NCBI GenBank assembly: GCA_004369045.1
Contig: ML213503.1
Span: forward strand, 3,141,697-3,205,696
Length of the DNA: 64,000 nucleotides
Direction: 5' to 3'
From: Heliocybe sulcata
Taxonomy: Eukaryota > Basidiomycota > Agaricomycetes > Gloeophyllales > Gloeophyllaceae
The notes under the pieces are model-generated. The model was not told the DNA's origin. It was given only the letters and a program-made list of their open reading frames with translations, and made no database searches. Made by a program: the position numbers and the translations under genes. Position 1 is the stretch's first letter. Each line of letters opens with the position of its first letter. This document shows, piece by piece, positions 1 to 64,000 of this stretch.

Positions 1-1277
1 ATGTACGAGAGTCGCAACCTTAGGGTGGCCTGTACGAGCTTAGTGGGGAAGGAAATTAAAGGAAGGAGTTCGGGCTCGAAAGTAGGAAGGTTCATTTCCC
101 TGAATAGGTGCGCGAGATTTACTTGTGCATCTCGAGTCGTCCCGATGAGGGAGTGCACAGTGGTCAAGATTTCCTTCTCGAACGTCCGCTGGATAGAGTC
201 CTCCTTGAGGACCCTCTCGACAAAGGAGGTGCCGTCTACCACCTCCTTTCCAGTGCCCTCATCTTTGACGATGCGCGGCGTAGGCCCACCGACGGGCCCG
301 TCTGCCGTGTGCCTAGGCTCCGTCACATCCAGAGTCTCGCTGCCAGTCCACTGTCGCAGAAGCTTGACATACGTCCGGATAGAGGTGAGGACAGTGGACC
401 ACGTATTGAGTGTATCGCAGCGGGCTTGGAAAGCTGGCTCTCCAGCCGCAGGCTTGTCGAGGTAGAAAACTTTCATATTGGGATAGAGAGTCTGCACCAT
501 ATCAAGGCGATTCAGGATAGCATTAACGTGCTTAAGGGCATTCGTGTGCGGATCCGAGTCTGAACTTTCCTGATCGTCGATGCGGAATGTCATGATCTCG
601 CTTATGAGAGCGTCGACAGTGCGAAGGCGTCGCTCTTCGAGTCGCTTCCTCTCTTCTTCCTCCGTCCGCTGGTGCAGCCTCGCCCGTATTCCAAGCCATA
701 TGTCTGCGCGCAGCATGGCCTGCTTGTCTGCCGAGGACTCCAGTGCGACAGCAATGCGTTGCCTCTCTGACTTGAGAACGTCCCCAGCCAAGACAGATGC
801 CAACATCGTCTGCCATTCCAATCGTTCCCTCTCCTCGAGCGTCGCAGGCTCAATAGGTTCAGCCTCCAAAAGAATATTGACTGCGCTCTCTCCAGAGATA
901 ACCGCGCTCCGTCCCAACTCTTCATCATCACTGTCCCCTTGATCCACTAGCTGTCCAAGCCCGTGCTGCAGATAATGACTATCTGGGTCATTGCGGGGGT
1001 CATCTTCGAAGTCCGTCCCAGATCGGTAGCGCCGGACGAATTGCGAATAGATGTCAGAATACTTCGTAGCATTCTGAGGGGGGGATAAGAGGGCGCTACT
1101 GCCCGAGCTGGATTGGGAAGAATACGAAGGTCTCTGTCGGAGCTTTATGCGGTTTCTGCTGGAGAGACCGCCGGCTGTGGTGGGGGATGAGTACTGAAGA
1201 CCCCAGGTAGATGGGGAGTCGTCGTCGTTGCCGTCGAGTTCGGGATGTGTATATAGGGTGGGGGTGTGTCTGCGCAT
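1..1277 (-). CDS. SSK2/SSK22-type MAP kinase kinase kinase, N-terminal part (gene runs off the left edge)
   Basis: One uninterrupted minus-strand frame runs from an ATG at 1277 to the window edge, about 425 codons without an intron. It carries the conserved regulatory region of fungal SSK2/Wis4/MTK1 MAPKKKs: a segment reading LEWQTMLASVLAGDVLKSE, then ADIWLGIRARL, an acidic/basic helix rich in EEEERKRLEERR, and the block LLRQWTGSETLDV. In the family this region precedes the C-terminal kinase domain, which lies outside the window. These kinases receive osmotic and oxidative stress signals from a two-component response regulator and activate the PBS2-HOG1 stress MAPK module. The serine-rich first 100 residues look disordered. 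The start is the first in-frame ATG. The family call is firm, and activity cannot be judged because the catalytic part is missing. Confidence 0.85.
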   Translation of the reverse strand, partial: MRRHTPTLYTHPELDGNDDDSPSTWGLQYSSPTTAGGLSSRNRIKLRQRPSYSSQSSSGSSALLSPPQNATKYSDIYSQFVRRYRSGTDFEDDPRNDPDSHYLQHGLGQLVDQGDSDDEELGRSAVISGESAVNILLEAEPIEPATLEERERLEWQTMLASVLAGDVLKSERQRIAVALESSADKQAMLRADIWLGIRARLHQRTEEEERKRLEERRLRTVDALISEIMTFRIDDQESSDSDPHTNALKHVNAILNRLDMVQTLYPNMKVFYLDKPAAGEPAFQARCDTLNTWSTVLTSIRTYVKLLRQWTGSETLDVTEPRHTADGPVGGPTPRIVKDEGTGKEVVDGTSFVERVLKEDSIQRTFEKEILTTVHSLIGTTRDAQVNLAHLFREMNLPTFEPELLPLISFPTKLVQATLRLRLSY

Positions 1278-2038
1278 TAATCGACGAGGTCAATGTCAAT
1301 ATTAATGCTGGAGGCGACTGCGATGTTGTCCAGCAGCAGAGTGCCTTACTACTCGGAATGTCGCTGCTAAGCCGTTATGGAGCCACGTGAAATTGCCGCA
1401 TTCGTAAATCCTTACCTGAAAACAAAAAGAATTTAAAAATATGTATGTAAAGAAAATAAAAGAGATAAACCTCAGCGGATTGACATCTTCCTGCCTAGTG
1501 CAGTGCGGCATCACCTTTGTATATCGCTGTACGTATCACTCACATACTTCAATGCTTGCTTACAGTGGGAGGACACCGGGCTCAGAATGAATGTACCAGT
1601 GTTTCTTCCCGGCGGCCGGGATGAACTTTACTGTCTGAAAATACACATTCAGATCCCGCTTGCTATCGGTGATTTCAGACCGCGCTCAATATTCAAGAGG
1701 CTGCTGGAGCAATATCCTCCGCCACAAAATATGTTCGAATGCATCTAAAAGATACCATAGTGTTGGCATAGGTATGTATAAGCAATTGTTAGATGAATGA
1801 GGACTCAATAATATTCTGCATTCTCTCGGCGCTCATGACCGGGACTTGCTGATTATGAGGAAGTTCAGACTCCGCTCAATGTCGTGGTGACTGGTAATAT
1901 ATGATTTTGAAACTGAGAGAGTTTCAAGCGGATTCCCCGGACCATTATCCCCCAGTGAGTAGTACGTAGTCTGTGCGGACTCTTCTTAGAAGACATTTTC
2001 AAGGATATAGTTGCATCTGCAAATTGACAGACAGCAAG
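1278..2038. other. Divergent intergenic region between the MAPKKK and DRG1
   Basis: This 760-bp stretch separates two genes transcribed away from each other, so it should hold both promoters and 5' UTRs. I see AT-rich patches (around 1420-1460 and 1790-1830), short out-of-frame ORFs and no recognisable coding or RNA gene. Confidence 0.6.
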
Positions 2039-4149
2039 ATGGGTATCGTAGAGAAGGTAAGAATTTATCGCGTGTCATGCGATCGTGTCTAACCACGGCG
2101 CAATGTATAGATCAAGGAGATCGAGGGTATGCTCAAGCCTGTCCAATAACGTTGTCCTTTGCTGAGCATCTTGTAATGGCTTTCAGAGGAGATGGCGAGG
2201 AGTAAGCGCAATTTGTTCCGTTCTAAGCACGTGGTTTTAGTTCTTATGTTTTCAACAGCGCAGAAGAACAAGGTAGATGACCGTTTCCCTCCGCCGGCCG
2301 ATCTACTGACGACGGTATCGAAGTAGGCGACGGAATACCACTTGGGTCTTCTCAAAGCAAAGCTTGCTCGGTACCGTGCACAGCTCCTGGAACCGGACAA
2401 GAAGTCTGGCGGACCGGGGACGGGGTTCGACGTGCAGAAATCCGGGGATGCCAGAGTGGCGTTAATCGGGTTTCCGTCTGTCGGCAAAGCGAGTTTCCTT
2501 GCTTCTATAGATCCAGGGGCATATCTCACATTCGCTTTCTACTGCAGTCGACATTACTGAGCAAAGTGACCCACACAGCGTCGGAAACAGCCGCCTACGA
2601 GTTCACAACATTAACGGTGAGGTTAAATCATGCGTGTAGCACTTTTTGAATTGTGCCTCAACCTGCAAAGGCTATACCCGGCGTTGTAGAGTATCAAGGT
2701 GCCCGTATACAACTTCTGGATCTACCAGGTATCGTTGAGGGTGCTAGTCAGGGTACGTCCCGTGCTTCCTTGGAGCATTATGCCAGAACTCATCTTCCAC
2801 TAGGTCGCGGTCGAGGACGGCAAGTTGTAGCCAGTAAGTGGTAACCTAGTTAATGACGATGTGTCCGCTCAAGAAGTGATTAGCCGCAAAGACGGCGGAC
2901 CTGATCCTGATCATGTTGGACGCGACCAAGTCCGACGAGCAACGGAGATTACTGGAGATTGAGCTAGATGCGGTTGGTATTCGTCTAAATAAGCAGAAGC
3001 CAGACGTCGTTTTCAAGAGAAAGACGACGGGCGGGGTACGTTGTATGATCATGTTGCACGAGATGTCCTTACTGACAAAGGACCCTTATAGATCACAGTA
3101 TGTCTCCACTATACGATTTGCATAGCACACTAAACTAGTCTACAGCTGAATACCACAGTGAAACTAACGAAGACGGACGAGAAGACAATTCGCACTATCC
3201 TGGCCAGCTGTGAGTAATCTGTAGGATTCAGCCGAGACACTGCCGGACGTTTTGCCTTAGACAAATTGCATAACTGTGATGTTATGATCCGAGAAGACGT
3301 AAGTTCCTGATTTCTAGCATAGTTCGCTGCTCATATTGTCGCCAAGATCACTACGGACGAGTTCATCGATGTTCTAATTGGTATGGCGTCACTCGGCTGC
3401 TAGCTCGGTCCTACTGATCCGAGCGAGCAGGCAATCGCAAATACGTCCCATGTCTCTGTAAGGCGAAATTTAATTCATTAGGCATGTCCGCTGAGCCAGG
3501 GCTTTGCGCGCCCACGCAGATGTGTACAACAAGATTGACGCGATCAGTCTTGAGCGCATGGACCAACTTGCTCGGGAGGATCATACCGTCGTTATCAGCT
3601 GCGAACAAGGTCTAAAGTAAGTTGAGTCGTCGCGACAGCATAGCAGCGCTGACGTCGTGGCAGCCTGGATTACCTTATCGAGCGGATATGGGCGGACCTG
3701 AGCCTTGTCAGAGTGTATACGAAAAAGCGAGGCGTCCATCCAGATTTAGACGACCCCGTGTGTTTGCGGCAGGGTGCCACAATCGAAGTGTGTACCACCT
3801 GTTTCCGCCACCGCCCCCGTCTCAGACTTTCGCCACAGGATGTATGTAATGGAATTCACAGGTCTCTCGTTGCCAATTTCCGCTACGCTATGGTCTGGTA
3901 AGTTCCGCTGCTTTTCGTCAATATGGGGTCGCTAATTATTCCTCCTTAGGGTAAGTTCATGCTCTCGAATACGGCATGGGGCTTTGACTTATGGCTATGT
4001 AAGGGTAAATCTTCCAAGTTCTCGCCACACGCTCAGAAAGTGAGTCTCGCCCATCTGGTCGCCGATGAAGACGTAGTGTCTGGTAAGTGCCATCACGGCT
4101 ATCACCTTATAGTCAGTTCCTGACATCTGTTCCAGTTTTCACCAAATGA
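2039..4149 (+). CDS. DRG1/Rbg1 developmentally regulated GTP-binding protein
   Basis: This is an OBG/DRG-family GTPase that, by family knowledge, binds a DFRP partner and associates with translating ribosomes. Spliced exons give [34 protein letters not shown], the G1 loop [22 protein letters not shown], the G3 region [20 protein letters not shown], the G4 motif NKID and a C-terminal TGS domain ending VFTK. The total is about 365 residues, the usual DRG1 length. I count about 19 introns, extremely dense even for a basidiomycete. Two are odd. The intron inside the P-loop (2489-2547) has a GC donor. Near the 3' end the frame needs a one-nucleotide exon at 3950. The start is the ATG at 2039, giving the family-typical N-terminus. 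Confidence 0.92.
2489..2547 (+). other. GC-AG intron inside the DRG1 P-loop codons
   Basis: Reading straight through gives GKA followed by non-family residues and then a stop. Removing 59 nt that begin gcgagt and end tgcag joins GGC AAA to TCG ACA TTA and restores GKSTLLSK, the universal G1 loop. This is therefore a GC donor rather than a mutated active site. Confidence 0.85.
3950..3950 (+). other. Probable one-nucleotide microexon in DRG1
   Basis: The exon ending ...GTC TG (3897) is followed by an intron 3898-3949 (gtaagt...ttag). A single G follows at 3950, and a second intron starts at once (3951-4003, gtaagt...taag) before GGT AAA TCT. Only TG + G + GGT gives the conserved [11 protein letters not shown] reading through to the natural stop. 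Skipping the G, or keeping the second intron, shifts the frame to a premature TGA. The acceptor and donor are separated by one base, so recursive splicing is an equivalent description. Confidence 0.65.
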
Positions 4150-4470
4150 AAAGTCCGGGGTAGAGCTGAGTTCAGGATGTATTTTTTGCATTCCACTGTT
4201 GTAAAGTAGTTCTTCCGTGTATTCGGTACCGATTGATGCCAATGATGGCAGATACGTGAGACGCCCGATTCTTGCTAGATCGCAAATCGCTGGAGGAAGC
4301 TGTGGCCCGTGCCACAGGTCTGATGTGCTACGCCACCTCCCCCAGCCCCATACGAGCATGACCGGGGCTTATCTCTTTCCTGACGCCCGTAGCGGCGTAA
4401 GCGGCTGCAAGTTCCCTTATATTCTGGACTGGTTGGCTACTGGGGTCGCACCTCTTGAAACGTTCAACCG

Positions 4471-5901
4471 ATGAGCTCTATGCAACTACACAACCAAAAC
4501 GGCGGCGATAATGCAGTCGAGCTGGTCTTCCTGGGCACTGGCACGTCTTCTGGGCTTCCTCATATCGACTGTCTTACCGCCCCTCCGGAGGCAAGTCCGT
4601 GCCATACCTGTCTATCGACCCTCAAACCCGAAGGGAAGAAGAACATCCGCAGGAACACGTCTGCTGTGCTTAGAGTTAAAGGGCGTGATGGCAGGAAAAG
4701 GTTGGTGTTGTCGCGTGGCGTTTGAAGTCCAGCACTGACTTTGGGGCATAGGACGATTGTTATAGATGTGGGCAAGACGTTCCAGGCAGCTGCTTTAGAG
4801 TGGTTTCCCAAGTATGGCCTCCGTCGAATAGACGCGGTGTTGATTACGCACGCGCATGCAGATGGTGAGTACTGCTGCCGGTCGATCTGTCGGGCTCCTC
4901 AGTGTCTGTCTACTAGCCATGAATGGTCTTGACGACCTCCGAGGTGCGAGTCACTCTGTCCATGCCTCGACCTGGACTGACTGCTGAACGGCAGGCTGGA
5001 CGCTGCGGAACGCCATTCAACCCTATGTCGATGTCTATGCCTCGCGAGACACATTCACGGAAGTCACAAGATCTTTCCCGTACCTCGTATCAAAGGAATA
5101 CGCCTCCGGTGGCGGTGATGTACGTTCAATGAAAACTTTCCTTTGGGCGGGATCGGTGCCTTACGGGACTGCGCCCAGGTTCCCGACTTTAAATGGCACA
5201 TTATAGAGGACCGAGTTCCTTTCCAGATAGAAGAGACGGGCATAGAGATCACACCGTTTTCAGGTTTGATACACGCTTCGAGATGCGGTAGACCTTGACT
5301 GAAGCCTTGTATCCCAGTTCATCATGGCCGCATTTTCTCTACTGCACCTCCACCGGCGTACACCCCAACACCCTCCGGCACTGCGCCACCATCCCCTCCG
5401 GGCTCCGCTCGCCTGACGCCGCTGCCTTCAAAGGATCCTGCAGTCGACGGTGAAAGGAAGGTTCATCCATACCTATGCCTAGGCTTCAGGATACAATATG
5501 AGGTGATCTACGTCTCTGACGTCTCTCACGTTACCGAAGACACCTGGGACTTCTTAGAGCGTCTTTTGACTGGTTCACGGCGCCTCCCCGTTCTTGTCCT
5601 CGACTGTCTACGGCTGCTTCCTCATACCTCTCACCTGGGCGTGAAAGAGGCCATTGCAATGGCGAGGCGATTCGACGCTAGGCGGACGTACCTGACAGGG
5701 TTCGGGCATGAAGTTTCGCACGACGAGTACGTTGCCATTGGCGAAGCTGTAGGAGGAAAGCGCCTCGACGCTCCTAGTTTGAACGTACAACGAGGCTTGG
5801 ATATGATAGAAGAAGGAGAGCCTATATGGGTAAGACCCGCATATGATGGACTGCGCGTCTTTGTCGGCGACGCCACACATGATGAAGGTTATGATGGATA
5901 G
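4471..5901 (+). CDS. PhnP-like metallo-beta-lactamase fold hydrolase
   Basis: The protein starts MSSMQLHNQNGG and has the beta-lactamase-fold opening VELVFLGTGTSSGLPHI. It then shows the metal motif THAHADAMNGLDDLRG (spliced across an intron after the HAHAD codons), FSVHHGRIF, YVSDVSHV, and a late GFGHEVSHDEY histidine block. This order matches the PhnP/YtnP-type branch found in most fungi (S. pombe has a homologue), which are predicted metal-dependent phosphodiesterases. The physiological substrate is unknown. The region CHTCLSTLKPEGKKNIRRN resembles the zinc-binding insertion of PhnP. About five introns are needed. A Pro/Thr/Ser-rich insertion follows the VHHG motif (about 5340-5450), absent from bacterial PhnP. 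The stop is TAG at 5899-5901. Confidence 0.85.
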
Positions 5902-6395
5902 ACAGGCTGCTTACTGTACTTTACGGATGGTATCTAGTCGATCTCTCACGGGGACCCTCACGTTGCGGGTCGGGTGACTTGAAGCTTACTACTCAAATCG
6001 CTGCGAAACTTTAAATAAGCCTCATCTTCTGCGTAGATGGCACTCATCCCTCCCCTGCCGGGTTGCAGCCGCTGCATGCATTTCTCGCACCGAGGCAGGT
6101 TTGAATTGCGGAAAGTCCCGCAGGGGCCGGCGGCACCTTCCCAAAGTGCGCCAATCAATCGGAAGTCTCTCCAAATAGGGCAATTATCCTTACGTAAAGC
6201 TGCGCTCGAGCCAAGCCGGGGTTTGGACGAAGCCTGGAGCCGCGCTGCGAGACAGCCTGGAGCAAGTTGGAGTACATATATCTCTTCCTCTTCCCATCGT
6301 TTTCCTCGTTTTCAACAGCATTGCACCCACCACCATATAATACTGGATCGCATTAGTTTGTATCTGTCGGGATTAAGCCTGCGTATTCGTGCAGC
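5902..6395. other. Intergenic region upstream of the PRELI gene
   Basis: About 490 bp without a recognisable gene. It contains the 3' end of the hydrolase and, given orientation, the promoter of the PRELI-family gene. A pyrimidine-rich tract (about 6280-6315) lies shortly before the ATG. Confidence 0.5.
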
Positions 6396-7236
6396 ATGAG
6401 GTTCTTCTCCCAGTCTTTCTCTTATGAGTGAGTGCTCTGTGCTATGGGTTCGCTGCGTGTTCGGGCTCTAACGGTAGGCGGCAGCGAACCCTGGTCTATC
6501 GTCTCTCTGGCCTACTTCCTACGGTATCCCAACCCGCATGCCGCCCACATTGTTTCTTGCGACGTCGTCGACCGGACTATCACATCGAGTGGCACTCTTG
6601 TCACTACTCGCCTAATCCTCAAGAAGGGCACCCTACCTCGGTGGGCTCCGGAGGGCATCATACCCCGCTCTGAGGCCTGGGTGATTGAGGAGAGTGAGGT
6701 CAACCCGTACGGCCAAGTCCTGCGGTGCACCTCACGAAACTTGGACCACGTTAAGATCCTTTCTGCCCGCGAGTCTGTCCTCCTTCATTCTGCACCTAAC
6801 GGGTATGTGCAATGTTTCTCGGAATGATTGTCGAGTATTCATGACTTATATCCAGGCAAACTCTGCAACGGACGGATGTCAATGTCGTCTCGAACTTCGG
6901 CTGGGGTCTAACCCAGCGCATCGAGCAGTTTGGATTTCAAAGGTTCAAGTCCAACGTTCAGAAGGTGTGTATAGTCGGCTTTAGCTCGTTGATAGGAGAC
7001 TAATTCATTTCGTGCAGTCTCGAGAGGGTCTGAAACTCATCGTGGAGCTGACTCGCCAATCGCGTCAAGGCATGACCATGGGTGGCGCGCCCCCGGGTGG
7101 TTTCAACGCGTCCGAGCCACCCAAGGAGTACCACAGAGACTCTGACGCACACTCGTCCCGCTCCGATGCACCTTCTCAGGGCTTGGCATCCTCCATCTGG
7201 AATCGAGTGCCATGGCCCCGGTTCCGGTCTACTTGA
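6396..7236 (+). CDS. PRELI/Ups-family mitochondrial intermembrane-space lipid-transfer protein
   Basis: The first exon MRFFSQSFSYD joins EPWSIVSLAYFLRYPNPHAA, the typical PRELI/MSF1 start. The rest continues through SCDVVDRTITSSGTLVTTRL and WVIEESEVNPYGQ and ends after IEQFGFQRFKSNVQKSREGL. By family knowledge these proteins pair with Mdm35 and carry phosphatidic acid (Ups1) or phosphatidylserine (Ups2) between mitochondrial membranes. I cannot decide the subtype from sequence alone, though the C-terminal extension and overall order look closer to Ups2/Slowmo. Three introns are visible. A Ser/Pro-rich tail of about 60 residues follows the domain. The ATG at 6396 gives the expected N-terminus directly. 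Confidence 0.88.
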
Positions 7237-7564
7237 CGCACAGGTAAATGAAGTTCGTTATAATACTGCACTGTACTATAGGCAATGGGGGTTCGTTCCG
7301 GTGGGCTGTTTGGACGACGTCGTTTTATGTTATTAGCTCAGTTTGTCATTGTGCGAAGCACCATTGTATCATTGTATCATTAGCATTGCAATCACATCCG
7401 CGTTTCTCCAGTTCACCTGCGCCTCCGTTTGCTCGTTTACGGCATACTGCAGGCATGGAATTCGTTTCCATTTAGTATGTACTCGTGTGCACTGGCTACA
7501 TATATCGTAGCTGAAGGACTGGAGATACTGTTTGACTTGGTCTGGCCGGCTGAAAGTCTCTAGA
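7237..7564. other. Short intergenic region before RIC1
   Basis: About 330 bp holding the 3' end of the PRELI gene and the RIC1 promoter. A tandem cattgtatcattgtatcatt direct repeat near 7362-7381 is the only structure seen. Confidence 0.5.
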
Positions 7565-10500
7565 ATGTACTTCCCCACATCTGCAGCCCGACAACTATGC
7601 ACGACACCTGCGTTGCCAGATCTCCCACCTGAGCTTGCCCTATCGCTATGTCCCAGTCCCCACAGATCTTTGTTCTGTTCGTTGACCAAGAGTGCAATAT
7701 CTATCTGGAGAGTACGAGTGCGTGCGGTTCCTTAGGTGGTGGTGTCTGCGTGCCTTACACAGGGTTGGATGAACGCGACAGCCGTCGGTCTTGCTAGCAT
7801 ACCTTGCGCGGACCCAGGCATCTCTGGATGAGCACGGAGAGAATGCGCACGTACATTGGTCTCCAGATGGGAAGAGGATTGTCATCCAGGTGCGACATTA
7901 CATGTATCTCGTCCAGACCCTCATACCCAGACATCCGGCAGACAACCAAGTCTTACCTGCTGCTGATGGCAGTGGAGTATGACCCTGACACTGAGGCGTA
8001 CAAGTCCCCGCCGTTGGCGAGCAGTGCTCAGCGCCATTTCTTTCCTGGACCGGGGGAAGGTCTGTCTTTACAGGGGCTTGCTCTGCGCCTGGAAGGAGTA
8101 GTAAGGATTGATGGGCACTTGCTGTGGTGAGTATATGCTGAAACTCTGAATGTCCCGTAAGAAGACTGACGAAGATTAGGGTATCGCCCCGAAGAAACTA
8201 CATCATCTTCTCCACCGCTTCTCCTCGCGCTATACAGCGTATACCCTGGCCTGCCGTATATGAAAATGATCCAAAGACGTACCCTCCTCGCAGGGACCCC
8301 CGCTTTGAGCCACATGCGTGGTACGTTGAAGACCATGAGTTCCCTTGGCTGGTGGACAAGGATGGTATGTATCGAAATCTAAGGCATATATCCACTTTCT
8401 CACCCCCGTATCCTAGTTGCTGTGACCAAGGTTTACCACCTCCGCGGACTGGGTGCTGAGATATGGATAACATCAGATGGACGCGCATACTTCGTCGCGC
8501 TCCGTGAACTACCAGACGCCAATGCCTCCAACCCTGAGTTGTCAAGAGTACGCCCCCACGCATAATCTCCCTAATGTGAACTTACAGAGCATTCCAAAGG
8601 ATAATGGACAGACCAGGACTAGTATCGACGGCCGACGCTCGGCCTCCTTCGATAACCCTGGCCGGTGGCACGGGACGTGCATCCACAACTTCGAGATCCC
8701 TCACTGGGTGCAGAAACAGCGTCAGGTGGACCCCGACGAAACTGGCATGCACCAGTATATGTACGACGAGCCCCGGCGAGCTGTGGGCATTGCGATCAAC
8801 AGCCACTTTTCGTTGGTCGCTGTTGGCACATATGGGTAACCCCGTTTAGTTTCTCCATCCTGACAGGATGACCTGATGGCGTCATTAGAGGCCAGGTGCA
8901 TCTTACGAACTTTCCCTCTCAAGAAGGTGTCGCTCCGAAGTCGCAGACCCTCCAGCTACCAAGTTCGTATGCTGGAAAGAAGCCAGGCACTGTCCTTACC
9001 ATGGAGTGGAGTTCGGACGGTTATGTCTTGGCTGTTGGTTGGGAACACGGTTGGGCTGTATGGAGCGTAGGCGGCCGGTGCCTTGCCTGGGGATTCGGCG
9101 TTGAGGAGCACATCGACAGTGAAAAGTAGGCTTCACTCGTCTCCGATAGTGTGCCCAGTTACTGACCCGTGGAACTTTGAAGATTCCAGGACCGATTCAT
9201 GAACGGGATTCGCAGCTTGGTGCGCTAGACTTTCGAATAGCATATGTTCATTCGAGAAATTCACGCGCGTCTGGCTTAGTTTTGGTCGCAAGGGAACTTC
9301 GAGCTTGTTGTATTGGCTGCATCTGATCCGACATGTAAGCATCCAGACGACTGCAATGCCTGTAGACTCTGACTTCTTGTAGATGCTGGCCGTGAGATGT
9401 TCGTGATACCATTCGCGAAAAGCGCCGCCACAGGCCAACTTGCTCCCGTAGGTGCAAAATCCAAGTATACGCGAAGCAAAGCTGAAAGTAGTTTAGGATA
9501 ACACTCGCTACGCCTTTCTTCAAATGGACGACAGGGTCCTGATTTACCGAGGCGCTGACCAGCCGGATATGAGCGTGATCAACCCAGAATCAGATGTCTG
9601 GCAGCATATTCAGGTAGTCATCGTCTGACTGGAGGAAGTCCCCGCAGGCATGCTGACTACTGTTCCAGATACCGCAAAACTATCTCTCGACTAACTGGCC
9701 TATCCGATACTCATCCATCAGCGCGGACGGGAGACTCGTGGCTGTAGCTGGACGGCGAGGACTCGTCCATTACAGCAGTACTTCGGGTCGGTGGAAGGTA
9801 TTCGCTGACGAGGTGCAGGAGCAAGCGTTCGCTGTTAAGGGTGGCCTTCTTTGGTTTCACCATGTCCTTATTGCGGCAGTGGAAGTGTCTAAGTCACATC
9901 AGGTGCCGTATGAAGTTGCCGATTCATCTGCATCTTGACTCACAAGAATGACCCAGATCCGACTCTATTCTCGCGATCTGGAACTCAGCAGCAAGAACGT
10001 ATTGCACCGCGAAATGCTGGCCGCTCCCGTTGTCATATTGTCATTGGTGGACAACTCGTTGCTGGTGTATACCATGGACAACACGTTGATTCACTATCTT
10101 ATTGTACCAACCGCGGATACGATCAAGCTGCACCTCTGTGGCAGTATCACGTTTGATGGAATTATTGCTGCGCCGAGTGCGGTCAGGATGCTGAGTTGGA
10201 TGATACCCAATGCGCAGAAACGTGAGTGCTGCTAGTGCGATAGGGAGGGCTGGGTCTCTAATATGATTATTGCAGAGCTCGGCGATCCCGTGGATGATCT
10301 GGGTGTCGCGACAGTCCTTATGATGGTGGGCGGGAAGCTCGTACTGTTACGCCCGCGGAAGGTTGTCGCTTTGCCCGAGTGAAAGGAGGAGAGTGCTGAC
10401 TTTCATCGTACAGCTAGCCAGCCAGGAAGTCCGATACGACATGCAGATACTGGCAGATCGTGTCGAGTTCTGCTGGATCCATCTTCGCGGAATTGGTGCC

Positions 10501-11526
10501 CTCGAGAACTCGCTTTGGGGTTACGACGGCCAGAGTCTGCGGATATGGTTGAATGCCCTTGCGATTGAGCCTACGAAGCCAACTGCCGAGGAGGAGGCAG
10601 AAGACGAGGCCAATATCACGCCAAAGGAGAGCCTGAGTATGCAGCTGGACTTCTATCCCCTATGTAAGTTGACTGTTTATCATCGTCTGCATTGTGCAAA
10701 CTCGTGTTATGTTGCAGCGGTGCTAATGGACAAGGGGATCATCATCGGGGTGGAGCACGAAGCCGTTGCCCGGATGAATTTGCCTTTCGTCATATTCCGG
10801 CATGCGACCAGCGTACGTATACAGTCCATACGTAGGGGGTTGTCACTTACAGGCATAGTTGTAACAGTCCCAACTGTTTCTGCACCACGTCCTGCTCGCC
10901 CACCTCGAGGCCGGGCAGGTACAACAAGCCGTACTCTTCGCTTCCCACTACCAGAGCCTGGTCTACTTTGCCCACGCACTGGAGATCTTGCTGCACACGA
11001 TTGTCGAAGACGACCACGGATCCAAAGATGCAGAAGTCAATGGGGATGGCGCCTCCACGGACAATATTCTTCATGCCGCAGTTGAGTTCCTGGATCACTT
11101 CGATGACTCATTGGACGTGGTGGTGCGGTGCGCACGGAAGACGGAGATGACGCGATGGAGGCGGCTATTCGATGTTGTGGGCAGTCCGAAGTCACTATTC
11201 GAGGTAAGTGATGTCTTCATCTTCCTGTCACGTTTCGAGATAGCTGACGACAGACATCTTAGATATGCTTGTCTACGGGGCGCTTGAAGACAGCTGCCTC
11301 GTACCTGTTAGTCCTCCACACTCTGGAGCAGCTGGACGAAAGCAATGAAGATGCTCATCGGCTATTGAAGGTCGCTATACAAGAAGAGGATTGGCAGCTG
11401 TGTCGGGAGCTGATCCGATTCCTGCGTTCCATCGATGAATCAGGTTCTGCTTTGCAAGATGCTCTCGCAAAGGCAAACATTGAGTCGGGCGGCGAGGTTC
11501 TGGTTCTGAATGGGCATTGTCTATAG
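7565..11526 (+). CDS. RIC1: RIC1, subunit of the Ric1-Rgp1 guanine nucleotide exchange factor
   Basis: The protein begins MYFPTSAARQLC and has SAISIWRVRPSVLLAYLART followed by WSPDGKRIVIQ, the first blade of the RIC1 N-terminal beta-propeller. More propeller repeats follow (MEWSSDGYVLAVGWEHGWAV, FWSQGNFELVVLAASDPT, ISADGRLVAVAGRRGLVHYS). The alpha-solenoid RIC1 domain includes LFLHHVLLAHLEAGQVQQAV and ends TGRLKTAASYLLVLHTLEQL. Ric1 with Rgp1 activates Ypt6/Rab6 at the Golgi and is needed for endosome-to-Golgi recycling. At least 13 introns are needed. One of them (9221-9283) removes three in-frame stops inside IRSL-FWSQGN, so the gene is not broken there. The end is TAG at 11524-11526. The call is firm, with some introns uncertain by a few bases. 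Confidence 0.9.
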
Positions 11527-11783
11527 TTTGATGTTCTTCACAACAATAGAGATAATGGATAGTGCAGTTCGAAGGCAGTGAACCTCCCCGTGAACAAAGT
11601 TCTATTCTTTCATTGAGCTCAAGCTTTAACAACTTCCATTGAACTAATGCATACAATCCAAGTACAGTATTGTGTAGCCTCTAATAACCCAAAAACCTCT
11701 CAGCCAAGTCTATTCGCTGAATGCTTTTACAACTTCAAGTGAAGATGTGGGAGTCAAGCAGCGAAAAGAAAGGAGGAGATCCC

Positions 11784-11966
11784 CCGACGACACAAGCCAG
11801 TAGTGCAGTAGCAAGGTCATCGCGCCCCCGAGTTGCAAGCAGAGCTCGAAGGTCAAGGGCGGCAAAAATTAGATAACCAATAATGAGGGCGGTGCCCTCA
11901 TAATAGTGGTTAAACTATTAAGAACAGATACTACACTTGATCTAAGCCAAAAGGCCAGAGTGGTAA
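11784..11966 (-). ncRNA. U2 spliceosomal snRNA
   Basis: The minus strand carries GGCCTTTTGGCTTAGATCAA followed by GTGTAGTATCTGTTCTTA, the universally conserved U2 5' domain with the branch-point recognition sequence GUAGUA. Stem-loop IIa (AATAG...CTATT), stem-loop IIb (ATGAGGGC-acc-GCCCTCAT), an Sm site AATTTTTG (11863-11870) and a terminal stem CGATGAC...GTCGTCG (ending near 11785) follow in the correct order. Total length of about 183 nt fits U2. The 5' end is set about 10 nt before GGCC by analogy with other U2 RNAs. Stem I upstream of GGCC reads ACTCT rather than the usual CUUCUC, a modest divergence. It lies in the RIC1-downstream intergenic region and is transcribed towards RIC1. Confidence 0.9.
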
Positions 11967-11990
11967 GGAATCCGGACGGCCGGGGCAGGC

Positions 11991-11998
11991 TTTATATA
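11991..11998 (-). promoter_or_regulatory. TATA box of the U2 snRNA gene
   Basis: TATATAAA on the minus strand lies 25-32 bp upstream of the inferred U2 5' end, the standard position for a core promoter element. No other promoter element of the gene could be recognised. Confidence 0.65.
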
Positions 11999-13983
11999 CC
12001 CTTCCGGCGTGTGCACGGACCAGGTCCTGATCACGTGTACCTGCGTGGCGAGTCGCCTCGCCATGTAAAGAATACAAAGTGGCTGCCGCCACATCTTTGT
12101 GGCGGGGGTACAGTGTCTCATGGCCTTGAACCCAGTAGATACGACGTTATAGAATACTTTCACTCCTGGCATATACTCCATAGCAAGGGAGCTGATGCAA
12201 TATGGTATATTGGCCCTTAGGCTAAGAAACTCTAGCATGGATGCCGGGCTAATATCACGTACTTCATTCATAATTAGGCAAAGAGTGAGCGCACCTGAGT
12301 GTACTGCGAGATTCAAAATACTCGAAAATTTGTAGCGTGAAGTGCGGCCCGTCTCCGAGGCTCATGGCCGTTTGCAAGCCGGCAGCGAGTTTCGATTTTT
12401 GGACCGCAGTATCCGATGGTCCCATGCGATATTCTCCTTTTCATTGGAGGGTCCATTTGACGTCGTGACCTGATGCAAGGCCTCCTGTCCTGCTCTATCA
12501 TTCGCCGATGCGTCCTCGTTTCTTTCTTCCGCCTACCGGCTCCCAATCAATTCTGTCATCCTTGAGGTCCTCAATTTCAGTAGTCCTTGCATACTTTCGG
12601 TCAGATCTGCGCACAGTTACGATTCCGGCCGAGCTATGGGAGCGAGCCGAGTCCTGGCGGGGCAGTAGCGTCTCCTTGGACAATCTGCTGATACGAGCGG
12701 AAGGTCCTATAAGGCTCCTTCTTCCATCGTTGTCCGTCTGCCTTGGTTCTGGAAGAAACTTGTGTGAGCCGCAGGATGGCCTGCGCCCACTTAATGAGGT
12801 TCACCGCCAGTGGAGTTCTTGTGTGCGTCGTAGCTGTGAAACTGAAGGTCCTACGAAGGTGCGACGTCCTCCGACCCGCCTCTGTCGCCAGCGACAGTCT
12901 TCTCCACCGGAGCAAGTCCCTCTCTTCATTCCTCATCGCTTCGTATCTCGGTCCTCTTGGCTACTGCGCAGGAGATTGTTACAGCTTGCTTGTACTGAGG
13001 CTTGCAGTAGACGCCGCGCCGTGTAGCATGGGGTCGAGGATTGTAAGTCGAGGCTCACCTGGCGAGCCGCCTGCTGTGGTCAAGAATGTGCAAGCCGAAG
13101 AGAAGTCTCGGGCGTCACCATAACCAGCAAAAGATCTATGAGGAGCCGGTAGGACCAAGGACGGACTGGATGAAGAGGAAGGAAGGAGATGAAGGGCTCC
13201 GGCCGGTTTGAGATCGTATATATGCGACGATTACGATACGGACTAAAGTCAGCCGCAAGACATCCTACCATGCCCGCCCATCGAGGATGTCTAGCGTCCC
13301 TCGGGATTCCAATCCAGGCCGCTAACGCCACTCCCGAAGGACGAGATGCAATACGGTTGTGAGTCAGCCGACTGAATCTATGATAGTCAGTTAGCTTATT
13401 CCATGCCGCTCCTCCAGGGCTCGTACTGCGGATACGTTTCGAGGGTAGTCACTCCACTATCCACGAGATGTAGCTGCAGGCGAATGTGAAGACTTGTGGA
13501 ATGTTCATAAATTATATTATATCAGAGGATTGAGATCCCTGTGTCGGTAGCATACAACAACGCAATGCAATGGTTGTCAAAGAACATACCTGTTAAGTCT
13601 GTTAGCAACTCAATGCATCCACAGCATAAGCCTGCACTCCAGAGGGTTGGAAGCCACAGCAATATCGAGATGTCATGAATATCGCGGAAAGGCAGCCGGA
13701 AATTTGTCCGAGTATCTCGATGCCAATGGTTTTAGACATCTTGCAGTCCTGCATGAGGTTGGTCGTCAGAGAGACCATGACACGCAGCGCCCTAAGGCCT
13801 AAGGAACGAGACCTTGAAGCTTGAAACCTTGAGCAGCTGTGGTACGAAGTCAAAGGGTAAACTGATCGACCTATCCACCGCCGGTACCTCGTGAGACTCT
13901 AGATCTGGACCTCGACATTGCCTGCAGCGCCCAGCACGATATGGCGCTCTACTCTTCTCCTTCAACTTGCGCGTTTGGGGAAT
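11999..13983. other. Two-kilobase stretch with no identifiable gene
   Basis: Open frames occur on both strands: a minus-strand frame ending near 12498 with EIEDLKDDRIDWEPVGGRKK, and plus-strand frames 12508-13026 and 12743-13123. None matches a family I know and they overlap antisense, so only one at most can be real. The minus-strand frame with the charged tail looks most protein-like but lacks a clear start. Position 12000-12300 is probably U2 promoter sequence. An undetected lineage-specific gene is possible. Confidence 0.35.
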
Positions 13984-15553
13984 ATGCTGGCTAGAAGCCT
14001 CTTCAAGCGCACGATGGCCACAATCTCCAAGCACACCCAGCCAGTAACCTACACCGCAGACGGAGCTGTATCGATATCGTACCCTGCTCTAGTGTCCGAT
14101 CCCCTTTCGCTGAGCGAGTCGATTGGTGCGCAGATCTCGACTCTGGCTTAAATCAGCGACTAAGAGATGTGGTGGTGGTGGTGGTGGTGAATGTAGAACA
14201 AGCGTTCGGCTCGCATCCGAAGTCCCTGGGGATCATCATTGTCAAGGACCTGCCGCAAGAGTACCCCAAGCTGAGGGAAAACCTTCTATGGCAGGCGTAC
14301 AAGTTTGCGCATCTCCCGGAAGATGTGAGGGAGAAGTACGCCGATTCAAGGAGTCGGTATAGGTACGCCATAGATGCGATAATGTTATATCGTTTGGCTT
14401 GACAGGTGCTATCGGCAGTTTCGGGTGGTCCCATGGAAAGGTGGGCCTTGGAAGTGTATCCGGGTATGCGAATACTGAAAGTACCGAAAGGAAATCATGA
14501 ACGGGAAACCAGGTACGTCCTCGCCATCTCATACATGCGATAACGAGTTTACCTGTGTCTGCATAAAGATACACTGAAAGGATCATACTACGCCAACCCT
14601 GTGGTGGACGAGCCCACGGTCTCGCCTGTACTTCGTGAAGCGTATCCGGAGTATTATGGGAAGAATATATGTTTGTATCAATGCGCTATATTCCTTGGTC
14701 TGTTTGCTCAGGTGTTGATGCTACCCACCAGGGCCAGAAAGAAATGAAAAGGGCGTAGAAGGATTCGAGGATTCATTCAAAGCTCTTGGAAGGTACTTCT
14801 GAATGCTGTTCCTCATAGTCAATACCACGCTCACATACAACCAGATTTGTATTCACAGTTGGTTGCCAACTCGCCACCGCCTGTCAACCATTCGGTGCGT
14901 CGTCTTCTGTTTGTACAAATCTGACTAGCCTAAGTTCATCTGGCTCACCTGGCCCTGTCAGCCTCAGCCCACCTCACCGACTCCTCCGTCTCCCTCTCCC
15001 ACCTCATCTCTTCCTCTCAAACCACGAAAGCCCGCTTGCTACATTACTTCCCACCTCCCGCGGATGCGCCCGCACCTTCTGAGGACGAGCCGATCGACAG
15101 CTGGTGCGGCTTCCACGTGGATCACTCGCTCTTAACAGGCTTATGCTCCGTACGCCGTCTCTTACCTATACAAAACACTTAGGCTGACACTCCCCGCAGG
15201 CCATGTTCGTCCACTCCACTCCCTCCTCCCCACCCAAAATCGTGCCGCCACCATCCCCCACCTCCGGCTTGTACATCCGCACACGCGGCCAGGACCTCAC
15301 CAAGGTCTCCATCCCGCCCGACTGCCTGGCCTTTCAAACTGGGGAGGCCCTGCAGCTCGCCACCGCCGGCCGACTACGGGCGACGCCTCACTGCGTGAGG
15401 GTCGGGGGTGGGGCGGAGGATGTGAGCAGGGAGACCTTGGCGCTGTTTATGCAGCCGGATGTGGATATGCTGGTTGGGGAGGGGACGACATTTGGGGAGT
15501 TTAGTAAAAGGGTGTTTGAGGAGCATTATGAGGGAGGTGGGGCGAGCATGTAG
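13984..15553 (+). CDS. Fe(II)/2-oxoglutarate-dependent oxygenase, isopenicillin-N-synthase-like
   Basis: Spliced exons give MATISKHTQPVTYTADG, SHPKSLGIIIVKDLP, REKYADSRSRYSFGWSHGKE, KGSYYANPVVDEP and NEKGVEGFEDSFKALGRF. The catalytic part contains GFHVDHSLLTGLCSAMF (HxD of the iron triad), the distal histidine in ATPHCVRVG, and a conserved arginine in SRETLALFMQP. The family fold is the double-stranded beta-helix dioxygenase. The substrate is unknown, although close fungal and plant homologues are widespread and uncharacterised. The first in-frame ATG (13984) adds MLARSLFKRT, a basic stretch that could be a weak mitochondrial signal. Many homologues would start at the ATG at 14014. About eight introns are used, one carrying a TGG repeat. 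It ends GGGASM-stop at 15553. Confidence 0.8.
14169..14190 (+). repeat. TGG microsatellite inside an intron
   Basis: Seven or more TGG/GTG units sit in the first intron of the oxygenase gene, ending about 10 nt before its acceptor AG. The tract replaces the usual polypyrimidine stretch. Confidence 0.85.
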
Positions 15554-16030
15554 TGTGTTGACTGGTCTTTTTTTCTGGTATTTGGCGAATGGATATGGAT
15601 GGGCAATCGCTAAACCATATGCTCGGGGCACTCTGCTGAACACCAAAGTAATGAAGCAAGGACGTCCAGGGCTGCGGCCAACTGCTTCGGCTATGAATCG
15701 GATATTCGGACGGATTGGACGCGACACGATTGTGGCGTGCGATTTAGGAACTCCTGCTCGCCCTTCATTCCGTCCTTATGCTCTTCCTTACGGCGATAGC
15801 AACATTATAGGAACCGTGTTGCTTTCAGTATATGAAGTCCCAGGGCTCCGTGAATCTCTCACAGGCCGACCACAGACCTTTGGAAGTCTCGTTCCGCCGT
15901 CTTAACGTTATAAGGGGGCGGCAGGCGATGTCACCTATATGCCGTCCTATGACTCTCGGAAGTCTTCGCCTATATCTGCCTCCGGTATGAATCTGTTATC
16001 ATTCCATCTTTGCCCAGGACCACCACTCCA
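15554..16030. other. Intergenic region before the aminotransferase
   Basis: About 480 bp between two genes in the same orientation. Open frames across it read as non-family sequence. It should contain the oxygenase terminator and the aminotransferase promoter. Confidence 0.5.
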
Positions 16031-17869
16031 ATGGCCCCAGCCTTGACCATACCCGAGTCCGTGCCCGACAAGCTCAACGTGAAGCCCGCCGACGCATCCT
16101 CGGTCAGACCCACTGCGATCTTGCACAGGACGCCCTGGAGGCCACCTGTAGCTGTCTCAGCAGATGGCTTGTACGTGACACTCGAGGATGGAAGGACGGT
16201 GCTCGATGGGGTGGGAGGAGCATCTGTTGCGTGCATTGGGAATGGCCATCCGAAGGTGACCAAGGCGCTGAAGGAGCAGGTTGACAAGATGTCCTGTGCG
16301 TATATGGATCTTTAAATTGGGGGTGATCTGGCTCACGGATTCATGCGCAGATGTGTACAATATGCAGCTGTCGAATGAGCCCGCGGAGGAGCTGGCAAAT
16401 TTCTTGATCGACACCGGCAAGGGTGCTTTTGCGCTTTGCGGATTCGTCTCTGGAGGTGAGACTGAACTACACTGTCATTGGCGATGACTTATGTATTCTA
16501 CTCATCAAGGCTCTGAGGCCATGGAAGGCGCCATCAAGCTAGCCCAGCAGGTAAGTTGCACCCATGCCCATTCCCCATAACCACCCCTGACACAGCCCCC
16601 TCCACAGTACTTCTACGAGACCAAGCAACCCAAGCGTAAGAACTTCATCGGCCGCCAGCTGTCCTTCCACGGCAACACCGTCACGACCCTCTCTCTCGGC
16701 AACCACCCCACCCGCAGGGCGCCCTACGTTGGGATACTGAACACCGAGAGCTTCCACCACGTCTCGCCGGCGTATGCGAAGCGGTTCCAGAAGCCGGAAG
16801 AGACGGAGGAGCAGTATGTTGAGCGGCTCAGGCAGGAGCTGGAGGATAAGTTCTTGGAGCTTGGCCCGGATACTGTTGTTGCGTGTAAGTAACTATCCAC
16901 GTTAATTCGTGACCGCCGCCGGGTGCTGATTGTCTACAAGTTGCTGCAGAGACCGTGGTCGGTGCTACCACTGGTGTTGTTCCCGCACCCAAAGGTTACT
17001 TCAGAGCCATGAAGTCTGTATGCGACAAATACGGTGCCTTGTTCATCTTGGATGAAGTGATGAGTGGGATGGGCCGTAAGTATACCCCTTGTGTTCTGCG
17101 TCGCTGGCTATAGCTAAGTGAGTTATTCAGGTATGGGAACACTGCACGGCTGGGAAAGCTTCGGTGACGGCGTAGCACCGGATATCCAGGCGGTCGCCAA
17201 AGGCCTTGGCGGAGGGTCAGTCGCAATATTAGCACCTTCATGTCAAACCCCTAGAAAGCCTTACGATTTATAGGTATGCCTCGATTGGTGCCGTGCTAAT
17301 GTCCAAGCGCGTAGCGGACGGCCTGCGCGACAACAGTGGGTTCTGGAAACACGGGCACACCTACCAGGTAACAAGGGAGCCGCTATGACTTTCATGAGAT
17401 CTGAAGACGCGCTCTCTTTCCCCAGGCCAACCCACTAGCATGCGCCGCCTCGCTCGCAGTCCAAAAAGTAATCATCGAAGAAAATCTCCTCGAGAACTGC
17501 CGCACCCAAGGCGCCTACCTCGAGCGCCTCCTCCGCGAGCGCCTGCAGTCCCCCAACGCAGCCGCCGCGCCCTTCACCTTCGACATCCGCGGCGGTGGCG
17601 GGTTCTGGGGCATCGAGTTCGACTTCACCGCCCCAGAAGCGTCCCGGGTTAACTTCCGCGGGCAGGCATTCGCGATACTCGTTCAAGCGCGCGCTCTCGA
17701 GAAGGGGCTGATCTGCATGGGCCTGACTGGGGGCGCGAACGTCGAGGGCACGAAGGGCGACCATGTCATTCTCTCACCGGCGTATAATGTCACGAAGGAG
17801 CAGGTGCACAAGATTGTGAACCTGTTTGTGGAGAGCGTGGACGAGGTTCTGAAGGAGCATGCTGTCTAG
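16031..17869 (+). CDS. Class III pyridoxal-phosphate aminotransferase
   Basis: The protein starts MAPALTIPESVPDKLNVKPA. It shows the cofactor-binding block FVSGGSEAMEGAIKLAQQ, FHGNTVTTLSLGNHP, LFILDEVMSGMGRMGTLHGW (the aspartate that holds the PLP pyridine nitrogen) and the Schiff-base lysine in DIQAVAKGLGGGYASIGAVL, followed by HGHTYQANPLACAASLAVQK. Length of about 460 residues is normal for the family. The fungal subgroup is usually annotated only as a class III aminotransferase related to 4-aminobutyrate or ornithine aminotransferases. The amino donor cannot be told from the sequence. Several short introns interrupt it. The C-terminus NLFVESVDEVLKEHAV ends at TAG 17867-17869, only 165 bp from the convergent 3' end of the next gene. 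Confidence 0.88.
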
Positions 17870-18033
17870 CTACACCAACATATTAACAGGACGGAGTACA
17901 TGGGTATCAAGCGTAACAATAGGGGAGTGCTGCATATGTATAGACATTAGGATAGTCAATATCGACGTCAACGTCTGGATCTGTTAGGACAACAAGCGCA
18001 AGAGCAAGTGCGAAAAAAGAAAGGACAACAAGG

Positions 18034-21000
18034 TCATCTAGAGCGCGGTGGGTAACTGGGTACAGGTGGCGAGCTTGCGCGGGAGTTGGCCCTGGAGCTT
18101 CGGGACGACTTGTGCATGACGCTATGGACAGCCGCACCCAAGCTGCTCCGTCTGCGCATGTCAGGCCGGCTGTGGCCACCGTCGCTAGTGCCCCCATCGG
18201 AGATCACACTCCAGTCTTCACTGGCACCGATAGACTCTGTGGAGCTTTCTACTGGGCTTGGCCTCTCTGGAGTAGATCGGGAAGACGCATTGACATTGAC
18301 AGCATCGCGGATGGTCGCGTTCTCCCCGTCGGGATTGTCGTGCGGATTCTTGATGAGGGAACGGGCACGTTCTAAGTCACGGTATATGGCTTCGATTGCG
18401 ACAGCGACACCGTTTTCCTATATAAGACGTCAGGAAACGAACCTCTCTACAGCTTGATCGACTCACGCTACGAAGCTTCTCCCCCACCGTACGTGCGCGA
18501 GCTATTTGCTTCTCATCTGTCGTCGCGGCGACAAAGGCTGCCGTGAGCGCATCCACTGACAGATGCCGCACACCTGACCCAATACCCAAAGCTTCCACAC
18601 GATCAGCCCAGAAGAACTGATCTCCGAAGAAGGGGTGGATGATTGTTGGCAACCCAGCTGGAGCACTAGTCAGGGATAGTCCTGGACAAAACTGCGGTTG
18701 GAGGCTCACCTCGCAAACTAGCGCCTGTCGTGCCGGCCCCTCCGTGATGGCAAGCAGCATCGATGCGCTGAAACAGCCAGTCGTGCGGCAAGGAGGTAAT
18801 TGGGTATATCTGCTTGGGCAGAGGCTCCTCAATCTCGGAGGCGTCACCACTCTTGACCTCCAAGCGATCAGACCAGCCCTTCGATAGGATAGCATAGACG
18901 CCGCTCTTCACTACGGCGTCAATAACGCAGCGCGTCATGGCCTTGGGATTGGAGACCACAATACTACCAAAACCGATGTACACCACTTTCTTCCCTGCAG
19001 CATGAGCTGTGTCAATGAAATCCACGAGGTCAGTCGGGGGTGTCCATTTCTTCGACCCAACTTCGGCATCGTCTAGGAACCAGTAGCCTGTGCCAAATGA
19101 AGGGTATGTTAGAATGGTTAGATTGGATACAAATAAAGAACTGACCGGTGATACGGATCCAGTCCGGCCAATCCAGTGGTGGAGGAACCACTGTAGGGCT
19201 GAAGTTGTACAGGAACGGGATCTTGTGAGGTTCCATCTTATCCAAGTTCGTACCCCGGATACCCAAGACGTTCCTTCGCCATCGGTTTATCTGGCCGGAG
19301 ATAGCTCTCCAAAACACTTGGTCGAACAGCACATAGGACTAGTATTTCGACTAAGTAAGGATAGAGGATTGTCATATTACAACTCACCATGTAGTTGTAG
19401 CTACCACCCATCTATGTGCATGGCATGATAAGAGCACTGACTGGGAAGGAATAAGACAACCTACCTTCCGCTCAGGAACGGCGAAGGCATGAGGATATGC
19501 CCTAAGCGCGGGGAAGATTTGAGCTGACAGAACCATAATGCTGCACTATAGGCGATGCATACCTGGTTCGAGTCCAAGTCATCGTGAATGCTCTGAAGTA
19601 TGGGATACCTAGGGCCTCCGCGATGTGGTACCCAGCCATTGCACTAGGGCTCTCTATGAGGACATCTGTCCCTTGACAGGCTTCCCATGATGTCTTCAGA
19701 AGATCATCCAGCCATCCACGAAACTAAGGGGGGATTTGGTGAGTGCACCTCAAGGTCTACATACGAAGGGGACATGCCTTTGTAAGTCCTTCCTTTAGGA
19801 ATGCTACAGTGAAAGTGCCGTTCTCCACGCATATCCGCATTAGTTCGGCTGGATCGCCGCCGACGCACGAGAATTGTATTCCTTGCTGTGGACACTGAGC
19901 ATTATGTGGCCTAGCATGGACTTGAACCTACCGCTTCGATCCATTCCCTGAACTCGCCATGCGTAGCGATCCTTACTCTGTGACCATCCGCCATAAGACC
20001 CTTTGCCAGGGCTATATACGGCTGTACGTCACCACGCGACCCGATAGTTAGGAAGGTGAAATGCAAAGACTCCTTGGGCTTGAACGTTAAGAAAGTAGAC
20101 GATGACGATGTGAACATTGCGGCAGGTACAGACTCATCCAAAGACTCCTGTGGGGGTGGTGCGTCAGGCATTGACTGGACAAGCGACGTCTTGGAATCGA
20201 AGCCCTCTAAGATCAAAGGATCACGCTGTTGAGGACTTCGGGAGGCTTGTCTGTTCTGGACATCTTCCAGCTGATTCTCGAGGAGGCTAATGAATGCTGT
20301 TCGTCGGTCTTCATGGCTAAATTCGAAGAACAACTCTTCATGTCCTTTGACGACTAGTATAAGCCCGTAATGTGAGAAGTGAAAGGCTTTCGACTTCTGT
20401 GCTGCCAGGATATCGCGAAGCGGGAGGATCATCTAAAGCCGATAGTTAGACTGGCGATATATTCCAGGCGGGCATTAAGCTTACACGAAGTCTAGTTGAT
20501 AGTGGTCCAGTCGACTTGAAGCAGAAGTAATTAGTAGAAATATACAGTCTTCCAGGTTGCGGCAATAGACGATAAATATATCCAGGGAAATCTACAAAAG
20601 GAATGATTGAGTATCACTGCAGGACCAGGACTGAACGCTTACAGCCTAGCAAAGTTTCACGTTCATCAAATGCGAAGTAGCTCCGAAAATTCTCTTGCAT
20701 ATCCGGATCCACGGCAGATCCTGGTTGGTCCAATATGCTGAATCCGAGGTCGCTTGAGCGGTGCGGTGACGATGGGTGCGAGAAGGATTCGGAGGTAGCA
20801 GAGGTTGGCATGGTGGGCAACGTCGTAGAATGCTCAATGGAGGGACGCGAACCAGAGCTACTGAACGTAAAGACACTCCTCGAAGGGACCTTCAACCAAG
20901 TAGACACCACCCATCTGCCCCCACCATTGTCGGAACCTAAAGGGTTGTACGAGTCTGATGGTGAGGGGTGCGGCGGGTACGTATGATCAGAAGAGAGACT

Positions 21001-23281
21001 CGAGGATATGCGTGACGAACCCTCAGAACTGATGCTTGGTTCACCCAAATCAGCCGGTGCGAGCTGGGACTTCTCTCCTTTTGGAGAAGTCGTGAAAGGT
21101 ACGAAGGACGAGCCGCTCTTCCTCTTGGAGATATGAGTGAACTCTTCGTTATCCGCCGTGCCGTGCTGCTCAGACTGGGTGCCACGGCTAAGCGGCCAGA
21201 CTGAAGGCATACGAAACGCAGAATATGCCCTGGAAAGGTGATCAGCTCCAGGAAGGCTGAGGGTCCGCTCTATCGCTGCTGTTTGGTCCGCCGGATTCGA
21301 CGGGATGTTGACTGGACGGGGGATGGTGGTATCCATGATGGGTTGAGGCGAAGAACCCTGAGTCACTGTGCGGTAGTTGCGGATAACGTCGCGGATCTGC
21401 TCCAGAGCAGTGCCCAGATCATGGAAGTAGGCGAAGAAATACGAGTCAATGGCGCTATCATCTTTGTCGATGACTTTCACTTCAATAGTCTCGCTGAAAT
21501 CAAGAGCCGACGACTTTTCGACGTCAAGGATGGCGGAATACGGTATGGCGATCTATAAAACGACGTGAGGACTTTGGATAAGGGGAGGAACAACCAGGAG
21601 CAGACCTTGACAGTGTCACCGTTATTCTGCGCCTTGAACATGACCTTCCTGACGGCCTTTACCCACTCATTCCTACTAGACGTAGAGTCAGCAGCCAATA
21701 GAACGGTCTTCTGGTTCGTCCTGATCCGGAAATCCCGATCTTTGACCGGTTCGCAAGAGATTGCATATCGTAGATCTACGACGCCATGGGGGAAATAAGG
21801 GTCCTGCAGGTTCAGGTCAGTACTAGTACACGATGTTGTAGACAGACGACTTACTGAAGACGACTGGTACCAGGATAGTACGTCGTTCTTCAGAATGAAC
21901 CAATGCTTTATCCATCGTTTCGTCCTCTGCGCTTTCTTATTTAACGAGCCGGACTTCAGCGTTTGGTTCTAGAGCAATTCCATCAGATACATCATAGAGC
22001 CACAGTCTGGACTCACCTCTCTGGCAGGCATATGCGCAAAGAAACAGAGATGGGAATTCGTGAGGAACATATAACCCTGTAACACTGGAGGGATTCTGAT
22101 CAAGGCATTGTGTGACCTTGGAGAGAAGGAACTCACGAATGGAGCGCAGGAGCCAGCAAGGTATTTCTAATTTAGGGTAAGTGTCGCGCATTGCATCGTC
22201 GATGACCTTTCTTACCTGCTACTACTTCCTCTATGCCTTCAAGATCAAATACATCCTTCAATTTATCAGCCAAGCGCGCACGCCGCTGTAGCCTGACAGT
22301 GGCCATACTGCCAGAACGAGCTGTAGCGGACTGGTGGCCTTCTGCCCGACCGCGAATACTCTTATGTGACGAAGCGACAATCGAAGAAAACCCAGGAGGC
22401 GTCTGATCTACCCGAGGCGTCTCTACTTCGAAATCGGCATCTTCAGGCTCTGAATTGGCGGCCATCTCCTGCTCCTTGTCGTCGTCTGACTCCTCGGGAG
22501 ACACAGTAAAGACGTTTCTCAATGCTGTGCTTTCCACCCGACGAGACCTATCAATCGGCCGGTGGATAGTATGCAGAGAGGACGTCATGGGCGGGGTGTC
22601 TAGCGAAATATGATTAGGCAGCTCTCAAGGAACTGAATAGCAAAATCCAACCAATGTTCTCGTCAGCTTCACTATTAAGGTCGACTTGATTTGCATGATA
22701 ATTAACGGGGTCGTCATCAGCCTCTTGGTCTTCATTTAGAGGAATAGCCTGAAGGGCTTGAATCAACGCATGCGTTCCTGCACCTATCTACTTCCATGTT
22801 GTTATTGACAGAGTGGAGTAAAGCAATCCGGAGCTGCCTACAGAACCGCCTCCACGGAATATTTGAAACATCGATTTAGAGAGCCTGTTCGTTTGAGGAG
22901 GAGGCGAAGGAGGACTGATAAAGGGCGAATCATCGTTAGCACCAGCCTGCGGCGTAGCCGGGGGCGAGCGGTCGCCTAAATTGCCTGGTTGCATGAGGGG
23001 AGAGTGTAGGCGTACACAAGAACACGACAAGCAGTAGATGAACGCGTACCTTCACTCATCCCGAGCCCGAGGCCGCTATATTCATCTCTGCCTTTTCCTT
23101 TACGGGTCAGGCTGAATATCCGTCTGGGAGTAGCATTTCCCTGGTTCTGCGAAGCGGCCTGAGCCTTGTTGCCAATAGATTTACTCCTTCCAAGGCGATC
23201 CACCGCGCGTTTGACGATACCCTTTGAAGCAGATAGGTCATCGTTCTTCTCCGCCAGAAAGGAGCCTTCAGGTGTGCTCAT
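18034..23281 (-). CDS. ATG26: UDP-glucose:sterol glucosyltransferase (Atg26/UGT51)
   Basis: The protein reads from [20 protein letters not shown] (ATG at 23281) through an N-terminal disordered region. It then has a first GRAM domain (about 22250-21950), a PH domain ([18 protein letters not shown] and [20 protein letters not shown], about 21950-21480), a Ser/Pro-rich insert, and a second GRAM domain ([18 protein letters not shown] to [20 protein letters not shown]). A GT28-type catalytic half starts [20 protein letters not shown] and contains [20 protein letters not shown] and [18 protein letters not shown], the UDP-sugar site. It glucosylates ergosterol, and in some fungi is needed for pexophagy. 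The tail past the catalytic domain is serine-rich and ends [11 protein letters not shown]. It is spread over about 5.2 kb with many introns. The domain order is exactly that of the fungal family. Confidence 0.93.
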
Positions 23282-23711
23282 TGCATGCGAGCGGTTCGTG
23301 ATTACGACGTGTTCAGCTTAGCACCAGGGAAGCAGAGAGACGCGAGGGTCCTCAATCCAGCGTGTTATGGTCGCTGTGGAAGACGACGAGGACGCAGTCA
23401 GAGCTTTAGGGAATGCCCAGAGCAAGCAGCGGATTGCTTCACTGCAATAACCAGTCTGCAGTAACCGAAAGGGGCTATTCACGGGGAACCGGGAACCGGC
23501 GACTACGGAGACCGATCAGCCGTTAATGAGAGCTGTCGGCCCGGAAAGGGCTACATGATCGTGGGAACACACCTAAATCGTGACCTCCGGCTTGTCAGTC
23601 GCGTCGCGTGTTAGGGCACGCTGCACGGCGCCGCTGTGAACTTAGGTCATCGCCTTCCTTCCCCATCCCGCTTTCTTTCCTCCTCCTCCGGACCCTTGAG
23701 CAACGGGCGGT
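23282..23711. other. Divergent promoter region between ATG26 and the SUR7-like gene
   Basis: About 430 bp separating two divergently transcribed genes. No RNA gene or repeat is evident. A pyrimidine-rich tract (23655-23700) precedes the SUR7-like ATG. Confidence 0.55.
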
Positions 23712-24733
23712 ATGCGCGGGGAGATATGCATAGGCACGGCTTCGTTTTTGTCGTATGTCTTGCTCTGTTGCGTCGCAAAAGTACTGTTTGAATTGACTTT
23801 GCTCAAGCTTTGTAGCCTTGCTACTATGTATATTCATGCATGTGCGTACCTGTGCCCGCCTCGCTGCAGCTACCTGATAGAACGTTACGATAGGTTGGCC
23901 AGATCAATACGTCAACGGTACCTCGAGGCATATCCATGGTGAACCATCGTACGCATCGACTCTGTCGAACGAGCTATGTTGACGGATAGTTTGTAGGCTA
24001 AGCTCAACGTATCGGGCTATGGGTAATTACTCGACCATTATTCAGTTTCCGATGTCTGATCTTCCTCCAGTAATGCTCTCTACGCTGCTCTCGGGGACCC
24101 AGTACAGGGCCTGTATGCGGATAATGCATCGGCACCTCTCGCTGCTGAAGCCGGTTTACGCAACCTATACGAATACGGCCTCTATTCCTATTGCGTGTAT
24201 GTGGAGCTCCCTCAAGGTACCTGCTCCAATAGTAGCGCAGCTACTAGGTTCGAGCCCTTCAGCGCCATGACCTCCGATATGATCGGCAATTGGTCTTTCA
24301 TCACTGAGGGACTCATACCTTCCAACATCGGTTTCCGAAACTCCGGCTCGTTAGGGAGTCTGTCCAACTCGGCGTATTACCTGTTAATCCTGGGTTCGAT
24401 CTGCGCAGCTCTAGCTTTCTTCCTGTCGGTGGTTCCTCGCTGATTCTTGGAGAAAGTATCTGACAATATATCCATAGTGGAATAGCCAAACGGACGGTCA
24501 CGTTCCTTGCTTCCAGCTTGTTCGCCATCATTGGAAGCCTGTTCCTCCTGGTTGGAGCAGCGATATGGACAGCTATCGTCCACAGAGCTGCGAGCATCAA
24601 TGATCTGGTTGTGGGATCATCGAGTGCTCCGACGCCCCTTGGAATCAATGTGTCAATAGGCAATGGGATATACCTAGCGTGGGCGGCATTTGCATGCTTG
24701 TTTGTGTCTATCCTTCCTTATATGACCAGGTGA
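23712..24733 (+). CDS. SUR7/PalI-family four-span cortical membrane protein
   Basis: The N-terminus MRGEICIGTASFLSFVALLL, spliced across an intron at the second serine, is the signature start of fungal SUR7/PalI proteins. It continues with FMHVGQINTSTVPRGIS, then AKLNVSGYG, ALGDPVQGLYADNASAPLAA and YEYGLYSYCVYVE, a cysteine pair in an extracellular loop (SYC...GTCSNSS). Three further hydrophobic segments follow (YYLLILGSICAALAFFL, TFLASSLFAIIGSLFLLVGA, GIYLAWAAFACLFVSIL). The family sits in eisosome/cortical patches or works in pH signalling. About five short introns must be spliced in the 5' half. The intron before GIAKRTVTF needs a gtcggt donor and is the least certain. It ends at TGA 24731-24733. 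Confidence 0.8.
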
Positions 24734-24993
24734 GAGTTGCTTGTCCAGCGTCGCCACTTCCGCTGACTTGTTGCCCGCCTGCAAAGCTGCTGTACGTACC
24801 GAGGATAGGTCGGATGCTCGTGCGAGCACGGTGCTACTCCTTATACTGACCCATTTACGCGAGATCTGCCTAACACTTGCACTTCACGAACTCTCGCTTG
24901 TAGGATATGTCACGATCTGAATGTTGTTCGTGAATGTTTTCCTCCATTCATACGCAAATCCGGGTAGCGTGGCGCGTCTCAACGCGTTATTTA

Positions 24994-27565
24994 CTATGAT
25001 AGTTGATACGAGTCTTCCACAAACCGTAGAGGATTAGTCCTCATCGACCTCGCTACAGAACTCTTGAACGGAAAATTGCGAGTTGCGCCCCCCTGCATCT
25101 GTCTCTCAACGCTGAGGGCACTCTGATAAAATTCCAGCACCCGGGGATGAGCCATGACACTGCGTGCGGGTCAACCACAGCTTCATACGGACGCAGGAGG
25201 AACGGACCTGGATGGTTCAAAATTGAGTACTTGCAGGGTCTTCATGCTGGTTGCCCGCGAAAGCGCGACATATGCTTTGGTATCCAAGACTTATTGGTTA
25301 CCCTATGAATAAGTTCAAGCCGTATAACGTACCCTGTCCGTATTCAAATGCTTGACCAAGGTCTACGCGCACCCGCTCCAGCGTCTGCCCTTGAGACCTG
25401 TGCACACTCATTGCCCAAGCGCATATAAGAGGAACCTGCCGGCTGAGAGTTTAATCATGCTCAGGAGCAACGTGCAAATCACAAACCTGTCGCCTTGTCG
25501 CTTCCGCTTCGCCTTTGAAATTGTTGACATTGAATTCAGCAGGCGTGCAAAGCATAGTTCTGCCATTAGTGAATTTGACAAGTGGCCACAGCGTATCGTC
25601 CTGCAGCATAGCGTGCCACTGTGGCCTCTCTTTATCCAGGAGTTCACCGTACAGTACTGTTCTGTCTTTCGCATGCCCGATTTCCAAATCGGAAATCATC
25701 TCCCCCCATGCTTGCCGAACCGTCATAAAGTCCACCACAAGACCCTGGGAGCCGTTCACCAGGTCCGCCCCAGGAACATTCTACGACGAGTCATCGGGTG
25801 CTTCAACTCCCGCAGGAAGGCTACACACCTTGATAAGCATCACCTGTGCTCCGGCCTGTCCAAGGTATGAGCAACTGAGTTATCGACTGTGAGGATAGAG
25901 TACCTTTAGTACGACCTCCTGCTGAGCGACGAGACGTCCAAGAGCTCTTTCCATAGCCTCCAAGCTGATTTTGTAACCTTTGTTGCCGTCCTGGCGAGCG
26001 TCAACTGCGAGATACCTCATTTCGGATGTCGGAAGTGCAGTTAGACGGTTGTGGTTGGCTATCTCGACGTCTCTGCGTAGCGGATAGCTTTGAACGTGAC
26101 AGAGACGTTAGCAAAAAATTGATCATTGGACGAAGGAGATGAATGTACAGTTCTGTAGGCTCGATACCGTCAGTATACGTGACGGGTCGGCTCAGCTGAC
26201 GGAGCTCATCGACTATCTCTTCTGTAACTTTTCCGATACGTAACGTATTGAGTATATCGACGAAGTCTGGATGGCAGGTGCCAAATCAGTACCGCATATG
26301 AGGGTCAGAGAGATCACGCGCACGTTGATCTCGCTGTCGGAAGACCTTGGTCAATACGAATGGCCGACGTATGCATTGCTTCCAGGCCAGGGACTCGAAT
26401 GCAAATACAGCAGGGATTATGTCATCATCTTCTCCGCGTCCCGGAACGGGAGGTAACTGGAAGAAATCTCCGGAGAGCACTAGCTGTTCTTATTTTAGGA
26501 GTTAAAATATCAGGCAAAGCCAGCAGTTAATGGCCTACCTGAATCCCCCCAAACGATAGGTCCTTTCGTCTTCGCAGCACGCGAGCTATATGGTCCTTAG
26601 TGGAGGACCCACGAGATATCATTATACCATATTGCAGAAGGTAACCATGGCGTCTTACGAGCTTGTCCAACAACGTCCCATCGATCATAGAGACTGAGGA
26701 AACGCAGCATGAGAAATAACACGGTACGCTGAGGCCGAGATAACGAACTTTCATCCACTATTAATGTTCGCACGTTTTGCCATCTCTCCAATGGACTGGG
26801 AGGATACTTTCGTTCGCCCTTGTGGGATGGAGATCTCAATGAAGAAGACTCAATATCAAAGGCAAGGCCCTCCGGATCCTCTTGTCCGAGACCGATACCC
26901 GCCCAGGAATGCAGCGTTTTTCCGCCAATATTGATGGAAGCAATGCCTGTCGCTGCGGTTACGGCGAGTTCCTCGCCTATGCGCATACCTTGACCCTTAC
27001 AGCTTCGAATAATCTCCCTTAATAGCACCGATTTACCGGTTCCTGCACATCAAATCAAATCACGGCTTTTTCATATTGCAGAGTATTGCACTCACCAGCG
27101 GATCCTGTGAAGAATACGCTCTCGCCCCGTTGTACCATCCTAAGGATTTGTCTCTGTTCCTCAGATAGAACTATGTTCTCCTCGGCGTCGTTGGAATCAA
27201 CGATGCCGGCTTCAGCATCCTTGCCGACCGCTTGTGTCGGTTCACTGGGCCATACTCCCGCCTGAGTTTTCGCGAGAAAGGTTTCGTACCCGATTCCAGG
27301 TATCCGATGGGTCTGGAGAACTTCATACGCATGGTATAAGGCGTCTCGACTGGGTACTCACGTGATCTTTGTGCTGCTGATTTATTCCATTTACCCGCCG
27401 TCACCGTCGAAGATATTACATTACACCAACCTGATCCCAAGAAGTGTATATCTGACGCCCGTCACGCCCGCGCTTTACAGCATAGTACCTGGGATGTCTC
27501 AAACAGCGCTGAGATGTGTGTAGCAAACGTGCTGCCTCGTGTATGTTTATGTCGAATCTCAGCAT
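24994..27565 (-). CDS. PIF1-family DNA helicase, copy A, mitochondrial-type presequence plus eroded hybrid-binding domain
   Basis: An ATG at 27565 opens [20 protein letters not shown], an amphipathic, hydroxylated presequence. It joins [20 protein letters not shown], the first half of an RNase H1-type hybrid-binding domain. The second half ([18 protein letters not shown]) has lost most consensus. The helicase core is open: [16 protein letters not shown], Walker A FTGSAG/TGKS split by an intron, [62 protein letters not shown], and [17 protein letters not shown], where R replaces the lysine found in B-D. After [15 protein letters not shown] the frame departs from copy D and runs into unique flank, stopping at 24994. 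PIF1 helicases unwind DNA 5' to 3' and resolve G-quadruplexes and R-loops in nucleus and mitochondria. No internal stop disrupts the core. Expression is unknown. Confidence 0.75.
26185..26416. repeat. Tract identical between PIF1 copies A and B (A side)
   Basis: These 232 bp match 29328-29559 base for base, including an intron, whereas sequence on both sides of the tract differs at many positions. This suggests recent gene conversion. Confidence 0.85.
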
Positions 27566-28239
27566 ATGTAAGCGCAGAGAAATGGAGGTCCGCGTCTCGT
27601 CACCGGATTCTGCAAGTCACGTCCGTGGCTGTGCAAAGTCCGTCGAAGCTTGAGCGTGCGCGTGAGCGTGAGCGCTTGATCAAGCCACGCTCCGCTGCGA
27701 CTTGTACAGTGAGTCTATTACAAGGTAAGGCGCGCCTATGCGTTAGATTTAGCTCGAGTGTGATGTAGCTGTGCCTCTATGTAACCAGAGCGCGGTTCGC
27801 TTGCATTGTTCGACGTACGCGTATTTTGTTATAGAGTAAGTAAATGTAATAAGATCGAGTAGCTCGGCATTAATCTTCTCACTGACCAACGGCTATCAGG
27901 GGACTCTCATATGTGTTCTGCTGTAGAAGTGAAGTGAACATGGAGCCAAGGATTTCGTCTGGGTCATATTATCACTTATAATCGTTATAAGTAGGTTATA
28001 TGCATTAGATGTAGCACCTTGTACTATAATCGGTGATCGACAGCGGCATTCGCGGGATAGTGGGCGTCGTAGTAGTCCCTGAAAACTGCCTGTGACGAGA
28101 ATGACCAGCACTGTCGATGTACTAGGGTAGAAAGCTATGGTGCATCAATAAACGTCGGCTTGAGTCTCCTAGAAATTGCAAGGGCCTTCTCCTCAATCCG
28201 CTCTTGAGCGGAATCGTTCGAGTTGCACAGTTGCACCTC
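27566..28239. repeat. Spacer between PIF1 copies A and B, with a relic PIF1 3' end and a repeat shared with copy C
   Basis: Two parts are visible. Positions 27789-27868 match 47941-48020, which covers the last codons and 3' flank of copy D, so this is a leftover PIF1 gene end. Positions about 27889-28180 match about 44108-44390 downstream of copy C, starting near ggctatc and ggggactctcat and containing tttcgtctgggtcatat. The shared block interrupts what in copy D is a continuous last exon. No other gene is seen. Confidence 0.7.
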
Positions 28240-30743
28240 CTACATTCCGCCCTCGACAGTGAGGGCACTCTGATAAAATTTCAGCACCCGGGGATGAGCC
28301 ATGACACTGCGTTCGGGTCAGCGACATCTTAATACGGACCCAAGAAGAACGGACCTGGATGGTTCAAAATTGAGTACTTGCAGGGTCTTCATGTTGGTTG
28401 CTCGCGAAAGCGCGACATATGCTTTGGTATCCAGGACTTACTGGTAATCCTATGAAAAGTTAAAGCTGTATAACGTACCCTGTCCGTACTCAAACGCTCG
28501 ACCAAGGTCTATGCGCACCCGCTGCAGCGTCTGCCCTTGAGATTTGTGCACACTCATTGCCCAAGCGCATATGAGAGGAACCTGCCGGCTCGGAGTTAAC
28601 CATGCACAACGCCAACGTGGTGATCACGAACTTGTCGCCTCGTCGCCTCTGCTTCGCCTCTGAAATTGTTAACACTGAATTCAGCAGGTGTGCAAAGCAT
28701 AGCTCTGCCATTAGTGAACTTGACAAGTGGCCACAGCGTATCGTCCCGCAGCATATTGGCCCCCTGTGGCTTCTTTTCGTCCAGGAAGTCACCGTACAGT
28801 ACTGTTTTGTCTTCTGCCTGTCCGATCACCAAGACGGTAATCCCTCCTTCCCGAGCATTCCGGACCGTCATGAAGTCTAACACCAGACCTTGGGAGCCAT
28901 TCACCAGGCCCGCTCCGGGAACGTTCTATGACGAGTCATTGAGAGCTTCAACGCCCACAGGAAGGCTACACACCTTGATAAGCATCACCTGTGCTCCGGC
29001 CTGTCCAAGGTATGAGGAACTGAGTTGTGGACTGTGGTATAGAGTACCTTCAGTACGACCTCCTGCTGAGCGATGAGCCGTCCAAGGGCTCTCTCCATAT
29101 CCTCCAAGCTGATTTTGTAACCGTTGTCGTCGCTTTCGCGAGCTTCAATCGCGAGGTACCTACGTTCAGGTGTCCGAAGTGCAGTTAGACGGTTGTGGTT
29201 GGCTATCTCGACGTCTCTGCGTAGCGGATAACTTGAACGTGACAGAGACGTTAGCAAAGACCTTAGCGTCTGATGAAGGAATCAAATGTACAGTTCTGTA
29301 GGTTCGATACCGTCAGTGTACGTGACAGGTCGGCTCAGCTGACGGAGCTCATCGACTATCTCTTCTGTAACTTTTCCGATACGTAACGTATTGAGTATAT
29401 CGACGAAGTCTGGATGGCAGGTGCCAAATCAGTACCGCATATGAGGGTCAGAGAGATCACGCGCACGTTGATCTCGCTGTCGGAAGACCTTGGTCAATAC
29501 GAATGGCCGACGTATGCATTGCTTCCAGGCCAGGGACTCGAATGCAAATACAGCAGGGACCACGCCATCATTCTCTCCGCGTCCCGGGACGGGAGGTAGC
29601 TGGCAGAAATCTCCGGAGAGCACTAGCTGTTCTCATTAAGAGTCAAAATATCAGGCAAAGCAATGAGTTAATGGCCTACCTGAATGCCCCCAAACGGTAG
29701 ATGTTTGCGTTTTCGCAGGACGCGAGCGATGAGGTCCTAAGTCGAGGCCCCATGAGATATCAGTATACTACATTGCAGGGGCGCCTTACGAGCTTGTCCA
29801 ACAACGTGCCGTCGATCATAGAGACTTTCAAAACACAGCATGAGAAATGGCACGGTACACTGAAGCCGATATAACTGACTTTCATCCACTATCAGTGTTC
29901 GCACTGTTTTCCATCTCTCCCATGGACTGAGAGGACGCTTTCGTTTACCGTCGCGCGATCGACGTCTCTTTGAAGAAGACACAATATCCAAGAGAAGATC
30001 CTTTGTCTCCTCTTGTCCAAGACCGACACCCGCCCAGGAATGCAGCGTTTTTCCGCCAATATTGATGGAAGCAATGCCTGTCGCTGCGGTTACGGCGAGT
30101 TCCTCGCCTATGCTCATACCTCGACCCTCACAGCTTCGAATAATCTCCCTTAATAGCACCGATTTACCAGTTCCTGCACATCAAATCAAATCACGGCTTT
30201 TTCATATTGCAGAGTATTACGCTCACCAGCGGATCCTGTGAAGAATACGCTCCGGCCCTCTTGTACCATCCTAAGAATCTGTCTCTGTTCATCAGATAGA
30301 ACTATGTTCCCCTCAGCGTCGTCGGAACCAATGGTGCGGGCTTCAGCAGCCTTGTTGTCATGGACAGTGCCGTGCTGGACCGTATGGGTAGGTTCTTCCG
30401 TTTGAGCTTTCGCGACAGAATTTTTATGCCCGATTCCAGGTGTCGGGTGGATCTAGAGAACTTCATACGCATGGTATAAGGCGTCTCGACCGAGGACTCA
30501 CGTGATCTTTGTGCTGCTGATTTAGTGACGAAGATTTTGCACTGACCTGGTGGATAGTCCACATAAGCTTTATCTATATGGCTCCGGCTTGGGAGACGGG
30601 AACAATGAACCTACCCGCTGATGAGCGTATATCTGAAACCCTTTATGCCTGCGTTTTACAGCATAGTCCTTGGGCAACGAACGGTACTGAGATGTGTGTA
30701 GCGAACGTGCTGCCTCGCGTATGTTCCCGTTGAGTCTCAGCAT
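28240..30743 (-). CDS. PIF1-family DNA helicase, copy B
   Basis: The ATG at 30743 opens [20 protein letters not shown], a presequence nearly the same as in A and C. The hybrid-binding half-domain is the most eroded of the four ([18 protein letters not shown], then [18 protein letters not shown]). The helicase core keeps its motifs: Walker A split by an intron after [26 protein letters not shown], the DES/SMIDG motif II spliced with a gtcagt donor, [71 protein letters not shown] and SVHKSQGQT. It stops soon after [14 protein letters not shown] at 28240, so it lacks the acidic tail of D. It sits in tandem with A (about 0.7 kb apart). It could be a functional organellar helicase or a decaying paralogue. 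Confidence 0.72.
29328..29559. repeat. Tract identical between PIF1 copies A and B (B side)
   Basis: Partner of 26185-26416 and identical over 232 bp. Confidence 0.85.
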
Positions 30744-31054
30744 AGTCAAGCGCAGAGGACTGGAGGTCCGTTACAAGTCGCGTCCCTGGCTGTCCGTCAG
30801 ACTATAATTCAGCCACGCCTCAGATGTGGTTATAACCAGGGTATACCAATAAATATTTACTAATGTCGATACCGCATTCCGCGGATTTTGAGTAGCTTGG
30901 AAAGTAATCTCATTAATCGTCAAACAACTTTAAGAGTAGCAAACCAATCGCGTCCCGATTCTGAAGGCAATGATGCGTTGCACGGCACGTGGTGAGATTT
31001 AAAGTAGTTTGTAGTTTGCAGCGCTCTTCCCCGTCGTCCATTACCAACTTTTCC
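30744..31054. other. Divergent region between PIF1 copy B and the CBP3 gene, with a PIF1 3'-end relic
   Basis: The segment around 30872-30894 (ccgcattccgcgg, then gagtagcttgg) resembles the 3' flank and last codons of copy D and of the A/B spacer. This implies that a further PIF1 copy once lay upstream of B. The remaining 150 bp should include the CBP3 promoter. Confidence 0.5.
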
Positions 31055-32348
31055 ATGTATCGTCGGGTGCTGCTCAACGTCTCTGCCTTGAGGCCCGGTC
31101 AAGCTGGAAGAACGACGAACGTCCAGCGTCTCGCCCTTCGTGCAGCCAGTCAGGCTGCCGCCGCGTCGCCAACGAAAACGGAGCAGCCCAACGCTTCCCT
31201 TGCCTCTCCCCCTCAGCAGACATGGCTCACGAAGTATCTCAAGGAGCATCCGGCTGCTATGAACGCGTTTATGGGAGTCAGTAGACTCCTAGGATACGGC
31301 AGTCCCAAGCAGCTGGCGAACCGGCGTGCCATGGCTCTTTACCAGGAGCTCTGTGTCAATAAGGCTGACGAGGAGATACAGTTCTGGCAGCAAGGTGGGC
31401 ATACTTTCGCATACAGTATCGTCAAAGGCTTTGTGTAGGGTCTCGCCCTCGGGTACATGCATACATCCGTCCTGGAGCTATGTGTTCTCTTAGTCTCGAG
31501 TACCTTCTGCTGACTGGTCGCTCGCTTCTCTTCGCTCTCTGTGTGCTACGCTAGAATGCGACCTTCCTCCTACTTTGCAGTCCTGGTTCAACATCACGAA
31601 CTTGCACGTCTGGCTTCTCACCGTCCGCCTGCGCGCCCTACCGCCTCCGCACGGCACCAATCACATACAAGGCCTCGTTGATATCTTCTTCATGGATGTG
31701 GAGGACCGCATTCGCGCGATCCTGCAGCCGAAAACCTTTGAAAAGTCCCAGCGAGAGCCGCCCGTGTCCGCCTTCTACCCCAACCGCCGACGCGACGACC
31801 CGCCTGAAGTTGGAGTGACCGAAAACTCGACGGGCAACTCTGGGAGGAAGAACGCGCCCGAGACCTTGATTACGAGGCACATGAAGATCTTCCGCGAGCA
31901 GTACGCCGGCCTCGGGATGGCGATGGACTTGGGGCTGGTCAAGGGCGACGCGGAGCTCGCAGGCGCGATATGGCGGAACTTCCTGGGTGCGCGCGGAGCG
32001 AGAGGCATTGTGTATGAGGAGGATCACGACCCGCTGGGCCCTCAGACCGCCTTCCGCCGCTCAGTCAATCCCCTGGGCAGCGACGTGAAGAAGATTTCGG
32101 GAGACCTGGCGAAGTTGGAGGCCGCAGAGACGCAGGATGATTTGTCTGGCGTGCATGATTATGCGCCGGCGGACGCGGACAAGTACCTGGCGTACCCGGG
32201 GCTGATGAAGACGCTGGCGACGTATGTGAGGAAGGAGCTTGTGCGCCTTGGCAAGTTAAGCGATGCGCAGGTTATGGGACCGACGCAGCCCGGGAAGGAG
32301 TTCGAGGGTGTGCGGCCGTTGAAGTTCGGGCATGTCAAGGAGCATTGA
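31055..32348 (+). CDS. CBP3/UQCC1-type cytochrome bc1 assembly chaperone
   Basis: The start MYRRVLLNVSALRPGQAGRT is an arginine-rich mitochondrial presequence. After WLTKYLKEHPAAMNAFMGV and LYQELCVNKADEEIQFWQQ, an intron joins ECDLPPTLQSWFNITNLHVW. The rest contains VDIFFMDVEDRIRAIL, ITRHMKIFREQYAGLGMAMD, ELAGAIWRNFLGARG and LMKTLATYVRKELVRLGKLS. This is the ubiquinol-cytochrome c chaperone domain. In yeast, Cbp3 with Cbp6 binds newly made cytochrome b at the mitoribosome and helps assemble complex III. Only one intron is needed. It ends FGHVKEH-stop at 32348. Confidence 0.92.
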
Positions 32349-32573
32349 AGGATCCCTCATGTATCATGTTATGGAAGTATAATAAAAGTATAGCCAGATT
32401 GTAATCATAAACCTCCACTCTCGTAATCAGGTTCGTGGTTAGTACATATCGCGAGACTGGGGATAGTCAGAGTGTGCCGACGAGATTCTTACAGATTAAA
32501 TTCCTGTATGTATTAAAAGGCTTTATCGCATTGATGATTAGGATATATATAGCACAAACATCACCTGTTCCAT

Positions 32574-32657
32574 GCCCGCCTAGCTCAATCGGATAGAGCG
32601 TCAGACTCTTATGACTAGGCGATCTGAAGGCTGCGAGTTCGACCCTCGCGGTGGGCT
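32574..32657 (+). tRNA. tRNA-Lys (anticodon CTT) with a 10-nt intron
   Basis: Acceptor arms GCCCGCC and GGTGGGC pair with one G-T. The D arm is GCTC..GAGC, the anticodon stem is TCAGA/TCTGA, and the T arm is GCGAG-TTCGACC-CTCGC. The 17 nt between the anticodon stem halves reduce to the loop CT-CTT-A-A after removal of about 10 nt (TGACTAGGCG) at the canonical site one base 3' of the anticodon. The position after the acceptor (discriminator) reads T in the gene. Confidence 0.92.
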
Positions 32658-32872
32658 AGAATCTTTTATGTTCTGTGTCATTTTCTCAATGACACAATAC
32701 TCTTTGCTATCGTCATTCTCGGAAAGTCTTTTTGGGTCTGCTGAACCAAGAGGCTGTCGATGAATGCTTCTGGAGAGTAAGTGGTGATTAGATGCCTATT
32801 AGATGTGAGATACATATGCAAAGCAAGCCCAAAAATGTCTATGGAACCTAACCATCCGCGTCCTTTAGCCGT

Positions 32873-33990
32873 TTATACGTACTTCCCAAACAAGGGAATC
32901 AACGATTGCGCCATTGTATAACTGAACACCAACTTCGGACCCACAACCAAGATCTTTGGGGTCAGTCCCTTGAACAGCGCAAATGGTCCCTCGTTCTTCA
33001 GGAGCTCCTTGATGACTGTAACACCAGAAACCTTGTTTTCGAAGTTTGCGTTCTGGATGCGGGTTTTGACGACGTCGAGGGGCGCGGCGACGGTGATCGA
33101 GGCGACGGCGCCGGCGATGGAGGCGATGAAGTTCTGGGCCCAGGTGGCTTTTGAGTAGTCTTTGACGCCGAGGATGTATTCTTTTGTTACGGCGGAGGCG
33201 CCGAACAGCTGGGATATGGCCGTTATAATGGACACTGATGATCTGAGATAGTTAGACTTACTGAGAAACTACCTGGTGCGTTCCGGGCCATTGTCCAGCC
33301 CCAGCCGCGGTAGAGGGTCGTGCCTTCTTCTAGGAAAATTCGAACGACGCCGCGCCCTCGGAACGCTTCGGGGTTGACCTGTCTTTTGATTTTGAGGGCG
33401 TCTAATGGTAATAAGACCTGCACAGAATGATCAGCTTGCCATATCTCCCAACGCGGAGACTGTGCCCAAACTCACCACTTCGCCGATACCCGTCAAACTT
33501 CCTGCAGTCGCCTGCATCATCATCTTGCCCTTCCGCTCGCCGAAGGTGTTCGTGAACTCGGTCTTGTAGTGTCGCGTGATGAGGTCATTGAACCACGGCT
33601 GCCCGCCGAACTTGTATATCCGCTGGGAGACTTTGTAGCCTGCTGCATACCCGAGGCCGGGGAAGAGGGAGAGGAAGCGCTTGCCGAGGGTGGCGGTGGC
33701 TTTCTCGCGGAAGATGATGGAGGAGAGGGTGGAGAATGAGACCTGTCATGGGGAAATGAGCGGCCTAGGTATAGTTCGTCAGGATGCGATAACGTACTTT
33801 GTTTTTGTTACTCATTAACCTTTTGGCGATCGTGTCCACGGGGTGGAAGATCAGAAGTTCGGCGACACCTTCAGTACCGGTCAATAATACTTACACCTCT
33901 GATACCAGATCGGTACTCACCAGCAGTGCCGGATCCGAGGATACGGGCGGTGCCCGACTCGCTGCCTTTTCCGCTCATGTGAGGAGCCAT
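32873..33990 (-). CDS. GGC1: Mitochondrial GTP/GDP carrier (Ggc1-type)
   Basis: Minus-strand exons give MAPHMSGKGSESGTARILGS, AELLIFHPVDTIAKRLMSN (first carrier signature), LFPGLGYAAGYKVSQRIYKF, TGIGEVVLLPLDALKIKRQV (second PxD signature), YRGWGWTMARNAPGSFS, YSKATWAQNFIASIAGAVAS, TVAAPLDVVKTRIQNANFEN (third signature) and LFKGLTPKILVVGPKLVFSY. The wording of these motifs is closest to yeast Ggc1, which exchanges GTP and GDP across the inner mitochondrial membrane and affects mitochondrial iron balance. Six transmembrane helices are expected from the three-repeat carrier fold. Length of about 300 residues is normal. It ends FGKYV-stop at 32873. The start could be MSGKGS, four codons in. Confidence 0.9.
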
Positions 33991-34340
33991 GCCTAGTCGT
34001 ACAGTGGGGACGAAGGGGAGAGAGGGAGAGCAGAGCAGACGCAGCACAGGCTTGAAGCAGAGCAGATAGACGCCGCTTCCCAAATGCCTTTAGCAGTGCC
34101 GCTCAAAATTTAGGCGGCCAATCAGGACACGCATCCCGTGACCGCGTCGCGTTTCTGTCTCAACTCCCATGACGAGTCTCGCCGGCCATCGATTTCATGA
34201 ACATCGTCTCTCGGCGTTATCCAAGAGTATACAGCAAGATGCAAGATGCGTGGTGATATACTACTAGGGTGCTCTTCTGGCTGTATACTATCGAGCTTCG
34301 CAATGAACTGGCCGCGTGGTCACCCTGCCTAGCCCCCTCT

Positions 34341-35276
34341 TCACGGAGTCCACTCATGGGCCTTTATCCAACCCCCGACATCGATGGTCTGGATCCCCCT
34401 GTGAACGTTGAACGTCTTTCCTTTATCCCAGCTTACACCTCGGCCCTCTGCAAACACGACCCGATACTTCCTAAGCGGATTCTCCGGGTCCTTCCTCAGT
34501 TCCTCCTTCAGCTCCTCGACGGTCCACACCTCCCTTTCTACAGTCCTCCTACTCCCCACTGCACTTTCGACTAGTTCCGCGAATTTTGTATAACTGATGG
34601 TCTCTCCGGCGGTATACACCACTCCTTTGACGTTCTCGTCCACCACCACCTCCGCCGTTAGTCTGCCAATGTCTTCAGCTGCCGTAACCGTCACCCTATT
34701 GTCCCATCCTCCAAGACCTCTCACCACCACTTCTCCGCCCTCTCGCTTTTCAATCAACCCAAAGCTCTCTTCGAACAAAAAGCTCGTGAACATCCCCGTA
34801 CTGACGATGACCCACTGTGTCCTATCCTGGCCCCTCAAGATATCCCTCACATCCAGCTGCTCATCGAAGAGATCCAACGCGCTCCCTCGTCCGATAACAT
34901 CATAATCCACGCCGAATTGCCATGGGAAGTACCTCTTCACGCCCGCTTCCAATACGGCCTTGGCCAGTTTGACTTGCGTCCCCCGCCCCGCTGTGAAGCC
35001 TGTGCAACTGAGAACGACGTCGTATTTGCCGTTCCTGAAGGTGTCGGCCAGCGACTTCCCGGTGGCCGAAGCGATGTCTACTGAGATGATGTGAAGCTCG
35101 TGTGGGCTCGCGAGAGAGCGGTAATGCTGGGTCTTCGCGCTGTCCTGGGCTGTCTGGGGTCGGAGACCTAGGGAGAGCTGGACGTCCTTTGAGTCGTATC
35201 TCTCGGCCAAGGCGGCTAGGACAGCATTTCCTAGCTCTCCTGCTCCGAGTATGAGGATTGATGATTGCTTCGACAT
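34341..35276 (-). CDS. CipA-like NmrA/isoflavone-reductase-family NAD(P)-binding protein
   Basis: A single exon starts MSKQSSILILGAGELGNAVL, a Rossmann GxGxxG nucleotide site. It continues with YDVVLSCTGFTAGRGTQVKL, KRYFPWQFGVDYDVIGRGSA, LFDEQLDVRDILRGQ, VIVSTGMFTSFLFEESFGLI and NRVTVTAAEDIGRLTAEVVV. This is the CipA subgroup of NmrA-like/isoflavone-reductase-like proteins, atypical short-chain dehydrogenases common as multigene families in fungi. The substrate is not known. An intronless 311-residue gene is unusual among these neighbours and fits a family that duplicates often. An ACG codon and a GTG codon precede the ATG, and I chose the first ATG at 35276. Confidence 0.85.
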   Translation of the reverse strand: MSKQSSILILGAGELGNAVLAALAERYDSKDVQLSLGLRPQTAQDSAKTQHYRSLASPHELHIISVDIASATGKSLADTFRNGKYDVVLSCTGFTAGRGTQVKLAKAVLEAGVKRYFPWQFGVDYDVIGRGSALDLFDEQLDVRDILRGQDRTQWVIVSTGMFTSFLFEESFGLIEKREGGEVVVRGLGGWDNRVTVTAAEDIGRLTAEVVVDENVKGVVYTAGETISYTKFAELVESAVGSRRTVEREVWTVEELKEELRKDPENPLRKYRVVFAEGRGVSWDKGKTFNVHRGIQTIDVGGWIKAHEWTP

Positions 35277-36303
35277 ACTTCGCGTCACCGTGCAGGTAGG
35301 TGGTGAATGTCTGCCCCAGACGTCTTTTATCTCTCATTTGATCTTGAGTATAATACACTGTTTGGTGAATGGCTGAGTAAGTCTTTCTTGGCGGATCCAC
35401 TTAGTAAGGCTCTGCCGCAGTTCCATCTCATAAGGACTCGTTGAACTCGTAGATCTGCGTGCCGAAAGACGACGCCAGAGATGCAAGCAGCATACCGAGC
35501 TGGCAGATAAAGTAGACATGCAAGTCTGGCAGTCTGTTCTGATGTATTGATTAATATCAATCCCTTCGGATTATCAAGTACTACATCTGAAGGTTAAACG
35601 TTAAACGTTCAGGCTATCATGCTGATTTGCCACAATATCTGTTCGAAATTGAAGTCTGGGTAGTGACTAGTGATGAAGAATAAGGATGGAATCGCCTTTC
35701 ACTGGAGAGCTCTTACTCAAAGATGCCATGCCATAAGGAGTCGGGTTGCTAGCAAGCTGAGATGGTAGGTTGTTCTGGCGTTACTGTCTATCTTGCTTCA
35801 ATGGATGTGCGCTGCAGTCATCAGATCTGTACGGCGACTGATACGTTATGGCAGTGTCGTCAGATGGCCGCAGTAATTTAGGCAGCATTTGATCCAAAAT
35901 AAATCCGTATCCCAGTGCATGCAGAACATGAGGCGAAGGGAGAAGCTGCAGAGTTCCACTACGAAGCATGGAATGAAGTCAAGATTGACGACAGACAGCT
36001 GCGGTTACAAGATTAGGCATACTTGCAGACAGGAATAGGCACATATGAAGACAAGCAAGCCACTTTGACAAGTCCCAAATTCGGTGCATCCGGTGTCGAC
36101 CCAACCTCGGGACCAGACCGCGCGTGCCTGTCGGACCATTCCATTCCCACGTTCAAGTTCCCTTGCCGCAGTGGGCAGTGCGACTTCATACCACCGGCCT
36201 GGTTTCCCCGACCATTCTTGTTTTCATTCCACCACCACCCAGGAGTCGCTCAGCGTCTGCTACCTTCCTTTCCTTCGCGTTCCCCTCTTAATACTGCTCA
36301 TCT
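35277..36303. other. One-kilobase divergent intergenic region
   Basis: Between two divergent genes. It includes a small tandem motif (taaacgttaaacgtt, 35596-35610) and polypyrimidine runs near 36220-36300 just before the GH72 ATG. No gene is recognised. Confidence 0.5.
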
Positions 36304-38177
36304 ATGTGGGCAAGCGTACGACGCGTGTCGGCGGGCGTGGCTGCTGCAGCTGCGTTCTTCACCGGCGTGCAGGCCATCGCAAAAATTTCCAGGGGCGGGA
36401 GGTACCTCTATTCGGATGATGGGAGTCGGTTCTATATCAGGGGTGTTGCGTATCAGCCTCAGGGTGAGTACGGAATATATCTCGTAGCAGCGATTTCAGC
36501 TCACAGAGCGGTTGGCAGGTGACGTCGTATCTAGCGCGGACAACTCCTTCGAGGAGCCTTCGACCTTCACCGATCCTCTCGCGGACTCGAGCTCTTGCAG
36601 CCGTGACCTCCCTTACTTGCAGCAGCTCGGTGTGAACACCGTCCGGGTGTACAGCGTCAACTCGTCTCTCAACCACGACAGCTGCATGCAGGCCCTCAGC
36701 GGCGCTAACATTTATGTCATGTGAGAAAATGGTTGCCATGTCTCTTTGATGACTGATTGACCCCGCCATATCAGTATCGACTTGTCCCTGCCGCTCAACG
36801 GGTCGCTGGACCGTAATGCCCCAGCGTGGACCACGAGCCTGTTGGATCAGTACATCACGACGATTGATGCTTTCTCCGGTTATGACAACGTCTTGGCTTA
36901 CAATGTCGGTAACGAGGTCGTGATAGCTGCCAACACCACTGGAACGGCTGCCTTCATCAAGGCGGCTGCGCGAGATGTTAAGGCGTACCTCCAATCCAAG
37001 TCGTCAAATACCCTTGTCGGTTATGCTGCTATTGATGGTACCCCCAACTGGCGTGATCCGCTCGCTAACTACCTCTCTTGCGACCCTTCGAGCGACAACT
37101 CCGGGTCGACTGCATTGGACCTCTATGGCTTGAACAACTAGTGAGTGCATTCCCCGTTAACCGAACGCCATACCAATACTTTATTACAGCGAGTGGTGCG
37201 GTGACTCGACTTACCAAGCATCATATGCTGGCACGAACGGCGACTATGCTGGGTACAACATCCCGGCCTACTTCAGCGAGTTTGGCTGTGTAACCAGTGG
37301 TCAGACGCGTACCTTCCAAGAGGTTTCTGCTATCTTCAGCAGCCCTATGACGGACGTATGGTCTGGAGGCCTCGCCTTCTCCTACTTCCCTGCGTCTAGC
37401 TCAGCCGGCCAATTTGGTCTTGTTACCATTTCTGGCAGCTCTGTCTCTACGAGCACGGACTTCAGCAACCTGAAGACGCAGTACGGCCAGGTGTCGCCTC
37501 CGAACTCCCCCAGCCAGAGCACTGCGGGTTCGACCAGCTACCCCGGCTGCCCTACGCAGAATGACACCTTCCTTGCCTCCACGACGTTGCCGCCTACGCC
37601 AAGTGATTCTGAGTGTAGCTGCATGAACACCGCCCTCAGCTGTCGCTTCACGCCTCCGACTGCGAACGACAGTGCAATTGTCGGCGCGCTGCTCGACTAC
37701 GGCTGCTCTCTTCTGGGTCAAAGTGGCCTTAACTGCAATGACATCTCTGCGAACGGGTCTGCCGGTACTTATGGTCGTGCCTCATTCTGTTCCCCTGGTA
37801 GGTCGTTACGCTTGTGCTTTCCTATCATGCACTAACGGATGCGATACGCAGAGATCAAGCTGTCTTACATCATGAGCGAGTACTACGAGCACAGCAACAA
37901 GAACCAGGATGCCTGCAGCTTCGGCGGTAACGGCACGATTCACACTACCTCCAACTCTGCCGCGGCTGTCGCTAGCTCTTGCATTTCCAACCCGTCCGCT
38001 ACCTTCACCCCGAGCGCTCCTGCCACTGCAAGCGGGAGCTCGGCCTCGCACAGCAGCGGTTCCTCTGGTTCCGGCTCCCACAGCGGTGCCGTCGCGTCCT
38101 TCGACCCTCGTGCCATCTTCGGCTTGGGTTTGATGGTTGTTGTGAGCGCTGTTGGAGGCGTCGCGACTCTACTATGA
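36304..38177 (+). CDS. GPI-anchored 1,3-beta-glucanosyltransferase, GH72 with X8 (CBM43) domain
   Basis: MWASVRRVSAGVAAAAAFFT with GVQA is a signal peptide. The GH72 domain follows (RYLYSDDGSRFYIRGVAYQP, YLQQLGVNTVRVYSVNSSLN). The acid/base glutamate is in YNVGNEV and the nucleophile in YFSEFGC. A cysteine-rich X8 domain follows (CSCMNTALSCRF, YGCSLLG, CNDISANGSAGTYGRASFCS), then a Ser/Gly-rich stalk and a hydrophobic C-terminus (LMVVVSAVGGVATLL), which marks a GPI-anchor signal. These enzymes (Gas1/Gel/Phr) elongate and branch cell-wall beta-1,3-glucan at the plasma membrane. Introns interrupt the gene at PQG/DVV, YVM/IDL, NNY/EWC and CSP/EIK. Confidence 0.93.
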
Positions 38178-38543
38178 TGAGGACATCTTCTACGCGATTT
38201 TGAGTTCCTTCTGCGAACCACGGACTTCTATTTTCACCATTTAGCACAATACCTCCTTCTACGAGCATTGGACTTTCGGAGAGCTTGATTAATACCTGAC
38301 CGAAGGACCTGACTACTGTCTGTAATCCATTGTGGTGTCGTTCACAATGCTATTGTATCGAATTGTACTGTGAGCCTAATCGCACCGTATGCCCTGCAGA
38401 ATGCTTTGTCTCCTCGTTCTCCGAGTCAAGACAGGACGCCACACGCAGCCACCGGCGTGGTGGCTGTGTTCGGAGTTTCAATGTCGCGCAACCGAGAGGC
38501 GCGCAATTCAAACTTCCGACTTCCTCCTCAAAAATTGACGACG
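38178..38543. other. Intergenic region and 5' leader of the RRM gene
   Basis: About 365 bp. In-frame ATGs upstream of the chosen RRM-protein start lie at 38481. No separate gene is seen. Confidence 0.45.
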
Positions 38544-40512
38544 ATGGCTGCGTCTCCTGCTGCTACTGCTGGGGAACCTATGGACCAGGACAAGTGGGCT
38601 CCTTCTGACCACGACATGGGTCCTGCAGGCGACGCTGCTGGCAACGGTGCTCCTCCGCCTTCGGATGACCGGATGGTCCAGGACACCGAGAATCCTGACT
38701 ACAACCGTAGCGCTAACGGAGGAGCTGTCGCCGCTCCCGCTTCTGCGACTGCGAGCGAGAAGGGTTCTGGACGCCCCGAGAAGCAAATAAAGGTGCTTAG
38801 GTCTCTTTCTTGTCTCACTTGGCTGGGCTCTTTGAGAATTGGGCGATGTGCTGGCTTCCGTGGCTGCGACTTTTTGTTCTCGGTGTCTTCTTGACAGCAC
38901 AGATCCGTAGCCCAGGGTTTCACACTTGCTGTTGCGCGCTTTGGTCTGGACTAGATGTTTACGCTATCTTCTGCAGCCCAACAAGGTCTATATTGGTGGT
39001 CTACCGGAGCACACTCGCAGGGAGGATCTTCAGAGTTGCTTTGGGAAGATTGGAAACATTGTCAATATTGAGCTGAAGTAAGCTCCAGTCTTAATTGCTC
39101 TGTTGCTCTGCTGACGGCACCTTCTTTCGGGCAGAATTGGATATGGTTTCGTTGTATGTGACTCATTGTAAAGCGCGTGTGAACAGCGTTGAATTGAAGC
39201 TGTTGCTCTCGTAGGAGTTCGACAACAAAGAGGCTGCGGAAGAGAGCGTGGCCAAGTACAATGAAGGGTACTTTATGGGCAACAAAATTCGAGTCGAGGT
39301 TTCGCATGGTGGAGGAAGGACGCAAAAATACGCGAGCGACCCTGGGGCTTGCTTCAAATGCGGCCAGCTGGGGCATTGGGCAAGGTACGCTTGGTCACGT
39401 CACTTTCTTGTTCAGCCGCTCATCAGACCCCTTTCTACAGAGAATGCCCTAATCACTCCTTGTCGTACGTTGCTACGCACATGTACAACAGCTAATGTCG
39501 CTTACACTTCACGCAGTGCTGGTGGCCGCCGTGACGGGGCTCTCATTGACCGTATCCAGGCTCCTCGTGACTATCTGCCACCACCGCCTCCCAGAGACTA
39601 CCCGTACAGAGATGACTATTCCAGGTACCCTCCCCCTCCTCCTAGAGACCCTCGCTACTACGACTATCCCCCACTCCCGCCACCGGGACGCGAGTACAGG
39701 AGACCGCTGTCTCCGCCACCCCGAGACTACCGAGACTATCCTGGCGCTCCCCCTCCGCGATCGTCTCGTGACGTGGATGAGTATAAGAGCAGAGGCCCTC
39801 CTCCGCCACCTTCTCGATATGAGTCTAGGCCTGGTTACTACGATGACCTGGCTCCTCCCCCAGGCTACCCGCCTCGTCCAGTAGGTGGTCCTCCGCCCCC
39901 TCCTCGGGACTACTACGATCGCTACGACCGCCGAGCGCCGCCACCGCCGCCTCCTGCTGCTGCTGGTGGTGACAGGTACGGGTCTTACCCACCCTCTACC
40001 ACGACTAGGCCCAGGACTCCGCCCGGTGCTCCTCCTCCACCTCGTGCTCGCGAGGCTCGTGACGATTATGATAGACCGCCCCCCGCTCGGTTCGTTTCTT
40101 CGACTGAATTTGGAATTGCTAGGCTGAGGCTTCTCTAGTGACTATCCTCCACCGGCCCCTGAGCCTCGTGGTCGACCCGTAAGCCCGCCTCCTGCCCGGT
40201 ACGCTGAGTATGCGCGGGCTGGGAGCACGGACCCTGCTCCGCGGTACCGGTTCGTTTCGTTTTCCTTTACATCTTGGACTATTGACTGACGTGAACTCAG
40301 AACCAGCCGCCGATCCCAGAGCCCTCCTCCTCGTGGTTCCTCCAGTGCTGCTGGCTATGACTCAGGCTACACGTCTGGTGCTCCTCGAGGCTTCGGTGGT
40401 AACAGCTACGCTGGTGGCGGTGGTCCTCCTTCTCCCAGGGGCGGTGGTTCTCGCGACTATCCTCGTTCTCGGGATCCCGAACCGTCTGGCGGGTACAGCA
40501 GGAGGCCTTGAG
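38544..40512 (+). CDS. RRM and CCHC zinc-knuckle RNA-binding protein with Arg/Tyr/Pro-rich tail
   Basis: After a disordered start (MAASPAATAGEPMDQDKWAP) comes an RRM: NKVYIGGLPEHTRREDLQSC, IGYGFVEFDNKEAAEESVAK and GYFMGNKIRVEVSHGGG. A zinc knuckle CFKCGQLGHWAREC and a long low-complexity tail of PPPPRDY, YRDDYSRYPPP and RRPLSPPPRDYRDY units follow. This is the layout of SR-like splicing regulators of the RSZ/SRSF7 type or of RBM4/Lark. The tail carries SP and RS/RY dipeptides that SR-protein kinases could phosphorylate, and it is likely to phase-separate. The frame is held across about seven introns. An in-frame ATG at 38481 would add 21 residues. It ends SGGYSRRP-stop at 40512. The exact orthologue is not determined. 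Confidence 0.82.
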
Positions 40513-41147
40513 CTAACATTGAAAAGTACTGTGCAGCTTACACACGGCAGTCTAGCTCTCGTGGTTTCTCATTCTACGTCTCCACTCACATGGTCCCGGT
40601 GTCCTACGCATTTCTGTCCGATATCTTAGTAGCGTCTACTTCCTCTTGTGTTTCGTACAACCTCGTATTCGGTATTTGAACGCTTGAGCTTGGTTCACTT
40701 TCCAGACTTCCTCGTGATCTACTCTGCCCTGCGGCCTCTGCCCGAGCTACGGCTGCCGTCTTGTGACTTCCCTAGTCTTGCTTGCTGTCCAATGCCTCAC
40801 ACCTGTCACTGCTGTATGTTTATGCAGGCTCGACGACCACGCCGCCGCAAAACTTCATCATCGCTGGTCTCTGCGTCTGAAGGGTGGATGGCTTTACGTA
40901 TTTGATTGCCAGTTCGGATGGATGTCTAGGTGGAATGTTGACCTGTAGCAGGGTATCCGATTGACTTAACTGTATCAGACCAAATGTTATTTCTATCTAT
41001 GTAGACTGTATATAAACACATGCTTTGAATTTGTTGAGGCTGTACATTGTGGAGTCGAGGCTGCAGCGCGGATCTACGCCTCTCGATTGGTGCACACGTG
41101 GGTATACCACCTTTCCGTCATACAATCACCACTAGTGGCTTCAGTAC
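40513..41147. other. 3' end of the RRM gene and promoter of the RhoGAP gene
   Basis: About 630 bp. The first half is pyrimidine-rich and probably 3' UTR or trailing introns. An AT-rich stretch near 40975-41035 with tatataaaca could be a core promoter. No gene is seen. Confidence 0.5.
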
Positions 41148-44079
41148 ATGAACAGCTCGTCGGACACGGTAGCGACGACGAGTGGTCGTCCCTCAACATC
41201 ATCGTCGGACGGCGGCCACCAGACAGGTCCAATACCGCTGTTCGATCAGCACCTCAGAATCTTGACAGATTCCTATATCCAGTTCTTCCAAGAGCGGTGA
41301 GTATTGCAGCCTAATTGCCGGTTGTATGCACTCGTATTGATCAAATGCACACAGCAAACGGATAGAAGAAGTCTAGTGAGTGGAGGAGAATGTGAAAAGC
41401 ACCGGGAAGAGACTGAACGACACGGTCAGTGTTGAGTCACTCTTGAAGCTCCACAAGAAGGCGAAGACGATCGATACCTACTTGGACGGACGGGCGGAGT
41501 CTAGTACAACGCGCAGTGCATGGTCGGAAGTGAGAGAGAATGTTGAGCGAGGTACGTCTGATGTACCATTCCAGCGATATCTCATATCTCATACGAATCG
41601 TAGAGGCCCAGACGCGACAAGCGTTCCTTGCGACATTATCTGTGGACGTCTTGAATCCTCTTTCTGCTCTCAGAGTGTGTTTCTCAATCACTCCCCCACT
41701 GAACGTACCACCGACTTCATGTTCAGGATACTCAAGACCGGTCTAGGAAGCGTATCAAGGAGGACATCAAAGAGTCCACCAATGCGCACGTAGAATATGC
41801 TGAGAACACAGTACCCAAGTTGAAGAGGAATTACTTGAAGAAGTGCCAGGACGTGGAGGTGAGTCCGGTCATGGTGTGCGAGTGACGTATTCAAACAGCG
41901 GCCATCAAGGATTATAAACTAGCAGCTTCTTCACCTTCGCAACATTCGAGTTCACAGTCGGATGGTCCTCCAATGAAATACCCTCTCAGCCCTACTAGCA
42001 AGTCTCTCGTCACGGCACCCCAACCGCTCCGTCCCGTAGAGAGAAGACCATCTGGTGGACCGGGCGGTACAGGACGGAACCGCTCGCCTTCTTCTTCTAC
42101 TGCCTTGCAAGATCTTGCCCATCAAGGTCAGCTACGAGCTGGGTTCGACTGTTCGTGACTGACGATGCGGCTACAGGAAAGCGCCAACTGAATCAACTGA
42201 TGGGCTTCCTGGAGAAGAGGGACACGGTCAGGGATGGTCTGGGAGTACGATCAGATGCTGCTCTGCGAGTTGTCCGCACCAAAAGAGAGTCGGAGGAAGC
42301 AGGTTCGCCCCATCGCTCGATTATATGAGGAATTTGCTGATAGTCCTCTGATTGCAGACAAGGAGTATCGAAAAGCCGTGCATTGGCTCGAAACTCTGCG
42401 GTTACGGCGGATGAAGATTCTCGAAGCAGGATATAAGGTGAACTTCACGGTTGTCCTGTTAAGAGTCATGACTGACATGGCATAGAGCCTCGAAATGTTT
42501 GTATTCGAGTGTGCTGAGACAGTGAAGAACGTACTGGACAAGTACATCGACAACATGATGTAGGGATCTCATTCATCTTCCGCTGCACAGGCTGACGGTG
42601 TGCATACGTTTCCAGCGCGACCACGTCAACGCAGACGCAGTTATCCAAACACGCGTTTTCGGTAGTGCAGATGATCTCACCACAAATGGACGTATCCGTC
42701 GTGTCATCGAGAATGTCTCGTTCGCTCTCATTTGCGACTCCACCGCCGGTGCTGTACTACAATTATGAAGTGGGCGAGTGCAAGGACCTGGTGTTCGGCG
42801 TCAGTCTGGTGGACTATGCCACTGCGAGAGGATTGGGCGAGGGTGAGACTCCCAGGATCATTGAGTTGTGTATTCAGGAAGTGGATAAGAAGGGTTTGGA
42901 GGTTGAGGGCATATATCGGGTGAGGCGATATCCCAATTAGCGCTTGAATAGCTGCTGATATGTTTGTAGGTATCCGGACGGCATGCTGTGGTCCAAGCGG
43001 TGAGTCATGAGTTTTACTTCGTTTGAGAGACCGCGACTGATGGGCATCATCGCAATAGCTGCAGCGCAAATTTGAACGGAATGAGCAGACGTTCAAGTTC
43101 AACTCCGTAGCAGACGATGTATTCGCCGTTTCCTCACTCCTCAAAGTACGCTTTACCTTTATTTGTCTGGATTCACTCCTGACAGTGAAGTCAGCTGTAC
43201 TTGCGAGAACTGCCCGAACCGCTATTCCGATTCCCCTTGCAAGAGAGGATCCAACATTCCGAAGACTTGGGTGAGTCCTTCCCGCATGAGCAGTTGAAGA
43301 ACTCTGGACCAACCACGTGTCTAGAGGATCACAAATCCAGTAATTTTGCGCTCTTACGATCTAAGATGCGCCGCTTGCCCCCTGTGCATCAAGCGACACT
43401 GAGAGCAGTTGTGGAACACCTGGCACGCGTCTGCGCACTTAGCGAGAAAAATAAGATGGATGCGAAGAACCTGGCCATTGTGTTCGGCACAGTCATCTTC
43501 GGCGAAGACGAAATGTCGAAGGGAGCTGACTTGCTCAGTCTTCAATCCATGAAGGTTCTTAAATCTCGTGCCGGCGTTTGGGCGTTCTAGACTGACAATA
43601 CGTAGGACTCGCTTATGGAGGATTTGATCCTCAATGCTCAAACTCTCTTCGATGATCGCGCTGGTCCGCAGGAGACGCCCCTTCCTGCTGCACCAGTCGG
43701 TGAATCAGGCCTCCCATTCCCCTTGGGCTCATCCCACACCAAGGTCGCGAATGTCCCCGTGACTCCAACAGCGTCTCTCCCGCCACCGAATGACTTCATC
43801 CCTGAATTGCCTCCGAGACCTGCCGATAGCATCCATCGTTCTTCCCGGGCGAACTACGTGACAACGACAAGGTCGGAGGGAGGGCCGAAGAGCCCCAGAC
43901 TTTCGGGACGTCCTCGATACCAAGCAGCAGAAGCGCCCGAAGTCTGGAGGGCTCCTGAAGAGATCAGCGATGATGACTTCTTCGAGGCGCGCGGACGGCG
44001 GCGCTCTCTTGGCAGGAAACGCGTCTCCGCACCTCCCTCGATCCGCGCCCCTTCCAACTCAGGTTTTTCACTAAGGTAA
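41148..44079 (+). CDS. F-BAR and RhoGAP domain protein (Rgd1-like)
   Basis: The N-terminus MNSSSDTVATTSGRPSTSSS leads into an F-BAR half: FDQHLRILTDSYIQFFQERK, EEVYVESLLKLHKKAKTIDT, RQAFLATLSVDVLNPLSALR, and a coiled coil KRIKEDIKESTNAHVEYAEN with LKRNYLKKCQDVEDYKLA. The RhoGAP domain has VFGVSLVDYATARG, GLEVEGIYRVSGRHAVVQAL (arginine finger in YRVSG), LYLRELPEPLFRFPLQERIQ and KNLAIVFGTVIFG. A basic, proline-rich tail ends SNSGFSLR. In yeasts Rgd1 is a GAP for Rho3/Rho4 at sites of polarised growth and cytokinesis. An intron (41373-41426) must be removed after EEVY, because reading through loses the F-BAR alignment. PIF1 copy C and its flank start only 30 bp past the stop. Confidence 0.88.
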
Positions 44080-44107
44080 CGCGGTCTCCGCATGACCTTT
44101 ATGCAAT

Positions 44108-44465
44108 CGCTATCCGGGGACTCTCATGTTATGTTCTCGTCTCTGTGTTTCTGCTGTAACAGTGAAGTCATTATGTAGCCAAGAATTTCGTCTGGGTCAT
44201 ATCACTTATAATCTTTGTAGGTAGGTTATGCATTAGATGTAGTATCTTGTATCATAATCGGTAATCGATAGCGGCACCCTCAGGATAGTGGGCGTCCTAG
44301 TAGTCCATGAACACTGCCAGCAACGAGAATGACCAGCACCGTCGATGTACATGGTGCATCAATGAAGGTTAGCTTGAGTCTTCAAGAAATCGCAAGGGCT
44401 TCCTCCTCGTCCATCTCGCTACAGAACTCCTGAGCGAAATAATCCGGGTTGCACAATTGCACCTC
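44108..44465. repeat. PIF1 downstream repeat, copy C side
   Basis: This stretch, between the RhoGAP stop and copy C, matches 27889-28239 between copies A and B with scattered substitutions. Part of it (about 44370-44465) still reads, in a second frame, QEFCSEMDEEEALAIS, equivalent to the acidic tail [14 protein letters not shown] of copy D. Confidence 0.7.
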
Positions 44466-46959
44466 TTACATTTGGCTCTCAACGCCGACGGCATTACGAT
44501 AAAATTCCAACGCCCGGGGATGGGCCATGGCACTGCGTGCAGGTCCGTCATTCAGATCCCACTAAAACGGATACAAGAGGAACGGACCTGGATGGTTCAA
44601 AATTGAGCACTTCCAAGGTTTCCATGCTGGTTGCCCGCGAAAGCGCGACATATGCTTCGGGATCCGAAACTGATCAAGAATCTTGTGAAACAATTCAAGC
44701 TATAAAACGTACCCTGTCCGTACTCAAATGCTCGACCAAGGTCTATGCGCACCCGCTCTATCGTCTGCCCTTGAGACTTGTGCACGCTCATTGCCCAAGC
44801 GCATATGAGAGGAATCTGCCGGCTGAGAGTTAATCATGCGCAATGACAACGTGGGGATTACGAACTTGTCGCCTCGTCGCCTCTGCTTCGCCTCTGAAAT
44901 TGTTAACAGTGAACTCAGCAGGCGTGCAGAGTATAGTTCTGCCATTAGTGAACTTGACGAGTGGCCACAGCTTATCGTCCCCCTGTGGTCTCGCTTCATC
45001 CGAGGATTCACCGTATTTTACTGTTCTGTCTTCCGCGCGCCCGACTTGCAAAACTGTGATCTTTTCTTCCGATGCTTCCTGACTCGTCATGAAGCCTACC
45101 ACCAGACCTTGGGAGCCATTCACCAGGTCCACATCGGGAACATTCTACGACAAGTCATTGAGAGCTTCGATACCCGCAGGAAGGCCACATACCTTGATGA
45201 GCATCACCTGTGCTCCGACCTGTTTAAGGTATGAGCAACTGCGTTATGAAGTATGGGTATAGCTAGTACCTTCAGTACCACCTCCTGTTGCGCTAGGAGC
45301 CGTCCAAGAATTGTCTCCAATGCATCCAAGCTGGTTTCGTCACCGTTGGCGTTGCATCCGGGAACGTCGCTCGCCAGATACCTATGTTCGGGTGTCGTAA
45401 GTGCAGATAGACGGCTCTCGTTGGCTCTGTCCACGTCTTGGCGCAGCGGATAGCTTAGAATGTGACAGAGCCGTCAGCATAGGCGTAAACATTGAACGGA
45501 GGAGACGCATGTACAGTTCTGTGGGCTCGATACCGTCGGTGTACGTGACGGGCCGGCTCAGCTGTCGAAACTCGTCGACCATCTCTTCTGTAACTTCTCC
45601 GATACGCAACATGTTGAGCATATCGACAAATCCTTGAGGACAAGTGCCAGATCAGTATCGTATACGAGGGGTCAAAGACGTCGCCCACACGTTGATCTTG
45701 CTGTCGGAAGACCTTGGTCAATACGAAAGGCCGAGGTATGCATTGCTTCCAGGCCAAGGACTCGAATGCAAAAAGAGCCTGGACCTTGTCATTATCCTCT
45801 CCGCGTTGTGGAATGGGAGGTAATTGACAGAAATCGCCGGAGAGTACAAGCTGTACTCATTAAGAATCAAAATATCAGGCAAAACCGGCAGTTGATGGCC
45901 TACCTGTATCCCCCCAAACGATAGGTCATTTTGTCGCACAATGCGAGCGATGTGCTCCTTAAGTGAAGGACCCACGACATATCAGTATGCCATATTGAAA
46001 GAAGGTAAGTATGGTGCCTTACGAGCTTGTCCAATAACTTCCCGTCAATCATGGAGACTTTCAAAACACAGCATGGGAAATAGTATGGTAAACTAAAGCC
46101 GAGATAACTGACTTTCATCCACTATCAGTGTTTGCACTTTCTTCCATCTCCACGCAGGGTAAGAGGGATAAGGCTTCGGTTTACCGTCTTGCGATCGATA
46201 TGTCAGCGGAGAAGACCTATTCTTCAAAAGAACCTCTGGCTCCTCTCGTCCAAGACCGATACCCGCCCAGGAATGCAGCGTTTTTCCGCCAATATTTACG
46301 GATGCAATGCCAGTTGCTGCGGTCACGGCGAGTTGCTTGCCTATGCGCATACCTTGCCTCTTACAACTTCGAATAATCTCCCTTAATAGCACCGATTTAC
46401 CAGTTCCTGCACATCAAATCAAATCACAGCGTCTCGTACAGTAGATCATTTTTACTGACCAGCGGATCCTGTGAAGAATACGCTCTGGCCCTCTTGTACC
46501 ATTTTAAGAATCTGTCTCTGTTCATCAGATAGAACTATGTTCCCCTCAGCGTCGTCGGAACCAACGGTGCCGGCTTCATCATCCTTGTCTCCATCGACAG
46601 TTTTGTTCTGGACCGCCTGGGTCGGTTCACTGAGCCATGCTTCCGCCTGACTTTCGGTGATGAAAGCCTTGTACCGGGCTCCAGATATTCGTTCGACCTG
46701 GAGGACTTCATACGCATAGTATAAGGCGTCTCAACCGCTTACTCACGTTTTCTTTGCACTGTCAATTTATTACGTTTACCGCCGTTCATACTACCGCTTA
46801 GAATGACGAAGATATTACACTAACCTCGTCCCAAGAAGTGTATATCTGAGGCCCTTCACGCCCGCACCTTACAGCATAGTACTTGGAAGGCTTCAAACGA
46901 GGCTGAGATGTGTGTAGCAAACGTGCCGCCTCGCGTATGTTCCTGTTGAGTCTCAGCAT
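44466..46959 (-). CDS. PIF1-family DNA helicase, copy C, presequence plus well-kept hybrid-binding domain
   Basis: The ATG at 46959 gives [20 protein letters not shown], a strong mitochondrial-type presequence with arginines and an HTSQ processing-like site. The RNase H1-type hybrid-binding domain follows in two exons: [20 protein letters not shown] and then [20 protein letters not shown]. It keeps the aromatic and lysine pattern (GARYKAF) used by such domains to hold RNA:DNA duplexes. Helicase motifs are all present: [111 protein letters not shown] and [18 protein letters not shown]. The frame stops at 44466 shortly after [14 protein letters not shown]. Among the three left-hand copies this one is closest to copy D. 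Confidence 0.78.
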
Positions 46960-48001
46960 ATGCAAGCGCAGAGGACTGGAGGCGGCACCGGTCAGGCTCG
47001 GTCGGCAGTGTAGACGCGTTCGTGGCTGTGCATTATGTACGTCGGACTATACTTGAGCCATGCCTAGCTCGAGTCTGATATAGCCGGGCGGTTTATCACA
47101 CCGGAGGGAACCGAATATACGTGATCGCTGTAAATGCCGACCTAAATTGAGATGTGGGCTTTGATATATAATATTCACCGGAAATGGCAGGTTATTTTTT
47201 ATATATGTTATATTGTGTATAGGAATTTATATATATGAAATACATACGAAGCTACACTATGTTGGAATATGTTGAAGTAAATTATAAATATTGTCCGATG
47301 TGTAGTTATAAGTATAATTCTTATTTGTATTGAGGTTTTTGATCGACAACAATTTCGAATATTTCATTGCACTGGGATTATCGCCCATATCTGGTATATC
47401 TTCCGAGATATGCTTGATGTGTAAAATTTCAAATTTACTTCAGGATACCCCAACAGACCCGAATGGGAACCCATATATGGAATATATCGCCATGACAAAT
47501 GTTGGTCCCCGGTTTTGTTTTGACATTTGTCCCACTGGTGCTGGAAGAAATATTAGCCATCATCATTTCGAAGCAGAAAATTTGAAATGTCCAACAAACT
47601 TCTACTGTATATGGATATGTTTTACTATATATGTAATACAGACAGAACTACGTGAGAAGCTAATATTTAAAATTTTTACTTTCTGCCGTAGCTTCGGCCA
47701 AATATGAGATCACCATTCACCTTAACCTTTGCACGTGAATAACAAATATGCCTTGCAAGTCATAGAATCACACAAATTGTAGATATATGTTCTCATTTTA
47801 ACGGTATGTGATATATCAAATAGATAATCATGTATCCAATTGCACGGATATTTCAACCGTGACTTCCCGATATTGGGCCACATTTACAGGGCAGTCATAT
47901 ATTCGGTTACTGGAAGTGTCAGAGGACACCGGTGTCGGTACCGCAGTTCGCTTGCACGATTTGACGCACGCGCATTTTTCTAATGGGTAGGTAAATGTAA
48001 T
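46960..48001. other. Spacer between PIF1 copies C and D, largely an AT-rich inserted block
   Basis: The left 145 bp are the 5' flank of copy C. A strongly AT-rich block (47105-47925) follows, and then about 75 bp of copy D 3' flank shared with the A/B spacer. Confidence 0.6.
47105..47925. mobile_element. AT-rich 821-bp insertion bounded by ACACCGG direct repeats (class unknown)
   Basis: Both flanks align with the spacer upstream of copy A, where no such block exists, so it was inserted. Identical 7-bp repeats ACACCGG lie at 47098-47104 and 47926-47932. The block is much richer in A and T than the rest of the window. It contains an inverted pair (gacaaatgt 47494-47502 and acatttgtc 47523-47531) and another pair around atttcaaattt. 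The only long open frame (about 47330-47707) lacks an ATG at its start and matches no family I recognise. It could be a non-autonomous transposon or transferred organellar DNA. Confidence 0.45.
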
Positions 48002-50625
48002 TTAAGATCGAGTAGCTTGGTAATAAGCCGCGATAGCCTCGTCATTGTCCATCTCGTCAAACAAGTCTTCAGCAGAATCGTGGTCAGAGTCGTCGGTATC
48101 GAGGACACTGCGATACCATTTTAGCACGCGAGGATGGGCCATAACCCTACATGTCACCCGGTCACCCCAGCCCTTCCTGAAAGGGGAGAGTGGGACGTAC
48201 CTCTCTGGATGGAAATTGATCACTTGCAGAGTCTCCATATTTGTTGCGCGTGAAAGAGCCACGTATGCTGCGAGATGCACAACTTACCATGTAACCAGTA
48301 GGCAGCCAAGTTCACATGACGTACCCTGTCCTTTCTCAAATGTGCGACCAAGGTCTACGCGCACCCGCTGCAGAGTCTGTCCCTGCGACTTGTGGACACT
48401 CAGGGCCCATGCACATATAAGTGGAATCTGCCCGACGGAGGTTAAGTAGTCGTTCTGTATTCATGTTCGTCACTTACTTGCTCTCTTTTGGCCTCCATGC
48501 CTCCAGCGGAATTGTTGACCGTGAATTCGGCAGGCACACAAACCATAGTGTCGCCGTTCGTGAACCTGACAACAGGCCACAATCTGTCTAGCCCCATAGC
48601 CATTACCTCAGCTGGAATTTTGTTGCGCTTTTCCGGATTGTCCTCGGGTTCGGTTTGCGCGACTTGCATTCGTCTCTCCATCGCTTCTTGAGACGTGACA
48701 AAGTCTATTACTTGACCAAGGGAGCCGTTCACTAGGCGGCCTTGGACAAGATTCTGTAGGATGTCACCGATGGTCTTTACAGCTGGTACGATGACGACGT
48801 ACCTTGATGAGCATCACCTGGGCCCCTACCTATCTAAAGTATCAGCGATTAAAATATCTATGAAATATATCGAACACCTTCAGCACGATTTCTTTCTGAG
48901 CAACCAATCGATCCAGAAGTTTCCCCATGGCCTCTATACTGATTCTCTTGTCTTCGTCGTCATGCCCAGGCGTATCCATTGCGAGATACGTATGTGGGGG
49001 AGCGGGGAGTGCAAGTAGACGGCTGCGGTTAGCTTCGGCTACTTCGTGACGTGTTGGAAAGCTTGTGATACAATAGAACCATCAGCAGAAATAAGAATGG
49101 GTAACGCGAGCAATCGCACAGCTCTGTGGGCTCTATTCCGTCGGTGTACGTAACTGGTCGACTTAACGATCGGAATACGTTGACTATCTGTTCGGTGAGC
49201 TGCCCGACACGCACTGCGTTAAGCATGTCCACGAAATCTTCGCGGCAAATGTAATATCAGCATGTGCATGAGCAGAGCGCGAGATAGCACGCACGCTGAT
49301 CTTGCTGCCGGAAGACCTTGGTCAGGACTACAGGACGAGCTATGCATTGCTTCCATGCTACAGATTCAAACGCAAACTGTGTAGAGCTCAGCTTCCCGCG
49401 ACCGGGCACAGGAGGTAATTGACAGAAATCCCCGGAGATTACTAGCTGTCGGCGACCTAAGTAAGTAAAGGATAGGGATGATTGCTGGTGATGTACCTGA
49501 ATTCCCGCGAATGGTCGATCACGCCCACATACGGTGCGAGCAACGTAGTCCTTGAGTTGAACGACCCAGCCAGCATCAGTACAGAATAGTAGCAAGCGGA
49601 TTATCCAGTCAGCGGGCTTACCAGCTTGTCGAACAATTTCCCGTCGATCATAGAGACTAACAGAGATACTGGCGTCAGCAACAGGGTACAGCATAAATTA
49701 GATGGACTGGCTTTCATCCACTACTAGTGTTTGCACGGTCCGCCATCTATTTCGGGGTCCGTGCCTCGGTGAATGTATAATCCTTTTGGCGAGGTCCGTT
49801 GCCTTGTCCTCCCCCTGACCGATACCAGCCCACGAGTGTATTGTCATGCCACCGATGTTGACGGAAGCGATGCCTGTTGAAGCGGTTACAGCGAGTTCCT
49901 TGCCTTTGCGCATTCCGCGGCTTTCGCAACTTCGGATGATCTCTCTTAAGAGTACAGATTTGCCAGTACCTATGCATTTCTCCAAATCAGAACGTCTCAT
50001 GCTGTAAGAGTATGTGCTCACCAGCAGATCCTGTGAAGAATACATTCTTGCCCTGCTGGACTAAATTGAGGATTGCCTCCTGTTCATCAGACAAAACTAT
50101 CTTGTTCGGCGCTTCTTCGAAAGGGAGAAAGTCTGCTTCGTGATCCCAATCTGGTCTCTTCTCTAATATGGAAGGACCCGGTGTATCCGGTCTCTTCAGA
50201 TCGTCTGGAGACTGAATCACAGAAGTGGCACTAAGTCCGGTTGGTAAGGGCCAGCCGTCAGAATCAGGCATGGTTCTCCAGTACATAGGAACCACATCTA
50301 CGAAGTTGTGATATTTAGAGGGACTAGTGTAGTTCAAAGCAACATACTTTTGACGGGTTCGTTGAGCCAAGCCTCGGCCTGACTTCTCGTCGTGAAACTC
50401 TTGTGGACAGCGCCGGGTATCCGTTGGGTCTATATAGATTATTCATACACATAAAAATCATTGTATAAATCCTGATGCCACTCACATTGTCCTTGCACTA
50501 TGGATGCGCAAAATCATGGATGACCCCACCGCTTCAATGAACAATGCACAGACCTCATCCCAAGAAGAATATATTTTAGGCCCTTCGCGGCCAATCTTCA
50601 CCGCGTAGTACTTCACTTTGGGCAT
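48002..50625 (-). CDS. PIF1-family DNA helicase, copy D, hybrid-binding domain at the very N-terminus
   Basis: Starting at ATG 50625, [20 protein letters not shown] plus [20 protein letters not shown] forms an RNase H1-type hybrid-binding domain in three exons. A linker ([20 protein letters not shown]) follows. The PIF1 core has [62 protein letters not shown] (across a GC-AG intron), [68 protein letters not shown] and [20 protein letters not shown]. The tail is acidic ([20 protein letters not shown]) and ends at TAA 48002-48004. No presequence is in frame: a stop precedes the ATG by 16 codons. This looks like an intact gene and probably the parent of A-C. Activity on R-loops is inference from the domain pair. 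Confidence 0.85.
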
Positions 50626-53336
50626 CTGATACAGGGCAAAAACCAAGAGATGTATAAAGGCGTGCCATCAACAAGCGTGCGTGCCGACACGTCGAGCGCG
50701 CGTCCATGTTGAATTTCGGAGACCGGCAGGGAGAAGTATGGTGGCTGTACACAAGTGGCTTGCAAGTGGCGGTGGCTAGCAGCCCGCGCCACTGGCTGCT
50801 TTGCCTTGTCTCTACGGTGTCAGTACTCCCTCCTCCGCAGTTCCAGAAGGCAAAAACGGACTGCATATAAGGTCGGTCGGGTTGCAGTCCATCTCAGCTT
50901 CAATGCTCAGCCTCAGAGGATACTTTCGAGGTGCAACGTCCACCAAGCTAGCTATAGAGAACTCTGGAGTTTCTAATAAACGGCTTCACCACAGGGGCGA
51001 CGCTGTCCATACCATAATAATATCTTATCGTACATGCACGACCCTCAGCAAGACGTTAGCGACACATGTGTACATCTCATCTCTAGATGCATATTTATAT
51101 GGCACCTCTCAATTAGCCTAAGGGTCCTTATAGCTGGCGAGACTGCTAGCCTCGTTTCCGGACGCAGGAACCTACCGTGAACGACTTCAGTATTCAGCTT
51201 CCAGGTGGATTGGATTATAACGGCTTACTTGGGAACCAGCCCTCTCTGTCACCTACCCGTCCCTTCCACAGACCGGGATCTTTATAGTCTAAGACGTAGA
51301 CCTCTTCGTTAATATTTAAGCTTATGTGCGATGGCGCCTGCAACAAGCGTTAGCATCATAGAAAGCAAATGATGTACGGCGAACGCACAGTCGCAGCATA
51401 TGTCCGCTCAACAACATACAGATCGAGAGAGCTGTGCCTCGAGGGCGCGGAAGGTTTCGCGATAGGTGCCATGGCGAGTATACGTTGGCAAGCGTACTGG
51501 GAGTTGCCACAGAACGACAGGCCAATATATAAACATCTGAGAAGTTCACATAATGACAGACAATATGTTATATCGGTCTTTCCAAGCACCCGTTTACCAA
51601 GCGATGACCGACAACTTTAACCAGCCACACGTCTATATCCATGATTCCGAAGCGAAGCCCTAGGGTCGGGGAAGATTTTGTACCGGGAGCGGGCCTCAGG
51701 ACGGGAGAGCTCGACCGTTTCGGAGAACAAGACAGCGAATATCCTTGTCGCGCCCCACCAACATACGTTTTAGCACCGGGATCGCCCATCCGAGATACTC
51801 TAGTCAGGCATTACTGGACGAGCGATTGGCGCCCGGCAATACAGACAAGACGGCGATTGCCCAAGTTACCCACACTTTAGCGCCCTAGGCCCGCGGCGAG
51901 CGCCAAATGACTAGCTCTCGATAACAAGGACCGTCACATGCGTAGACGCCACGGGAAACTTGCGATTCAGCCGAGACACGCCATCGGTATGCGGAATCCG
52001 CGGAAGAGGATCATCGTCAGCAAGAGAAATGTGTTGTTTGTAAGGCCCGAACCTTATCGCAGTCTTATTGCAGCTGGACAACTGCTCGGCCGTCGTCCAG
52101 AACCGAGATAGTGCGATTATGTCTCAACAGAACTTGCACCATAGATCATCGACAGCGTCAAATCAGAGCGAAAGTGGATCAACTGACTTCCTGGCGCTCC
52201 TGACACCCTGCAAAGTTCAATTGAATCGAATCTATGATAATACGTAGACGCTCACTTCGTGAATACCTCCACGTAATACAAGGGTTTGATACCGACGCCA
52301 GATATACATCACCCGATCGCGCTTGCTGTTCTGAGTTCCGGCCCAGTAGTTTGAACCACGTCGGACCGGGCTCTCACCGCAGGAATAACCAAAACCTGCG
52401 GTCTATACTGGGAGTACTGGAAGCGCGACCATCTGACTCAGAGCAGTGGATCACGTCCAGAATATCTCTTATATGCCTACAGAGTTCGAGAAGGAACTTG
52501 ACTTTAGTCAGTCAAGGACACCTTTGAACCAGCAGATAAACGCTCACTTCGTACGAACCTTCGCGTAATACAAATCTCGTCAGACGCACATCTTAGGAGC
52601 GGCCTAGCTGCGCCGCTTCAAGTTCTCCGAGCTTTGTTGCTCGCGGGCGAAACGCAGCAGCGGGCTATGAAGCTCCGACCTCAGCCGTCAGGATGCACTG
52701 AAGTACATGACCGGCTTCGTTCATCACTGGGCCATATATGTCCACAAGGTATCCAGGAGCATCCGTACTGGACGGAACTTTGGAGCGGCCAAGGAATACT
52801 GCAAGCATCAGAAACTCGGTAAATTCGACCGACTCGAGGCGAGAAGGCTTCCCTCTACGCTGCAATCAGCAAGCTTGCGAATTAGACAGCGGTCTGATCC
52901 AGGGAGTGGTAAATCTCCGCTTGACAAGACCATCGAAAAGGACCAGAACACTACGCGCACGGAAAGTGCTCTGCCTACAAGACCCAGATAGAGACTGAGT
53001 TACGCAGGCTCACAAGTGAGGCACTGCTTACCTACGGCAAACTGAGGGCTATTAACAGACATCAGCTTATAGAAGATGGTTAGGCGGATGCTTACTCTGC
53101 GCGCAATACAAACGTTTGACAGCTGGATGGCTGAAGTACCGCAAACGCTCGGAGGCAAAAGAGCTCGTTAGAAATGAGGTCGGGCGTTCATCTCCGGGTA
53201 CCTCTTCTGGGGATATAGGACTATAAGCGGAAAGTGCAAAGTTGGGGTCCCGAAAGTTATAAATCTGAAAGACTGGATTGTGTCTTGCAGAGGTCCGTAT
53301 AGATACAATAGTGCAGCTAACACATAGTAACAGGCA
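50626..53336. other. Gene-poor stretch of 2.7 kb
   Basis: No family could be recognised on either strand. Frames are short and interrupted. One minus-strand frame (52665-52865) reads EFLMLAVFLGRSKVPSSTDA but has no match I know. The part next to copy D should contain its promoter. The rest includes three degenerate repeats listed separately. It may be the remains of decayed genes. Confidence 0.5.
52247..53110. repeat. Three degenerate copies of a cgctcacttcgt...cgtaatacaa motif
   Basis: Copies lie at 52247-52281, 52541-52573 and, weakly, 53088-53110. On the minus strand each reads TTTGTATTrCG... and ends in a splice-donor-like GTGAGCG or GTAAGCA. This could mean repeated 3' exon ends of a decayed minus-strand gene family. 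Confidence 0.35.
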
Positions 53337-53975
53337 TCAGACGCGGTACTTCTTCTCCATCTCCTGATGGATGCTTTGCGGTGTCCTCATCTCTGTGCCT
53401 GCAAAGATGCGAGCGATGTGGTCAACTTGATTAGACGGACTTCGAACGGCTGGATGAACGTACCACCAAAGAAGTCCCCAACGTCCAAGGTCTCATCACG
53501 CCCCATGAGGATATCCAGGTGCAGGTTCGACTGCGATAGAGTGGGCATCTGTGCCATCTGCGCCACCGTCAGTAAACATCCAGTCGCCAGGCATAGAGGG
53601 TCGGCATACATTAGAGACAATCTTCCTCTCCATCAGAAGCCTAACAGGTGCATGGAGGCCATAGACATTGCGCTGCACAGTGAGCTTCAAGTTATCTTGC
53701 GTCTGCTCCCACTGTCACCCGCGATGAGCTCGGTGAACGAGGGTCACCTCAAGGAGCACGTACATTCTCTAGGCGTTGACGGATAGGGCTGACTGTCTTT
53801 ACTTCCGTCGCGATGCTTCTCGGACCATACTGAAGGGTGTCATGCAGACCGAGGCTGTTCGAGGTGTCCTGCACAGATGCAGCTTTCGTGTTGGGCGAGG
53901 GGGTGAGACGCAGGGATGGTTCCTGTGGTATACGTTTGTTTCGGGAACTAGAGCAGGCATAAAGTAACACACCAT
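53337..53975 (-). CDS. UMP1: UMP1/POMP proteasome maturation factor
   Basis: No single long frame shows this gene. Joining minus-strand exons gives M/EPSLRLTPSPNTKAASVQDT, SNSLGLHDTLQYGPRSIATE, VSPIRQRLEN/WEQTQDNLK, LTVQRNVYGLHAPVRLLMER, KIVSN/MAQMPTLSQSNLHL, DILMGRDETLDVGDFFG and a last exon QSIHQEMEKKYRV. The NLHLDILMGRDETLDVGDFF block is the UMP1 signature. Ump1 is a short chaperone that holds half-proteasomes until the beta subunits mature and is then the first substrate degraded. The first coding exon consists only of ATG (53973-53975) followed at once by a gtgtgt donor. Four short introns are used. Total length of about 140 residues is normal. Confidence 0.88.
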
Positions 53976-54440
53976 GGTTGAGGCAGATGAAGCTGAAGGA
54001 GAGGTAACAAGTCAACGCATGCAGTACGCGTCCAAGTATGGGGTACGCGTACTACGTCCGGGTGTTGCCGAACACGATACCTATAGGATTGCAGTCTCGT
54101 GCTTCATTCAACTCCTTCTGGAGTACCGGGTTCTTTCTCTCAGCGGCTCATCTGCCCCAGGAGTGTCTCAACGCTATCCTGGTCGACGTGGTCGAAGGGT
54201 ACTCTGACTCTCTGTCTCCGCCAATATCAGTGGAAGGCTACTAATAAGGCCCGGGACCCCGCGTATATAAGCAGGCTACGGCGAGAGCTGCGCTAGATTC
54301 AGCGGTGATAGACTGAATTATTCCATCACATATTTTCTGGTGGGTGAGTGATGATTTGGTGCACAAAATATGCAGTGCTCATCGCGCTGACGATTATTGC
54401 GGCCATTCACAGCTCCCCTGCCGCTCTCATAAAGGCCACA
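53976..54440. other. Divergent promoter region between UMP1 and the RanBPM gene
   Basis: About 465 bp separating two divergent genes, both linked to proteasome or ubiquitin function by family. No gene or repeat is seen. Confidence 0.5.
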
Positions 54441-57269
54441 ATGTCCAGCCACGGTCGCTCGAATCGTTCTGCTAGCATTCCCATACCACGGAGTATTGAA
54501 GCCGCACTACCTTTGTCCTTCGGAACCAGCCCGGGGTCTCTTTCTCGTTCCCGGCCCACCAGCACTCTGGGAGGCGTCGGTATTCGCGGACATGTCACTC
54601 TTGCTGGTACCAGCTCATCATCATCCAGACACACCCCATCTCGATCCTTCACCGCGCCGCACCCTCCCTTCACCTCGTCAGTAAGTCCTGTCGAGCCACG
54701 ACGTATCCGACCTGGCGGCGGTGTTGGACCCTCCCGTAGCGTCGAGGATAGTTCACCAGTGCCCCTCTCGCCAGTCTCTCAGAGGCGCCGTAGCTTCGCA
54801 AGCAGCATCAGCACCAGCCGAGTACCGGCGCGCCCGGGCTCCTATCGAGCCCCATCGGGCAGCACCGCCTCTATCCCCGCTACCTCCTCCCCTTCCGTCG
54901 TCGTCTTTGCGCCGCCCCCATACCTTGCTCACTCATCTCTCCATCATCTACTACAGACAGAAGCACCTCCCTCTCTTCCACCTAGCCGATATGCTATCCC
55001 TGAGACGTCGACTGGAATGCCGAGCGTCGTGTGGCCTCATACGAAACTCCGGGACCGTACGCCAGTGACGGATAGCGAAGATGAGAGCACACCACCGAGG
55101 GAGCTTGGTATTCCGCCTTCGGTCCTGATATCCAGTAGCCCCACTTTGAAATTACCTACGAGATGGAGTGACCAGGATCGCAATCCCGCATTGAGTGTGT
55201 CGAGTGATGGTCGTGATCTGACCTACAATGGTGCGTGTCTATTATACCGTGTATGGTAGGTCTCGCAGCATGAGAGACTGAAAGCTCGTACGTGACTTTA
55301 GGTGCAGCCATCGGTGACAAAGAGGCAGCCGCTGCCAGAACGAATCATCCAATACCGCCCGCATGTGGCATATACTACTACGAGGTCATGATTATAGCGA
55401 AAGGTACCAGAGGGTATGTCAGTACCTTATACCTGCTGATTGCTCGCGTCTAACGTATTTCTTACTGATTCTAGGGGAATCTCTGTAGGGTAGTGTTCGC
55501 TTTTCTTTCGCTCCTAATTATCGAAATGTTAAACACTGTTTAGACTGGCTTCTGATCAAGTCCGCCTGTCACGTATACCCGGATGGGAGCCCCATTCGTG
55601 GGGTTATCGAGGCGAAGATGGATTGGTGTTTGCTTCCGATAAGACTGGGACACCGTATGGTCCCAGGTTCGAAGGTGCTGTAGTCCTACCTATACATATT
55701 CTCACTACGAGGAAGCAGTCGTCTCATTTTGATCTCTGCTAGATCACGACACTATCGGATGTGGCATGGATTTTACACAGAACAAGGCATTCTTCACTCG
55801 AAACGGGAGGTTCTTAGGTACGCAGGTTCGCCTCTTTAAGAGGTTTCGTAGTTGTAATCTCTCCCCTCCGCACACGGCGATATGCAGGCAACGTCTTCGA
55901 GGGTGTTGGCAAGAACTGCGATATCTATCCCTGCGTCTCACTGCGTCAGCAGACCGAAACGATCCGCGTCAACTTCGGACACGAAGACTTCGTGTTCAAG
56001 ATCGACGAGTATGTACAGCAGCAACGTAACCTAGTGTGGGCAGGCATACAGAACACGCCTATAGCGCATGGGCTACTCGGTCGGTTCGACACCTCGGAAC
56101 GGGTTCCTATGCCGCTCCTGGGTTATGAGGAGGAGTTCAAGGAGACAGATGTGGAGGAGAACGAGAGACTGAGAGCGCCGCTGGGAAAACTGGTGCTGGA
56201 GTATCTTGAGCATCATGGCTATGCAAAGACGGCACGGGAATTCAAGACCCAGTTCGAGCACCAGGACAATGCGGATTTATTGGAGGGCAGCAAGACTCCT
56301 GTGCCGGTGCCAGTGCCGGCAGCATTCCAGACGGCGGACGAGGATATGGACATGGACGACCTTACCAGCGGCCACGCTTCGTCTTCAAAGTTGTTCAGCG
56401 CCGCGTCCTCTTCTTCCTCAATGCCGTCTTCCAGTAAGTACATGGACGATCTGGAAGCACGGCTTTGCATCGTCAACGCGGTTACAGCGGGGGACATGGA
56501 CACCGCGATCGACAAGACAGCACATCAGTTCCCAAAGGTGCTCGCGGAGGACGAGGGGTTGATGCTGGTGAAGCTGAAGTGCCGGAAGTTCGTGGAGCTT
56601 GTCTTACAGGCCAGCGAGGCGATGAAGAGGATGAAAGAGGAGCAGCGGGAGAGGGAAGAAAGTCGCGAGCACGAAGATGACGTCTACGGCGTGAATGCGA
56701 TGGATATTGACGACTCGGATGCGCTGCCCATGCCTGCACCTGGGGCGAATGGCTTTTCCTCGCAGGGCATCAGCGAAACAGGTGCAACGAATGGCAGTAC
56801 TGTCTCTGGGTACTCGGCGACGACGCCCCGAGGGCAACCTCCCATGAGCCATGCTACGTCCGAATACCAGTCTGCTCTGATGTCCGCCTTAAGCTATGGT
56901 CAGAAGCTGCGGTCGGACTACAAGCTCGATGCTCGCTCTGGAGTGCAAAGCTTGTTCAAGCGTACTTTTGGCATAGTGGCTTACGATGATCCTGCGAGTG
57001 CGGGCCCAGAAGTGGCTGAGGTCGTAGGGCCTGAAGCCAAAGCAGCCCTCGCCAATGAGCTGAACATAGCCATCCTGAGTATGTGTTAATCGCGTGGATA
57101 TCTCGTTATGGTCTAACGTGTTGTCTGAATAGAGTCACAGGGCAGGCCGTCCCATCCAGCTCTAGAGCAGTTATATCGGCAGGCTGCTGCTTGCATCGAG
57201 CAACTCGGATTGATTGGCGTAGGTTCTGCGGCTTATGCAGAGTTGCCCAAGGGATCTCCGGGGGACTAG
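54441..57269 (+). CDS. RanBPM/GID1-type SPRY-LisH-CTLH-CRA protein
   Basis: A long Ser/Pro-rich N-terminus ([20 protein letters not shown]) precedes a SPRY domain: [97 protein letters not shown] and [20 protein letters not shown]. LisH follows ([20 protein letters not shown]), then CTLH ([32 protein letters not shown]) and the CRA end ([35 protein letters not shown]). This is RanBP9/10, equivalent to yeast Vid30/Gid1, a scaffold subunit of the GID/CTLH E3 ubiquitin ligase. The last exon (57133-57269) is separated by one intron. An upstream in-frame ATG at 54351 would add a hydrophobic stretch and is less likely. Confidence 0.9.
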
Positions 57270-57569
57270 TCGTGTCATCTCTCTCCACTCATTCAGGGCC
57301 TTCGCGGATTCTTGTGCGACATTTAATCAACGCTGATGTATTTTGTATGGTAGGGCAGCATAGCAGAGTGTAGGAATAACCAATGCGTCAGATCCATCTC
57401 TGAGATCGGAATACTAGCACGAAATGACGAAGGTAATACAAGCCGTGGAAGGATATAAAACAAGATGAATAAGTTAGTTTGGGAGATCTCCAAGTTAGCA
57501 ATCAATAGCGAGGTAGTCAACAAGTAAGCGTATCCAAAAACCAAGGTAACCGTCCGTGCAATATGTACA

Positions 57570-60500
57570 TTACGAGAAACCGAAGATTTTCTTGATCAGT
57601 GCGGGATCACTTGTTATATCCCGGGACACAGGCCTCGTCGCGGATAATTGCGCATCATCGAGGCCAGCCATATCCAAGGGCGCCTCGCCGATGCGGATCC
57701 TTTGCAGCTGGCGGGAACTGAGTAAGCGAACGGAGAAGACATCATGCGGCCAAGCCTCACATTTTCATCCATGAGACACTCCTTCATCAACAAGTCTCTG
57801 ATAGGACCCCGTTCCGGGAAACTGTACTCGTCGGAACATTGTATTTGGCGCTGCCGAATGCCTCGAATGAATTTGCCCATGAGATGGAACTTGCCCCAGT
57901 GAATAAGATCCGGATTATTGGGGCTGACATCGGGATTGCCTTCATGCGTCCGAATGAGATCTGAAAGATGGACAGCACTGAAGGAGGAGGGAAGTCAACA
58001 GTAATATACGCAGTAAGTCCAGAGGCACATACATGGAAGGTATACAGGCACCCTTGGTATTCTTCAGAGCCATCCGGTAAGCTTGGTGTCCTCTGCTCTG
58101 CTGGAACAGCCGATCATACGATTGCAGGACTTTGTAATGCGAAGTAGACTTCTTTAGAAGGTCCATGGTCTGATCATCCAATGCACACTTATTGATACCT
58201 GCAATGATGGAACGAAGAGCAGAGTAGTTTTGCAATCGGCGCAGACACGTGGCGATCTCGAGGAATCGCTCTATCTGCCGGGATCGAGCTCGAGGTTTGT
58301 CATGGCATAGGATGAGCGAAGTAACCCTACAGATGAAACATCAGTTTCGAAGTGGGATGGGCTTCCAGCAGAAAATGTACCATTGTGCAAGATGCTCCGA
58401 GACCTTGTTGAACCTAGCAATGGGATCAATTTCGGGATCCTTCCTGCCAGACACGAAGACATGTTGCAACCAATGACGAGGCTGCAACGAGTTAGTGGGA
58501 GCGGCGACGACGACCGTCAGGGGACGTACCTCAATCTGCAGGAACAGCTTGACCTCCAGCCTCGTCATCTCCTGCGCCACATCCTTCGAATCCAACAAAC
58601 TCAGATCCTGACAGATCTTGTGCAGCTCCTTGATAACAAACTTCGCAGATGCGTTTGACGTATCCGGTGCAAAACTCTCGATCAACGGCGTATTGGGCAT
58701 CACGAGAGCCTTCGCAGTAAGCGGCAAGCTCGGCCTGCGATCTCTCGCAAACGAGGATCGCTTCGGCGGCGCAGGCGAGCTATCTGGCGGCTCTCGCACT
58801 GCCGGAGAGGTGTCCAGCCCCTCCTCATCGGAGGTATCGTACGAGTCGTCGCTCGTATCCGGCAGCTCGTCCGTCTTCGCAGCCCAGTCAATATCTCGAT
58901 CCACTAGGTTAGGTAGTACTTCAAGGAAAGGTAGGAAGTCGGCGGCGTAGTGCAGAAGGTGGGATTTCGACATGACGGATTTTACGACCGCGGAAAGCGC
59001 CCCTGCACTACCAGGCACAGCAAAGTCGTAGGGAAAATCTTGTATCCATGTGCCAAGAAGGTGGCAAATCCTACCGGAACATGAGGAGTCTATTCCATGC
59101 TTTCACTGTTAGTAACTCACCTCAGCTGCGCGAAACATGCCAATAGAGGATCAGATAGCAACTGGTCCAGTTGGCGCATGCGCTTCTGCATAGCAAGCAG
59201 CACGCTCCTCGGATTCGCAAAGCGACGGTAGGTTAGAAGGAAATGGGAAATGAATGCAGGGTCTGATCGGAAATCAGGACCAACTCGCATGGGAAAAACG
59301 TGAGCGCTCACCGTCTCCTGAGACGGCCAAAAACAATAATTTATCAAGAACTTGTTCCAAAGTCGCCCATGGACTGGGACCTCTAAACAGATGCAAGGAC
59401 CTTGTCAGCGAAGCATACTTTTCGTATCTCCTAACACCTACCGATCTCGTTCCAACTCCGTCCGTGGCTGAGAAGTACTAAGGAAGCTATTCGGACTGTC
59501 ATGCACCTGGAGCGACTCTCGCGACAGCGAGTCGGAACTCTGACCCTTCAAGCTTCTGGGATCCGACACATTCGATGGCGCATCCGAAGGCCGTGCTTTC
59601 GAGGTCTGTGGCGAGATACGGCCACTGAATCCTAGCTCATCCCCTGACCAGGACCGGGGGACGTAGCTAGATCGGTTTGGGCCAGTCACAGGTGACATGG
59701 CAGTCGACAGTCGCGACGTATCAGAAGACGTGCTCTTCTCGGCCTTCATGGCGAAGCTAAGGGGCGGAGACGAGTAATTCGGCTCGTCGAGTGACACGGC
59801 GTTTTCCGCACTCGAAGACTCGTCCTCCAATTCTAGTACAGCATATGATCAATACAGACGCCTGGAGAGAGGGTGAATGCTGCAGACGTTGTCTTTGCAC
59901 TATAGTGTGGACAATCCACTCGAAGCACCGGTGCATCCGCTCCTTGCCGCTTTCGTGGTTGCTCGTCACCTCTACAAAGCCGGCACGGTAGTCCTGAGCG
60001 ATCGCGAGACTCTCGTGGGGGTCTACCTCTGGCTCGTAGTCCGACTTGCATGCCACAAGGACCGTGGGAAGTTTCAAATCTTTGAAGCCGCCTATGAGAT
60101 GCGAGTGATTAGATTAGCCATTGTTCAGCTAGGCGAAGGTCACAATGGACGAACTGAGGAGAGTTTCTATGTGTTGGTATGTCCGATTATCCGCACTGTC
60201 GTAGCATATGACCACTCCCGAGATGTGGTGAGCTTGGGTGGGCCAGACCTCGCCCGTAGTCTCCAGTTGAAGGTCCTCTAGGTCAATCTCCTTAACGCCG
60301 ATCGTACTTGTGGGACCCATTGGCATATGAGGCATCCTTGCAGCGTAGAACGTGTCTAGAAGACCAAAACGCAGTTAGCATTGTTCGACATGATGCATCG
60401 GGGTTGACTGACAATCAAGATTACCGATCGAACGCACCAGCATAGAAACCTGTGCTGGATCCGACAAGCCGTGTGTTTTCAGACCCTCGCGGATGAGGGT

Positions 60501-61031
60501 CGTCTTGCCGCAGCCCCGAGTGCCGATCACAGCAACTGAAATCTTCGGGGGAAGCTCGTAGATGGCGGTCATCATATTGTAGACCTCTGGGTCGCAACTC
60601 AAGCCTGGGACAGGACTGACTAAGGCCGCGGCATGCAGTCCTGAGAGCGAACCCGGCCTAAATTTGCGCTTCATTGGCGTATGCTCAGTCCCTTCCCAAT
60701 TCTCGCCCTTTCTCGCGTGCTCCATAGAACCCGACGCATGCGCATTTCTCGGAGGGCCGGGCACCTCAGGAATAGCATCACGCTCTCGGCTGCGGGGAGA
60801 GGGGTACCTTTGGGCGTCATACTTGTTTTTGGCAAAAGAGTCGACTGAGACAGCCTTGCGAACAAATGATGGTGAGACTGGTGATGGTGGCGGCCGCTCT
60901 GATAGCTGGGATTCATCAGGGCTCGATGAGATTGCAGTCTGAAAGGTCTCCTGAGACACTAGTGAAGATGTTGACGCCTGGAAAGCTAACAGCTTGTCTC
61001 TGTCGACCGGATAGCCACTGCTGCTAGCCAT
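57570..61031 (-). CDS. Ras guanine nucleotide exchange factor with an N-terminal GTPase-like P-loop domain
   Basis: The ATG at 61031 gives MASSSGYPVDRDKLLAFQAS and a disordered leader. A Ras-like nucleotide-binding domain follows, with P-loop KISVAVIGTRGCGKTTLIRE, a middle strand HISGVVICYDSADNRTYQHI and the base-recognition strand PTVLVACKSDYEPEV, where CKSD stands for the usual NKxD. The RasGEF half has an N-terminal REM part (ATLEQVLDKLLFLAVSGDDP, AFISHFLLTYRRFANPRSVL), then MTRLEVKLFLQIEPRHWLQH, NYSALRSIIAGINKCALDDQ, VLQSYDRLFQQSRGHQAYRM and VHLSDLIRTHEGNPDVSPNN. It ends ITSDPALIKKIFGFS. RasGEFs load GTP on Ras. A built-in GTPase-like domain suggests self-regulation but this is inference. 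Many introns are present. Confidence 0.83.
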
Positions 61032-61697
61032 GTTGGGCAGCAGCAACCTGTCCTCGCCGCCGTGCGAGCTAGAGTGATGGCTGGGAACGAGCGAGCAAGG
61101 TGAGAGGCGTAGCAAGAAGAGAGCACTACGCCCAAGCCGCCTGCAGCATCGATATGGACGGTGAATGCCAGCAAAGCGGCGTCGTCGGGGAGAGTCGACG
61201 TTGCAGGCCGTGCGAGAGGATGATGGCGGGAAGGAGCGCGTATGTGAAGTCCTACTCTTCCATCAAATCGCTATTTATGGTAACCATTATAGACGCCTAT
61301 AGCAGCACGGTTGCAGTCCACTTCATCGTGCGACTCTCCAATTATCAGATACTCTTCAACCATGCATAGTGACGGCATTACTGCCTCATTTCCATTTTTC
61401 CGTGTTTCCTGTTGACCGTGCATGACCTTGGCGGACGACCTTGGAAATTGTATTTCGCCGGTCAGTAGCTCGAGCTCGTCTGTCTGTCCGCTTCTTACAC
61501 TGTACAGGGCATCACGTTCAGCTAGAGCTTGCAGAGCACCTTCTGACGCGGTACACTGTACCATCGCGAATTGTACGGGATAGACACCGGCGTCTGCACT
61601 ATCTGCATCAGCGCGAGAAGCCCGTGGGGCTCATTCAAAATAGCCGTCAAATTGACATAAATCCCCGCGCCGTACGACTTCGCCGCCAACTATCACT
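61032..61697. other. Divergent promoter region between the RasGEF and oxidoreductase genes
   Basis: About 665 bp shared by two divergent starts. Nothing beyond short out-of-frame ORFs is seen. Confidence 0.5.
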
Positions 61698-63496
61698 ATG
61701 GCCAACCCGACGGTCAAAGTCGCAGTGCTGGGCAGTGGACTCGCGGGTCTGACAGCCGCGTATCTACTAACAAAGGTGCCCCAAAATGATGAGACACAGT
61801 ATGAAGTACATGTCTTCGAGAAGGTGAGGATTCTCGCTCCTGTCTCCAATCGACGCGCTGTGACGGCCGCCTGTGAAGGCACCAAGCTTGGGGATGGATG
61901 CATATTCAGTGTCTTTATCTACTGGAGATGAAGACTTCCGAGTGGACGTCCCCATGCGATCATTCCAAGGAGGTGGGTTCGAATACTGTTCGTGGCATAC
62001 TAGGACCTAACAACAGGCAACCATCTAGGATATTACCCTCGACTATTGAAACTATACAAGGAATTGGGCGTTAGCTTCAAGAAATCGGATTTCTCGTACT
62101 CTTTCTCATTCGCAGCCCCGACCAGAGCAGGCTGCCACACCATCGTGACGAACATGATCTACAACGGCTCCTCCGGTATGCGAGGTGTCAGTCTCCCCTC
62201 TGTACTGAAAGCGCAATACCAGCAAGTCAAAGAGACTGTTCCGCGTCTGGCGCTGCAATATTCCGCGATTGCATTGTTCGTCTTGGCGACCATGCAGTTA
62301 CTGTTGAATTACGTACGACTGCTTGTTATGGCTGCCCCACTGTTTAGAAGCTCTCAGGTGCCTCACATGACCTTCTGCCAATGGGCAAGGCATACAGCCC
62401 CTTCCGGAAGCTTGGCGCGCTTCACCAGCGCTGATTCGGCTTGGATCGAGTTTCTGACCTCCGTCGTGCTGCCCCTATTCTCAGCAGTTTGCACTGCATC
62501 GGAAGCAGACATCATGCAGCACCCTGTCGAGGAGATTCTCGGTACGTCAATTCAGTCATAGACATGTTCCATTATTAATCATGGGCTGTATTGGCAGACT
62601 ACATATGGCTTACCATCTTTACCCACCACTACGTTGTCACAAACGGCGTCTGCGACGTAGTAAGGCGACTATCAGCCTCTATGGAACATGTCCATGTCTC
62701 CTCGCCGATATCGGACATAATGCCTGATCCCGCAAACCCTCGACTCATATCACTGCAATGCATCGACGCCCGAGGGACTGCACATACCTACAACGGGTTC
62801 TCCCATATAATCTTCGCTACCCAGGCGAACCACGCGGCCGAACTGCTCTCTTGCTATCTGTCTAACCTCCCTCCGGATTCGCCTCAGTCGCATTTCGTGC
62901 GAGACCAAATCCAATGTTTGCAGTCATTCACATACCGCCCATCAATCGTCATTAACCACACCGACGAATCCCTGCTCCCGGAAGACCCACACGACAGGCG
63001 CGACCTGAACTTGGTCTGCCTGTCCGACACCGCGCGGCACACCAAAAGCCGCGATCAAAACTCTGAGGGCAGCATCTGCGTCTCGCCATCATATACAATG
63101 GCTACACACTCGCTGCGCGAACCTGGCTCCTCGCGGGTCGTATATCAGACTACCAATCCCATCGTCTCACCTCGTAAAGACAGCATCTTGTCGATAGCGA
63201 GGATGGAGCGGGCGGTCCTTACCCTCGACGCCAAGAAAGCTTTACGAGATCTCTATGTACCTCCGTCTCAATCATCAAGACAAAAGCATCAGCGAGCGGC
63301 GCTGAGTTCCGGCACGCTGGGAAGGTTACAGGGTATGCCTGAGGAGCAGCGCACCTGGCCGCAAAATAGACGACCACCGGGCATATGGTTCTGTGGCTCG
63401 TATGCGTATCAGGGCATACCGTTACTTGAGGGATGTGTGGTCAGTGCAGCCAACGTAGTTGAACAGGGCATATCAGCACAGCAGGCGGAAACGTAG
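61698..63496 (+). CDS. FAD/NAD(P)-dependent oxidoreductase (flavin amine oxidase-like)
   Basis: MANPTVKVAVLGSGLAGLTA is a dinucleotide-binding GxGxxG site at the extreme N-terminus. After an intron come APSLGMDAYSVSLSTGDEDF, VDVPMRSFQGGNHLGYYPRL and LKLYKELGVSFKKSDFSYSF, a pattern of fungal NAD(P)/FAD-dependent oxidoreductases related to amine oxidases and phytoene desaturases. A hydrophobic segment (LQYSAIALFVLATMQLLLNY) suggests membrane contact. The C-terminal FAD region reads GIWFCGSYAYQGIPLLEGCV. The substrate is unknown. Length of about 540 residues is typical of the uncharacterised fungal group. About three introns are used, and the stop is at 63494-63496. Confidence 0.8.
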
Positions 63497-63811
63497 CGAC
63501 TTTAGATAGTGCACTCAACTTCACATACGTGTAAACCCTAGTAGGCCTTGTCGAGAAGCGAGTATTGGCCTCGGCCTCTTCCAGGAGAAGGTAGCGACTA
63601 GAGATTACGCTGGCAGCACGGCAGCTGTGTCAAGAAAGGGTCAACCAGGGCTGCTTTTCTTGTCGGACTTTATTCTGAAGCGTTGGTGTCAGGATTGCCC
63701 TGATATCAGGCATCAGTTAACTTATTTAATACTCTGATATTATGCGCTTAGTAACAACAACGAAAAGCGACACAGAATTATACATGTCATTCCAACAATT
63801 AGAACCCCCTG
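63497..63811. other. Convergent intergenic region
   Basis: About 315 bp between two convergent 3' ends, AT-rich around 63700-63780 and without a recognisable gene. Confidence 0.45.
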
Positions 63812-64000
63812 CTAACAACAAGACTCTGCAGTCATTGATAGTTTCCCATCTTGCAGAGGCCACGCTTTGGCAATATGGTCTCTCTCCTCTTCAGTGGAGG
63901 CGCCACTCAAGGCCGCTTGCTTTGCGTCCTCGACAGCCCGTTTCGCAGCATCGTACTCGTTGGCGCGAACAATGCCATCGCTGTCCGGCGGCACACCCAG
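63812..64000 (-). CDS. C-terminal end of an unidentified protein (gene runs off the right edge)
   Basis: The minus-strand frame enters at the window edge and reads VPPDSDGIVRANEYDAAKRA, then VEDAKQAALSGASTEEERDH and IAKAWPLQDGKLSMTAESCC before TAG at 63812-63814. The alanine- and glutamate-rich stretch looks helical. I recognise no family from these 62 residues. The start and most of the gene lie outside the window. Confidence 0.5.
   Translation of the reverse strand: MGVPPDSDGIVRANEYDAAKRAVEDAKQAALSGASTEEERDHIAKAWPLQDGKLSMTAESCC

What the first reader, a model, noticed from the sequence alone, without database searches (positions are those of the whole stretch)
24994..50625. Four linked PIF1 helicase genes fused to an RNase H1-type hybrid-binding domain
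Copies A-D carry, at or near the N-terminus, KYYAVK.GREGP.IY.SWDE followed by a GARYKAF or AVHKSF block. This is the pattern of the RNase H1 N-terminal domain that binds RNA:DNA duplexes, joined to a complete PIF1 core. Canonical yeast and human PIF1 lack it, as far as I know. A PIF1 motor with its own R-loop-binding module, amplified as two tandem pairs around 13 kb of unrelated genes, is a plausible uncharacterised R-loop or mitochondrial-genome maintenance system.
Basis: partly seen in the sequence, partly recalled or inferred. Interest (0 to 1): 0.75.

Follow-up and report, generated by a model that had tools for sequence, protein, structure and literature searches.

The report
PIF1 helicase fused to hybrid-binding domain
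A fungus carries four neighbouring genes for a DNA-unwinding motor (PIF1), at least two with an intact domain that normally grips RNA:DNA hybrids, and some bacteria have joined the same two parts separately, which suggests a motor built to clear RNA stuck to DNA.

Summary
The finding is real, with corrections. Splicing gives four open genes on the minus strand (A 27565-24994, B 30743-28240, C 46959-44466, D 50625-48002), each with a complete PIF1 core that groups with a known Pif1. The RNase H1-type hybrid-binding domain (HBD, PF01693) is strong in C (5e-17) and D (3e-17), weak in A (1e-7), unrecognisable in B. One uninterrupted frame of C carries half the HBD plus the start of the motor, so the fusion does not rest on splicing. 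The HBD is conserved between C and D (dN/dS about 0.09) but drifts in A-B, A-C and B-C, while the motor stays constrained. Two other Pif1-like genes of the genome show no detectable HBD (weak test); its 11 intronless PIF1 loci look like helitrons (10 of 11 beside a Rep domain). New here: bacteria related to an Erysipelotrichaceae MAG carry the same HBD-PIF1 order in one frame (9 of 315 genomes of the order) on a separate PIF1 branch, so the pairing arose at least twice. Best reading: the HBD tethers PIF1 to RNA:DNA hybrids and adds the reach that yeast Pif1 lacks; C may be mitochondrial. Function, splicing and localisation are untested. Nine full-text searches (capped listings) showed no such report.

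The parts
24994..27565 (-). Gene A: HBD-PIF1, 14 exons, 622 aa, weakened HBD, C-terminal extension
   Evidence: splice model; last codon and stop read; PF01693 9.6e-8, PF05970 1.6e-40
27247..27490 (-). HBD of A (spread over exons 1-3; ends counted from the exon model)
   Evidence: HBD against core, A-C Fisher p 0.012
28240..30743 (-). Gene B: PIF1, 14 exons, 590 aa, HBD decayed (tryptophan lost); starts of exons 1-3 placed by hand
   Evidence: PF05970 5.4e-40, no PF01693
44466..46959 (-). Gene C: HBD-PIF1, 14 exons, 590 aa, presequence-like N-terminus
   Evidence: PF01693 5e-17, PF05970 9.5e-41
46632..46884 (-). HBD of C (end of exon 1, 12-nt exon 2, start of exon 3; ends counted from the exon model)
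   Evidence: PDB 1qhk 3.6e-8 and 3bsu 5.5e-8
46460..46697 (-). Exon 3 of C: second half of HBD plus start of PIF1 core (into the Walker A motif) in one open frame
   Evidence: protein 3: PF01693 21.7 bits in the unspliced frame 46730-46452, which ends ...FFTGSAGQ
48002..50625 (-). Gene D: HBD-PIF1, 15 exons, 619 aa, longer linker, most diverged copy; start and linker placed by hand
   Evidence: PF01693 3.1e-17, PF05970 4.6e-43
50364..50613 (-). HBD of D (exons 1-3; ends counted from the exon model)
   Evidence: 33 of 46 residues identical to C
27999..28122 (.). 3' flank of B, 86% identical to 44227-44350 behind C
   Evidence: the repeat finder family D16

Best explanation
Genes C and D encode a Pif1-family DNA helicase (5'-to-3' by family) whose N-terminal domain is an RNase H1-type hybrid-binding domain. 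SHOWN: the domain order, the joint frame in C, open frames, conservation of the HBD between C and D, grouping of the motor with a known Pif1, and a separate bacterial occurrence of the same order. INFERRED: the HBD holds the motor on RNA:DNA hybrids while Pif1, tracking on the DNA strand, strips the RNA. This would give it the hybrid preference and reach that yeast Pif1 gets only weakly, through a different N-terminal domain. INFERRED: C (perhaps A and B) is imported into mitochondria; D, which starts at the HBD, is not, or uses another start. A and B arose by later duplication and are losing the HBD while keeping the motor, so they work as ordinary Pif1 copies or are on the way out.
For: Domains in the spliced proteins. 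Half the HBD and the start of the motor in one unspliced frame of C. PIF1 core of D best matched by PDB chains named ATP-dependent DNA helicase PIF1 (8xak 7e-114, 5o6b 8.2e-114; that 5o6b is the yeast protein is recalled), against 1.8e-16 for Helraiser, a helitron protein. The Pif1 signature motif printed in PMC8998199 (passages) is present as [22 protein letters not shown] (C) and [22 protein letters not shown] (D). HBD dN/dS 0.093 for C-D against 0.188 for the core. In A-B, A-C and B-C the HBD has 25:5, 27:6 and 38:7 nonsynonymous to synonymous changes against 92:67, 146:104 and 149:92 in the core (p 0.0079, 0.012, 0.0034). Bacterial fusions in one reading frame in 9 of 315 genomes of the order (both domains confirmed in L169-L175 and in L195, L196), on PIF1 branches split from the fungal and known Pif1 rows at ultrafast bootstrap 100. 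Literature: yeast Pif1 unwinds only 15-20 bp of hybrid per binding and loses its enhanced hybrid activity without its N-terminal domain (PMC8998199, passages); limited processivity is the reason given why Pif1 does not help forks through co-directional R-loops alone (PMC8479836, passages); the conserved fly HBD gives tight hybrid binding (PMC7657459, passages).
Against: No binding, unwinding, expression or localisation data. K60 of the human HBD is A in C and S in D, and K60 is one of the residues changed together in a non-binding mutant (PMC6868509, passages); 6 of 9 bacterial fusions also have S there. [quoted passage not shown] A and B keep the motor without a good HBD. Pairs with D show no HBD-core difference (A-D p 1, B-D p 0.21, C-D p 0.5), with synonymous sites near saturation, so the C-D ratio is approximate. 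Bacterial HBDs show higher dN/dS than their cores in six of six pairs compared (0.14-0.46 against 0.07-0.24). The N-terminal stretch of A-C has dN/dS 1.20, 0.83 and 1.21 (A-B, A-C, B-C), so a constrained presequence is not shown; the helical moment of D's start (0.52) is not clearly below those of A, B and C (0.59, 0.48, 0.63).
Confidence: 0.6

Rival explanations
1. The HBD recognises RNA-containing duplexes other than R-loops: dsRNA, or RNA primers of replication intermediates, and places PIF1 at lagging-strand or mitochondrial primer sites.
For: Yeast HBD prefers dsRNA (PMC7657459, passages). In Trypanosoma brucei the mitochondrial PIF1 TbPIF5 acts in processing of minicircle Okazaki fragments (PMC2743194, title and start of abstract in the search listing).
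Against: Human and fly HBDs prefer hybrid (passages). Nothing in the sequence separates primer from R-loop hybrids.
Confidence: 0.25
2. The HBD is a passenger: a promiscuous small domain caught by chance, with the helicase acting as ordinary Pif1.
For: HBDs are also joined to RNase HII, RnlA toxin domains and a second HBD in bacteria. B has lost its HBD and A's is weakened.
Against: Low dN/dS of the HBD between C and D, a separate bacterial fusion kept in 9 of 315 genomes, and W43 and K59 equivalents kept in C, D and 9 of 9 bacterial fusions.
Confidence: 0.12
3. The genes are decaying copies or transposon (helitron) helicases.
For: PIF1 domains are common in helitrons, and this genome holds 11 intronless PIF1 loci, 10 with PF14214 within about 3 kb. 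B has lost the HBD.
Against: No frameshift or internal stop in the four models with 13-14 introns; core dN/dS 0.19-0.46; core 24-26% identical to the helitron row L009 and 44.6-47.5% to the genes on C8 and C6; no PF14214 match in the window.
Confidence: 0.03

Closest known systems
ScPif1 (Saccharomyces cerevisiae Pif1)
   Same: Complete Pif1 core, signature motif; works in nucleus and mitochondria; [quoted passage not shown]
   Different: No HBD is mentioned for it in the passages seen; here the N-terminal domain is a recognisable HBD
RNase H1 (PDB 1qhk, 3bsu, 6vrd, and the fungus's own gene at G000:C26:36950)
   Same: The HBD, at the N-terminus
   Different: RNase H1 cuts the RNA with a nuclease domain; no RNase H domain is among the families shown for A-D. 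In the fungus's own gene the first HBD intron sits inside the tryptophan codon; in A, C and D it lies two codons later
Bacterial HBD-PIF1 of L113 (Erysipelotrichaceae MAG) and relatives
   Same: Same two domains in the same order
   Different: Separate PIF1 branch, one frame without introns, linker of about 20 residues in L113; found here
Helitron RepHel helicase
   Same: PF05970 domain
   Different: Rep domain PF14214 beside it, no introns in the domain, about 25% identity

Membership tests
Pif1 family helicase | PF05970 and Pif1 2B domain over cut-off | tested here: met
   4 of 4 proteins
Pif1 family helicase | Walker A GSAGTGKS and motif II DEIS | tested here: met
   4 of 4 spliced proteins; both motifs cross introns, so they depend on the splice models
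Pif1 family helicase | Signature motif between motifs II and III | tested here: met
   Read in C and D against the motif printed in PMC8998199
Pif1 family helicase | Groups with ScPif1, apart from helitrons and bacterial PIF1 | tested here: met
   Support 0.998; ultrafast bootstrap 100 against bacteria and phages (with the helitron row and vir_L106 dropped). Phage rows were 19 of 80 loci, picked by hand
Pif1 family helicase | 5'-to-3' unwinding, mitochondrial and nuclear location | not testable with these tools
   No assay; presequence judged by composition only
RNase H1-type HBD (PF01693) | Pfam score over 21 bits | tested here: met
   C 62.3, D 63.0, A 32.6; B fails
RNase H1-type HBD (PF01693) | Equivalents of W43, K59, K60 of the human HBD | tested here: inconclusive
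   C and D keep W43 and K59, lack K60; A keeps W43 only; B has lost W43. Residue names from PMC6868509; placing them on the sequence is my count
RNase H1-type HBD (PF01693) | Binds RNA:DNA hybrid | not testable with these tools
   No assay
RNase H1 | RNase H catalytic domain | tested here: not met
   PF00075 is not among the families shown for A-D at E 0.1 (for C 25 of 28 families were shown)
Helitron RepHel | PF14214 Rep domain beside the helicase | tested here: not met
   11 matches in the genome, none in the window

The most novel reading that the evidence does not exclude
HBD-PIF1 is a distinct, repeatedly evolved class of hybrid-tethered helicase: an 'RNA stripper' that pairs the RNase H1 grip with a Pif1 motor instead of a nuclease, in a fungus and in bacteria. 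In the fungus the family has split: C (mitochondrial) and D (elsewhere) keep the grip, while A and B are becoming plain motors.
Probability: 0.42. Interest if true: 0.72.

Novelty: new variant of a known kind. Interest (0 to 1): 0.58.

Why it matters
Whether Pif1 removes the RNA of R-loops itself or only G-quadruplexes beside them is debated (PMC8998199 and PMC8479836, passages): yeast Pif1 is said to be too short-ranged on hybrids. A natural Pif1 with its own hybrid grip is a ready-made test: if the HBD lengthens hybrid unwinding, direct RNA stripping by Pif1-type motors is a real biological job. The bacterial one-frame version (522 aa) is a simple protein to study, and natural copies with a weakened or decayed HBD (A, B) serve as controls. 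At least two separate origins of the same pairing suggest function, not accident.

Tried and rejected
Helitron origin: rejected. Pseudogenes: rejected for the reading frames, though B's HBD has decayed. Fusion as a splicing artefact: rejected by the unspliced frame of C exon 3 and the bacterial one-frame fusion. Transfer of a whole HBD-PIF1 gene from bacteria to the fungus: not supported, the motors lie on separate branches. D's HBD is 62% identical to that of the bacterial fusion and 44% to the fungus's RNase H1, but the bacterial loci were found with patterns taken from C and D, so this similarity is biased and I give it no weight. HBD in the two other Pif1-like genes: spliced-alignment scores 63.7 and 58.0 lie within background (median 59, maximum 73), and no PF01693 match was found there. 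Both tests are weak: the HBD of the C4 gene scores only 69.4 in the first, and the second missed A; the N-terminal models of these genes are unreliable. Virus contigs: the first scan gave no relative; the second kept 80 of 97 PIF1 relatives, none of the 80 with an HBD by my own HBD profile. An upstream exon giving D a presequence: no in-frame join with an intron of usual length was found by eye; the script's own join gave no ATG start; not pursued. Literature: search (nine; listings only, and just 15 of 54, 15 of 447, 10 of 83 and 8 of 39 papers were listed) showed no HBD-PIF1 fusion. PMC4289320 (passages) reports a PF01693 gene inside a Pleurotus helitron, as a separate gene. PMC1950709 (passages) surveyed prokaryotic HBDs and names fusions to RNase HI and one resolvase. 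Database entries with this architecture may exist; I could not look.
Full report
WHERE. The window is G000:C1:3141697-3205696 of a 31.6 Mb genome in 51 contigs.

OBSERVATION. Repeats of the four loci stand out at the DNA level. I spliced C by hand and then aligned C's protein to the other loci with a script that allows introns, frameshifts and stops. The final models give open proteins of 622, 590, 590 and 619 residues (A, B, C, D; A has 621, the last codon and the stop were read). A, B and C have 13 introns and D has 14; 52 of 53 are GT-AG and one in D is GC-AG. The starts of exons 1-3 of B, and the start and linker of D, were placed by hand because the script's own path there was poor. Exon 2 is only 12 nt in all four models.

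DOMAINS. Pfam: PIF1 1.6e-40, 5.4e-40, 9.5e-41 and 4.6e-43 and the Pif1 2B domain over cut-off in A, B, C and D. PF01693 in A 9.6e-8, C 5e-17 and D 3.1e-17, none in B. PDB: the motor of D matches chains named PIF1 (8xak 7e-114, 5o6b 8.2e-114), and the HBD of C matches RNase H1 chains 1qhk (3.6e-8), 3bsu (5.5e-8) and 6vrd (1.3e-6). That 5o6b and 1qhk are yeast and 3bsu human is recalled. One unspliced frame of C (46730-46452) already carries half the HBD over the Pfam cut-off and runs into the motor, so the fusion does not depend on predicted splicing.

GENOME CONTEXT. PF01693 gave 5 matches in the genome: two pieces of one gene on C26 with what reads by eye as an RNase H continuation, C and D of the window, and a gene on C4 with a long low-complexity tail. 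A's HBD was missed there, being split by introns. PF05970 gave 23 matches: 11 intronless loci, 8 matches in the window, and two more intron-rich genes on C8 and C6 (2 matches each). PF14214, the helitron Rep domain, lies within about 3 kb of 10 of the 11 intronless loci (C5:305262 has none). The window genes are 44.6-47.5% identical in the core to the C8 and C6 genes and 24-26% to the helitron row L009. The C8 and C6 genes show no HBD above background, a weak test since the true HBD of the C4 gene scores 69.4, below the background maximum of 73.

EVOLUTION. The tree is ((A,B),C),D, so the 'two pairs' are not one duplicated pair. Pairwise dN/dS by a Nei-Gojobori script: core 0.41 (A-B), 0.38 (A-C), 0.46 (B-C), 0.21 (A-D), 0.19 (B-D), 0.19 (C-D). 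HBD: 0.093 (C-D), 0.11 (A-D), but 1.50 (A-B), 1.32 (A-C), 1.67 (B-C); B-D could not be computed because synonymous sites are saturated. HBD against core counts differ in A-B, A-C and B-C (p 0.0079, 0.012, 0.0034) and not in the pairs with D (A-D 1, B-D 0.21, C-D 0.5). The pairs are not independent, B's HBD alignment has gaps, and synonymous sites in pairs with D are near saturation. Reading: the HBD was present before the duplications, is kept in C and D, and decays in A and above all in B, where the tryptophan is gone.

A SECOND ORIGIN. A scan of prokaryote genomes with patterns from the HBDs of C and D returned 54 loci, all with an HBD frame by my own profile; in 1 of the 54 that frame also carries a PIF1 core: L113, an Erysipelotrichaceae MAG, 522 aa, PF01693 2.9e-21 and PF05970 1.9e-26, between frames that look like ordinary bacterial genes by eye. 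With that protein as query: 7 of 43 genomes of its family have a full-length match without internal stops and an eighth (G039) a broken one. In the order it is 9 of 315 (G001, G014, G022, G023, G038, G041, G042, G994, G1012), plus the broken one; five further matches in the order start at residue 62 or later, and I did not look for an HBD upstream of them. Samples: class 3 of 395, all three fusions already in the family; phylum 5 of 392, three of them those fusions; the phylum of L114's genome, 4 of 398, none of the four with an HBD. In these larger searches only the best few candidates per genome were scored, so counts are lower bounds. HBD and PIF1 profiles both match in all nine (L169-L175, L195 and L196). 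In the trees A-D sit with the Pif1 chain 5o6b and the two other fungal genes (support 0.998), and bacteria and phages are split from them at ultrafast bootstrap 100 (helitron row and vir_L106 dropped; phage rows were 19 of 80 loci, picked by hand, for). So the pairing arose at least twice. Within bacteria the fusions form a bootstrap-100 group that also holds two phage-contig PIF1s without HBD, so a loss or further gains are possible.

RESIDUES. Against the human HBD (W43, K59, K60 named in PMC6868509, passages): C and D keep W43 and K59 but have A or S at K60. All 9 bacterial fusions keep W43 and K59, and 3 of 9 keep K60. The fungus's own RNase H1 has H-Q-K at the F58-K59-K60 place, so variation here is seen in this lineage.

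MECHANISM. Yeast Pif1 unwinds 15-20 bp of hybrid per binding and needs its N-terminal domain for its enhanced hybrid activity (PMC8998199, passages). It does not by itself carry forks through co-directional R-loops (PMC8479836, passages). The conserved HBD binds hybrids tightly, and processivity has been proposed as its role, though removing it from fly RNase H1 had no major effect on an R-loop substrate (PMC7657459, passages). Joining the two would keep the motor on the hybrid it strips. C begins [26 protein letters not shown]: 7 basic and 1 acidic residue in 26, helical moment 0.63, like a mitochondrial presequence; A and B have 5 basic and 2 acidic. D begins at the HBD, with 6 basic, 3 acidic and moment 0.52, so the measure separates poorly, and the stretch shows dN/dS near 1 among A-C. 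These steps are inference.

NEIGHBOURS. Between B and C lie frames matching a ubiquinol-cytochrome c chaperone, a mitochondrial carrier, NmrA, a GH72 glucanosyltransferase, a zinc-knuckle protein and RhoGAP (of 10 frames given, 33431-33745 had no hit and the SUR7 match at 24060-24443 lies outside the gap).

VERDICT. A real domain fusion, with open genes in C and D, weakened in A and decayed in B. New variant of a known kind. The function is a strong, testable hypothesis.

Noticed in passing
L154, L161, L133 (bacterial loci): HBD in one frame with RnlA toxin domains; in L154 and L161 also with an RNase H domain between them. E. coli RnlB needs RNase HI to inhibit RnlA (PMC5308261, title in search listing), so a joined RNase H-RnlA protein is striking.
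   Followed up: no
L153 and L134: HBD joined to RNase HII (L153) and two HBDs in one 279-aa frame with no other Pfam hit at E 0.001 (L134).
   Followed up: no
window 26149-26483 and 29292-29626: A and B are 96% identical (323 of 335) over exon 7, intron 7 (57 of 57) and exon 8; other features range from 73 to 100%, most between 76 and 93%. This looks like a gene conversion tract.
   Followed up: partly
window 46758-46747, 27373-27362, 30513-30502, 50497-50486: A 12-nt exon inside the HBD is kept in all four gene models; skipping it would remove four residues in frame.
   Followed up: no
L030 (G000:C4:1555900): An HBD followed by a long low-complexity tail; its HBD intron sits in the tryptophan codon as in the fungus's RNase H1, unlike the PIF1 genes.
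   Followed up: no
window 46960-48000: AT-rich stretch between C and D (the 46001-48000 bin has GC 0.433 against 0.49-0.56 elsewhere), perhaps an insertion.
   Followed up: no
window 50720-50630: An open frame in another phase just upstream of D (MDARSTCRHARLLMARLYTSLGF, read) resembles a mitochondrial presequence but does not join D in frame by a usual intron.
   Followed up: partly
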